Shown piece by piece: positions 1 through 64,000 of a stretch of 64,000 bases of DNA (its first letter is position 1; every line of letters starts with the position of its first letter). The notes beneath the pieces are model-generated. The model had not been told where the DNA came from. It ran no database searches and worked only from the letters and a program-made list of their open reading frames with translations. Made by a program: the position numbers and the translations under genes. The DNA comes from Hypholoma sublateritium FD-334 SS-4 (lineage: Eukaryota > Basidiomycota > Agaricomycetes > Agaricales > Strophariaceae), in contig KN817581.1 in assembly GCA_000827495.1 (NCBI GenBank), positions 1 to 64,000 on the forward strand. Reading direction: 5' to 3'.

Positions 1-291
1 GAAACGACTAGACAAATCTGGTTGGATATAGCTCCGTGCCGTCAATTGTATAATAGGTTATAGTTTTTCAAGATTCGTTTGACAAAGAGTGCCATGTTTT
101 ACCGCGATTCCAATTGCTTGCAATTTGCTTTCATTCTCATTATAGTAAATCAAATTAAAATATATAGCGAGAAATTTGAATTGTCGCGNGCAGAAATCAT
201 GTAATCTAAGTCAATTAATCACAACTACTTGTATTGGCAACGTCTAAGAGCGCATCTGAATAACAAAACGAAACACGGAAGCGCCAACAAA
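1..291. other. AT-rich flank without a recognised gene
   Basis: This stretch precedes the stop codon of the first minus-strand gene. It is AT-rich, has one ambiguous base at 189, and shows no coding pattern I can support. It presumably holds the 3' UTR and terminator of the gene ending at 292. Confidence 0.4.
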
Positions 292-2358
292 TTAAACAAA
301 TGATTTTTCCTGTTCAGAGCGCTCTTTTGAAAGAAGTTCATATTTCTGAGACACTAATTAATATGTGGTTGTGGCGGATCGACACAGATAGACTCGTGGG
401 TTTACATACCTCTTTTTCGTCCTTGGGTAAACCATTCCAAAAGTTATTGAAGTCGTCTGCGGTGCCCTTGTTTGTCTTACACCACTCAATAGCACAAAGG
501 TTTCTATGTAGCAGAATGAGTCAAGTATAACATTAATACCAGGCAGAAACATACCGAGCAGTGGCCGATTTTGTAGGGCGCATTCGTCGGGACTTGGTAA
601 CAGGAGCTGGTAATGGCTGAACGGTATTGAGTGCAGAACTAGAAGCTGCAATGATTGAAGCGTCTGGTGTGAGTTGAACTTGCGGAGGGTTGTGAACCCC
701 ATGTAGCGGCGGGACGAAGGAATGGACAGTCGTTCTTGCATTACTTGATGACTGGAATGGATTATTGATCTAGAAAGCAGTATATAGTAAGCCTTGGATT
801 GATGCTATACGAGACGATACTCACATTGAAATACTGTTGAGGTAGTGCCACTGGCTGCAACAAGTTTTGATAACGGAGATTGGCAGTCTGATACTGTATG
901 CGTTAATCTCAGGAATCAAGCTGTTCGCCCATGGAAGCGTACCTTATCGATATTTTCTTGAGCAGCGGGAGTTCCTGGAACGACATTGATACTCGGAATA
1001 GCATGCTATTTTATAAGGAATGAGAATCATATGAAGAACATAAGTAACCAAAATTCTTACCATTTGGGGTGGGACAGCATAGACGGGAAAAGCCATGGCA
1101 GGGTCGGGGGTACTGTTGCCCTTCTTTGTCCTCTTCGAAGGCTGTTCATTGTCAGAGGCCGTATAGTCGATACCACGCTTGACCGAGACATCATCGTTGT
1201 CGCCGTCATCGTTGTCATGAGACTTGTCTTGATCGTCATCATCTTCAAGTTGCCTGTTCTTACCATTTCCTGTCTTATTCTTCTGTTGCTTTTTCTGCCA
1301 TTGATCACGCCAGGTGCGATAGACGTCTAAAGCGATCATTTCAGCCTTCCAATCATTTGCGCAAAGTCGAAGTTCTTCAAATCTTTCTGCCATCTCACGA
1401 TAGTATACTTTCAAGCTAGTGTGATCAGCTTCAGTCCATGAGGCGAATAAACGACCCTCGAGAGCAAACCCAACAAATATAGCGCGCGCATGCCGGCGTA
1501 TGTCACTGGCCAGATGGCCATTTATCGCTTGACCGTCCTTATCCTCGATATATTTCATATTCACGTTAATGCCTTGTGCTGCTCGAGTTCGTCCACGAGC
1601 CCCTGAAGTACCGCCTTCATCTAAATCGGCAACACGATCGGCATTTGCAGTGGTCCAGTCTTGACGAGTCCAGTATTTGACATTGGGGAACGTTTCACGA
1701 GTTTCCGGTCGAGTGGGTGGTGAACTAAGTGACTGCGGAATGCGATTTGCGAGCAACTCGTATGCTTTTCTGTAGTCAATGAGCTAATAAGCAATCATAT
1801 CAGGTATTGAGATCACGTACGCCAGGGTGTCTAACTGAGCAGTAAGAACACGATTTTTCTTGATGAGCTCTGCATTTTCTTGTTTAATTTCATTGAACTG
1901 GGAGTTAAGAGATCTATACTGCTCGACGGTCGGTCCTTTTCGGGTGGCGGAAGGGAAAGATTCAATGGAAGACCAAGCCTATAGCAAACTTTATTGCTTT
2001 GTAAATTATATGAAGCATGAAATATACGTACTGAAGTGCAAGGGCCATATGAAGCGGCACTTTGAGAGGCTTGAAAGATTCCTGTACTGTTAGACGATGA
2101 TTCAGATTGTCCAATGCCAGTGGAAGTAAATAGCTTGAGGTGGTCGCTGTGATAGTTATCGCTAATCCGGGAATTCACGTTCTCTTCAAGTGGGATGCCA
2201 GTAGAATCAGCTGGAAATGCATTTGAGATTGCCTCCTGACCTGGGCCTAGGCTCGGAGAGAGTTGTGTGGAGGATGGGTGCGTCATCCAATCACTCTCCA
2301 TTGAAGTTGGATGGTGATGGGATGTAAGAGGCGGCGCGACGTGTCCTGGACCTGACAT
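292..2358 (-). CDS. Uncharacterised acidic coiled-coil protein, 8 exons, 562 aa
   Basis: I reconstruct exons 2358-2032, 1978-1821, 1769-1061, 1005-943, 893-825, 769-555, 503-410 and 345-292. All introns are GT-AG and 49-64 nt long, and the total (1689 nt) closes in frame. The N-terminus is Ser/Pro/His-rich. About residues 125-160 contain a heptad-like stretch (EQYRSLNSQFNEIKQENAEL) that should form a coiled coil. A central globular part follows (WTRQDW, HARAIFVGFALEGRLFASW). Then comes a strongly acidic run (EDDDDQDKSHDNDDGDNDD) followed by a basic KRTKKG motif that could be a nuclear signal. The C-terminal part has a Cys-containing motif (ARNLCAIEWCKTNKGT) and ends in a charged helix. I do not recognise the family. 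Its position beside a FunK1 kinase and a transposase, all on one strand, suggests an accessory locus. The splice pattern supports a real gene; the function is unknown. Confidence 0.6.
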
Positions 2359-2802
2359 GATACATTTGATGCACTTGTTCTCACACAAATACGGAAATCA
2401 TCCACAGGGCAGATTAATTTATTCCAGCCCTGCTGTCCGGGACGCGCGAGCGTTGAATGCGCGGAACACTGCGAACTTGAGTGCAGGCGCTGAAATAACT
2501 TTTGTATTCGTGAAGCTGGGAACTTGGCTATTTCTATTTCAAGGATGACCGCCTTCGAATTCGTTTGTGAAAAGGAAAAGGAGAGTCGAGAGTCAAGAAG
2601 GCTTGGCTTGGGCGCAATCAACCCTCTCAATTTCTGTCGGCCGACGGAAAGCATCAAAGAGGTAAATGTGTTGACGAACAAACACCATTTACAGTACACA
2701 AACTACGATACTACAATGTATACACAAACAACATATAAAGTCCACCCGGTGCCAACTTCGAACTATCCTGACAACCCATTGCGCGCTCAAGTAAACCTGA
2801 CC

Positions 2803-5508
2803 TTAGCTTCCAGATGTGGTCACCGAAAATGTCTTGGTTCGCTTGGCTTCCGTAGTATCATCATCCTCGCTGTTCTTGCGCTTCTGGGAACCTTTGGACG
2901 CGTGAAGTGGGGTTGGCGCATACAAGCAAGGCTCCTCGTTCTGCGTAGAATACCTGTCTCGAGCTTTAGTGAAGATTTCTATAAAGGCATCATGAGTTGC
3001 GACACTCTGTTGTTTCTTGACAGAACGATCGAGAGGCCAGATTGCTTTTTGGAGATCTTGAAGCACTGGATGAAAGTCGTCCCAGTAGGGTGGAAGACGC
3101 GACAAGATGTAATCGTCGAGATCATCAATTTGCGAGCATTTTGTGCGGGCAAGGACATGATGGTCACGAGTGTGCCACCACTCATTGACGCATATAGAGA
3201 GTTCGTTGATGATTGGGGTAGGACTGCGAAGGTAGCCAGGTTTCATGACATAAGAGCAGATGTTTAAGATGACGTAGAACAAGGATTCGAGATCGTGCTT
3301 GGGCTGATGAACAAACTTGGAGGGATCTGTCCACCTCAGTGCCTCCAAAGCCATGAACGGTAATGTGCCCTAGTATATGCTTAGATGTAGTATAAGAGAG
3401 TATGAGAAGAAAAACTTACGGAATTTACGCGATACCCAGACTTGGCAACTTCTTCAAGGCAGAACGAATTATCGTTGTCGATAGTGAGGCCATGGGCGCT
3501 GATAGGAACGGGTTTATCAATGTTCTGAAGACCAGCTGGACCTGCATTCAGAGCGCTCGATGCTGGCACTAGGTCAGCGATATCGTCGCCGTTGTTTTCC
3601 TCGTCGACAACGTCAGGGGCCGGTACATTGTTGGAGTCGTTGCTGGGAACAATAATGAAGTTAGAGTCAGGGATGATGTTGCGGTCGTCAATCATTAAAC
3701 CGCGGGGCAGGACGTTGTTGTTGCTGTCGCTAGAGATCACGACGTCGGGATCATTCTCGTCATCCTCGTCATCGTCATCGCAGTGATCGCTCATGATACG
3801 GTTAATGCCAAGATTGTTCATACTGATGTCGCCATGACAAATCTTACAATCCTCAGACATATATTTGAGGTCTGATAAAATTGAGCTGTCAGATCAGATG
3901 TCATAAATTAGAAATATGCCACCTACAGACGACAATGTCAAGGAGTACAGAACACAACTCATGCTTCGACCGGAACGAGGTAATGGGGTCACAAATAGGC
4001 TTCGTGACTATTCTCCTATGCACCCTCGGAAAAGGTTTGTTGGGCAATTCGATGCGACGAAGGGCAGTACCATCACCTAGCTCCTGACCGACGACAAAAA
4101 TCGGGTAAGTATGTTTGAGCTTTGCGTACATCGCCGGGTCCTTCTTGATACTGCGGTTAATTTTGAGGAGATGTATGATCTCAGAGAATGGCGTCGACTC
4201 CAGGGGCCAGGAGTCCTTTAGTATATAGAATCGATCATCACGACAGACGAGCCAGACACGAGTTGCCCGACCGGATATTTGGGGGGTGGCGTGCAGAGGT
4301 CGAACGACCTTGAAGACACGTTTGACAGGCTTTCCGTCTGAAGTTGGGGTTTCGCCAATCACAGTGATATGGGTAACAATGCCAGTCTTCTTGTCGATTG
4401 TCATAGACTCATCGACACCGATGTAATGAGGGCGAGCGAAATGTAGGAGATAGAGAATGGATGCTAGAGTCATTCCACCCGGCCCCCTGCATTCGAACCG
4501 TGTAGAGGATATGACACCGGAACGATCAACGAGGACAAGTGCCCACATGGGATTTTGCGGATCGACCCTGAAGAACCCGAGAGCAAGGACAAAACGTCGG
4601 TAAGGCTGGGTCTCGAACATGAGATAAGACTTCTGGACGATGTTGTGAACCACGGTTTTGAATGTATTGGTTGAACTCTGCGTCACTTCGGCGAATGCTT
4701 TGATGACCGCCCAGCCGGGCCTTGTTTCTTTCGCTTCGAATGCCTTGCGAATGTCCGTATCAACGAGGGATAGATCTGGTTTGCGTGACTGAGTGGCACC
4801 CGTTGGAGGACAATTCGCCGTCCTAATACTCCAGGACCGAGCAGGATCCTTGTGTCCAAAAGCGGTGGCCATTGACTCCGCGACGCCTTTCAACCACTTT
4901 TTGATGGTCGCTTCAGTGAAACTTCGGGGGATATCCTGGAACATCTCTGCATCTTTATTCCAAGCTTTGCACTTGATGCGGAATGTTTTGTCGAAGCCAT
5001 TTGGGAGCGCCTCGCCGCAGATTGTGTGACGAACCCAGTGTTCCCCGGCATTGGGGACCCTCGCATTCACCTCGTAAGCAGTTCGGTCAGCGAAGTCTGG
5101 TCCCAGCTCCTTCCGAAGTAAGTCCTGAGCCCCTGTTTCAACGATGGTGGTGAGAGACGATCGGGCAGCATCTTTGAAAGACGGAGTAAGGACTTTCTTG
5201 ATATACAGGTCATAAGCAGCCGGTCTGGTATATGCGCTGACGTTGACTGGCTTCGGTAAGGCAGGCCTGGGTGCCTTGCGACCGGGGCGAGGTGGCAGCG
5301 GGCCCTGTGGCGGAATAGAGCCTGGTGGCAGCGGGAGAGATGCAGAGTTGCCAGAGCGTAGCATGTTACTAGAGAGCTGAGATTGAGAACAACAGATATG
5401 GACGTATTCGTCTGACTCGAAGGCAGTTGGAATTGGTTTACGATGAGGTGGTTCGAAGAAGTCGTCAGAGTAGCAAGATGGGTCCAATAAAATAGAGGGA
5501 GAAAGCAT
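2803..5508 (-). CDS. FunK1-type fungal protein kinase, 866 aa
   Basis: Three exons (5508-3927, 3871-3420, 3369-2803) join in frame to 866 aa. After a Pro-rich N-terminus (residues about 50-75), residues about 80-520 resemble the long N-terminal part of the Pkinase_fungal (FunK1) family. The catalytic loop CHGDISMNN lies at residues 539-547, with Asp542 the presumed catalytic base. A motif GLTIDND (Asp659) stands where FunK1 proteins have the GLLIDFD metal-binding segment. It is followed by GTLPFMALEAL, the activation-segment/APE region. Between the catalytic loop and Asp659 sits an insertion of roughly 110 residues, very rich in Asp, Asn and Glu; an alternative GLMIDD motif lies within it. 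The C-terminus is basic and probably nuclear (SQKRKNSEDD, EAKRTK). FunK1 kinases are expanded in Agaricomycetes and mostly uncharacterised. The first ATG of the long exon was taken as start; Met49 is an alternative. Confidence 0.85.
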
Positions 5509-5604
5509 CGTTCTTAAGTAATGGTATGAGAAATCGATAAGGAGGCGGCAATGGGCAGGGTACCATACTAGCTACTCCAAGTCACAAAGTGTTCTTATGT
5601 AATC

Positions 5605-8600
5605 TCAATTACTACCCAATGCATTGCCTTCTTCATTATCCCTGCCTTCTTCTGAGTCATTGTCGTAAACTCCTCCGAATCTGGCGACATCCAATCCCGG
5701 CTTTTCGACAACAAATCTCCAATCCTCCTCGACATTCAGGCCATGAAAATTATGTGGTACCATTCCGACCACTGAAATGATCGCCCTATAGTCGATAACA
5801 ATGGGCGCCGAATCTTCAGTATATTTGCATACTAATACTGTACCTGCGGATTCTTTGAATAAAATAGGATCAGGATCAGAATACGTCGATATCATCGCCA
5901 ACGTAAAGATATCTTGTTGTATTTTGCACCTAAAGTAATAATGAACTTCACCGAATCGTTCTTGACGTTCCGAGTCACCGACATTGTTCACAAACTGAGT
6001 CATTCATTAATTTAGGTTAGCGTGAAAAGATGCACGAGATGAGAAAACGACCTTCACATTCCGGGAAATTCTGACTTTCTCGAGAGGTTTCGAGCCTTCC
6101 TTCCATTTTGATCGAGCAATCTGTCCATTCGGTAGGCGTAGACGGGCCCAACGAGCGATGTCAGGACACCAGTCAGGATACTGACTGGGAGTGATTGCTG
6201 TGATATTGACACGGCGTTGATTGAAATACATAGCAAGTGCCCGAGCTTCAGATTTCTGCATGGAACGGAGGCGATGATCCTGCGCGCGAAGCAGGGCATA
6301 GCCATCGCCAAGATCGATGGCTCCTCGAGGCAGTTGCACACGATTTGGCGCCGAATATTTGGCGCCGGCTAACGATTCCGGAAGCATAGCTATAAGCGCG
6401 TTCACCTGGCAGCGTAATAGACCTCGCTGGGAAAGATTCGCATACGGATTTGACGGCTGCCGGATTTCTTGTCCCAGGTTTCCAATGGTCCGTTCCATGG
6501 TCCACTGCGAGGAGCAAATGGGAGGACCGATGCGAAAGACTTCCGGCGCCAAGTGGAGAAGGGCGTGGATACTCTGACGAACAAAATGTAGCCTTTCAAT
6601 TTGTCGTTGATAATATATGAGTTCAAATTCATGGGCAAATGAAACCAAAAGCGTGTGAGCGACGAGAATATCTTCTCTTCGGATTTTACGTTGAAGTATT
6701 ATTCGCATTGCCTTGACGAGTCCACAGAAATGGAGATAATAAGGATTGGGCAAAATCCCATGAAGAAGAGCTGGGGCGAGTCCGTAAAGATACAATAGAA
6801 ATTCCCAAGCCTTGTAGCCGCTGTTGATCTTCTCGGCGATGTTTCTGGGGGGCCTGTCAAACTGTCCCGGTAAATATGGTGTTGCGGCAGCAACATGCTG
6901 CCCATGAAGAGTCCATACGTCACCGACAAGGACGGCCCACGGCCATTCTGAAGGCGGATCGTCCTTATCATGGTCCAAAGTACCTCGCCATAGGGACAGT
7001 AGTAAATCACAGAGGTTGAATGAACTTAAGTGCATGATGTCCGAGCCAAAACAACCGGGAATCCCGAGTACACGAACTGGCTGAATCCCCAAAAAAATTG
7101 ATGGCTTCGAAATGCCAGTCTCCAAGCGACGCCTCTTGTACTGTGTGTCATTTGGCGAATTGAGTACATGACGAAGATTTTGAAAGTAAAGCTGAGACGA
7201 AGTGCATGGAAGAGAGTCGTGGGGAATGTCGTTGTGGTCGCAGCCTGGCATAGAAAAATTTGTGGGCTTTAGCAGAGCGGGATAATAGTGAGGCCCATTT
7301 GGTTTATGCCGTCCGGGTACCGTGCAATATAGGCGGCATCCGTATTTTCCGTGATGGCCCACCAAACCGTTCAGATAAGCCATACCAGGGCCATCTGCGG
7401 TATTGAGTGCTAGAAATAATCTTGAAAGAAATAGACGGTCCGATGAAGCATCCCAGAGCAAGAGTCCTTCGTTCTGAACCGCGGCAAGATGATATAGACC
7501 TGGGAAAAGGAAGGAGTCCATGTTTTTGGGCTTATTCGGCCCAGGTATGAAGCCGCCTGGCAGTACGTGCTTCTTCTTGTATCGTTCTTCGGGTGATAGA
7601 TCAAACAGCACCCAGATATAAATCCAACAATCTGACGACTTGTGCGCATACAGCTGGGCCCCGTCCAGTGAAAACATCAGTACCATGTCGCTGTCCTGTA
7701 TATTCCCATTTCGAACGTTCTCTAGATAGTCAGAGCCATGGAGGAAGTCATCATAGCTCGGAAGGCTACCTGAGTTTTCCTGAAGTTCGGCAATAATTTC
7801 TTGGGTTTTCCGTCGACGATAACGAAGTCGGTCCGCACTCTTGGGGTCGCGCCAGAGAGCCTGCAGGACGGGAGCGATGGGAATGGTGATGAATTCTTGA
7901 TACGGTTTTTTTGTTTCGGGGCAAAATTTAGTTACTCCACATCGGGGACATATGTCGAGTTGTGAGAAAGGTCCTGTAAAAGCAACACAGCTATTTTTGC
8001 ACATTGGGTGAGACACTGACCCAACACCTGTAATCTCCTCGATTCTACGTTTGATTTGGTCATGAGACGGGATGCTGTCTGCAGGATATCGCCTCTTGAT
8101 TGCCTCCCTTGTACTGTGGTACGCATCAGCTGAAGAATTGATGTTGGCCAAGAATATGTCCAGCCCAAGGCGAAGATCAGGGTCCTCGCTGAAATCAAAT
8201 ACTTTGGATGGTGGATTCCGGATCCTCTGTATAGCCGCTGGGCTTAGATTACTGTATTCTCCACCTAGCGTGGCGTCACGGAGCGCGTTAATGAAATCGA
8301 TGGAGGTCCGAAAGTCCGATAGCTGAGCCACTTCGAAAATATTGTCGAGATCAGCGGCTTCACTTTCGTAGTGTTCGTACTGAGGCAAAGGATGCAGGTG
8401 AATTGTAGCTGGGGTCTCCTCGCTGTTGACTGAGTGGTCCATAGTATTTTCCAGTTGAGTTGACAGAGGTTCACTATGTAGCGTGTCGTCTGTCAAAGGC
8501 TCATCAATGTGCTACAAATCATCACAGTCAGTGACATCGGTAGAAAGGCGTCATTCTGGTACATACAGGACGAGAATTCAAAGAACTATTTTCGAGAGGA

Positions 8601-8830
8601 GGTGCATTTATTTCGTTTACTTGTGTTCGTGTTTCTCTTTGCGCGTCAAGTTCTCGAAATTGAGCATGCTTTAAGTATGTTACACGTGTGAGTTGCTTCA
8701 AACGCCCTTTGCATCGGTGAGTACATGAGCAAGCAAATGTTTCTTTTGCCTTCGGAGAGGATAGAGATCTAGAGCTCGGTCGGCGAGATGATGTCGCTTT
8801 GCGCTTGGGTGTCTTTCCGCTGGAGGCCAT
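5605..8830 (-). CDS. Plavaka/CACTA-type (CMC superfamily) DNA transposase, 1037 aa
   Basis: Exons 8830-8567, 8511-6052 and 5994-5605 splice cleanly (introns 55 and 57 nt) into 1037 codons without a stop. The first exon encodes a Cys-rich, basic N-terminus (CSCTHRC followed by VTYLKHAQFR), as seen at the start of such transposases. The large exon has a zinc-ribbon-like motif (ICPRCGVTKFC) and the diagnostic core VLMFSLDGAQLYAHKSSDCW, then LPGGFIPGPNKPKNMDSFLF and the LVGHHGKYGCRLYC segment. The last exon supplies the C-terminal domain, with a typical LDVARFGG ending. This is a cut-and-paste transposase of the Tnp2/Transposase_21 type found in mushroom genomes as Plavaka elements. I could not delimit terminal inverted repeats or a target-site duplication by eye. 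An intact reading frame suggests recent activity or domestication. Confidence 0.88.
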
Positions 8831-9325
8831 AAATGAGACTATGGTGGTGGCAAAAGAGCATCTAAGGTGCGCTGACATTCTGAATCTCGCTCACGTAGTC
8901 TAATACATTCAATGCATTCAAAACAAATGCAGATAAATTGCGTACCTGCGCTTGCACTTGGCTTAAACACGGGTGTGCCAATACACACACTTATCCGGTG
9001 GCTAGCGCCATCCCAAGCAGGGCTTTTACTGTCCATGCCATGTTTTGCCAGATGCTAATTACGGTAATTTTGTCCTTATTATAGATTTTTTAACTGGTCG
9101 GCCCAGCATGGGCTAACCCCTGACATAATTTGCTGTGCATCTCCTTGGTTCCGGTTATATACGGGCTATTTTGACCGGGGTTGCACAGCCACTTAACCTC
9201 CCTGCCTCCTCCAAGTCTTGTCCAAGTCCTCCCCGCGACTCGTATTAATATTGACTGCTATGCGTATTATCACATTTAAAAATATGAAAAGAGCAATAAC
9301 TGATTTTTTTTTTTTTACCTGAATC
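8831..9325. other. Intergenic: transposase 5' side and MYND gene 3' side
   Basis: It contains the promoter side of the transposase and a homopolymer T run near 9306-9317. A short minus-strand open frame at 8839-9036 does not splice in frame to either neighbour. The right end of the transposon is probably here, but I see no clear terminal repeat. Confidence 0.4.
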
Positions 9326-11004
9326 TCAAAAATCAAGAGGATGAAATTCGCACTGAGTCGACTCAAGTCTATGCTCGCCTACAACCTCTGCCATCTGCTT
9401 TAAAAACTCTGGCTCAATCGTTGACGAGGAGATATAAGTCGTCGACCCGTCCTGATTCCTAACGGGCACAGAAATAGCTCCAGGAGGCGCCGATGGACCC
9501 GACTCCAAGAGACGGCGCGATTGCTCATGACCATCATCAATTACTGAGCATGCTGCGCCCGGAAGGCAGTATGGCTTGTGGTTTTTCCAGTCCGCCTTTT
9601 GGCACTTCTTGCTGCAGTAGCTCGGCTTTTTATCGCGGTCGCATTTTCCGGCACCTGCTAAATATTTCAGCCTGTCAGATGCAATAAATGTGTGAAATAG
9701 GAACGTACACTGTAGGAGCATTTTCCCCGAATTAGCCTCGATGCTGCATCCGGGGGCAGCGCAGCAATATCTGAGAGAAACCTGCAACGTCTTCTGAGCC
9801 ATCTTATTGCGCGTGTCCTGTATTTGTCGGTCGCGTTCCGCTTGAGCCCATATTCCATCCTTGACAAAGAGCGTGAGCTGCGGGTACAAATCTTTGGGAC
9901 TATAGGCTTCGAACATGCTATGCATATACCAAATCACAGCAGGGGCCGCGGGCATTCGGTCAGGCGTAGCCATCTTGCGAGATATCTTGGCAGATGTATT
10001 TGCGTGATAGCCCGCGGCAATAACATATCTGCTCGGGACGATTGTTTCATGTACATTCGAGTACCAGGAGGTGAGAACGGCATGCGCGGTGGCCTTTCGG
10101 CGGTCGTCGAGCGTGGGCGAGAGCGCCGCCTGAATGAGGTACTTCCGTGCTAGCCTGCGGTTGCGTGCGCATCCGAATCCAGAGCGCAAACGGACACCAT
10201 AGTCCAGCGCCTCAAGGTCATCGCCGCCGTCCGCGTTGGCCTTGACGACAGCTTCTGGCTTCTGCTCGAGCAAGGCATAGGCCTTTTTCATCTCCTTATT
10301 AGCATCTGGAAGCCTGTCTTCGAGTGAGAGGGATGCTTCGGCCCGATTCCACTCTGAAATATAGTGAATGCATTGGCGCATCCCTTCGTCTGGGAAATGG
10401 TCTATGCTGATTCCTGGCCGCTGAGCAGGGTCGGTAATCAACAGCGTACTGAACGTCACAGCCCATGGTGTCTTGATGATCATAGATTCTTCTTCCGAGA
10501 ATCCGAAAGCCCTCTTCATCAGTTCGAAGCGAAAGGACCATTTCACTTGCGCGTTCATATACACCGACTCAGAGGAAATAGCAATGTTGTGAAGGTTGGT
10601 GTGTACGCCTAGACGTTTGAATTCCTTTCCTACAGCCGCTACCATAGGTTCTTCCTGGGTCTGGAGTATGAAAGGTGCAAAAGACGCTGAAGAAGAGCCT
10701 TTGACATCAAGGTGGTTGACGAATGCATGCAGGATCCCTCGCACAATATGTGGTGCGGCTTCCTCCGCCGACTCTGGAAAGAAAGACATACCACTCTCAC
10801 CATTCGCGAGCCCAGAAGGGATGCGTTTAATGTACATAAGCTCTGACTGGGGCTGCATTAACACGAGAACATAGCCGATGATTTGCTCGAAAGGGACGAA
10901 GCGAATTTCGAAGTGCCATTCGTTTGCGACACGGCCCAGCGCGTCTTCTCAGCTGCGGGAAGCGCATTGAATCTTTGAACGAGTTCTAGAGTGAGTGCGT
11001 CCAT
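9326..11004 (-). CDS. MYND zinc-finger protein with Sel1-like repeat (probable frameshift near the N-terminus)
   Basis: The long reading frame runs from about 10948 to 9326, with one 54-nt intron at 9655-9708. Removing it joins the MYND finger perfectly: Cys pairs in CCAAPGC and CAGKC, then [18 protein letters not shown]. The middle part contains [22 protein letters not shown], which looks like a Sel1-like (TPR-related) repeat. MYND fingers bind proline-rich peptides in partner proteins, so this is probably an adaptor or regulator. Upstream, a convincing N-terminus ([20 protein letters not shown]) starts at 11004 but lies in a different frame from the downstream part ([13 protein letters not shown]). 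No acceptable GT-AG pair reconciles them. A one-base indel, either an assembly error or a real mutation, is likely between about 10948 and 10925. The gene diverges from THI20, with 177 bp between the two ATGs. Confidence 0.75.
9655..9708 (-). other. 54-nt intron inside the MYND finger
   Basis: The donor is GTACGT at 9708 and the acceptor TAGCAG ends at 9655. The length is a multiple of three and stop-free, so a naive translation would read through it and disrupt the zinc ligands. Splicing restores the C-x2-C spacing of the finger. Confidence 0.85.
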
Positions 11005-11181
11005 CGTGGTGGTTTGTCTGAAAGCCAACTGGAAGGCATGCGCGTCAATATAAATTTGGGGGTACAAGTTGAAACCAAGAGAAACAGCAACCCCAACGCG
11101 AGCACAGCCACCGACGCGTTGGCATCGCTAAAATAGTAATGGCAGCTGGCTGCCAATCGGTTGACCATCATCTTGTCAAAA
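11005..11181. promoter_or_regulatory. Shared divergent promoter between MYND gene and THI20
   Basis: The 177 bp between the two divergent start codons must carry both promoters and 5' UTRs. I see no clear TATA box and no thiamine-riboswitch-like structure. Confidence 0.4.
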
Positions 11182-13216
11182 ATGCGTGTCGACGGCCCAG
11201 TCGCACTGACAATCGCGGGATCGGACTCGAGCGGCGGCGCAGGGATCCAAGCGGACTTGAAGACATTCGCCGCGCACGGGTGCTACGGGACCAGCGTCAT
11301 CACCGCGCTCACGGCGCAGAACACCGTCGGCGTCCAGGGAGTGCATGCTTGTCCGCCTGAATTCGTCGCGAAGCAAGTACGGTACTGCTTTCTTGATCAA
11401 TTCTCGCAATAACCGTTGGATTCTGCAGATAACGTCGGTCCTAGATGACTTGGATGTGCGCGCTATCAAGACGGGCATGCTTTACGACGCGGAGACCGTC
11501 AAGGCCGTCGCTGGACTTCTCAAAACACGCTTTTCTTCCGAATTATCGTCACCACTACCCCTGGTGTGCGACCCAGTCTGTGTCTCGACCTCTGGACACA
11601 GTCTACTGCATGAAGATGCGATCGAAGTTTTAATTTCCCAGCTTTTTCCGCTGTCAACTTTAATAACGCCCAATAAATCGGAAGCCGAGCTACTTCTGTC
11701 GCACTTTGGCGACAGCACGCCAATTCACGACTTGGAAGCGATGCTGAGCAGTGCACAGAAACTGTTATCTCTTGGACCCAAAGCAGTCCTCCTGAAAGGT
11801 GGCCACCATTCCATCACAATGCCAGATATCGTTAGAATCCGACAAAAAAACGGCTGCCCAAAAATAATCAAACACGACCTCCCAAGCGACAACATGGAAA
11901 TACTTCTTGTCGGTGCCCCGAACTACGACGACATAGAACTCGTCGTGGACGTTCTCTACCAGATTGACGGCAGTCTGACGTTATTTGTTCGCCCGTGGAT
12001 CCAGTCGACCAGCACACATGGCACAGGGTGCACTCTGAGTTCTGCAATTACGTCTGAACTCGCGAAAGGCATACCGCGTACGTCTTGCTACAAATCGAAC
12101 CATGTTTTCTGTTTCCAATCAACGCAGTCGAACAGGCTGTGGACAACGCAACCATGTACACATACCACGGGATTCAGAGTGCTACTCCAATGGGAAGAGG
12201 CTATGGACCATTGAACCATTTCCATCGGTTCACAACTATACTAATTCCTCAGTAGGTCTTCGCCTCGTATTCCGACAATGCGGTTAGCTGATTGATATTT
12301 GTACAGACCAACCCCGGCAAACCCATACCCATTTACCCATATGCTAATCGAAAGCAACGCCAAAGAGTGGAAAGAATACGTCGAGCATGACTTTGTCCGC
12401 CAGCTCGGAAAGGGAACGCTAGATCGCGCGCACTTCATCCACTTTGTCAAGTCTGTGCTCACCAATGACATCCTACACCCAGAAATGTTGATTGTTTTCC
12501 TTAGACAAGATTACCACTATCTCAAATATTATGCTCGGGCGTATGCGTGAGCCGCCACCCTCACCTGTGTCTGCGCCAGTCTAATGCCTCAAAGACTGCT
12601 AGCGGCTAAAAGCACAACGTTCGGCCAAATTGACAGCTGCACGAAGACCATATCAAACGTACTGCACGAAATCGGGAATCACAAAGCCTTCTGTGCGACG
12701 TTCGGCATCACTGAACAGGATCTGGAGACTACCAACGAGGCCGGGGCGACGATTGCGTACGGAGCGTATATAATTGATATCGGGTTGCAGGGTACGTCTC
12801 AACTTTCTGTCGGGGAAGTAATACTTGCCAACATGACCGCTTGGTAGGTGACTCGACGCGGCTGATGATGGCCCTCATGGCATGTCTGCTGGGCTACGGT
12901 GAGGTTGGCCTGTGGCTTAAGAAGCAAAGTACCCTACCGGATACTTGGGTTAAATTGGAAGACAATCCCTACAGACATTGGATGGAAGAATATGCTGGGG
13001 AAATGTATCAAGGTGCCGTACGGATAGGCCTAGGTGCGTCTGTGGATAACCAACGAGCACAGCATATTAACCCTGTTGGATATAGATGCGCTGGAAGCGT
13101 GTGCCGTTGCTGACCCGCCGTCTGCGGTGAGATTCAAGGAGTGGCAAGCGGTTTGGGCAAAATGTACGAGGTTGGAGAAGGGGTTCTGGGACATGGCAAT
13201 GGAGTTGAGAGGTTAG
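11182..13216 (+). CDS. THI20: Bifunctional HMP/HMP-P kinase - TenA thiaminase-II protein, 555 aa
   Basis: Eight exons (11182-11376, 11429-12077, 12128-12251, 12307-12450, 12505-12546, 12595-12791, 12848-13033, 13086-13216) give 1668 nt, in frame. Residues 1 to about 320 are the ThiD-like kinase, which phosphorylates hydroxymethylpyrimidine and its monophosphate for thiamine synthesis. It shows the substrate motif [18 protein letters not shown] near residue 10, the CDPV segment, and the anion-hole motif [10 protein letters not shown] near residue 262. About residues 330-555 are a TenA/thiaminase-II domain ([13 protein letters not shown], then [11 protein letters not shown] with the likely nucleophilic Cys). 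That domain salvages the pyrimidine from degraded thiamine. This kinase-TenA fusion matches yeast Thi20/Thi21 architecture. The first Met in frame at 11182 is the start. The gene is convergent with NTH1, leaving 62 bp between stop codons. The protein should be cytosolic. Confidence 0.95.
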
Positions 13217-13278
13217 AACATAGGAATATATTATAGGTATGGGATATATTGGGATATATAGATGGTGAGATCTCGCAA
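13217..13278. terminator. Convergent 3' ends of THI20 and NTH1
   Basis: Only 62 bp separate the stop codons of two convergent genes. It is AT-rich, with several TATA-like runs that could serve as polyadenylation signals in either direction. The two transcripts must overlap or end back to back. Confidence 0.4.
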
Positions 13279-14715
13279 CTATGACTTCGGCATATATGTC
13301 TCTTCTTCGGCTTCTTCCAGTGCGATTTCAACCTCTGGGGGTGATTCTTTGGTTTCTAAATATACAATGGCTTTGCGATTCTTCCCGTCCACGACACGAG
13401 CGCTGGGGCAAAGACGTTTCTTGCTGAGAGCACACTCGTCACATCTAGGGGAGGCTGGAACACAAATCACCTACTCAAGGTCAAGGACTCTATTCATACA
13501 GGACGACGTAGGTTTGCGCACCTGTCCAAAGCCCACCATCATATGGTTGATATCAGCGTAAAGTTCCTTTGGAAGCCAAGACTGTAAATTCAGCCTGATA
13601 CAAAGTAAATGAGAATGTGACATTAACTAGAACAACGTGTTTACCGTGTCTGCTCCGGTGACTTTGTTGGCGGTTTATGCCATCCAAGGAGATTCGTGAT
13701 CCTGTGGACATGGACGTCGACGCCGATTCCATCAGTGCTAAATTATACCCATAGCCATCAGGCTCTCTTGGGCACTTCGATTTTACTGCAAACACGCACA
13801 TGTTCCATGCCACTTGGAGAGTAAGGAAGGCCATCTTCGGGCCAACACCTGGAAGCGCGCATAGTTTGTCCACTGTGTCGGGTACATCCGAGTCGAATTT
13901 ATCGCGGAGCATGATGGCCGCGTTTTTGAGGTACCTACAAGGCAAACCGGCGCCAGCTTAAACACTGTACAAATAAGAAAAAAAGTCAATTAACCCGTGC
14001 TTTTTGTTGTGATAGCCCACTGTCTTGATGGCTTCGTGGATGACCTCCTCGTCTGCAGCTATCATGCCTTCGATAGTTATACTCCCGCCGAGTGCCTTGC
14101 GTAACTTTATGACGGCAGCATGCATTACTTCGTCTTTAGTACTCGAAGACAACTGGAGAGCCACTAGCGTAGAATAACGCTTGTTCTAAGCTCACTCGTT
14201 AAATCAGAGTGCGCGCGCGGTCGCAATAGACGCACCCTAGGTTCTGTCTCTTCAAGCTGCGCTCTTTGACACCCCATAGTGTCGACGGGAGCAATGAACC
14301 GCGCCCTCATCTCCTTGATTGTGTTGTAGGTCTCTCGCCAGTTCGGCGGCTCAGGATGCGGCGTGCTCAGCACCTGCGGTATCGGCTTAGCCTTCTTCGG
14401 CGACTCAGACGTTGCAGCGCGTTTGGCGGGCGACGATTTTGACGCGGCCTTCTTCTGCTTTGGCTCCGACTTGACGGCGGCCTTGCGCTTCCTTGGAGTT
14501 GGGGTGCTTGCCGACGGCGTGTATTCCAGGTCTTCGACGTCTTCAAGGATGGAATCTTCTCTTTTCACTTCCTTTTTCGCGCGCTTTGAGCGGCGCGGGG
14601 TGTCATCTGGGTCGTCTGCTGCTTCGAAGAGCGTTACTTGGGAATTGAAGACGCTGACGCGCGAGGTCAGATTGGTTGGACTTCGCGCGGACGCTGTTCG
14701 TTTTGTGGCAGACAT
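13279..14715 (-). CDS. NTH1: Endonuclease III homologue (bifunctional DNA glycosylase/AP lyase), 381 aa
   Basis: Exons 14715-14232, 14163-13995, 13934-13800, 13737-13645, 13594-13522 and 13470-13279 give 1146 nt, in frame. The first 110 residues are a basic Ser/Pro/Lys-rich tail with nuclear signals ([14 protein letters not shown]). The HhH-GPD glycosylase core follows, with LSSSTKDEV and the helix-hairpin-helix LPGVGPKMA, whose Lys is the expected Schiff-base nucleophile. [17 protein letters not shown] carries the catalytic Asp. Near the C-terminus is the iron-sulfur loop [19 protein letters not shown]. Its last spacing is Cys-x7-Cys rather than the usual Cys-x5-Cys. The enzyme excises oxidised pyrimidines in base-excision repair, in nucleus and mitochondria in related fungi. 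One splice site (14231) was chosen at GTCTAT rather than the nearby GTGCGT because only it keeps the frame into the LSSSTKD motif. Confidence 0.93.
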
Positions 14716-15004
14716 GATCGCGAGGTTTACAATACGAAGGCAAGCCGTTGTGGGAAACGCAGAGCCAAGAAAGTTTGTGGCAGCTATAGGAAGATTCCCG
14801 CAGTTCAGTAGTTATACGAGTGGCCGACGTGGTAGTACGAGAGTGAGAAGCAGTTGGTGGTGCGCACCCAAAGAATTTGTCATCTGATCAGGGACACAGT
14901 TATTTTGGAACTCTCAATGAATTTGCAGATTTGAGGGACGCGATAAAAGTTAACATGATATAAGTATATGCTGCAACTTTTCCGAAACTTCTGCTGAACC
15001 GATT

Positions 15005-16467
<1,463 letters not shown>

Positions 16468-16537
16468 AATGTAAATATGCTTTGTTGCTAACCATCACCG
16501 CTCACCGCCTAAACTTGGTCTGCCCAGGACCAAGGAT
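16468..16537. promoter_or_regulatory. Bidirectional promoter MSW1/MAK10
   Basis: The divergent housekeeping pair is separated by only 70-163 bp, depending on the MSW1 start. Both promoters and 5' UTRs must sit here. No TATA box is visible, in contrast to the secreted-protein family in this window. Confidence 0.4.
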
Positions 16538-19373
16538 ATGGTTGATAACACCGGTCCCGACTGGGAAATGCCAGGAGGCGGATATGACTTCGAGGATGTG
16601 TTCGACCTCTTCTTGGAAGCCTCTCAAGGTGTGTGGCCACAAACAATCTTCACCGCACGCGATGGCACCGATCTTGGCCCTTTTTCCGCGTCAGAAATGG
16701 TGTCCGAAGGTGTGATGCTCATGGACGGCTTCACATTACAGGACGCAATGAGCGCTCTTGAGGTTGGTTAGATGCGGTCATATTGGGCGCGCTCCGACTG
16801 AACTCTGTGCGCCGTGATAGATTGGCGAACCACGTCTGGATAGCGGGCTCATCGTCGAAGAACAAATACGGCCTCCTTTTGATGCCATGACACTTCTATT
16901 GCCCGAGGAACTATGTTGGATTTTGGACCGAGCATTGGCATACGAGGTACTGCCTTTGTGTCCACCCAACCTCAGTTTCGTTGATTAAATTCACAGACTG
17001 AATTTCACGCCGGAAATTTTCTAGCCCACACAATCCACACTCTTCTATACGTCCACCATCTAAATGACATTGATCCAGAAATCATGCCGCATATGATAAC
17101 TCGAAGAAACGATCCTACCCGCCCGCTCGAATTGGTGACAATCGTGCTCAGAGCCGCCGTTCAAGGCTTACTGAAATGCTGTGATATGGCTTGGAGAGAG
17201 CTGGCGCGAGGTGGCGCCTATGATGTTTGCTCACTTCCTCGACATCTCAGAGTTTTAGCTAAACTTTGACAGACAGAAGACTGGCAAAGTGATAAATGCG
17301 ATGTCCTCCTCCTCGAGGGCATGCCTGTACTGTATGCTCTGTCGCAACTCGATGAGGCCATAGAATGGATCTCGACCACTTCAAAAGGTTTGTTTTCTTT
17401 CTCGCGGTGATGATCATATCTCAAGTACACAGTCCCCATACGTTGGAAGGTGGCATTGAGAGCAAGATTACTCCTGCGAAAGGTTTGTCGCCCCATCGAT
17501 AATTATCGGCGAACTGCCACTCACCTCCATGAATGTATGTAGAGTCTTCTCCAGGTCATGAGCACCGACCCTACGAAAAACCGATTCGATTTCCAGCATG
17601 CCGTCATCACCGGCAAAGACCATTTGAAACTTGTGGAATCATGTCCACCAATAGACTGCGAAGATGATTCCCCGGCGCAACTAGCCTTCGATCCGTATAT
17701 TGGTCGGCGACTACAAACGGCAACGCCAATCCGTGTCGTCCCTCCGCCCTCATTTGAGGATACTTGTAGGACCGTCGCTTACTTCTTTGACGGACTCCAA
17801 GAGGTTGGTCTACTGGAGACTGTTGAGGAGCTGAATACATGGCAGGTACGCTCAGGAGGAAATTTTCGGAATACGTTGTGACTCTCCTCCCTCAGCTTGT
17901 AGGCGATCTACGTCAATGGCTACCTGAACCACCTTTGCGTGTTCCCTACATACGATCTTTAACTCAGGTATGCTCATCCGTGTCAGCGTATCTTATGGTC
18001 TCAAATATGTCGGCAGACCACATTCTATGATGGATTTTTGGTGTTGAACAAATACTCTTTCGAGTGGCTGGCCAACCGTTTCTTCTATGAAACAATCGGC
18101 ATTAATTACGACTGGATACGTGCCACTGTCGTTGGCAGGTGGACAGGCGAGGAGGAGCCTCCGTTGAAGAAGCTGGAACATCATCTATATAAAGTAGGTG
18201 ATAGTTTATCCCTTCGCGAAGCTGAGCTGATGATGTAAATCCACAGTTAATCACCCCTCATTTCAGAGCTCTATGGTATAATCCCCCGCGACGGCGTCGC
18301 CATTTCATGAAAGCAGTGGTGACTTGGCACGGACTCTATGATATCCTCTTACAGATTAAAGACAATACTGATTTGACTGTACGTTTGCATTTCCTCTCAT
18401 TGGTTGGTATCCTAGTTGGCGCTGACAAAAACACTCAGGATCTCCCACATAATCACCCCTTACATCAACTCCCTTCTGCTGCTCTGCTCTGGCGCCTTGC
18501 TATTGTCCGTGACATTGTCTTATCAGGAGTTCAACTCGAGCTATACGCTCCAGGAGAAAGATCTTTTGCATATTGGTACGCAGCTCAAGTTATCGATGCA
18601 CACTTAGAAATCCTGGATAATATGCTGCCGGTTGTACGGAAAGGTTCGCTTCCTTCAATCTGCAATTTCCCCTTCGCTTACGCCTTTACAGGACTTCCAA
18701 TTCATGAAGAAATGACGTACCAAATTCAACTTCTTACCGCACTGCAATCTCTATGCAACGCATCTGCTTTAGTGAGCCTCATCTAATCATACCATTTTCA
18801 TGGCTGATTGGCGTCCCGCAGATTACCATGCCATTGATGACCTTTGACTGGGATGAGACGCGATCAAATTTCTTCCGGCGATACAAGTGGGCATTTCGGG
18901 CAGAATACGATCTGTTCGAAGCGCCCGACGTCGTTACTCCAGAAATGCACAGGTTCATTCGTGCATGTGGGGGGCTGATTCGGGTTCGTTGCATGCTATA
19001 TTTTACCGCCACTGCTCGAGTGCTCATATCACTGTTTAACTAGGATGTTGACAACCCTACCCCGACGGAATCCATCGAACTTGCGCGGGCTATCCTCACT
19101 GGTCTTGTTGATACACATGATACAGGTGGCTGGGCGGGGCTTTGGGCCAAGGATAGGATGCAGGTGCATAGGGTTCCTCCATATCCTACGTGCTGTCTAA
19201 CAAATATGCCATAGCTTGTCCATAACTTAATCTCTGTCTGTGACAACCTCCATGGACTGCCCAGCACCTCTGGGGAGATGAGCACATTCGATGCGAAGAC
19301 GCTCAAGTGGGATCCAGCAGTACACCCTTGGTTTCCGTCGGTCAAGGCCACTGAAGCAACACTTTCAGGGTAG
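16538..19373 (+). CDS. MAK10: NatC N-terminal acetyltransferase auxiliary subunit (Mak10/Naa35), 733 aa
   Basis: Thirteen exons rebuild to 2202 nt without a frame break: 16538-16762, 16821-16946, 16997-17224, 17273-17387, 17433-17482, 17543-17845, 17896-17967, 18017-18193, 18247-18378, 18439-18771, 18822-18983, 19044-19163, 19215-19373. The N-terminal Mak10 signature spans the first splice site: LMDGFTLQDAMSALE joined to IGEPRLDSGLI, equivalent to the AMSAIE-x-MDPKMDAGM motif of Naa35. The rest is helical, with recognisable family segments such as TTFYDGFLVLNKYSFEWLAN. Naa35 scaffolds the Naa30 catalytic subunit and Naa38 on the ribosome, so that proteins starting Met-Leu, Met-Ile, Met-Phe and similar are acetylated. 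Intron 6 uses the acceptor at 17895 rather than the downstream TAG, because only that keeps WQLVGDLRQW in frame. Confidence 0.92.
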
Positions 19374-19627
19374 TCTTGTGTCTATGCATGCCACATAGTT
19401 TCCATCCTGCAACACGTCCTACTTCAATTCAGTCCAGTTACTGAACTGAAATAGGTATATTTGTTACTTCTTATGTACGGAATATAATCAGCACGATATC
19501 CATTTCTCAAAGGATCCGACTACATGCAATCATCCGGGTATACGTAAAGAAAGGTATTTTCAGCCATTCCACCTGCACATCTCATAGACGGGTATGACAC
19601 AACCCGCAATTACATCCATTGGATGCT

Positions 19628-20453
19628 TTACAACGAGATGATCGAAGCAAGGTCGGTGAGTCCAGGAATGGGGACTAAAGTTACGAGCGTCGGGATGAGG
19701 CCGCCAATGAGACCCGGCGCGAGGTCAGTGATCAAGACAAGGACATCTGCAACGACGGTACTGGTAAGAGTCATGTTAGTGGTCTTCAATAAGCAGGTAC
19801 GATGAATGAAGCGCACCCAATCTCCTCAACCAGAGGAGTGAGGATAGGGCCGAGAGGAGTAATGGCAATGACATTAGCTACAAGAGCAATGACCGTGAAA
19901 AGCAGCTAATTAAAAGGCAGAAAATTAATAAAAGATTTCAAGCTGGACGGTGGCGGCAGGCTTACTTGAAGAAGGGGCGCGAGGACACCGATAATCGAGT
20001 TGATGCTGGCCAGCGACTGGACAAGGGTGACAGGGCTCGCGGCGATCGCGGTCAATTGAGCCTTGACGGATTGAACTTCGGAAAGGACAGCGTTGAGGCT
20101 CCTCGTGACGAGCTCCTGGTTGATGTCGGCCTTGTTGGCCACGGCGGTCTCTACAATCAATATTCGAACGTGAGGTAATACGATGAGATGCTACTTCACG
20201 CACGCAGGGTCTTCAGAATAGGTGTCAAGTTCGTCGACGCGTTTTCGAAGATCTGCTGGAAGGAGGCCGTGGTGGGAGCAGCGGCGGTCGAGGCGGTGCT
20301 CTCAGCGTCGGGCGCGCGCCTCATGGGCATAGCGAGAGCTGCATTGTCGACGCGGGCAGCGAGAGAGTTGGAGGCCGACTCAGGCACGGGGACAGCGAAG
20401 GCGGACGCGGCGAAGACCAGAGCGACGAACGGTGCGAAGGATTGGAAAAGCAT
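19628..20453 (-). CDS. Secreted protein family member A (divergent), 218 aa
   Basis: Exons 20453-20204, 20150-19966, 19905-19817 and 19760-19628 (250, 185, 89, 133 nt) close in frame with intron phases 1, 0, 2, the same layout as members C to I. The N-terminus is a clear signal peptide (MLFQSFAPFVALVFAASAFA) followed by a propeptide-like stretch with an Arg-Arg pair (MPMRRAPDAES). The mature part is amphipathic to hydrophobic (SINSIIGVLAPLLQ, PLGPILTPLVEEIG, LIGGLIPTLVTLVPIPGL) and lacks Cys. Sequence identity to the other members is low, and helices such as NQELVTRSLNAVLSEVQSVK are unlike them. The shared gene structure, the exon-3 PLGPILTPLV motif and the LTPIL motif at the end of exon 1 suggest common ancestry. 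The function is unknown; secretion or wall association is the only inference. Confidence 0.75.
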
Positions 20454-20564
20454 CTTGTAGATTCGAAAGGAATGTGGGTGTCGGTTGGACGAGTATGAAA
20501 GCACCGAAGTCGATAAAGGCAGGTAGGCAAGCAGCTCGATATGTTTTCCGGATTTGCAGCACCA

Positions 20565-20572
20565 TATTTATA
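20565..20572 (-). promoter_or_regulatory. TATA box of member A
   Basis: TATAAATA on the minus strand, about 112 bp upstream of the ATG at 20453. It is the most distant and least canonical TATA of the family. Confidence 0.5.
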
Positions 20573-21318
20573 TGTGAGTGCACGGAGGTGGACGGGAATG
20601 AGAAACCGAGCTCCGTAAGGCGTGGATTTACGCGGGCAGCTTCTAGCGCGGCTTGGAAGTGGAAGCGAATAGCTCCAACATTCATGTTACCTCACTAGAC
20701 ATTTGGGGTGTTGCACTTTTCCCATCGTAACCAGGTGGATTCCTGCGCTGTCCATCAGCCTGGCCGCCATGATCTTTGCGTCATCTTTCAAGTCTTTGAG
20801 CAATCGATGGTTGGGGAGTGTGACCATTGATAACTGCAATATTGCGCCACATTTGTGGGTAGCGCGCCAATAGGCGCCAGTCTTATCCAACTTGGACTTG
20901 AAGGGAGGTGTAGTTCATGGAGCAACTTGACATTGAATGAAGCTGGAATGAAGTTGAAAATATACTGATTTGAAAGGGAGATCATGTATTTTAAATCGTA
21001 CAACTTCTTGAAGTCTTTGGTCTCTCCGACGAATTGTTAGTATCCATAAAGTTCCGTCGAATAGCCATAAAGTATGAGCGGCAAATGAGCGGACAAAGTC
21101 AAGATCGAAGAGAGTGTTGACTCGGAGACTGGAGTTGACTCGGAGCTGGCGGGTTGGGGAGCACGTGTCCGGGCCGAGGCGGCGCGGCGGATCTTGTCTC
21201 AATCCGCGGCCGCGCGGCGCGCGCCTAAAATGCAGGGTCAGCTTGCTTGCTTTGCTCCATGACACGACTTCCGGGTCGACTTGCTTCGCACAACTTCTAG
21301 AACCCACACACAATTAAT
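20573..21318. other. Intergenic between member A and the 21.3-kb gene
   Basis: No supported gene. The stretch 21160-21230 is GC-rich, with many CGCG motifs, next to the start of the downstream gene and is probably its promoter region. Confidence 0.4.
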
Positions 21319-22191
21319 ATGTCGCCAAATGGAACCGATGCGAATGGCTTAAGCGCGAAGCCGGTTCCGCGCGCGTTAACATCGAAACAAGAGCGGAGAC
21401 TAGTCGACTTCCTGGACGAAACGTTTTTGCAGTTGACACGGAACTTCAAGAAACGGTGCGTCAACTGATTATGCGCCCACCAGCGCCTTTTTCCCTGACG
21501 AGAATCTGCCAGCTCCGAGGCATCGTCCAAGGCCCAGACCCTCCCTGCATATCTCGAAGAAACACGCCATATCCTAGCTCTCATTCTCCAAATACCCCCG
21601 ATAGACCCCTCGACCAGCCTTCGAACTGCCTACCTTCTCCGCCTTACTGGAGACTCACTTGGGTCTATTCCAGGCTACAAGATTGGGACTGGGGACGGCG
21701 TTCGCGAGATACTCCAAGACCTAGCGGATTTTCTGGATGATTTAGATCAAGCATGGGTCGCCGTTCTGAAAGGCCAAGTGTGGGATCCGCGCACCGCAGA
21801 GGGAGTCGATCTAAATATGTCAGCGGACGTCGAGATAGCCACCCATGCAGCTTCAGATCCTTCCAACACAAGCAACACGGACTCTAGCGCTCTTCCCCGC
21901 CCTCTCAAATCGTCGCCTCCCAGCCAAACTGACCTCACACGGCTGCGAAGTTTGTTGCTCAGCGGAGAGTCCGCGCTCGAGGACTGGATGTCAAACGACG
22001 GCGCGCAAGGGGACGAAGCTGCGCCCGACGAATCGGAAGATGTGTCTACCATGCTTGATCGCCTTGGCCTGCTCGATGACTTTGATTCGCTGTTTGCGCG
22101 GACTTTTGGTCTTCTAGGGGAATTCGGCGGTGACAACAGCGCACAGGACCTCAATTCCGATCTGGCCGATACTATGGAACTTGACCTGTGA
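21319..22191 (+). CDS. Uncharacterised conserved-looking protein, 2 exons, 271 aa
   Basis: Exons 21319-21455 and 21513-22191 are joined by a 57-nt intron (GTGCGT...TGCCAG), giving 816 nt in frame. The first half is helical and ordered: RRLVDFLDETFLQLTRNFKKR, STSLRTAYLLRLTGDSLGSI, VREILQDLADFLDDLDQAWV. The second half is acidic and low in complexity, ending in alternating Asp/Leu-rich segments (MLDRLGLLDDFDSLFARTFG, DLADTMELDL). There is no signal peptide or membrane span. I do not recognise the family. The acidic Leu-rich tail could be a protein-interaction or activation segment, but that is a guess. Confidence 0.7.
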
Positions 22192-22439
22192 ACCTGTGAA
22201 CCTCTGGATGCATCGCACGGCCCCCCTCAAATGCCCGTATGAAACGATGCCGTTGAAATACATCAACCTAATCTTCATCCACATATTCGTGTCTCCACCA
22301 TCCGATGAAATACCTTCATCAGCCTGACATGCATAGATCTGTGCTATGCATAGTGTCTCACCCCCACCTCCGCCTTACAGCCGTCGCTGGGATCCGTCAT
22401 CTCAATACAAATCTGGCCCTGGGCTATTCACATCAGTAC

Positions 22440-24480
22440 ATACGCTAACCCTCGGACTTGCGACATTCATAATCCAGACCACGACCGCGAGTATCAACAA
22501 GCAGCGAAACCAGCCTCATATGTCCAACAGGGGTCGGCATCTCCAGGATGCGGGCGCTCGTTGCATAGAGCAGGCTCGATTAGCCCCTCCGCGACGGCGA
22601 CCTCCCACAATTCCGGGGCGTCTGTTTTCCAACGCTGCGCGAAGTCTGAGCTTATGCGCATTGTCCAGCCATCTCCGAGCACGCGTTTGCGCCACCGCAT
22701 GACGCGCAGGGCGCGGGGAAAGTTGAGGTAGTCGTGGGTGCCGTACGCGGGCGCGGTGTAGAACATGTGGCTGGGTGACACGCCGCTGGACGGCCAAAGC
22801 GGGAGCAGCGAGGATGCTTTCACCATCACTTCGGAATGGCGTACGTAGTTCGGCTCGGCTTCCCTGTACTCCCGAACGATTACGAGCTGCGATATGGTGC
22901 GCGTCGCGTGCGCAAGGGAGGTGACGCATTGTAGATCGTCGTACAGGTCCCGAGGGCAATTGACCAGAGCGAGTAGTTCTAGCGAGGGAAACATCGGTGG
23001 GTTTGTGTCGTGCACAAAACTGTTGCCCCATGGAAAATGCCAGTCCTGGTTGATCGCGAGGTGTTTGAGTCGAGGCGCGCGCAAGGACCACAGCCATTGT
23101 GCACTTGCCGAAATGCGCAAATACTGGAGGTTGGGCGCCACAACCATTTCGGTGGCCATCGCTGAAGCGGCTGTTGGTGTTCTACCAAAAACATACCCGG
23201 AGATGGTCAGGGCTGTGATATTGGGAAAGTTTGAAAAGATGGAGAGAAACGAGTCCCAGGAGATGTTCCACTGGCCCAAGCCATGCAGTTGGAGGACGGA
23301 CAGAGATGCGCGGCACACCTTTCCGAAGTTTGGCTGGGGTATATTGACCGCTGCGTCCATCCGCAGTGCCACTAACCGGGGCGTGCTTGCCACATCGCTA
23401 ATCATACGGACGATATCCGTGTTCATCCACAGCAAGTATCCATGGCCCCGGGAGCAACCTATGTCAAGCGTCTCGAGATTGCTGTAGTTAAATCTGTGGG
23501 GCGAGTCTGCGTCCGGCGAATGCTGTTGGGGGACCCAGCCTATCTCGCTTTCCCGGCCGAGGGTGTAATGCCGGTCGAACGCCAGCGAGATCTTTCGCCA
23601 TCGTGAATTGTTGGTGCACCGGAGCATTCCAAGGATAATGGTAACGTCTTCAGCTGTCGAGAAGCACACCCATAGAGTCAACAAGTTAGACTGTGCCCGC
23701 TCCAGGTATGCATGATGCCTGGCCGTAAAATGTTGCCTGTCGTATTTCGAGAAGTAGTGGAACGTGGACCATAGTGCCGGATCTGCATGGCTGATACTGC
23801 GCCAGGCTCGACAGACGTGGGATATTGTCAGCTCTTGGCCCTCCTCGCGAGCAAAGTGGGATAATTCTTCGGCCTTGATGCCAGATCTTCTGTTCTGGCA
23901 GATGATGGGAGATGGGTGGCACGCAAAACTGAATATCAACATAGTGATCTCGCTCGGAATGGAGAAGATTGGCAAGATTGGCGGGCATGCGTCGTTGTCT
24001 TGTGTCTGATGGATAGTAATCTCAGTGTTTTCAAAGGGGTCCATGGCTTCGCTGCTCGCACTCCAGAGTCCACATATAACTGTCGGACAACTGTCGAATG
24101 AGCGATGATTAGCTGGATCTGAAAGTAAGCTTGAAGAATACCAGAAACACGGCGTACTTTGGAAGTATTATGTACCAGTTTGCCTCTCACCTTGAAACCA
24201 TCGAGATAATTCGTAAACGTGTTTTATGCAAAGGCAACGCAGAGGGTTTGGGATTTCAGGTTGAAGCGTTCAAAAGTCCGTCTGATTCTGGAGAGAAAGC
24301 AGATATTAATCTTTCTCAGCGCATCCCAATCTCACTAACTTGAACGTCAGGGAAATGTGGCAGAACTTGGCTAAAACGCTCTCGAATTTATTTGTGAGGG
24401 TGACTTGAAGGTGATGCGAGCTGCCTTGGGAAATAGCGTGGGATATTATTATAAAATATATGTACATCACGTGACTAACA
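22440..24480. repeat. Segmental duplication, copy 1 (F-box unit)
   Basis: This segment is matched by 24810-26850. Similarity covers the whole F-box gene. It also covers about 50 bp beyond the stop (CATTCATAATCCAGA versus CATTCATGATCCAGA) and several hundred bp upstream of the ATG (for example the GTGTTTTATGCAAAGGCAACG block near 24220). The offset is about 2.38 kb. Confidence 0.75.
22494..24044 (-). CDS. F-box/LRR-like protein 1, 516 aa
   Basis: Single exon. An F-box-like motif lies near residues 25-50 (ILPIFSIPSEITMLIFSFAC), with the second half of the motif near residues 78-96 (ISHVCRAWRSISHADPALWS). The remainder alternates short Leu/Ile-rich strands with charged helices (NLETLDIGC, LVALRMDAAVN, NLQYLRISASAQW, SLELLALVNCPRDLYD), as in LRR-type F-box proteins of Agaricomycetes. 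F-box proteins recruit substrates to SCF ubiquitin ligases; the substrate here is unknown. The neighbour at 24873-26411 is a paralogue over the full length, from tandem duplication. The first Met was chosen because the paralogue aligns from there. Confidence 0.85.
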   Translation of the reverse strand: MDPFENTEITIHQTQDNDACPPILPIFSIPSEITMLIFSFACHPSPIICQNRRSGIKAEELSHFAREEGQELTISHVCRAWRSISHADPALWSTFHYFSKYDRQHFTARHHAYLERAQSNLLTLWVCFSTAEDVTIILGMLRCTNNSRWRKISLAFDRHYTLGRESEIGWVPQQHSPDADSPHRFNYSNLETLDIGCSRGHGYLLWMNTDIVRMISDVASTPRLVALRMDAAVNIPQPNFGKVCRASLSVLQLHGLGQWNISWDSFLSIFSNFPNITALTISGYVFGRTPTAASAMATEMVVAPNLQYLRISASAQWLWSLRAPRLKHLAINQDWHFPWGNSFVHDTNPPMFPSLELLALVNCPRDLYDDLQCVTSLAHATRTISQLVIVREYREAEPNYVRHSEVMVKASSLLPLWPSSGVSPSHMFYTAPAYGTHDYLNFPRALRVMRWRKRVLGDGWTMRISSDFAQRWKTDAPELWEVAVAEGLIEPALCNERPHPGDADPCWTYEAGFAAC

Positions 24481-24809
24481 TGGGCTAGGTCGACGCGCCA
24501 AAATGTTAGGGCGGAAGCCGACCTGTATAGGAGGATAGCATCCGTCGCTATTCAAGCATTGCTCATATAGAGAACGGTCACCGGTCTACCGAAATGTCAT
24601 CCGGATTCCGAGCACTCGTCAGTATTGCTGTCTTGGACGTTCTCATAGGCTGGATCGTCCCAGCTAACGCACGTTCTCAATGGATCTAAATCTTGTGGCT
24701 CAACGGTGCTGTGGGGACAGGGAAATATACTCTCGAACGATACAAATATTGTAGAACTCTGCCTGGCCAAGGTCATACCCGTGGAATCTTTCAGTAAGTT
24801 TCGCCCAGG

Positions 24810-26850
24810 TTGTTCACATACCACTAACCCTCGTATTTGCGACATTCATGATCCAGAAGACGACTGCGACTATCAATAAGTAGCAAAGCCAGCCTCGTAT
24901 GTCCAGCAGGGGTCGACATCTCCAGGACGCGGGCGCTCGTCACGTAGAACAGGCTCCACCAGCCCCTCTGCGACGGCGACCTCCCACAGTTCCGGGGCAT
25001 CCGCACTCCACCGCCGCACGAAGGCCGGGCTGATGCGCAACGTCCAGCCGTCCCCGAGCAAGCGCTTGCGCCACCGCAATACGCGCAGGGCGCGGAAGAA
25101 GTCGATGTAGTTGCGGGTACCGTACGCGGGCGCGGTATAGAATATGTGGATGGGCGACACGCCGTTGGACGGCCAAAACGGGCGCATCGAAGGCGTTTGA
25201 ACCATCATTTCGTACTGGCGCGCGTCTTTCGGCTCGGTTTCGCTGTATTCCCGAGCTATTACGAGCTGCGATATGGTGCGCGTTGCGTGCGCGAGGGAGG
25301 CGACGCATCGCAGATCGTCGTAGAGATGAGGAGTGCAATTGACCAGAGTGAGTACTTCCAGCGAGGGAAACATCGGCGGGCTTGCGTCGCCCAAAATATC
25401 GTCACCCCATGGAAAACGCCAGTCTGATAGCCGCGCCTGCGTGATGGAGAGGTGTCTGAGTCGAGGTGCGTGCAGGTACAACCACAACCATAGCACAGTA
25501 TTTGATGAAATGCGTAGATATTGGAGATTAGGCGCTATGACTTTTTGAGTTACTGTGCTCGGTGCGCTGCTGAAAATACAGCCGGAGATAGTCAGGGTGG
25601 TGAGATTAGGAAAGTTTGAGAAGATGGAGAGAAATGTTTCCCAGGAAAGGCCCCAGTGACCCCAGCTATGTAACTGTAGAACGGAAAGGGATGCACGGTG
25701 CATCTTTCCGAAAGGCTGCAATATAGTCGCCCCTGCGTCTACCCGCAGTGCCGCTAAGCGCGGCGTGCACGCCACTTCTCCGATTATACGGTTAATATCC
25801 GAGTTCATCCACAGCCAGTATCCGTCGGGGCACCCCACGTCAAGCGTCTCGAGATTATCGTAGGAGAATCTGTGAGCGTTTGCGTCCGGCGAATGCTGTT
25901 GCCTTGGGAGGACCCAGACCATTTTGCGCTCCAGGGAGTAATTCCGGTCAAAAAGCAGCGAGATCTTTCGCCACCGTGAATTGTTGGTGCACCGGAGCAT
26001 CTGAAAGATATTGGTTACATCTTCGGTTGATGAGAAACACACCCATAGAGTCAGCAGGCTCGACTGTGCCCGCTCCAGGTATGCACGACGCCTGGCCGTA
26101 AAATGCTGCCTGTTGTATTTCGAGAAGTAGTGGAACGAGGACCATAGTTCCGCATATGCAAGGCTGATACTGCGCCAGGATCGACAGACATGGGATACTG
26201 TTAGTTCATGGCCCTCCTCGCGCGCAAAGTGCGACAGTTCTTCAGCGTTGAACCCGTGCATTCTGCTCTGGCCGAAGATGGGGGATGGGTGACACGCAAA
26301 ACTGAATATCAACATAGTGATCTCGTTCGGAATGGAAAAGATTGGCAAGCATGCGTCGTTGTCTTGTGTCTGATGGGTAGTGGCAGTCTCGATGTCTTTC
26401 GAGGGGCCCATGGCTTCGCTGCTTGCACTCCACATCTAGCTGTCGGGCGGGCGACGGTTAGCTGGATCGATTGCTGGTTAAACTCGAGGAACTCACATGA
26501 AAGTGTGCTCGAAGAATATAGAAAACACGAGGTATTTTGGGTGTATCATGTACCGGTTTGCCGTCGAAACCATCATGATGAATCTCGAGCTTGATGACTC
26601 GCGAACGTGTTTTGTGCAAAGGCAACGCACAGGGTTCGGGATTTCAAATTGACATCCATTCAAAGCCAGTCTCATTCTGGGGAGCAAATAGAGATTAATC
26701 GTGCTCTGTGCCTCCCAGGTGCTTCGCCATCTCGCTAACTTTCGGTAAATGTGGTAGAACGCTCAAAGAACATTCTCGAATTGATTTGTGGCTGGCCGCC
26801 ATGCGCTCTCGGGAAATAACGTGGGATATTGTCATATACATCACGTGTCA
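24810..26850. repeat. Segmental duplication, copy 2 (F-box unit)
   Basis: Second copy of the unit at 22440-24480 in the same orientation. The shared upstream block includes GTGTTTTGTGCAAAGGCAACG near 26610 and an AATAACGTGGGATATT segment near 26816 that also occurs near 24434. Confidence 0.75.
24873..26411 (-). CDS. F-box/LRR-like protein 2, 512 aa, tandem paralogue
   Basis: Single exon. The start is Met at 26411 (MGPSKDIETA), which aligns with the start of the first copy; an in-frame Met at 26435 is an alternative. The F-box core (LPIFSIPNEITMLIFSFACH, VCRSWRSISLAYAELWSSF) and the LRR-like strands closely match the paralogue. They differ by scattered substitutions and a few small indels rather than stops, which indicates that both copies have been kept under constraint. 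Both end in the same WTYEAGFA tail. Confidence 0.85.
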   Translation of the reverse strand: MGPSKDIETATTHQTQDNDACLPIFSIPNEITMLIFSFACHPSPIFGQSRMHGFNAEELSHFAREEGHELTVSHVCRSWRSISLAYAELWSSFHYFSKYNRQHFTARRRAYLERAQSSLLTLWVCFSSTEDVTNIFQMLRCTNNSRWRKISLLFDRNYSLERKMVWVLPRQQHSPDANAHRFSYDNLETLDVGCPDGYWLWMNSDINRIIGEVACTPRLAALRVDAGATILQPFGKMHRASLSVLQLHSWGHWGLSWETFLSIFSNFPNLTTLTISGCIFSSAPSTVTQKVIAPNLQYLRISSNTVLWLWLYLHAPRLRHLSITQARLSDWRFPWGDDILGDASPPMFPSLEVLTLVNCTPHLYDDLRCVASLAHATRTISQLVIAREYSETEPKDARQYEMMVQTPSMRPFWPSNGVSPIHIFYTAPAYGTRNYIDFFRALRVLRWRKRLLGDGWTLRISPAFVRRWSADAPELWEVAVAEGLVEPVLRDERPRPGDVDPCWTYEAGFATY

Positions 26851-26878
26851 AATGCGGACTTGTCAATTTCCCGCGCAA

Positions 26879-26892
26879 CCCCCCCCCCCCCC
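26879..26892. repeat. Homopolymer C run
   Basis: Fourteen consecutive C at the upstream edge of the second F-box unit. Such runs are prone to length errors in sequencing. Confidence 0.9.
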
Positions 26893-28899
26893 TGACAATG
26901 AACTTACAAACTGCCAGCGTACAGCGCGCTACATAAACCTGGAGGATGGGCACCCGGACGTTGACGACGCGCCGAGCGTGCGGGACGAGTACGCGACATG
27001 CGGCGCGGGCGCGTTCGTTCCATCCAGATGGGCCGCCGCGCGCGTGTGCATATAATGTGGAAGGCATGATATACGGGAGTTGACCGTCGAATGAGAGGGT
27101 AAGCCGCGTGGCCCGCGCCATGAGCAGCTGGAAGCGCTACGCGCGGCACAAGGTATGGATTACGTCGGCGAGCGCCCCATGTGATGGCGGAAATAATTTG
27201 TAACTATTTTGTATGTCTTCTCCTGTATTTTTAAACTTTGCTAGATCGTCTGGATGGTGACCGTTTTCTAGAGTCTACCTCCCATTTAACCAGGATGTCG
27301 CAAATCGCCCTCGAAAGCTTCGACATTGACTAAGATATGTTGGTAAGAGGTACTGGGACGCGTGATTCTGACAAGGATCTAATCCATACACTTTCAAGCG
27401 AGCAGGTTGTGACAATACAAGAGAGCGGCGGTGGCGCCGGGGTCAAACTGTAGAAGGGGGGAGTATCCAAGCAACCTCTGGGCCTTGTTACACTGCTGGG
27501 AACCAACAATTGTTCCGAGTGAAAAACGCGATACTTTGGTTTAAATTTGTTTCTTATTGTTTTCATGAGAAAATCGAGAAAAAATCTATAAAAGACTCTT
27601 CAACAACGTCAAATTTTTCTAATTGAATTACCATATATAGAAAATTCATATATAAAAATCTGTTGCTAATTTATCATTTGTAAAGAGTTTTGAATGCATT
27701 TTTCAATCGATACAATGTAAACTAAAACCAAGCGTTTTTCAAGCGTTTTCTCTCAAAAATATTGTTGGATCCCGGCAGTGTTACCAGATTGTTCGAACGA
27801 ATTAGAGGCCGTATAAAGCACGAAGACGTCTGTGCTTACTTAGCGCAAGCGATGACGACGTTGGAGCGGGAACGGGGAGAAGGCGTGGAGACGCCGACAG
27901 AATGGCAATTATAGCACTGGCAAAAGCAACCTGCATAGTCGAGGAAAAATCCAAGAAAAATATGACCACAATATATTGCAGGGCTTAGAGTAAAACTGCA
28001 CAGCTTATTTTATATGTCGCAAAGTAATTCAAACTTCAAAAAATACAGCACGGCTTAGAACAAATGAAATCACTGTACAGGGTAGCAAGAAACAGTCGAT
28101 TACTTGAATGCCCCTGAGCCCGCTTCATAATGCACGCGTGGAAAGCTTGCATGTGGTCGATGCACATTTTTTTTTTAGAGGAAGCTCGAGACATCGGCCT
28201 TAGTCCAAATGTCCACCCAATAGAAGGAATGAAAACGCTGATGGTGGCTTGCTCCGCCGGTAAATATAATAGGAGCGCTAAAAATCTCATTGGATCCTCC
28301 TGATTCCGCTTGCCACAAAGCCTCCTCATTGGAATGATATTATTACTGTGCGTGGATTTAGATGTTAGACGACGCCGGGCGATATTCTTAAGCTTCTAGA
28401 AATCAGCTTATTATCAGGATCGCTCACGCTGACATCGCTGAGATCCCGTAACTGCTATAATTCGGATGGGATGCTACCCGTAACCGAATGGGACAGAACG
28501 AGTGCCACCGCTTGAAAGCCAGTGCACGGATCCCTGAGACCCAAATAACTCCCACTGGGAGACGGCGACTTCCTAAATAAAACATTTGCGCAGCTTATTT
28601 TCGCCCCCCGAACCATTTTAGAAATCGGAAGCGCAAAGAATACGAATCGAACTGCTAGGTATCCAGTACATACTACATTTAAGAATGTTGGCTACTATGC
28701 GGGTTTCAATCAAAGTTAGATTCAGCGCCCCCCACGTCCAATAATTCTCATACTGTGAGAAGCCCGCTGGGACAGTCGGCAAAGCGTGGTTTGCTACTAT
28801 CCCATCAACCCAATCTATTATAGGAAATAGAAATACCTTATTTCATGGCACTGCAAAACTCTCGGTCACCTCCCTCAAACTGCCCGTATCTTCGATAGC
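26893..28899. other. Intergenic, partly very AT-rich, no gene recognised
   Basis: 26900-27180 is GC-rich, and 27190-28060 falls to long A/T tracts (for example 27570-27750). A short block, TTCCATCCAGATGGGC near 27020, recurs near 33070. No coding pattern with plausible introns was found. Confidence 0.4.
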
Positions 28900-30750
28900 A
28901 TGGACAATGCGACACTACCCGCACCCATTCCCCCTGATATTGTTGCCACGTAAGTGTATCTTGCACGTCCATCTACGCTTTTGCTCACGCGAAAGGCTAG
29001 CACGTCGCCGCTGGTCAGTTCCCTGCTCCGGTTCTATCACGCATTAAAACCGTCTCACCGGCGATCCCCCGCAGTTGATTGGGACACTGATCAATTGGGC
29101 GCTTTACGGCGTTCTGTCCTGCCAGACCTGTGGGTGCATACCGGCGTTTCGTGGTACAAGTAATTCACGCAAGACATTTCAAAGATGTCTATCACATCAA
29201 CTTTCCAGACGACAGACTCTGGAATAAGGCTCTCGGTCAGTGGCTGCAGCGCGCAGATTACAGTTACACTTACATTAGTGTGCTTGTTATCAACAGTGTA
29301 TGGGTGCTATATATTTGAGGTAGTGCAGACAGCTATGACCGCTGCGGACCTGTATTTCTGGTACGCTTGGTTCTCCCCGCTATATGTTTAGCAGCGATGA
29401 CCTATCGTGTAGGTTCGGAACCGGATACGGAAACCTGGCCCGCCTGGGGGAGGTGAATATTTCCCCCGCAGACACGCCCATTTTCTGCGGCATCATAGCG
29501 GCCGTCGTGCAGTGCTTCTTCGCGTATCGAATATTCACACTGCAGAATTCCTACCGGTGGGTGTGCCTTCTCATTGTGCTTGTGAGTACACTTTTCCAGG
29601 GACTACTCGACTATCAGATGACACCAATAATTGGCAGACGTCCGTTGTTCAGACCGGCGGAGCTTTAGCAACAGGCATCCGGGTGAGCAGATCTCCCAAT
29701 AATTGGCATTCGTTTCTGCCCGGGCGACGCTGGAGCTGACTTCGTGGGACATGGGCCGCAGGCCTTCAAGCTGCAGGAATACGCCCGGTTACATGACAAC
29801 GTGCTATTTCCACAGGCGTTCAATGTACGTCGGCGCCGCTTTGCCCCCGCCTGCCATAACGCGGCGTCTCATCCGGTGTCCCTGGCAGGTGTGGCTCATA
29901 GGCGATACGGTCTGCGACACGCTCATCGCAGGGGCGATGCTGTTGCTTGTGAGAATGCGGGATAGCAGGATAACGCGCACCGAACTGATTCGATGATGAA
30001 TAATTTTTTAGTTCCACCAGTCGAGGGACGGTGGCATTGGACACGGGACGCGTATTCTAGGGCAGGTTGTTTGCCTGATTGTGGAGACGAACGCGCTTAC
30101 AGGTCAGTGCGCACAGTACGGAGAGTACCTCGAGACTGACCCAATTTAAATCCATTGGAATGGTCTATCCAGCTGGGATGGCATTGGTGTCTTTCATTTG
30201 CTACGTCGTCCTTCCTGTAATTACCATCTCGTCATATGCGCGCTAGCACAGACACTAATATACCCACCAGAATAGCAATATGTTCGTGTGCACGTAAGTA
30301 ATCCCACCTCACGAAATATCGCCCTGAGCTGATTCTGACGCTTCACAGCACCCTTGTCATGGGAAAACTGTGCGACTTCTCTATTTCCTTGCTCACAGAG
30401 ATCGCGGAGTGATATGGATATGAATTTTCTAGGTACTCCAACACCCTTCTGTTGACATTCAACAATCGGATACTCTTGCGAAATATGAGCTTGAAGGAGC
30501 CGCGCTATCCAAGCTTAAGCTTCGGACGAAGCACGCGCGGAGGGATGTCATTTGGCCGCCCGGAAGATACATACCGGGGCGCGCGTAGCAGCTTCAGGAG
30601 CCCGTTAGCCAGCTCCGACATCTTTGAAATATCGGTGAGTCCTCCTCCTGCATGGCATAGAAAAAGACCCACCTGAACTAGATTTGCATCGAGCAGTCAG
30701 CGTACACCACCAAAGGACACGAGCTCCCACCAGCCGCTGAGATCTGCTAG
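28900..30750 (+). CDS. DUF6534-like multi-pass membrane protein, about 14 exons
   Basis: From 29075 on, 13 exons join in frame to 321 aa plus stop: 29075-29129, 29185-29235, 29297-29369, 29413-29581, 29638-29682, 29762-29824, 29889-29948, 30012-30102, 30173-30216, 30271-30293, 30349-30369, 30433-30634, 30682-30750. Motifs are those of the basidiomycete DUF6534 seven-helix family: LIGTLINWALYGVLSCQTYV, FAYRIFTLQNSYRWVCLLIV, VWLIGDTVCDTLIAGAMLLL, GKLYSNTLLLTFNNRI. The protein has a cytosolic Ser/Arg-rich tail. The probable first exon, 28900-28949 (MDNATLPAPIPPDIVAT), ends at a perfect GTAAGT donor but in phase 2, whereas the next exon must start in phase 0. Either a base is missing, an extra microexon exists, or the gene is damaged at its 5' end. 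Its role is unknown, possibly receptor-like. Confidence 0.8.
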
Positions 30751-32837
30751 TCGGAGGCTCAGGGAGGGGGGTTGTAGTTTATATCTCGGAGACCAATTTG
30801 TGTACAAGTATATCAAAATGATTGGACCGCGGCCGGCGCCGCTGTTGTATCGATTGATCCCCGAATGCACACACGAACGCGCACGGTGGGAGCGCGACGA
30901 GCGCGACGGCCTGCACGGCCTCTACAATGCGCTCAGCGCACGCCGACCGTGGCAGAGGACACGACGAGTAGGGAACCTCGCCCACTGGCATCTGCCGGTA
31001 CGCGTATTCGCGGCGCGCGATGGGTGTCGCGGCGACGAGGAAGGGAGCGCCTCCGAGTCGGCGAGGGTGGCGAGGGCGGGGGACGCCGTGCGTGTATCCC
31101 CCGAGGATATCTGCTTGGCGAGTAACTGCGATGGGCGTCAAGAACAAAGGAAAGGAAAGGAAAAAAAATAAAGCGAAGCGATACACACATGGAACTCGGC
31201 GGAGGGTGCATGGGGCCGGGGTGCGAGGGTGTGCCTGCACGGCTTCCAGCCAACCGCGAGCTGAGTTCGAGAGTGTAACGATGATTCGAGTCGGTGGAAA
31301 TGCCCGGGCGAGAGCGCGTGCGGGAAGCAAAGACGAATTGATTCGCAGTATTCTGCTTGTGTCTTGCGTATCTCTACAGATTTTTTCTACCTACTTTGTA
31401 TCACTCGTATACTTATAATTATGACACGCTTCTGTTTGTCGATGATATCTTCCTCTTTGTCGAGCTCGAGGGTCCAGACGTCCAAGCTTTCCTCATTCTA
31501 GATTTCTCACTTATTGAAAATATATTATGACAGCCAAATGGCAACTTTCTCTGCTTGGATTTAGCCAATCTTTGCCATCTTGTATCTTATGTGAATAATG
31601 GAGCGGAATGAGCAGTCAGAATGTACTAGAGTAAAATCCTACATTTGTAGGAATATAATGCCGCGTGTATATTCCGGCGCCTAAATATAACTACGCCCTC
31701 GTGAATTGCCGAGCGCGCTGCAAGGCTGACAGCGCAACGCGACCCCAGAGCGAATTGCACAACACCACAGAGCGCAAGGTGCGCAAATCCCGAGCACCCC
31801 GGCGGTGCGTCGGCGCGGCGCTATCTGTCGCCGTCGGATTCGTGGCCGACTGGGCACGCGGGCCATGCACGTCTGTCCGCCCCTCAGCGCCGTCCCTCCC
31901 ACCAAAAGCGCCCTCCCCTCAAAAAACAGAGAAGCACACACCGCCCGCGCATACCCCTACCCCGCCATCTACCCGCGCGCCCCCGATCCGGCGTCGGCGT
32001 GGGCCATCACACAGCGCCCTGTGCACGGATTGGCGGCCTTGCGGCATGCGCCAGCGCACGCGGGCATGCCGTGCGCTGGGGCCCGCACAGCGCGCAGACT
32101 TGAGGGCCCAGGAGACGCAGACGCGGTGTGTCGTACCGCACTGCTGCACGCGACGGCGCGGCCCGGGGGGGGAAGGCAGGGGCCGCCCACGCCGGGCGCC
32201 AGAGAGCGCGCCGTGCGCCGTGCCCAGGGCGTGCGCGCGTCGCCGGACTTGGCGGGGACGCACGCGCGGCGGTGCGACGCCCTGCTGCACTGCACTGCAC
32301 TGCCGCGCGCTAGGGAGACGGGGGACGGACGGAGCGGCGGCGCGATTATGTAAGAGGGAGGGAGCGCGCCAGGCGCCGTCGCGCCGGAGGGAGGCCGCGA
32401 GGGCACGGGGAGCCACTGGGGCTAGTTGTGGGGCGGGCGCCGTGCGCGTCCCGCGCCCCGACGACTAACGACGAACGACGAATGTCGATCGGCGGGGGAG
32501 CAGGCGCGCGTCGTTCAGACTGCACGAGAAACACGGACAGCCGAGGCGTGTCCGGGCGCGCAATTTACACGAGTGATAATAAGTGGCCACAAGGGCGGGC
32601 GGGAAAGAGCCACGAATGTCGTGCTATATAACGCAGGAAAATGTACAGAGTAATAATACACCGCACCAGGCGCGGTAGGATAGAGATACAGTGGGGAAGG
32701 ATTAATAGCGTGCGTCCGTGTGTCGTAAGCTAGGCGGCGGTGAATAATTCGTTATAGATTATGGGGGAGCCTCGCGCGGCGAGGCGGTTGTGGGGTGGTA
32801 CTAGTAGGGGGGCGTGGGGGCGTGGTGGGAGTAGGGC

Positions 32838-32865
32838 GTGTGGTGTGGTGTGGTGTGGTGTGGTG
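32838..32865. repeat. GGTGT short tandem repeat
   Basis: About five consecutive copies of a 5-bp unit (GGTGT) within the GC-rich block. Confidence 0.8.
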
Positions 32866-33049
32866 GACTGTGGGCGCCGGTGCGGCGTTGGGGGAAGCAG
32901 GCAGGCGAGGGAGCAAGCAGGCAGGAATGGGGTTAATGGGCGTGGGCGGGGGCGGGGAAGAAGGTGGTGGGGCAGGAGCAGGCGGGCAGGCGCTCGGGCG
33001 GGCCAGAAAAGTCCAAGATATCGTGCACGGGCGTGCACAGCACGGCTAC

Positions 33050-33071
33050 GTTCGTTCGTTCATTCGTTCGT
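33050..33071. repeat. GTTC tetranucleotide microsatellite
   Basis: Five to six GTTC units with one interruption (GTTCATTC), directly before a CCCATCCAGATGGG palindrome-like block that also occurs near 27020. Confidence 0.8.
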
Positions 33072-33110
33072 CCCATCCAGATGGGCGTCCGTGTACCAAT
33101 CACACCACGC

Positions 33111-33524
33111 TCAAAGCACAGCAGGCGCACCAGCACGCGCCATGCGCACCGCGAACCGCTCCGCGCGGCGCATCACCTGCCCCGCCGCCGCCGCCTTGAG
33201 CGCCTTTGCCGCGTCCGCGATGGGGTGCTCGGGCTCCGGCTCCGGTGTTGGGCCGCGGGCGTTGACCTGCGCGGGGGAGGCGTTGTACGCGCGCCCCAGG
33301 AGGCTCGCGGGCAGGGGGGGAGGGGCGAGGGCGAGCGCGGCGGCGGCGCCTTCCAGCGCGGCGAGGGGGGAGGCGGGGGAGGAGGCGGGGGCGGCGGGGG
33401 AGGCTAGGGAGCCGAGGGAGGATAGGGTGGCGGCGGAGAGGGGCAGGGCGGTGGTGCTCAGGGGTAGGAAAAGGGCGAGGAGGAAGGCGAGGAGGACGGC
33501 GAGGACGGTGCGGGCGGATGACAT
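33111..33524 (-). CDS. Putative small secreted Ala/Pro-rich protein, 137 aa
   Basis: A single open frame starts with a strong signal peptide (MSSARTVLAVLLAFLLALFL, cleavage expected after STTA) and continues as an Ala/Pro/Leu-rich chain with PTPEPEPEHP and a basic C-terminus (MRRAERFAVRMARAG). No Cys follows the signal peptide. The region is so GC-rich that open frames are cheap, so the signal peptide is the main evidence. An in-frame upstream Met at 33644 would bury the signal peptide. That upstream Met lies about 95 bp from a TATAAGTA sequence near 33738, the spacing seen in the true family members. It does not share their exon structure and is not counted as a member. Confidence 0.4.
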   Translation of the reverse strand: MSSARTVLAVLLAFLLALFLPLSTTALPLSAATLSSLGSLASPAAPASSPASPLAALEGAAAALALAPPPLPASLLGRAYNASPAQVNARGPTPEPEPEHPIADAAKALKAAAAGQVMRRAERFAVRMARAGAPAVL

Positions 33525-33699
33525 CGTGCGGGGGACTATGGGGATCTTGGGTGGTGCGCGGCACGGGTTAGAGGCAGAGAGAGTATGTGGGGGTGAGTAG
33601 CACGAGAAAGAGGAAGAGCAAGAGCAAGAAGATGGACGAGCCAAACGATCGACGCTTGCACTGTTGCGAAGAGGCCTGGGAACTTGAACTGCACTGAAC

Positions 33700-35460
33700 G
33701 GGCGGGTGGGGCAGCCATCCAGCGCGCTGCGGCGTATACTTATAAGCAGGTATTGCTGCTATTGTCCGCCCGGCATCATGGCGACGGACGGACAGTGGCC
33801 AGCGCGCGCCATTGTGCGTTCAAGTCAAGTTTGGCAAGTCAAGTTCACGTTGTTTGGGCGCTGTTTGGGCGCTGCGCTGCGCCATTGTCTGACGTAATCC
33901 TGCGCGGCCCGCGGTGCCCGGGTCGGGTTGGACGTACGCTGACCGCACATTGGGCGGTGGTTTACTTACAGCCCATGCTGCGCTGGCCCGTGCTGCCAAG
34001 ATACGATAGACCGGACAGTGCGCCGTTGCCTCCTCGGCGCGCCGCCGCCTTCTGGTCCCTGGGCTGCCCACCGCACACGCTCGTCCACACTTATCCGTGC
34101 ACCCGTCGAACGATCCCCGCCGCGGGCACCGCGGCGTACCCACATGTCCGCCGGGCGGAGCCCGCTCGCGGTGCCGGCGTCCCCGCACCGCGCAGACTTG
34201 TGTTCGCGCTGCTCTGCACGCCGCTGCCCCACGCGTTGCCGAGGACCCGATGATTCCGTCCTTGCGCCTTGCGCACAGGCCGGCGCTCGCCACCGAGCGC
34301 CTCGTTTACTTATAGGCCATGGTGCACTGGTACGACGGACTGCATCCCGTCGCACAGCGTGCCGCCGCCTCCCCAGTGCGCCGCCGCCTTCTGCGCCCTG
34401 GCCCGCCCGTCCACGCGCATGCATGCACCCCTCCGGATGCGCGCGATGTCCGCACACTCCCCACGCCCATCCCCATTCTGGCCACGCTCTCAGCGGCGTA
34501 CCCACGCGTCCTGCGCATCGTCCGCGCGGCCGCCGGGCCCGCGCACGTCGCACCCCATAGACTGCACCCCCGCCCCACCCCCGGCGTCCCCGCACCGCAC
34601 ACACGGCGCCCATACCGCTCGCCGTGCCGCTAGCGCCCGTCCACGCGCATGCAGGCACCCCCTCCGGACGCGCACACGATGTCCGCACACTCCCCTTGAC
34701 CGATCCCGCCGCACACCTGTGTTCTCCCGCCCCCGCAGCCCCGCCCGCACGGCGCACCGCGCAGACGTGTGCTGGGCGGCATGCACCCGGTGCGCTGGAC
34801 GAGGGCTCGACGGCGCCGTCCTCGCGCCTCGCGCACAGGCCGGCCCAGCCCGCACGCGTACTCCGCCGCGCCTTCGAGTTGGTGTGTCGTCCGCCTCGCG
34901 CCGCCTGCGAACCGCGCACGCCCGCCCGCCCGCCCGCCATATGTGCATCGCGCGGGCACGGTTCGGCCTCCCACACGCCGCACAACCCCTGTCTCGCGCG
35001 AAATCGCCAAACCATTCCGGGGGGCGCCTTTCTCTCTCGCGGCAGTGGTCCAGGCTGTATTAAATATGACAGTAGAAGACGACGTGCACGCACGGCCCGG
35101 TGCCCGCAGCCCTTGCGGGCGGCGGCGGCGGGCAGCGCCCGCGTCGTCGGCTGGCTGGATGCACCGCGGACATATGCCACGCGTCGGCGTGGTCCGGGCG
35201 ATTGTGCGCTCAGCGGCACCGGCTAGCGCTACTAAGTACCCCTTCCTCTTTCTTGTTTCACCAAAACTCAATTCCGTCCGACTCACATTCGGCGCTTATT
35301 TCTGGGAACCATGCGTCTGGATGGTCCAAACAGCAGTATTCCAAGTCACAGCGACACTGTACAGAGCACATATTCCAGTCCGATAGCATACCACACACGA
35401 AAATCCACCAAACCACATCCACCCAGCTGCGGCGCACCCCAGCGCCCCCTAGATCCCTTT
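33700..35460. repeat. GC-rich block with diverged long tandem repeats
   Basis: Segments recur at roughly 250-350 bp spacing. CGCCCGTCCACGCGCATGCA is near 34405 and again near 34635. GATGTCCGCACACTCCCC is near 34445 and 34678. GTCCCCGCACCGC is near 34180 and 34587. GCCTTGCGCACAGGCCGG near 34268 matches GCCTCGCGCACAGGCCGG near 34830. TTTACTTA followed by GGCCCATG-like sequence occurs near 33962 and 34308. Copies are heavily diverged. Long open frames crossing this block on both strands are composition artefacts. Confidence 0.6.
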
Positions 35461-35462
35461 CA

Positions 35463-36214
35463 CTACAACGTCGGAACCAGCGGGACGACAGAGCCCAGGC
35501 CCGCGTCGTCGAGGAGCGGGGTGAGCGCGGTCGTCAGCCCCGGCACGGCGCCGGTCAGGGCGGTGAGGCCCGCCGCGGTGAGCGTGCTGTGTAGATGTGT
35601 GTGTGTATAGGTGAGCGTCAAATCAGGAATACACGGCACTACGCGTACGTGATATTGGACACGAGCGGCGCGATGGTCGGCCCAAGCGAGGGGACGGCGG
35701 ACACCGCGCCCGTGGCGGAGGTGATCATCGTCGAGACGGTCTGTATAGATATGACCACTGCGTCAGGCCCCTGGAAAGGTAGAGGAGAGATGAAATAGTG
35801 TGCGCACGGTGAGGAAGGGCCCGAGCGCAGAGGCGACGCCGCCGACCGACGCGGTGCCGGACGCGGGCGTGGTAACGGTGATACCCTCGACGTCCGACAC
35901 GAAGGTCGTGAGCACCCCCGCGGCGTCCGCGAGGCCGCCCGTGAGCGCGGCACCGCCGCTCGTGCTGGCCGCGGCGGACGCAGCCGACTCTGTCGGGAAG
36001 AGAAAGTGAGAACGCGGTGTGTGATCCCGCGAAGGGGGGCGTACGCACCCACGGCGGTGAGTATGGGCGTCAGCGCCGCGGTGGCGTCTCCGACGGCGGT
36101 CTCGATGGCGGTCTCGACGCTGGACAGCTGACGGCGCGCCACGGGGGCGGCCGCACCCGCAACGACGCCCGCGAGGACGAGTGCAGCGAATGGTGCGAGG
36201 AGGCGGAAGTGCAT
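35463..36214 (-). CDS. Secreted protein family member C, 187 aa
   Basis: Exons 36214-36049, 35989-35808, 35740-35649 and 35586-35463 (166, 182, 92, 124 nt) close in frame, phases 1-0-2. The signal peptide is MHFRLLAPFAALVLAGVVAG. It is followed by a very short pro-segment ending in the dibasic site ARRQLSSVET, so the expected mature N-terminus is QLSSV. Exon 2 holds GGAALTGGLADAAGVLTTFV and exon 3 the family hallmark SATGAVSAVPSLGPTIAPLV. Exon 4 is Leu/Thr/Gly-rich (LTALTGAVPGLTTALTPLLD). No Cys, Trp or mature Tyr. Codon use is far more GC-rich than in F to I, in keeping with the surrounding GC-rich block. There is no SSSTGTG repeat. It is the closest member to the GC-rich repeat field and is inverted relative to F-I. 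Confidence 0.88.
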
Positions 36215-36309
36215 TGTCAGTTGTTGTTGTTCAAGTCGGATGAGTACGAAGTCCTGCGCTTAGATGTCCAGTTGGTTCTGGGATGCTTTTTGCACGAGAC
36301 GCAGCCGCG

Positions 36310-36317
36310 CTTTTATA
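36310..36317 (-). promoter_or_regulatory. TATA box of member C
   Basis: TATAAAAG on the minus strand, 96 bp upstream of the ATG at 36214. Confidence 0.65.
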
Positions 36318-38989
36318 CGCGCGTTGGTGAGAGCAGAGGGCGGCGCTCCACCGGGAGATGACGCGCGTATTACGCAGCGGTCTCGCGGGGTGGCAAGAAT
36401 ACGACGGGCATCTCATCGCGAGAATGCGTCGACGCATTAATCCGCGCGGATCCTTCGGGTTACTGCATGTTGCATATTGGTTCGCGCAAGCCGCGTCGTC
36501 GGCCGTGATAAGATATATCGAGGGCTTGGTTATTCAATTGTCCTGTGGAGTGGTACGAAGTTCTCGAAAGTATACTCTGGCTATATTCAGGTGCACAAAA
36601 AAAATGCAAATACATAGTACGATGAAGACATGCCAATGGCCCTCCCTGCTCGCCTTATCATGAAGCGAGGTTGTAAGTGTACACGACACCCACACAGAGG
36701 TTGCCCTGCACACGAAGTATGCCCGCCATGCACGCCCTCGCTCTGTCACGTCTACCAGCACACAATTATAGCAAGGAAAAGCCGCCGAGCAAAGTGGAGT
36801 CTGCGACCCACGTGTACATTGTACAGAGTCCACATCGCCGCCTTGATAATATCTGCCCAAGCAAGAATACACGACCCCGCTCCCGAGCGCGTCTCAAAAG
36901 TCCACCGGCAGCGAGGCATCCCGGCCAACACGTATCAGCCGTGCAGCAGCCTATCAGAATCGCATTCGGGTCCGACTCGCGGCATCGACTTAAGATTAGG
37001 ACCGCCGCTCTCAGGCGCATTCCCCGACGCTAAGCTTCAGCGCGGAGCTGCGGATCGCAGCGTCGGGGGTGCTGCAGAACTAGGCGCCCAGATGATTACG
37101 CTGGTGCGCGGCGCAAATGGAGATAAGTACTACTGTAGTACCGTCGGACGTTGTGGGCGCTAGTCGCTAGACTGCGCTAATTATACGTATCGGCGTGGGC
37201 CGCGGAGTGCGAAATGAGATCATGGACGTCGATTCTGACGAGCGTCATGAAAATAGCGTGGCGCGCCGCCGCACTATGTATGTATTGTCTGTGCTTCTGT
37301 GCGCAAGCTGCTACTTTGTGCTTCTGCGCTAGTCTGACTATGGTAGTCGGAGAGCTGTAGATGATCGATAAGGGCTATTTCTATGCTGAGCACTTCGCAC
37401 AGGCGTGCCAGTGCCGCCTGGAGGCTTGCAATGTGAATGCGTTCGGTGGTACTTCGTGGCTGGAATAACTGAGCAGATGCACCATTTTTATGTCTACCTA
37501 TAATATTTGTCTGCATGAATGCGCATGCTGAGTTGATGCTGGGCGCATTCCAATGAATGTACAAGTCGCCTTCAATATTATTATATACTCGCGAGCATCC
37601 TTGAGCGCTCAGTAATTACCAGAATGTGAACGGCGAATGCAGACGCTTTGAAGTTGTTAATAATTGCAGAGCAGGGAGTCCGAGCCATTTTGAGAGGCTG
37701 AGTGACTCCTCGGTACTCAAACGCTTCCATGAAATTATAGTAGTAGGAACCAGTGCATTTTTTCATGTGTGACCATCGCAACGCAGAAATCATCCCAAAT
37801 TGATATTTGAGAATATCCATTCGTCGACTCCTAACGCGCCGCTTTCTTGAGCGGGCCTTGAGGTGGACTCAGCGCGCTGAGAATCCTCTTGTCACGGCGA
37901 CCAATACTTACCTGACGGCGCGTGTTTTGGCTTATCTCCAAGCCCCTCCGCCCAAACATATGCACAAAGCACGAGAAAGCGAGGTGCGTAGAGCCATATC
38001 ATGCACGGTGCACGTTGGCGGAAAGTCGGCGTCTAGTAGTGAAAGCGACCCTGAGGGCGCGCAGCTGGGCCGGCACGGCGCGTCGTAAACATGTCGCGGC
38101 CTTCTCCGGGTTTCGCCGCGCTGTGCCGACGGCGTCATTTGACGCCCGGGAACTCCCGCACGGCTCTTGCGTGCGCACCCGGAGATCATGGCTACTTACT
38201 TTACATGATGCCGTATATAACTCGGGCAACTCTGCGCATTGTTTTTCCAGTCGCCGAGTCGCGCTGGAGCCGCGTGTGCGCATATACAACGGGTCCGAAA
38301 GTGACGGGGGCGAGGGTGGGTGGACAGTGGTAAACTTGACATTTTTAGGTCGAGGAACTGGGGGCCGCCGCTGTCGGAGCATGGGCACAATCTCCATCTG
38401 TTCAGCTCTACCGGGAGCCACGAGCGCCTATCTACTGCACGCGCATCCACAACACGTTGGAGTTTCAAGTTTAGGGCATAGCCCGCTACCCTCGTCCCCC
38501 CCGCGAGCCAGCGCGATCCGTACGCGCCAAACACCACCACCTCTCCGTCCCGCGGTCTCTGCGATGAATACTATTTGAGAAAACATGAGCGTTTGGGTTT
38601 GTAGATTGTCAGTGAGTTATTTATATATGGGAAAGGTTTCCAAATCAATTGTATTCAAAAACCGTGAAGGACGCTTCAACCTGCAATTCACCCCGAGTAC
38701 CCCGCACATGCCACGCCCACCTCCGAGTCTCTCGACGGACGACCGGTATTATTAGGCTCCGTTCTACCTTCCCGAATAGATTCTCTAGGTGCGAGCTGTG
38801 TAGATTCGAAAATTCGGTTCTTAGCGTATCCGGAGGGATTTATGGGCACGGATACAGAAATTGGGTGCGTGGATTACTCAGTGCGGAAGCGTTGGAAACT
38901 TATATTTGAACCGGATTACAGACGATAGCCATATCTTCCACCTGGCATATTCACTATGGTGTGACCCAGCTGCTGCGGTCAACCCCATC
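36318..38989. other. Intergenic, no gene recognised
   Basis: About 2.7 kb between members C and D. A stretch near 37290-37400 resembles one near 43695-43790 (TTGCGCTATCTGACCATGGTAA versus CTGCGCTAGTCTGACTATGGTAG, followed by TATTTCTATGCT in both), so part of it is a diverged duplicate of sequence upstream of member E. Open frames at 37922-38578 and similar are not supported. Confidence 0.45.
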
Positions 38990-39957
38990 TCACAAATTAA
39001 GCAGGGAGAGGATCGAAGTGAGGCCGACACCGCTAAGGATGGGGGTGAGCGCTTCGGTAGTGAGCAGTGGAACCTCCAAAGTCGTGAGGAGGAGGCTCGT
39101 GGTAGTCAGTGAGCTGTGGAGGATATAAGTTGGCGCTTAAAGCGGAAGAAATGCACAGCGGCGCAACGTACTTGATCGTGGACACGGCGGGCGAGATGGT
39201 TGGGCCGAGCGCAGGGACAGCGGACACGGCGCCTGTGGCGGTAGCAAGGAGTTCAGAAATAATCTGCGCAAATCACGAGGGTCAGTCTTGTATTCAGTGG
39301 ACGAAATGAGTGCTTACGCTGAGAAGAGGAGTGAGGATAGAGGTGATATCGGTGATCGACGAGATACCGGAAGTTGCGCTAGGGCTACCAGCGAGCCCCT
39401 CTAATGAAGACACGAGGGTAGTGAGGATACTGGTCGCACTCGCGAGGCCGCCCGTCAGCGCGGACCCATCGATGCCGCTCGCCGATCCCGTGCTTGAGGA
39501 ACCTGCTCCCGTGCTGGATGAGCCTGTTCCCGTGCTGGAAGAGCCTGTACCCGTACTGGAAGAACCGGTCCCAGTGCTAGATGAACCTGTTCCCGTACTG
39601 GATGAACCTGACCCTGTGCTGGAAGAGCCTGTCCCCGTACTGGTGGAGCCTGTCCCTGTGCTGGAGGACCCCGTTCCCGTGCTGGAAGACCCGGTGGCCC
39701 CTTCTGAAGGAAATCTGAGCTGCAGGCATGGCCAAAAAGGAGCCTGTACACATACCCACGATGGAGAGTATCGGATCCAAGGCCGTCGTTGCGTTCTGGA
39801 TAATTCCTAGAATGCCGGACAGGCCAGCCAACTGACGGCGGCTGAGGTTCAAGGTCGCGATTTGAGCGCCAGGAGCGTTTGGAGTGGGGACAGCCGTAAC
39901 GGATGTGATCCACGCCAAAACAACGGTGGCGAATGGAGCGAAGAAACGAAAATGCAT
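38990..39957 (-). CDS. Secreted protein family member D with 10-copy SSSTGTG repeat, 267 aa
   Basis: Exons 39957-39756, 39703-39318, 39263-39172 and 39113-38990 (202, 386, 92, 124 nt) close in frame, phases 1-0-2. Signal peptide MHFRFFAPFATVVLAWITSV; dibasic site LSRRQLAGLSG. Exon 2 is enlarged by a 210-bp tandem array of ten 21-bp units encoding SSSTGTG variants, inserted between the short EGAT start of exon 2 and the family core DGSALTGGLASATSILTTLV. Exon 3 has LLATATGAVSAVPALGPTIS. Exon 4 has LTTTSLLLTTLEVPLLTTEA. The Ser/Thr-rich repeat is a likely O-mannosylation stalk. That would suit a protein displayed at, or spaced from, the cell wall. It is closest to member I, which shares exon 4 almost word for word and also carries the repeat. 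Confidence 0.92.
39480..39689 (-). repeat. 21-bp coding minisatellite, 10 copies (member D)
   Basis: Exactly 210 bp, read on the minus strand as ten in-frame 7-codon units of the pattern SSSTGTG, with third-position drift and single replacements (STSTGTG, SSSTGSG, SSSTGAG, and SSSTGSA at the end). Synonymous differences between units show it is not a very recent expansion. Confidence 0.95.
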
Positions 39958-40045
39958 TGTAGACAGTCAGAAGACAAGTATGGAGGTGGTGGGCTTCGAT
40001 AACCAGTAGATTCCGGATTGTTCTTTGAAGACGGCGCGTCTATGC

Positions 40046-40053
40046 TTTTTATA
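40046..40053 (-). promoter_or_regulatory. TATA box of member D
   Basis: TATAAAAA on the minus strand, about 89 bp upstream of the ATG at 39957. Confidence 0.65.
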
Positions 40054-41271
40054 AGGAAACATGTCAACGAGGATTGAGAAATTCAAGCCACCGAGAGATG
40101 TACCATGAATTCCGGCGTTCGTATTGATCTAGCAGAGAATCAGATCTCCAGAACATCTTCAGGGTGATAACAAGAATAAAACATACAGCCTGTCGCGAGG
40201 AAGCGTGGCACATGATTCTCCTTTGATCCTTCAGTGAAATAATTTGCAACTTCTTGACATCAAATTGTGTGTTCGGCCGTGAAGAGATCTTTCGATAGTT
40301 TAATTATGTTTTCGAATGTTTATGTGGAGATCCACTTGCTTAGAAAAATTGTGGGCACTAACTATTGAAACTACGCCGTAAGACACCAATTTCGCTCTGT
40401 TCACCTGACCCAGGGCGGGTTTGCAATTGAAAACGTTGTTAATACGAGAAATAATTATCACACACTGTCTATCAACTTCATTTCCTCGGATGGTGATATT
40501 TGTCGTAAAACAACTTTGAGAATCAGAAATACGGACTGACAGTGGGGTCTGAGAAACCATACATATATTCGTACACATGCAAGGATCAGAGCTCGGTCTT
40601 GTTCAGAATTCCCATCGGCAGACAGCTATCCCGGCCCAGTGAGAGTTGATCTGCATCAAACTAACGCAATCGTCTCGAGGTCGAAGCTCGCAGTACTGTC
40701 ACTAGTGTCAGTGTCAACTTAAGTGATTGAGTTCTGTACACAGGCATATTTTTATACCATTTGCCTTATGATAAACGTGAGACGCCCCCGGGTTCCCTTC
40801 TTGATGGTGGCACCAGATATGGTTAGCCTAATAGATGTGTAATATTTCTATGTATACTTATACATTTTCCGAGTCCGACCTGGCTGTCTTCTTGAAAGCT
40901 TATGCTGCGTACATACCTGCGCACGTTGCTCCTGATACGTACCAATGGGCCCGAAAGTGATGGACATGGCTGTAATTTTTGGTTTCTCGCGCAGCCTCGC
41001 TAAGAGAATTCTTGGCTGTCGGATAGTTAATACTTACACCTTTACAGGAACCAAACCGGAACGACGAGCGCTTATTTCGCAAACACGTGACCACGACGCG
41101 CCGCCGCGCGCTTGGACTTTGACGGTTAGGCTTTGTATACACGATCCACTTTGATGCATGCGCCGGCCGATCAAGCATTGAGAACGTATATTCGAAATCG
41201 ATTACAAACAGAAAGAAACAGTTCACCTAGAACATTTACAATTATGTGGCGCTGCGGTCAGTCACTCTGTA
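40054..41271. other. Upstream region of member D, shares family module
   Basis: On the minus strand, 40650-40693 contains GATGCAGATCAAC-like, CTCGAGACGATTGCG and related blocks in the order also seen upstream of F, G, H and I (CTCGAGGTGATTGCGATAGGC near 54382). So the upstream module is present here in inverted orientation. No gene is seen. Confidence 0.55.
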
Positions 41272-42100
41272 TTACAGCAGTGAAAGAATGGAACCCAGGC
41301 CACCCCCGCTAAGGAGGCCACCCCCGCTGAGGATCGGGCCGAGAAGAGACGTAACTCCAGGTATAGTTAGAGTCGTAAGTAGGAGGCTTGTAGTAGCCAA
41401 CCCGCTGATAAAGATACGTGTTAGTATTCGATACGATGACAATATTACACGGCGCACGACGTACCTTATCGTCGACACGAGCGGCGCGACAGTTGGGCCG
41501 AGGACGGGAACGGCGGAGACGGCACCTGTGGCGACAGCAAGGACCTCAGTGACGATCTGTGTGCATATTGTTTGAGATCGTGTATTTGACGGGACATGCT
41601 GAGTACTTACGCTGAGAAGAGGGCTAAGGAGAGAGGTGATATCGGTGATCGAATCAAGACCTGATGATGCGCCGCGGGTAGTCGCAATCCCTTCCAGCTC
41701 AGACACAAGAGAGGTGAGCACGCTGGCAATGCTCGAGAGACCGTCCGTCAGTGCAGACCCATTGATAGCTGTCGGGCTGGAAGGGGCTGTCCCCGTGCTG
41801 GAAGAGCCGGTCGTCGAGCTGGAAGAGCCTGTGACCGCCTCTGCAGAAAAAAAATGTAGCTGGATGTAAAGCTCACAAGTGACTTTTGCACGTACCCAAG
41901 CTAGCGAGTATGGGTCCCAAGATGGATGTTACATTTTCGACGATTCCTAGAATGCTGGACAATTGACGGCGACTAACTTCCGAGGCCACGCTTTCGGGGG
42001 CAACTCGCGCGTCAAGAGCGTTGGGTGAAGGGGAAGCTGCAACAGCGACAATCCCTGTAAGAATGACAGTGGCGAGTGGAGCGAAGAAACGGAAGTGCAT
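41272..42100 (-). CDS. Secreted protein family member E, 219 aa
   Basis: Exons 42100-41896, 41840-41611, 41556-41465 and 41404-41272 (205, 230, 92, 133 nt) close in frame, phases 1-0-2. Signal peptide MHFRFFAPLATVILTGIVAV; a longer propeptide than in F-I precedes EVSRRQLSSILG. Exon 2 begins with two to three degenerate repeat units (SSSSTTG, SSSTGTA, PSSPTAI), then NGSALTDGLSSIASVLTSLV. Exon 3 has LAVATGAVSAVPVLGPTVAP. Exon 4 ends with a duplicated GGGLLSGGGLG segment, and its length (133 nt) matches member F. A head-to-head layout with F places the GH5 gene between their upstream regions. Confidence 0.92.
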
Positions 42101-42174
42101 TATAGTAATGTTGGCAGCACTGAGCTCGAATAACCAGTGGACTCTGGGGTGGTATTTAGAGAGGATGCATCGTG

Positions 42175-42182
42175 TTTTTATA
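42175..42182 (-). promoter_or_regulatory. TATA box of member E
   Basis: TATAAAAA on the minus strand, 75 bp upstream of the ATG at 42100. Confidence 0.65.
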
Positions 42183-44718
42183 AACCTGTTTGTGACAAAT
42201 GAGAAAATCAATCCATCGAGGAATGACGTATGGGCTATACCGCGACTTCTAGAACAGTTTCGGGGTTAATAGAAAGAATAAAAGATACACTTCGTCGCGA
42301 GAATGTGTGGACAAACATATAAATCTCCGTGGATTCATCATACTGATATTTCTCCTTGACATAATACCGCGTATTCGGCCTCGATGAGATCTACTGAGTT
42401 CTTGATGCTCTTATTAATTGTGAAGCGGGTTTACGAAGTTCCTGGAATTATACCGTGGCCATCTAGTGTGGCAGAGACGATGTGTAAAGAAAAAACAATC
42501 TCAAAGCATGCTCCAAGGCACGTTGATCCCCGTTTTATTTACTTGATCCTGGTCCAGAGCGTGGTCACAATTGAAAACTTTGTTTATACAGAGGGCGTAT
42601 CTTGTACAACATAATTTTCATATACATCTGTAATTTACTTCAACATAAAAATATCAGGACGCAAAAATGCGACCCGACAATTGGTCTGAAATCGGAGAAA
42701 CTGTACTGTGTAGTGGCACAAGCCACAGCTTGGTCGCATTCCGGATTCCCACCGGTAGACGGACCGGCACAAAGGGCAGAAACCCTCAACCTACTTAACA
42801 CAATAGCCGCAAGGTCTAGGCTCGCAGCATCAACATAATATTAGGCTTGCTCTCAGGTCAATCATCTCAGGTGGTTTCTCGGCTGCATCTAAGAATTACC
42901 GGGCACATCATACTGGCCACCACACGCACAGATAGCTAGAAAAGCAGATTAATAACCGATGGACTGACCCGTAAATCTCTCTGATCATGACGTTAGCACC
43001 CCGCAAATGGTGTTACTATACCATTGGGCTTGGGCGCTTGTAGGCGCTTGTCTCCCAAATGAGCTAATTATAGATGAGAGCGACTATGTACTTGTGCCAC
43101 ACAGTCCACGTGTGAGTCGAAGGACTGAACCTGGTTGATCAGGAGACCCAGCTGGCACAAAACCAATGATACGCGCTAACCCATTGAAGGAGAAAAGTCA
43201 TCGAGTGACGTCGAGTTTAAATATAGCGCGACGGAACACATGTAATGCGATAGAACATACAAAGAATTGGAAGATGTCAAACGGTCAGAGAAAACATACC
43301 GACCATCTCTGGCATTTATATCAATGACGTCCTTTGTTGAGTCTTTTTTTAAGCTTGAGAACCTTCAGCTGTCGACATTCCATCGCCGACGAAGGGTTTG
43401 TTGTACAAGAAAGCCGCAGGAGAGACATTATTTCGTTCATGCAATACTGCGCAGGTGCTTACTCGTGATGTTAACATTATTTCGCCATAAAGTAGCCGTG
43501 CATCTTGGAGATTTATCTTCGGCGTAAATTCCGTCGCCGCTAGAAGCGAATCTTGAGAGTCCTCATCTCAGTTGACAGCGAAGACGGAGGGGGGGAGCAT
43601 CCGCTCTACGTCATTCCTCGTGGTAGCTTGATTATCGGAGATGAAACGACGTGACACACAGCCTCACAGGCAATTCACAGTTCTGGTTTCTGGTGCGCAC
43701 TTTACATTTTCGTACTCTTGCGCTATCTGACCATGGTAATAATCAGGGACCAGATAAGAGGATATTTCTATGCTACTTCCCATGCAACGTGAGATGCGAC
43801 CGGGCGCACTAGGCGTTAGTAGTGACGATGGTTAATATTTCTGTTTTTACATGATATTTCTCAGTCTGAGTTCCCCGCCTGCGCCACAATTACGCATTCA
43901 TCGGAGGTCAGGGCACCTGCACGCGAGCGCCTATTTTAAATTGCAGGAGTGGCACGTGCCCCGACATGGCGGCGCGTTTTTGGGATTTGTTTGCTGCTCA
44001 GCTCATGTACTTACCATGGCTCCCAAAACAATCCCAAAATCGAAGCTCGCTAGCGACGCAATTCATCGGTACACCAGTCTATCCGAGTCGTGCCGCATTT
44101 GATATGGCCTGTCGGGTGGCCGCATCGCCCCCGCCGCGCATCGCGTGCACCTTCGGGGCATGATCTACACATACCGTCCGAATGGCGTTCGATCTTTAAA
44201 TTTGCTCCCTCGCCACAGCGCTCCGCCGGGATCATGTCCCCTTTGCCCGAGAGTTTCTAAAAATACTGACAGCGGATACCTGTGCAGCAGGCGCGATATC
44301 GGATATGTACTTCTTCTCGCCGCCGCCTCAGCCAGTACTCGCAAATTAACGCAGTTGGCCGATGCTGCTTCCGCATTCCCACCACAATCTGCTTTATGTT
44401 TAACGCTCCCGCTTGGTGCCGCTATAACGGTACCCTGACTGAGGGTAGTCGACAATATGGATTTTTGTCTATTAAACTTTTAATCCTCTCCATTGTCTTG
44501 CTGCGGAAACTCGGTGCAGAGCGCAATGAGTCGCCGGTGTCCGCCGTGCCGAGACTGGGTGTTGTTTTTCAGGTACGTACACGCCGGAAAATCTATGATT
44601 ACGTAATACTAACACAACAATGTGGTACGACTTGGCACGGTGATGACCTCACAGTTTCCCCTAGTTTCCCACTAATTGATCCTCTTTACTACCTTCATCG
44701 AACTTATCGAAATCCGGC
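42183..44718. other. Upstream region of member E and promoter of the GH5 gene
   Basis: On the minus strand, 42836-42859 is GACCTGAGAGCAAGCCTAAT followed by ATTA, the same block found upstream of F (51110) and I (61078). 43045-43075 holds an inverted CAAGCGCC...AAGCGCCCAA block like those at 50925, 54184, 57164 and 60905. The rest shows no gene. The GH5 promoter must lie just before 44719. Confidence 0.55.
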
Positions 44719-47700
44719 ATGCCGCCGATACCTTCGACGTCGCCAATAACAGGGCGCCCCGTGCCACCAGACTACATCCACACCACATCATGTGCCTTCG
44801 TCGACAACCACGGACGCTCGCTGCTTCTGCGCGGCGTTAATCTCTCTGGCGCGTCCAAAGCCCCTGTTGGGCACCTTTCATATCTCCTAGAAGACTTTTG
44901 GGAAAGCGCGGAGGCGGGCGGCGAGAGTTTCGTCGGCCGCCCGCTGAACATCGACGACGGGAGCGCGGACGTCCACCTCGCGCGGCTGCGCGGGTGGGGG
45001 TTCAACATGCTTCGCTTCCCATTTACGTGGGAGGCGCTTGAGCACGAGGGCCCGTGAGTTGCTTGTTACCTTGTGAAAGGCGGGGGCTGACCGCCATCAA
45101 GGGGGATATACGACACGGAGTACATGGACTATACGATTCGTGTGCTGGCAAAGTGCAGGGACTATGGGTTCCGGGTGTTTATGGACCCTCATCAAGATAC
45201 GGTACGTGTTTCTCTTAGCGGAGCGTGTTTATTTGCCTTCGGAGGCTTGGTCGTATCGACATTCAGGGCTAGGCTGTGCGCGGTGGAGGCTGCCCGTCTA
45301 CTTGTCTATGGACAAGTAGTCGCACCCCGTCTTTCTTCCCTTCGCCCTGACGTGGCCATCGGATTGATCTCCATGCCGAGTCAGGCTGTGGGTGATGGAC
45401 GCTGCTAGGAGAAGCCCACAATAGGCGTGTAACGGTGCAGACACGGACGTGGGCTCATCTGCCTATCATGGGCAAAGTAGCCCCACTCCATGCATCTTCC
45501 TGGGCCGTTTTCCCTCAACTTTAAGGTTGCTTGGGACTTCTGGTGCGGCCTTGGTCGCACCGCCGCCGACGTGCGTTGCGAAACCACGCGCACCTATTTT
45601 CATTCTTTTCTTGCTCTTCCTTCTATTTTGGTGTGTGTTCCCCTGCGCCTTCGCACTTTTCTGTATACCTGTTATTGGGGCCCTTGTCATGGGCTTCTTC
45701 CCCGTCTTCGTCTTGTACGGGCGGGTGTTTTGTCGGGAGATCATCATGATTTGTTGCGCAATCATCCGTCCCTTGTCTTTGGGGTTGCTATTGGCATCGG
45801 CGTCAACGCATTTCGCGACGATTTCATCCTCCAGGACGTATGCAAACGCTCCGCAACCACACGCACCTATTTCCATTCTTCTTTCTATTTTTGCGCGTGC
45901 CCACATCTCCTCGCATTTCCAGAGTCGCCCTGGGCAGGCATCGTGCCGTCGATGGCCTTTAATCACGTTTGGCATTTTGCCGACTTTCTTGTGCGACGGG
46001 CATTTATCGGGGAGCCTCATGACTCATTATTCGCTATCTCGTTATCGGGTTTGAATTTGAATGCGGGCATCGGGGAGCTCTGCTTCTTGCTCGACTGCAG
46101 GCCACTCGTAGGCTGCAGGGCTGCTATCTGGTATTACGAGATTTCTTTTTTTTCATTTTCTATTTTTACGAACCTTTCATCCCGCCCAACGTTGATACTG
46201 ACTATTTTTGTCCAGTGGTCACGGTTCTCTGGCGGCTCAGGTGCGCCGTACTGGACTCTCGCCGCGTGCGGTATCGACCCGCGAAATATCACGGCAACTC
46301 AGGCGGCTATCGTCCATTGCGAATATCCCGCCGCCCATGCCCCCGAACCCGCCAATCTCCCCGCCATGATCTGGAGTACCAACTACGGCAGGCTACTTTC
46401 CCAGACCGTTTTCACGCTTTTCTTCGCCGGGCGCGCATACGCGCCGAACTGTATCATCGACGGGTTCAACATTCAAGACTATCTCCAAAACCACTTCATC
46501 GAGGCATGCGGGCGGCTAGCCGACCGGATAGCGGCCTTTGAGGATGGAAGCCTGCTGGACGGGTGCGTGATCGGGTGGGACAGCATGAACGAGCCATTCG
46601 AGGGCCTGTGCGGGTGGGACGACGTGCAGGTAAACCCGACGGCGCAGGGCTCAACGCTAAAGAAGGGCACGTACCCGACGCCCGCACAGAGCCTGCGGCT
46701 TGGGATGGGCCAAGCGCAAACGGTGGACCACTGGACGTTCGGTGTCACAGGCCCGTCGAAGAATGGTACAGTTACCATCGACCCCAAGGGCCGCAAGGTG
46801 TGGGCCGACCCGGTGGAATCGTCATCGTCGACTGAGCTAGTTGGCGAGTTACCGGACGGGACCCATCCCCGCTGGGGATGGAAACGCGATGTATCAAAAT
46901 GGCCTTTGGGGACGTGCATCTGGGCGCAACACGGCGTATGGGACGTGGAGACGGGTTTCATTCTGCGGCCTCACTACTTCGCAACGCATCCACAGACTGG
47001 CGACGAGGTAGAGTTCTTGTCGGATTTCTGGAAACCACACTGGCTGGCGTACGCTGCGCGGGTGCGGCGTGCGCATGCGGAGGCGATTGTTCTCGTGCAG
47101 CCGCCGGTATTCGCGCCACCACCACGGTTCGAGGAATCCGAATTGCAAGGGCGCTGCATATACTCGCCGCACTACTACGACGGCCTCACCCTCATCACAC
47201 GACACTGGAATTGGTTCAACGCAGACGCACTCGGGCTGCTGCGCGGGAAGTACTCGTCTACTCTCCAAGCCGTCAAAATCGGCGAGAGCGCCATTCGCAA
47301 ATCCCTACACGAGCAACTAGGTTATCTCCGCGACGACGTGCCCGCGCTCGGAAACGGCGACTACCCCACCCTCATCGGCGAGATTGGGACACCATTCGAC
47401 ATGGACTCGAAGCGCTCCTACGGCTGGACGGACGGCGGGAAGCACAAGGGCGACTACAACGCTCAGGAGAAGGCGCTCGATGCGAGCCTCGCGGCGTGCG
47501 ACGCGTGGACCGACGGGACGGGTCGACAGTCGCTCAACTGGACAATATGGACGTACGTGCCCGATGACCATTGCCATGAATGGGGCGACGGGTGGAACAT
47601 GGAAGATCTCAGCCTCTGGAGCCCGGACGACCTGCGCTCGGGCGAAGACGACGACGACGACGATGCGGGAGAAGACCCCGCGTGGAAGGAGGCGGAGGGA

Positions 47701-48717
47701 ATGCTCGCAGAAGATGGCCTGAACAGCCGTGCGAAGCTCCTCGCGCGCACGCCCCCGCCGCACACCGCTGCCCCGCGCGCACGGCGTCTGCGCACGTTGT
47801 CGAACAGTTCGCGCGACTCGGCGTCGACAGCGTCGGTGCGCGCGCGCCCGGCCCGTGCGGGCTACTCCCACAATGCGTACACGTTGCTCACGGATGGTGC
47901 CCGCGCAGTCCGTGCATTTGCTCGCCCGTGGCCCGTGCGCGTCGTCGGGCGCGCGGTGGACGTGCGCTTCGACGTCCCGTCGGGCGTGTTCAAGATGACG
48001 GTGTCCGTGGGATGGGAGGACCGCGTGCGCAATGCCCCCGCCGACGAGGAGGGCGGGGAGACGCTCGCGACGGAGGTGTACGTTCCCCTCGTACACTACG
48101 CGCACCCGCGCTTGCTGGAGGACGCCGCCCAGGGTGTGGAGCGGCGGAAACGAAGACGCGCGTGGGCGAAGGAGCGTGCGGACACGCAGTCCGTGGGGAC
48201 AGTCACGACGCTCGGGGATGGCGAGGAGTGCGATATCCACGCAGACGGGGATGCGGGGCGCGGGCGGGGCCGTGCGCCGCGCCCCGTGGGGCAGCAACCG
48301 CTGTCGGTGTCGATGATGACGACCTCAACGGACGCGACGACGAGCACGGTCACGGCGGTGCCCTCCAGTGCACCACCGTCGCTGACGAGCAAGGACACCA
48401 AGGACTCCCCGCTATCCGCCGGCGTGCGCCCCGCCCCACTGCTCGTGCGCGACGACACGCCGAACCTCGTCGACCTGCAGGTGTCGATATCTGGCGGGCG
48501 CGCGGAGGTGCGCGGGCAGACACTCTTCTGGTGGTACGACGTGCCTGTGGAGGGCGCGCCCGCGCGTGAGTACGTGCTTGAGGTGCGGCGGCGCGGCAGC
48601 GCGTTGCCGGTTCCGGGCAAAGGCGTGCTCTCCGCGGCGCTGGGGGGTGCGCAGGCCGCGCCCCGCGGCTGGTGCGAGCAGCTGTGCGCGGAGGACGGGC
48701 CATGCGTTATTGCGTGA
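44719..48717 (+). CDS. EGH1: GH5 steryl-beta-glucosidase (EGCrP2/Egh1-like), 978 aa
   Basis: Exons 44719-45053, 45102-45201 and 46216-48717 give 2937 nt, in frame. The TIM-barrel GH5 domain spans roughly residues 25-620: SLLLRGVNLSGASK, FNMLRFPFTWEALEHEGPGI, the HQDTWSRFSGGSGAPYWTL junction across the long intron, DSMNEPFEG with the acid/base Glu near residue 271, and LIGEIGTPFDMD with the nucleophile Glu near residue 534. A C-terminal beta-sandwich-like region follows (VDLQVSISGGRAEVRGQTLF). The pattern matches fungal ergosteryl-beta-glucosidases (yeast Egh1, Cryptococcus EGCrP2), which hydrolyse steryl glucosides; the related glucocerebrosidase EGCrP1 is the alternative. Length exceeds yeast Egh1 because of an acidic insert (EDDDDDDAGED) and basic Ser/Arg linkers. 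There is no signal peptide, so it should be intracellular or vacuolar. Strong GC bias in the last exon produces long antisense frames that are not genes. Confidence 0.88.
45202..46215 (+). other. 1,014-nt intron of the GH5 gene carrying internal repeats
   Basis: The donor is GTACGT at 45202 and the acceptor TTGTCCAG ends at 46215. It is about twenty times longer than other introns in the window. It contains two related blocks (CACGCGCACCTATTTTCATTC near 45590 and CACACGCACCTATTTCCATTC near 45862) and open frames on both strands, including an antisense one at 45466-46020 in which the same repeat recurs. A nested repetitive insertion is the likely explanation. Confidence 0.7.
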
Positions 48718-51700
48718 CCCCTGTCCATTTGTGTGCGTCTGCCGCTGGACTTGTATCATTATCCGATTCCTATCGTTCGGACGCTTAGAGGAGGGCCGCG
48801 CTGCGCCGTGGTCCTTGTATTTTTATGTTTCATTTTGGATTCGTTTGCTACACATCATATCTGCATTGCTATTCCTACGTACTCATTTCCATTACGCATA
48901 CTCTGTGCCGGCTTAATGGCTGTGCTTTTAAAAGCTTTCGCTTGCAATTATTAATCTGCTTTCTCTGATACTGCATGGCATGACCGGGGAGTGTGGTATT
49001 AGACTCTGATGAACAAGGCCTGGGACTCAATCGATGACAGTTAGAAGGAAAAAAACACAAATGGAAGAAGACCGGGAGAGAAATGGTCAGAATGACCCAC
49101 CCTCAAATACGAAGAAGACATGCCAGATGACATGCGCGGGTTTTTAGTGGGCGCATTCATGGGTATGCGCCTCCCGGCACGATCGTCGAGTCGGAACGAG
49201 CCCTGCTCTCAGTCCTGCACTACCTCTCCTTGTCATCTAATTCTCCTCTTGCGAGGATATCCCGCTCGCGCCAGCTAGTCTAAGATCGAGACTAGCTGAC
49301 TCAATATATGGCTGTACCACAAAACAAACAGAAGAAGCACGGGCGTGCCAGTGGCACGCTTCGAGTAATGCTGATAGGACGCCGCGGCCCCGGGCCAATC
49401 GCGCTCCACTGTGTGGCCCATCCGGGACGACACCGCAGCTCCTCGACGTGCGTGAGAGGGCGCGCGTGCGGTACGGCGCGAGGGCTGTGACCTCAGTATG
49501 GCTACCTCCGACTGGTGGATCTTACGCATGATGATCTGCGGACTTCGACATCGGCCACTGTTCACTCGTAGATGAAAAGAAAAATATGAAAGTATGGGCG
49601 GGAAGCGGCTCCCGGTGTGCACGTATGGACGATTCAGAGAGTATCCTGCAGCTCCCTGCCCCGAGGATGCAAGTGCGCAGCGCTGCGCTGCGTGAAGCGG
49701 GTGCAGACTACGCAGGTCGGGTGAATTCTGGTACACGGAAAGTTGACCCGACCCCGAAGAACCATAATGTGTGATGCTGCAAACTTACTGTCAGATGAGG
49801 AAAGTCTTCTAAAAAAACATATCCATATACCCATTTCCGGAAACTTCTCTGCGCATCGTGTTCTTCTGATCACACTAATCCAAATGAGAGAAAGTAGGTT
49901 TGCGGGAATTCAAAACCAGAAACGATCAAAACATGGGAATTAGTGCGTCATTCTGCTGATTGGCAGTGTCTGTGTTCACAGACTGCGCCCTCAAGGCAAA
50001 GAAGCTCGGGGACTCCAAATACATGGAAAAGTTATACACAGTGCATATAATAGAGGGAGCCAAGTCAGACTCGGGATATATTTTTACCAAAGAAATCTTT
50101 TAGTACTTCTCCCCTGCTGATGCCACCATCAAAAACCGCAGCCGCGTACATCTCACGTTGCGAGACATGAGAATTAACATAGAAATGTGGCCATATTCGG
50201 AACTTACTTGTTACCTGAGTCGGACTAGCATGGAGGTATGTGGCTGTATAATGCGCATCAATGCAATAGGCAATGCACAGCGCCCTAAACTAGAGTGCTT
50301 TGTGCAGGAAAATGCCACGCCAATTTCATAACACCCCGAATGGTCATGATCAACCGATAATCAAGCTGCCGCCTAAGATGATTAATGACGCAGTTACAGA
50401 AGCTTTCCATCCTTCTCTGTCGACTGAAATAAAAATTCTCAGGATTTCACCTTCTCGGAGCAATGAGAATGGCATCGTGGTCTGATAACTAGGCTAGAGA
50501 TTTGTAAGAGTAGGACAACACAAATGCATCACTGTAACAATGAACCCCTTTCGTTGACTCTCTGCTGTAAATTAGCTTTTGCACCGCGAAACCCCTCCTT
50601 GCCAATGGCGTCCAGAGGTTCGCATGCTCAAAAAAGCATGACAATCAGACAAATGCACGTCATTGACATCGAAGTAACAGAGTGATATCATTTATATTCT
50701 CTCATAGAGCTCTTTCATTTCCTTGTATTTCTTTCTGTATGTTTGCCGTCATATTACGCATGCGCTATGATTGATCTGATGTTTCTCGATGAGAACTTCA
50801 ATTTTCTGCCTCCGGAGGTGAGCGTGGGTTGCAGTTGAGTCGCATGATCAACTTCCAATTAACACTCCGCGGTAGCAGTATAAAAGCTGCCAAATAATCT
50901 ATAAATAACCCGGATGGGAAACAAGCGCCTACAAGCGCCCAATCCCGACGGTGCAGTATATGCATATACTGAGAGCATCTGTCCGACTTGGAGAGTGATG
51001 TGTGACCCTCAGTTTTCTCCGAGTTAGACTCATTCTTAACGTACATGCTGAATTCCTACCATGGTAAGCCCGGCACTTCATAGATGCACCCGAGAAACCA
51101 CCTGTGATTGACCTGAGAGCGAACCTAATATTAGCCTACGTTGATGTCGAGAGCCTGGACCTAGTAGAGGCGATTGCATTGGGCTGATACAATATAGACG
51201 TGCGTCGTTCCGGAACATATGTCGGGAGCTGGTACTTCTGAGAAAAACTCGAGAGGATGGACGAATATTCTCGCAAGTTGCGTCAGAGTTACCGAGCCAT
51301 CGTTCTTGCTTGTGTACGGGTGTACACCTAATTTATCAGAACCCTCTCTCAGTCCGCATTTTCGCTTGCCAAATTTGCGTCAAATCAGGCACAATAGGCT
51401 GATGAAATCTGTGAACAGGAACATTATGCAAAAAAACCCTTCGTGTTAACGAAATTTTTGAAGGTGAACCGAACGGGGATCAAAGTGCTTTACATATATT
51501 TGTCGGGTCTCCACGTTGTGTCTGTGCTATTGAGAGAGAACTTCGTATGTCAATTACACCATCATGTGCTCAATATATCTCATCACGGCTGAAAATGCGC
51601 CGTGACGTCAAGAACATGCCACTGCTGGCGATGTGAAGCATCGCGGCGACATATGCATACATTCTCGCGATATGATGTATGTTTTATTCTTACTACTAGC

Positions 51701-51781
51701 ACCGAAGATGTTACGGAAATCTATGCGTAACTTGTCCGTTATTCCGCAGAGTTTTGGCTACTCGATTTTCAACGACTCGTC
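48718..51781. other. Intergenic; 3' region of GH5 gene and upstream module of member F
   Basis: No gene recognised. From about 49780 the sequence becomes paralogous to regions upstream of G and H (AGTCTTCTA...CTTCTCTGCGCATCGTGTTCTT near 49803; compare 53240 and 56585). Further shared blocks include ATGATCAACCGATAATCAAG near 50346 and GACCTGAGAGCGAACCTAAT at 51110. Confidence 0.55.
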
Positions 51782-51789
51782 TATAAAAG
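51782..51789 (+). promoter_or_regulatory. TATA box of member F
   Basis: TATAAAAG within the conserved string CGTCTATAAAAGC, 98 bp upstream of the ATG. A GAGCTCAGT(T/A)CTTCC element follows in the 5' UTR, as in G, H and I. Confidence 0.7.
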
Positions 51790-51879
51790 CAAGGATGCGG
51801 CCTCTCCAAAGGGTATCCCAGAGCCTACTGGTTTTCTGAGCTCAGTTCTTCCTTACTTTCCATCCTCCGACTATCTGCA

Positions 51880-52634
51880 ATGCAATTCCGTTTCTTCGTG
51901 ACGTTCGCCACTGCTGCAATGGCAGGGATCGGCGCCGTTGTGGCCGCCCCCGCACCCAACACCGACAGTGTCGACTTGGCTGCTGATCGTCGTCAGCTGT
52001 CCAGCATTACGAGTATCATCCAGACAGCAACGGATGCGTTAACGCCTATCCTCTCGATCCTAGGTGCGTGTTAAGCCATTACTTATGAGTTACTTCCGAC
52101 TTAATACTCAATACTTTCTGCAGAGGGAGCGAGTGCTTCTGGAGATGGATCGGCGCTGACGGGCGGCCTCTCGAGCGTTACCAATATACTTACCTCTCTG
52201 GTGTCCGAGCTCGGGAGCCTTACCGGTTCTGCAACCGGATCCTCCGGCCTTGGCTCGATCACCGACATCACCTCTCTCCTTGGCCCTCTTCTCAGCGTAA
52301 ACACTCAGCTTTTTCTGGACTAAAAAAACGACCTCACACGATATTCCCCCAGATTGTCTCGTCTATCCTTGCTACCGCCACAGGGGCCGCAAATTCCATC
52401 CCCCTCGTTGGACCGACCGTCGGCCCGTTGTTGTCCACGGTCACGTACGTTGCACCGCCGTACACGACCGCAGTATTAAGCACTAACGCGAGTTTACTCA
52501 GTTCTCTTGCGACTACGGCCATCCTCCTCATGACCACTACTCTGGGGCTTGGGAGCATTCTCAGCCCAATCCTGGGTTCAACCGGCTTGGGTTCCATCCT
52601 CGGTGGTACGGGTCTTCTCGGTGGTCTGCTGTAA
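51880..52634 (+). CDS. Secreted protein family member F, 193 aa
   Basis: Exons 51880-52063, 52124-52296, 52353-52444 and 52502-52634 (184, 173, 92, 133 nt) close in frame, phases 1-0-2. Signal peptide MQFRFFVTFATAAMAGIGAV; propeptide APAPNTDSVDLAAD ends at RRQLSSITSI. Exon 2 core: GDGSALTGGLSSVTNILTSL. Exon 3 departs most from the family consensus (ATATGAANSIPLVGPTVGPL). Exon 4 ends in a Gly/Leu repeat, GLGSILGGTGLLGGLL, of the same length class as member E, suggesting that E and F descend from one locus split by inversion. No Cys in the whole precursor. Confidence 0.92.
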
Positions 52635-52700
52635 GACAGAACTGGCTGGGGGATATCAAGGCCATACATCTACAACTTTGATGGGTGGCCTCTCTCGTTT

Positions 52701-54930
52701 GTTTGTAATCGGATTGGAATATATGCTTTACCATGTGACGACGTAGAAAAAAACAAGTACTTGTCATGTGGAAGTGTGCAATTGGGACAGCGACATATCT
52801 GGACTCAGTGCAGATGATATGCAACTTTAAAAAATAGAGTGTGTCGCAAAGCGGGGAGACGAGTTTTGGAGCTACAAAATATTCCCTGTCCACATTTAAT
52901 TCACTGGCACTGCAACAAGTGCTCATACCTACTCAGTCAGTACTCGGTATTCAAGTATTCAATGTAGAGTGAGTAACGCCGCAAGCCGCTCGTTTAGCGC
53001 TCCTGTTCGTCAACCTAATCAAATACACTTGCGAAATGTTCGGTGAGCGGTTTAACGTCGCGCCGAGAACGTGTGGTGCAGAAATAGGCGCTCGCGGTCC
53101 CCGGAGAAACATCATTGTGAGGCACGTGGCGCGCAGCGGGTGAGCACTGAGTACCACGCTGTGAGCCACGGAGACAGTAGCCCGAACCCTAAGAAGTCAA
53201 AAAAACACCATGGTGAAAACCTACTGCCCAAAGTGGAAAACCTTCTATAAAAACAGACGAATATATCCATTTTCAGAGGCTTCTCTGCGCATTAAGTTCT
53301 TTTGATCGTCTAACCCGAATAAAGAAAACGCCTCTCCGCAAGTCTGCGGGAATCAATAATTTAAATCGGAAACTGCCAAAACATGGGAGTTATTGCGTCA
53401 TTTTTCAGATTGCCACCATCGGAGTTCATAGATGCACTCAGGCTAACCCGCCGGTAGAAAGAAGCTTGTGCGCTCAAAATACGCCAAAATGTACACGGAA
53501 TTCGTAATGGAGGGCGCCTAGTCAGATTCAGAATATCCCATACAAATGGAAATGTTATATTTTGCGAGCTACTTCTGCCTGGTGCCACCATCAACAATTG
53601 TAGCCGGATGCATCTCTGTGCGCACTGCGCACGTTGCGAGTATGAGAATTAACATCGAAATATGCCCTCACTTAGAAATCACTTGTTACCTTAGTAGGAC
53701 TAGCGCAAAAGAACAAAGTTGTAAAGCATGCGCCACTACAACGGGCAGTGTACAGTGCACCCAAATAGACCGTTCTGCATAGTAGGAGGATGCCACGCCG
53801 TTTCGTAACGCTCGTAGTAATGATCAACGGATAATCAAGCTTCCACCAGACGAGACGTGACGTGTGGGCGAAGCCTTCGCTCGCCTTCCCTATTGACTGA
53901 CAGCTTCATCAAAGCACGTCACCCATGTGAATTTTGGAGATTTGAATGTTTCCACTGATTTGGTATCCTCTAATATTTTATATGTTCTTCCGTATGTGTG
54001 GCGTCGTACATACATGTTGAACTCTCTGTTGTATTGAAGCCTTGACAGATGTAAATTACTATTCCCAGTCTCCGAGTGCAGCGTGCGTCGGCATTCTTGT
54101 GTCAGGGGAGCCTCCTGACCAACCTCTAATTAGCACGCCGCGGCACCACAGTGATCTATAATTAGCTCACTTGAAAGACAAGCGCCCAAGGTCAACGGTG
54201 TAGTATCTCCATTTACGCAACATATATATCCGAATTGGAGAAATAAGACGTGCTCTCTCTTATTTTTTGAGTTTATTTCTCTCTCTGTGCGCTTGTGCGT
54301 TAGTATAACGTACCCGGCAGCTCACAGATGGAACCCGGAGATTGACCTGAGAACCGACCTAATATTAAGTTGATGCCTCGACCTCGAGGTGATTGCGATA
54401 GGCTGATGCAGACTTAATGCGTATGGTCCGGAGGTCCTGTCTGCCGGTGGGATCGTCACTCGTGCCTGCATATGGAAACAGGTGTAGTTTGTCAGAACCC
54501 ACTCTAAATCCATCTCTTCAAATTTGCTTCTGGGATTGTGTTAAGGTTAAGACATAATGTACGAGCTATGCCCTTCGTATAATCGATGCTTTCAACTGCA
54601 ATATCCTGGTGCAAATAAACAGAGCGGACATAGTGTCTTATTTTAGCATACGTTTGTATTTTAGTGCTTGCATATTGGCCCCACTGAATTTAGCCATGAT
54701 ACAATCTCAAGTGCTTCTTAACACTCCACAACGGAATTATATTAACCAGTGCTCCATAGATTTTATCGCTGTTCAATACAAAGAAACACAGCAATATGAA
54801 GATTGTGCGGAGATTTGTGTATCCACGCGTTCCTGCGATGAGACGTATGTTTTGTTCGTGCTAGTAGTCCCGAAGATTTTCTGGAAATCGTATTTATGCG
54901 TCATTCCTCTGCGATTCGCCCTCGCAGATC
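52701..54930. other. Intergenic; upstream module of member G
   Basis: No gene recognised. 53220-53400 and onwards repeats the module described for F (CTTCTATAAAAACAGACG...CTTCTCTGCGCATTAAGTTC near 53243, GATGCCACGCC at 53788, CAAGCGCCCAAGG near 54181, GACCTGAGAACCGACCTAAT at 54344). Confidence 0.55.
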
Positions 54931-54938
54931 TATAAAAG
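54931..54938 (+). promoter_or_regulatory. TATA box of member G
   Basis: TATAAAAG, 84 bp upstream of the ATG, followed by GAGCTCAGTACTTCCATACTC in the 5' UTR. Confidence 0.7.
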
Positions 54939-55014
54939 CGCAGATGTGTAATCGCTGAAGAGCATCCCGGAGTCCACCGATTTTTCGAGCTCAGTACTTC
55001 CATACTCACCTACA

Positions 55015-55759
55015 ATGCATTTCCGTTTCTTCGCCACGCTCGCCACCGCTGTCCTGGCAGGGACTTCCGCCGTCTTGGCCGCCCCAGCGCCCACCGCCGA
55101 CAGTGCTGACCTGGCTATTGACCGCCGCCAGCTGTCTAGCATTACTTCAATCCTCGGAACAGCAACGTCAGCGTTGGGACCCGTGCTGTCCATCGTTCGT
55201 TCGTACAATAATTTCTCGTCAGCTGTAATCCGCACTGAATCTCTCTCCGTAGAGTCAGCGGGCGCTTCCGGAGACGGGTCGTCGCTTACGGGCGGTCTCA
55301 CAAGCGCTACGAGCATTCTAACCACTGTCGTATCTTCGTTGGAGGGGCTCGCTGCATCTGGCACCGGCACAGCAACCGGCCTTGGGTCGATCACCGAAAT
55401 TACCGGCCTCCTCACCCCCCTTCTCGCGGTAAGCACCCCTTCGTTCCTCCAACTGAAATACAATCTTACGTGATTCTGACACAGATAATTTCTGAACTCC
55501 TTGCTACCGCCACAGGTGCCGTGTCCGCCGTTCCCGCGCTCGGCCCAACCGTCACGCCCGCCGCGTCCACAATAAGGTACACCGTGCTGCCTTGCATTCC
55601 TTTCGTATCTAGCTCCAACTTAAGTATATCCTTGACAGCTCGCTCACCACTACAATGCTCCTCCTCACGGCGTTGGAGGCGCCAGGGCTTACGACCTCGC
55701 TCGTCCCAATACTGACTGGGGACGGCCTTACCTCGGTCCTCTCTGGGCTTAATCTGTAA
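55015..55759 (+). CDS. Secreted protein family member G, 190 aa
   Basis: Exons 55015-55198, 55253-55428, 55485-55576 and 55639-55759 (184, 176, 92, 121 nt) close in frame, phases 1-0-2. Signal peptide MHFRFFATLATAVLAGTSAV; propeptide APAPTADSADLAID ends at RRQLSSITSI. The first donor is GTTCGT instead of GTACGT/GTGCGT. That makes the junction codon Gln (SIVQSAGASG) where most members have Gly-Glu. Exon 2: GSSLTGGLTSATSILTTVVS. Exon 3: LLATATGAVSAVPALGPTVT. Exon 4: LTTTMLLLTALEAPGLTTSL. Nearest relative is H, with the same exon lengths throughout. No Cys or Trp. Confidence 0.93.
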
Positions 55760-57972
55760 TAAAAAGAGGTGACCGCCGCGCAAGAGGACCACGCCTCTGC
55801 GAGTGTTCGGGGTGGATTTTTTGATTTTGTTTAGTTTGATTTTTATGTTGTTTTCATGCTGTACTTAGTCGATTAGGAATATGTTTCTTGAAGTGATCCA
55901 GTTACAATTTTGTGATACCCCTCCAGTTTTTTTGTTGATCGCTACAACGAGTCCGTAGACGCCGCCGGACGGCAGTGGCGAGCATGAGCCACGGGCCACA
56001 GCGGCCTGCACACACAATTTGACGAAGTTCGCTTTTGTCACGGGACTGAATTAGAAAGCTCCCACGAGCACCCACCGGGCACCCCGCCCGCGCCAGACTC
56101 GGAGGGCCTACATGAACATCTACCTGCTGTTTCTATTCACTCTGTCGCTCCACGATAGCGATCGGCCAGTTGTTTGGGACCCTGTCACTGCTGCCAGCTA
56201 GAGGCCACCTTCCGCGCGACACTGACAAGAACGCACGACGCGCATCAGGCAAGAGTGGCTCGAAAAAACGGCAGCAACGTTCTCCATCGCTGGATACTAG
56301 TTATGCTTGTGGGTACAACCAGGTACAACCGTGCTAATATGCGAGGTGGAGCCCGAGGTGGAGGGCGGGACGCGCTGCGTGCGCGTGTGTGTAGAGTGAC
56401 ACTCATACACTTATATATTCTCCAGTAAACCACTTGACGCCGTACCGTGAGTATGCGCTACAGAAATAGGTGAGGGCGCGTTGACGGAGACAGTGCAGTA
56501 TGGGGCACATGGAGCGGCGGGATATGGCCACGATGTGTGCCATGGGACCGAATGGTAAAAACCTGCTGCTCAATGCGGAAAACCTTCTATAAGTTGAAAA
56601 GTATCTATTGTCAGAGACTTCTCTTCGCCTTACGTTCTTTTTGTCGACACTAATCGGAACCAAGAAACAAGCTCCCCTAATGAAAAACTGTCTAAACACG
56701 AGAAATTCTGCGTTATTTTGCTGATTGGCAGCGTCTACAATCTCAGGCTTGTGCCATCGGGACAAGTCGTTGGTAGAAAGCAACTGGTGTGTTAGCGCAA
56801 AAGTACAAAGTTGTAAATAACGTTAGGAGCACTGCGCCATGGGAGGTACAGTTCCCAAAAATAGAGCGCACCGCATTGTAGGAGAACGCTACGCCATAAC
56901 CTTTGGAATGACCAAGCTGCTACTAGGCATGACGGTGGGCGGAGCCTCTCAACCACCCTTCCCTCTCTACTACTGAGAGTCTCATCATCGAAGCACGTCA
57001 TTCATGTAACTTTTGTAAATTTAAATTTTTCACTGTTTCAATACCTTCCAATTCTTTATAATTTCTTCCGTCTGGCGACGTACATACAAGGCAAATTTCC
57101 ATGTCGAATTGAACCTCAAATAAGCCCGCCTTTATCTATAAATAATTTAGTTAAACACTTACAAGCGCCCAAGCTCGACGGTGTAGTATCTCCATTTAGA
57201 TCGCGCACCTCCGAATTGTGGTGCTGTGCGGAACCCTCAATTATTATCTGAACTTGCCTCCCTCTGCGGGAACATAGGACAAGCCCGGCAGTGTAATTCA
57301 GAGACGAAGCCCCGAGATTATCCTGAGAATTTGAGTGGACCTAATATTAAGTTGATGCCTCGACCTCGAGGCGATTGTGCTAGGTTCAAGAAACATTGAT
57401 GCACACTGGCCTGTGGTACCTATATTCTTCGTCGTCCTTCATTGAGTGTAGATGTATACAGAGTCTATCAGACCCCTTTCTGAGTCCATATCCTTGTTTT
57501 TTTTAAAAATTGTGTTGAGAAAGTCGTCATAGGTGGAGAAATGTATGACAGACATGATGCGCAAAACACACGCTTCGTGAATCCAACGTTTTGAATTGGA
57601 AGAATCAGGTAAACAGAGCGGCCATAGCGTCTTGTCATGACATGCTTTCATATTTTACGGCCCACATATTAGCCTTGCTGCTCAATATAGCCGCAGGTTA
57701 ATCTCAAGGGCTTCTGAACACTCCACAGGAAAGGTATATGACCAAGGGCTCCATAGATGTCATCACGGACAAACACAAGGATTGCCTACAATCGCAAACA
57801 ACTCATAGAAATAGGGGAAATCTGCGCAGATTTATGTACATGTCTACACATTCTTTTGAGGAAACATATGTTTGATTCGTGCTAGTAAGTAATCTTGATC
57901 ATGGATTTCTAGGAATAGCAAGCAAGCATTATTACTCGGTAGTTTCGCTCTCTTAATTCTCACCGACTTGTC
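55760..57972. other. Intergenic; upstream module of member H
   Basis: No gene recognised. 56560-57400 repeats the module (AACCTTCTATAAGTTGAAAAG near 56580, CAAGCGCCCAAGCTCGACGG near 57163, CCTGAGAATTTGAGTGGACC at 57322). 56240-56400 is not shared with the other units. Confidence 0.5.
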
Positions 57973-57980
57973 TATAAAAG
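57973..57980 (+). promoter_or_regulatory. TATA box of member H
   Basis: TATAAAAG inside CACCGACTTGTCTATAAAAG, 87 bp upstream of the ATG. Confidence 0.7.
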
Positions 57981-58059
57981 CACAGATGCGCCCTAAGTAA
58001 AAAGTATCCCAACTTCCACCGGTTTTCTGAAGAGCTCAGTACTTCCATACTCATCTACA

Positions 58060-58804
58060 ATGCACTTCCGCTACTTCGCAACGCTCGCCGCCGCTGTCCT
58101 GGCAGGGACCTCCTCTGTCTTGGCCGCCCCAGCGCCTGCCGCAGACAGTGCTGATCTGTCAATTGACCGCCGCCAGCTGTCTAGCATTACTTCAATCCTC
58201 GGGACAGCAACGTCGGCGTTGGCCCCCGTGCTCTCCATCATTGGTACGTGCAACTATTCCTTATGAACTGCATCCGCGACTGAATCTCTGTCGGCAGAGG
58301 GGCTCGGCGCATCCAGCGATGGGTCGACACTGCAAGGCGCCCTCACGAGCGTTACCACCATTCTCACCGGGGTCGTGTCTTCGTTGGAGGGAATCGCTGC
58401 TTCTGGCGAAGGTGCAGGAACCGGCCTTGGGTCGATCACCGACATCACCGCCATCCTCGGCCCCCTTCTCGCTGTAAGTACCCGCTCGTTTCTTCGCCTG
58501 AAATACGGCCTAACGAAATTTGCACGTAGACCATTTCTGGGGTCCTTGCTACCGCCACAGGTGCCGTGTCCGCCGTGCCCGTGCTCGGCTCAACCATCAC
58601 GCCCGCTGCGTCCACGATAAGGTACACCGTGCTGCCTTGCATTACTCTCGTATCTAAGTAGCGCCAACTTATTCCCATAACAGCTCGCTCACTACTACGA
58701 TGCTCCTCCTCACGTCTTTGCAGACGCCGGGACTTGCGACCTCACTCGTCCCAATGCTCAGCGGTGCCGGCCTTACCTCGCTTCTTCCGGGGCTTAATTT
58801 GTAA
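58060..58804 (+). CDS. Secreted protein family member H, 190 aa
   Basis: Exons 58060-58243, 58298-58473, 58530-58621 and 58684-58804 (184, 176, 92, 121 nt) close in frame, phases 1-0-2. Signal peptide MHFRYFATLAAAVLAGTSSV; propeptide APAPAADSADLSID ends at RRQLSSITSI. Exon 2 shows the most replacements in the family core (DGSTLQGALTSVTTILTGVV). Exon 3 begins TISGVLATATGAVSAVPVLG. Exon 4: LTTTMLLLTSLQTPGLATSL. Paralogy with G extends through introns and the 3' flank (GTAAGACGGAGGTGAC versus GTAATAAAAAGAGGTGAC), so the G/H duplication is the youngest in the array. Confidence 0.93.
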
Positions 58805-61741
58805 GACGGAGGTGACTTCCACGCAGGAGGGCTACGCCACTGTGAACAGTGCAAGGGGTGGATTTGTAGTTTCATTTAACTTTCGGTTGGGCGTCGCGTT
58901 GTAGTCGATTTGGGATACTCATATGTTCTTTGATATGAGTCCGTCATATATGTGCCGTATAGGTTCCAGTACGTTTTGTTGGTGATCCCTGCAGAAACGA
59001 GTCTGCAGACGGTGATGAGCATGAGCGTGAGCGCTCAGCGGAGTGCACGAAATTCGACGTTAGTCACGGTTCGCATTCAACGTTCAAATCGTTTGGAAAT
59101 CGTTCAACACGTGTCCAGGTGGGCCGATTCCCACGACCTGCCCCGTCTTCCCACGTTCTGCCGCCTCGTCCCTCTGCGCAGAGTCTGCGATAAGTAGTAG
59201 GATTACCAATTTAATGTTGCTGGCTGTGCTCCGTCCTACTGCCAGTGTACCCATAAATACTGCACATAAATATATGATAACTATCCAATTCCCGTCCAAC
59301 GCCTCTCCACCTCCTGCGCGCGTTCTCTGGTCGGAACAAGTGCGCGCCGTCGAGGCGCCACGGAGTCAGCGAGGTGGGGATGGGGTGCTGCACCACCAGC
59401 TGGTATAGGCCTTTTATACAGGAGAAAACACCCAAAACACGCCTCCCGCAAAGTTACGTTCTGGTGTTGGTATCAATTAACTGTTTGGAGGCGCATCATC
59501 TCATACTGGTGGTTTGTGGTCAACATTTGCATATACTTAACATGGTCGTCAGCGTCAGGCAGGAAGATGCTTCTCTTAAAGCACATCGCAGTGCAGAACC
59601 TCGAAAATACTTAAGTAGCCCGTCATGACAACGGCGGTCCGCAGCGGGGGGGGATGCAGTCGTTAGATGAACTACAGAAAAATTGCCTCGCGAACGGAAT
59701 ATATTCGGAGCTACTACTCGATATTTTATGCTATGTGCGTGCCATAGAAAAACTAAGCAACATATTCCAACACAGATTCAAAACGCGGAGATAGGGCACG
59801 TGATTCTGTACTCTAAAATAGGCGCTCGCAGCCAGACGCCTAGGCCACGGCGAACGACGAACGTGTAGCCAGAAGTATTGACAGATCTCGGACAGCGGTA
59901 ATTTTCACGCTCCGATAGCGGCATTAAGGCCCCGGGTGCATGCACCCGAGCGAAATTCTGCGTCGAAATAGCAAAATTATCGCCCTTCCCCCTCACTTTC
60001 GGACCCGCCGTTTATATCGAGAGCAGCTTGTGTACTCAAAATACACAGATATGTTCACAGCGTGCGTCGTCATAGAGGCGCCCGAAAGACATTATATCAC
60101 TTATTTACATAAATATTATATTGTTACTTGCGCCTGGTGCGGCTGGACGCGTCTCACGTTGTAAGGCATGGGAAGCGGTGTAGAAATATCCCCTTATCCA
60201 AAGTTTAATTAAAACCTCATTCGGACTAGCGCAGCTGTTGAAGATTGTAACCCAAAGCACCAGGAAACATATGCGGTAAGATGCCACGCCGTTTTTATAA
60301 CGCTCACAATGATCAACCGATAATCAAGTTGCCACAAGAAATGACGTATGTAAGAAACCTACTCACCGCCTTCTCTGTCAACTGGAATGAAGATTCTCAA
60401 GATTATTTCTCCTTTCCGAAAAAAATGGTAGCATACTGAGGTTACATATTCTAGATCTATTGTTACAATATAGTGGTGTAATGATACTTGTGCAAGTAGC
60501 AGACTCGGACTCTTGCATTTCTGAGTTGAGAATGCTTTGATTCTCTCTGATTTCATATCCGAGAGAACCTTTCGTTGGCGATGACAATTCGAACAATCGC
60601 ATTATGATTCTCAAAAGGCTTCATCAAACCACGTTATCAATATAAATGTTGTATGTTTTTCTCTGATTTCACATCTTCCAATTTTTTGTACGTTCTTCCG
60701 TTCGCGCGTTATATTTGCATTCGACATCGCCCAATGATGGGACCTCTAATCTGCCTCCGAGGGACAGGATGTGGCGTCATCATTTGTGGCAGCTGTGTCG
60801 TCTCTCGACCAACCAGAATCAGTCCTACATAGCCAATTCACACGTGTATTGCGCGGCGCAAGTAAACAGTATCGCTTTTGTCTATAAATAGCTCCGTTAG
60901 GGGACAAGCGCCCAGGCTCCATGGACGGTACGGTCTCTCCATTTGCGCTGCGCACAGATTGGAGACCTTTTCTGGATAGACGCTATCCGAATCTGCGCAC
61001 CTACATTTCTGCGCACTTGTTTTACAGCCTTCCGTAGCTGGGAGTTCGCAGGTACAGCCGACAAAGCACCTGAGTTTGACCTGAGAGCGGAACTAATATT
61101 AGCCTAAGAAGATGCTGAGAGACACGGCCTCGAGGTACTTGCGTTATGTAGGTTGATGCAAGATGCACATTGGGCCGGGGTACCTGTCTGCCGGTGGGTT
61201 CTCCGTCGTTCCTACTTGTGAACGGATATATGCATGAGTTCTCAGACCCCACCCTCGGTCCGTATTTTTGCTTCATGTCGTTTTGTCCAGGAAAGTATGA
61301 TAGGCCGAGGAATTTAGCAGAGACATAGTGTGCGAAACAAATCCTTCGTATAAACAACACTTTCAATTGCACCCATGCGCCGGATCAGGTGAACAGAGCA
61401 TGCATATTGTCTTATGACATACATTCATTACTGAGTGCCCACATCTTGTCCGTTTCACTGAAGATAGCCACGGGATAATCTCAACAACTATGTAATACTT
61501 CGCAAGAGAATGAAATCGGAGAGTGTTCAACAGATCTCATCACGGCCGCATAGGCGTTTGCACGTCAGGGAGATGTAACTCATGGCTCTATGAAGAATGC
61601 GCCGATCCATGTCCCCACATGTTCTTGCGATAGAACATATGTTTTGTTCGTCCTATTGGCTCCGAACTCTTATGGGAATCTATCTGCAACTCATATACTA
61701 TTCCTCAGTGGCTTGGCTTTCTCGCGTCTCACCGACTTGTC
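58805..61741. other. Intergenic; upstream module of member I
   Basis: No gene recognised. The unit similarity starts near 60180 and is strong at 60281-60340 (GATGCCACGCC, GATCAACCGATAATCAAG), near 60905 (CAAGCGCCCAGGC) and 61078 (GACCTGAGAGCGGAACTAAT). 58960-60150 appears specific to this interval. Confidence 0.5.
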
Positions 61742-61749
61742 TATAAAAG
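61742..61749 (+). promoter_or_regulatory. TATA box of member I
   Basis: TATAAAAG inside CACCGACTTGTCTATAAAAG, 84 bp upstream of the ATG; identical context to member H. Confidence 0.7.
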
Positions 61750-61825
61750 CACAGACGCGTCGTCTCTGAAGAGCATCCCAGATTACAACGGTTTTCTGAG
61801 CTCAGTACTTCCACACTCATCTACA

Positions 61826-62668
61826 ATGCACTTCCGCTTCTTTGCCACGCTCGCCACCGCCGTCCTGGCCGGGACATCCGCTGTCATTGGCGCCCCCGCA
61901 CCCACCGCCGAGAATACTGACCTGGCCATCGACCGCCGCCAGTTGTCTAGCATCACTTCAATCCTCGGGATCGCAACGTCGGCGCTGGGCCCCGTGCTCT
62001 CCATCGTGGGTGAGTGCATACCGTGCTCTTCGCCGTACATATAGCTCACTCTATTACATTTTGCAGAGGGAGCTACAGGAACCGCGACGGGGACGTCCAG
62101 CACAGGTACAGGTTCTTCCAGCACAGGCACGGGCTCTTCCAGTACGGGTACAGGCTCATCCAGCACCGGCACAGGCTCATCCAGCGCGGGCGGCATCGAC
62201 GGGTCTGCTCTGACGGGTGGCCTCGCGAGCGCGACGAGCATCCTCACCACGCTCGTGTCGTCGCTCGAGGGCCTCGCGGGCAGCCCCAACGCCGCGTCCG
62301 GCATCTCGTCGATCACCGATATTACTGGCATCCTCACGCCCCTGCTCAGCGTACGCACCCATCACCTACCTGCTAAACCATTGCCTCACCCGACGTACAG
62401 ATCGTTTCTGAGCTCCTTGCTACCGCCACAGGCGCCGTTGCTGCCGTACCCGCGCTCGGCCCGACCGTCTCGCCCGCCGTGAACACGATAACGTACGCCG
62501 TGCCGCCGTGCACCAGTTTTGTGTCTCGCGCTGACTTGTATCATTGATAGCTCACTCACGACCACGAGCCTCCTCCTCACGACCTTGGAGGTGCCCTTGC
62601 TCACGACCGAGGCGCTCACCCCCATCCTCAGCGGGGTCGGCCTCACCTCCATTCTCGGCCTGCTGTAA
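61826..62668 (+). CDS. Secreted protein family member I with SSSTGTG repeat, 225 aa
   Basis: Exons 61826-62009, 62067-62350, 62401-62492 and 62551-62668 (184, 284, 92, 118 nt) close in frame, phases 1-0-2. Signal peptide MHFRFFATLATAVLAGTSAV; propeptide APAPTAENTDLAID ends at RRQLSSITSI. Exon 2 carries 4.7 copies of the 21-bp SSSTGTG unit, then GIDGSALTGGLASATSILTT, almost identical to member D. Exon 3: LLATATGAVAAVPALGPTVS. Exon 4: LTTTSLLLTTLEVPLLTTEA, shared with D. Exon 1 is closest to G and exons 2-4 to D, which points to gene conversion or recombination between members. Codon use is more GC-rich in exons 2-4. Confidence 0.93.
62093..62191 (+). repeat. 21-bp coding minisatellite, 4.7 copies (member I)
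   Basis: Four full 7-codon units starting at 62093, 62114, 62135 and 62156, plus a partial unit to 62191, encoding TSSTGTG then SSSTGTG. Same unit and same insertion site as in member D. Confidence 0.93.
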
Positions 62669-62760
62669 TTTGTAAGATGGGGCTAATGGTCGCAGTCGGG
62701 TTACACCGCTGCAAATATTTGGGGTAGACTGTCTGGTTTAGTCTGTAATCGAACGGGAAT

Positions 62761-64000
62761 ATATGTTTTTTGAAGCGTCGCCGTTAAACGTTGAACACTT
62801 GCTATACATTCAGCCGTTCCTGACCGCTCGCATTTTCCGTAGCGTGTATCCCTGAGCGGTCCGCTCTCGTGATAGAAATGGCGTCGTGGGCGCGCACAAG
62901 CCGCGCACTGCCAATCGCTGCAACGAGACGGAGGGAGTAGGCTATCGGCGAAGTGCGCTGGGTAGATTCACGGACATGCATTGTCTGGGATTGTGAGGCG
63001 GGGGTGGTGGTACAGCTCCGCACTGTAATTGATGTCACAGTGGTATGCATCCGTCCAGAATTGAGCCAAAATGCGATATGAATATGTGCGCATGCGCGGC
63101 TCGGGAACTGGCGACACGATGCATAAAGAGGGGCTCGAGAAAGACATGTGCGTGGCATCGTACGGCGTGCGTCGTTGCAGGTCTTGGATGTCGTGCAGCT
63201 TCCGCTGTGCCCACGGGCGTGCGCGTACCCTCCCGCCTCCAGAAGATGCCGCCGAGCGGCGAAGTCCGGGTATAGGCGCTGCGCTTCAACGGGCACCCCG
63301 CCCGACGACAGAGATTTATGGCTTCGGATGCCACGCCTTCATAGTATTGGTGCATCTCTGAGAGCCAAGTGTAGGCGCTGGGCGGGAAGGTGTCGGTGGA
63401 CATGTACAAAAGGCATCCTCCGACGGCAAGTCAAGGCGTAGCGCGCGCCTTGTTGCTGCAGGTGCCGCCCCTTCAACGTTTCAAGTGCGTGTAGGGCGCC
63501 GGTGGCATGTCGCGCGTCGGAGAGACGCATTCAAGTCATCTCAGTAACAGTTGTGGCGCCTGGTTGTGGGAGGTGCGTGATGGTTCAAACTTAAGTTTGA
63601 AGTTCTGCCAGCGCGTATAATACGCGCGTGCACGGACCACCTATTACGTTAGACAGTGGCGGTGCCAAACACGTAGCGCATAATAAGCGTACGTTTGCGT
63701 AGCTTTCGCACCTACTTAATCAACGGTCAGCTAGAGTGTTTTTACTTCATGCTGTTAGGTGGAAGGAGAAATTAATAACATCAACAACTAGGCCGACTCA
63801 GACGCGGCGAGGGTACGGCATGTAGCATCGGCAGAAACAAGGCAGAGTCGTCGCGCTCTATCGTTGCGCTTTTATGGATTGCTAAGTGATGTATATAAGT
63901 CTACATATAATTGGTATGGAAGGCGTGTGGGATGTAAGTATGGAGTGAAAAGTGCTGGAAGCAGGGCAATGCGTCGGCCGACAAGTCGTGTGAATGCGGC
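62761..64000. other. Distal flank with diverged short repeats, no gene supported
   Basis: Between 63230 and 63560, motifs such as GTATAGGCGCTG, GTGTAGGCGCTG and GTGTAGGGCGCC recur about 100-125 bp apart, with intervening similar sequence. Minus-strand frames here are interrupted and switch phase. It could be a decayed repeat-protein gene or a noncoding repeat. Confidence 0.35.

Follow-up and report, generated by a model that had tools for sequence, protein, structure and literature searches.

A new, locally amplified family of cysteine-free, predicted secreted proteins in Hypholoma sublateritium

Introduction

Hydrophobins are small, secreted and hydrophobic proteins with eight conserved cysteines. 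SC15, from Schizophyllum commune, is a secreted basidiomycete protein that is cysteine-free, has a hydrophobic C-terminal half and is comparable in size to the proteins described here. Its role is reportedly given in the title of work by Lugones et al. in 2004; SC15 is not known to us to have repeats, an RR site or clustered genes. Hypholoma sublateritium, a member of the Strophariaceae, decays wood.

Passages in PMC7105643 put small secreted proteins at 40-60% of fungal secretomes, with most resulting from orphan genes. In Pleurotus ostreatus, ssp1-6 are described as duplicated small secreted proteins, of which ssp1-3 are strongly induced by HMF (parts of PMC5674062 and PMC7105643). The same parts report induction of Ssp1 during interactions between fungi, and an effect of Ssp1 on the production of ligninolytic enzymes. 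The small subunits of laccase-like enzymes are stated, in a section of PMC10741624, to raise NLAC stability and activity. Here, we compare these systems with a gene family in H. sublateritium FD-334 SS-4. Note that "the window" refers to the whole stretch of DNA analysed, which is 64,000 nucleotides long.

Results

Eight window genes have models with the same architecture

A first-pass annotation of the window described eight genes for cysteine-free secreted proteins, each with four exons, intron phases 1-0-2 and a third exon of 92 nt (89 nt in member A). All eight intervals are real, having ATG at the start and a stop codon at the end, and a model with this architecture exists in every case. 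Similarly, the best-scoring models of all eight proteins contain no cysteine. The genes are as follows.

19628..20453, minus strand. Member A, 218 aa; splice model with exons 20204-20453, 19966-20150, 19817-19905 (89 nt) and 19628-19760; protein is HYPSUDRAFT_56783.
35463..36214, minus strand. Member B, 187 aa; splice model with exons 36049-36214, 35808-35989, 35649-35740 (92 nt) and 35463-35586.
38990..39957, minus strand. Member C, 267 aa; splice model with exons 39756-39957, 39318-39703, 39172-39263 (92 nt) and 38990-39113.
41272..42100, minus strand. Member D, 219 aa; splice model with exons 41896-42100, 41611-41840, 41465-41556 (92 nt) and 41272-41404.
51880..52634, plus strand. Member E, 193 aa; splice model with exons 51880-52063, 52124-52296, 52353-52444 (92 nt) and 52502-52634.
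55015..55759, plus strand. Member F, 190 aa; splice model with exons 55015-55198, 55253-55428, 55485-55576 (92 nt) and 55639-55759.
58060..58804, plus strand. Member G, 190 aa; splice model with exons 58060-58243, 58298-58473, 58530-58621 (92 nt) and 58684-58804; protein is HYPSUDRAFT_217782.
61826..62668, plus strand. Member H, 225 aa; splice model with exons 61826-62009, 62067-62350, 62401-62492 (92 nt) and 62551-62668.

Note that the splice search was restricted to phases 1-0-2 and an exon 3 of 89 or 92 nt, with the best-scoring model retained; between 5 and 66 models per gene satisfy this restriction. When splice sites were scored without restriction, the retained model ranked first in just two genes (A and E), and a different one came top for the remaining six (B, C, D, F, G and H). 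Hence, it is shared architecture and protein alignment that support the models of B, C, D, F and H. Those of A and G are better settled, since the spliced proteins are identical, letter for letter, to the public proteins HYPSUDRAFT_56783 and HYPSUDRAFT_217782 of the same strain. The first donor of F is weak (GTTCGT). No matching public protein was found for B, C, D, E, F or H among the database matches, though the query alignment contained them exactly. It seems that the public protein set either lacks these six or models them differently. Separately, a public protein of 147 aa (P0003) has a family-like leader and an RQLSS start, is 77% identical over 32% of F, and then runs into apparent intron sequence. 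It is probably a mis-spliced model from another genome.

The family has at least ten members

Eight proved to be an undercount, since two further genes of the family (I and J) are located beyond the window. Both were found by searching the whole genome with member F, and their splice models were obtained by requiring the public proteins HYPSUDRAFT_217786 (I) and HYPSUDRAFT_204723 (J). Gene I is on the same contig as the window (C64), from position 70518, and J is on another (C62), at about 184968-185706. Each has four exons and phases 1-0-2, with an exon 3 of 89 nt in I and 92 nt in J. No further clear member emerged when the genome was searched with A, B, I and P0007 (a relative), and the counts are lower bounds. 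Weak genome matches were seen on contigs C13, C68 and C7 (E 0.47, 0.12 and 0.06, respectively); the C13 stretch had no tblastn match at E up to 1. The contig of the window has 227,147 bases here, and 233,762 in the database entry for the contig of HYPSUDRAFT_217782, HYPSUDRAFT_56783 and HYPSUDRAFT_217786, so a different assembly version is possible.

Mature chains define one family that extends to other fungi

Pairwise protein identity is 43-82% among B-H, and 28-34% between A and the rest. To score members, leaders were removed before profiles were built, and each protein was scored by a profile not containing it. With the mature-chain profile of B-H and J, members A and I and all four relatives score 31-57 bits, while 1200 shuffled targets reach 8.7 bits at most. 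In the reverse comparison, the profile of A and the four relatives scores all nine other members at 39-73 bits, with 1350 shuffles at or below 13.3. Chance similarity is thus rejected as the source of the family (at least 31 bits for members versus at most 13.3 for shuffles). We conclude that A, B-J and the relatives are one real family, since the profiles link them far above shuffles.

Relatives, for which the first-pass annotation had proposed a search, turned up in Flammula alnicola, Psilocybe cf. subviscida and two JGI sources, and the family is not confined to H. sublateritium. Three word- and candidate-limited protein searches (4503, 7999 and 7997 candidates) returned only H. sublateritium, F. 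alnicola, P. cf. subviscida and three other proteins, which is weak evidence that the family is absent from further fungi. In a midpoint-rooted tree, the four relatives fall with A on one side and B-J on the other, each side with support of 99/97; little of the branching among B-H is settled. The family is under purifying selection. Across the 21 pairs among C-H and J, dN/dS is 0.12-0.49, always below 1, and dS is 0.35-1.18.

Chains past a single RR site have lost most reactive and basic residues

Kex2-type proteases cut after dibasic sites such as RR. RR occurs exactly once in every one of the ten proteins, at 27 to 46 residues from the start, and is followed by Gln-Leu in eight. A single RR per protein also led us to reject KEP as an identity for the family. 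The chains past RR have 152-226 residues, a GRAVY of 0.49-1.16 and a calculated pI of about 4.05 in the ten members, which is presumably the floor of the calculating program. Cys, His, Trp and Tyr are absent from all ten chains. Lys is absent from nine, Lys and Arg are both absent from eight (the exceptions are A and D), and Phe is absent from six. Trypsin would therefore have no internal site in the eight chains lacking Lys and Arg.

Such counts were compared with codon-position shuffles of the same DNA. These give a mean of about 7 to 17 Lys plus Arg per chain, and 500 shuffles never give the zero seen in eight of the ten. Member A is barely depleted (4 Lys plus Arg versus a shuffle mean of 7.0). 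After residue 24, the four relatives also have no Cys or Trp, and contain 5 to 15 Lys plus Arg and 2 to 8 Phe, with His in two; a dibasic site is present in one (P0005). Hence, the depletion, and mostly the RR site, are particular to the H. sublateritium copies, because the relatives keep Lys, Arg and Phe and just one has a dibasic site. The most unusual feature of the family is that reactive and basic side chains have almost entirely disappeared, which gives sharp, cheap predictions for proteomics.

This composition bears on detection. The family could be overlooked twice, since B, C, D, E, F and H lack a matching protein among the database matches and eight of the ten mature chains are free of Lys and Arg. 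Standard, trypsin-based, protein surveys are likely to miss most members.

No database family reaches its cut-off in the proteins scanned, and the predicted fold may resemble known helix bundles

The first-pass annotation knew of no named family with these features. Consistent with this, no Pfam family reaches its cut-off for the seven members scanned (A, B, D, E, F, I and J); the predicted fold, however, may not be new, as described below. An NCBIfam scan of seven proteins similarly gave no model over cut-off. Hydrophobins, like the family, are small, secreted and hydrophobic but, unlike the family, have cysteines. With none in the eight window proteins, and none after RR in all ten members, hydrophobin identity is rejected, as the first-pass annotation had argued. 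PF17615 (C166) was also rejected, as compositional. Members F and E score 19.7 and 20.5 bits, against a cut-off of 36.7. In addition, A, B and D have no match, no genome match exceeds the cut-off, and we take PF17615 to be a family of an archaeal virus. Other weak Pfam and NCBIfam matches, all below their cut-offs, were taken as compositional, among them Baculo_PEP_C (A, B and I), Apolipoprotein (P0006 and P0008), LXG, IL32, SKA2 and IcmG/DotF. So were PDB sequence matches to a BLOC-1 subunit (E 0.64), a designed coiled coil (0.0011), DNA circularization protein N (0.0051) and spider silk fibroin (0.05). Six locus names (four from H. sublateritium, one from Flammula and one from Psilocybe) occurred in no paper in a literature search, and the titles and abstract openings among the matches listed hold no description of the family.

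For both predicted structures, the top VIA match is the Nlac small subunit of Pleurotus eryngii (8paq_B, from PDB 8paq), which exceeds the next VIA match by 2.5 and 2.8 Z units. The next matches are HsbA/Mp1 lipid-binding domains (PF12296; PDB 5e7x, 5ecf, 5fb7, 5csd, 5j5k and 5j5l). These similarities are not significant in Foldseek, and 8paq_B is not among the Foldseek matches listed. Nor is 8paq among the PDB sequence matches of three queries (A4, P0007 and A5) up to E 10. Note that 8paq is one solved sequence, and thus a narrow test; the genome's own HsbA-type protein does not find 8paq either. The PF12296 profile has no match, at E up to 1, in the seven members searched (A, B, D, E, F, I and J) or the four relatives. 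Conversely, a separate HsbA-family gene of the same genome (L041, contig C40) has one exon that scores 34.7 bits, against the PF12296 cut-off of 33.5. When roughly spliced, L041 matches the Mp4 fatty-acid-binding structure by sequence. This HsbA-type protein keeps Lys, Tyr and Phe. We regard the cysteine-free proteins as a new, locally amplified family within what is probably a known fold class.

Possible roles of the secreted chains

Our best explanation, held tentatively, is that these cysteine-free proteins are secreted, fold as hydrophobic helix bundles, and cover or bind lipids and oily surfaces surrounding the hyphae. The predicted signal peptide would be removed first. A Kex2-type protease would then cut after the sole RR, freeing chains of 152-226 residues. 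Once released, the chains would fold into a helix bundle in the broad class of HsbA/Mp1 domains and the Nlac small subunit, and this bundle may hold hydrophobic ligands or bind hydrophobic faces. Amplified copies, nearly without Cys, Lys, Arg, His, Trp and Tyr, would offer few side chains to quinones, radicals and trypsin-like proteases. Such a composition would suit the oxidising, protease-rich surroundings of a wood-decaying fungus. Gene architecture, homology, composition, purifying selection and the common promoter layout are observed directly; secretion, cleavage and fold are predictions, and binding, a surface role and chemical resistance are inferences.

A more specific proposal, which we regard as doubtful, is that the amplified clade is an inert secreted coat or carrier for the cloud of laccases, peroxidases and quinones. 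Such a protein would have no primary amine or quinone- or radical-reactive side chain, apart from occasional Met and Phe, and would belong to a "dark secretome". Following the predicted Kex2 cut, the N-terminal Gln would close to pyroglutamate, leaving no primary amine. Most members would then be without thiol, lysine amine, guanidinium, imidazole, phenol or indole groups, and trypsin proteomics, Coomassie and A280 would be blind to them. If correct, this would tie the composition of proteins to an extracellular life under oxidising conditions, and predict a protein class missed by current secretome surveys.

Other readings are less probable. The main alternative is that some members are companion subunits, which would attach to laccase-like multicopper oxidases and stabilise them in the way of the Nlac/POXA3 small subunits of Pleurotus. 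In its favour are the lead of 8paq_B for both predicted structures and an oxidation-resistant composition that would fit. A possible kinship to laccase small subunits is directly testable. However, 8paq is absent from the three PDB sequence searches and the Foldseek matches listed, and no laccase domain is found in the 10 reading frames scanned in the window. Furthermore, NLACs are described, in a portion of PMC10741624, as 1-2 proteins per species, versus ten genes here. Such a copy number argues against a companion role for all members, and we judge this reading unlikely. A tyrosinase between D and E (open reading frame 44270-44749) was separately considered and rejected, having no Pfam match at E up to 0.01; PF00264 is not found on the contig.

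Like SC15, which is partly hydrophobic, members are cysteine-free, predicted secreted and hydrophobic, with 187-267 aa, but no Schizophyllum protein appeared in the three word-limited searches; an SC15-like identity seems improbable. Alternatively, the proteins might act on competitors, or on the fungus' own development, in the manner of the P. ostreatus Ssp family. Those proteins are likewise duplicated, small and secreted, in a white-rot Agaricales fungus. Table 1 of PMC7105643 gives 3 Ssp1 homologues for H. sublateritium. Against this, PMC5674062 reports identification of Ssp1 and Ssp2 by mass spectrometry, a difficult task for chains free of Lys and Arg if trypsin was used, and none of the 21 pairs has a dN/dS of 1 or more. 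Antagonism or signalling is thus the least probable reading, and we consider it very unlikely. Binding of hydrophobic surfaces or lipids is the explanation that we retain.

Duplications, promoters and surroundings of the locus

Some genes were copied together with their flanks (F and G, J and G), and three paralogues contain short tandem repeats.

54616..58865, plus strand. Tandem duplication including upstream DNA; 54616-55819 (F) versus 57610-58865 (G), about 1.2 kb, 74% identical.
39486..39689, minus strand. 21-bp tandem repeat in exon 2 of C; 9.7 copies, coding a Ser/Thr/Gly-rich stretch.
41776..41832, minus strand. 21-bp tandem repeat in exon 2 of D; 2.7 copies, coding a Ser/Thr/Gly stretch.
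62096..62185, plus strand. 21-bp tandem repeat in exon 2 of H; 4.3 copies, coding a Ser/Thr/Gly stretch.

Between J and G, the match spans about 1.6 kb at 75%. The ten genes have a common promoter layout, with TATAAA 64-119 bases upstream of the ATG in every case. Copy number of the in-frame 21-bp repeat differs among C, D and H, and could vary between strains.

Elsewhere in the window, tandem genes at 22494-24044 and 24873-26435 (minus strand) have weak F-box-like matches, below the Pfam cut-off. This pair (22438-26836) is 76% identical over 2.1 kb, flanks included. The stretch 31600-35300 holds many overlapping long open reading frames on both strands, and is apparently GC-rich. Finally, a reading frame at 45481-48717 has a glycoside hydrolase family 5 C-terminal domain (PF18564), and sits between the oppositely oriented groups A-D and E-H.
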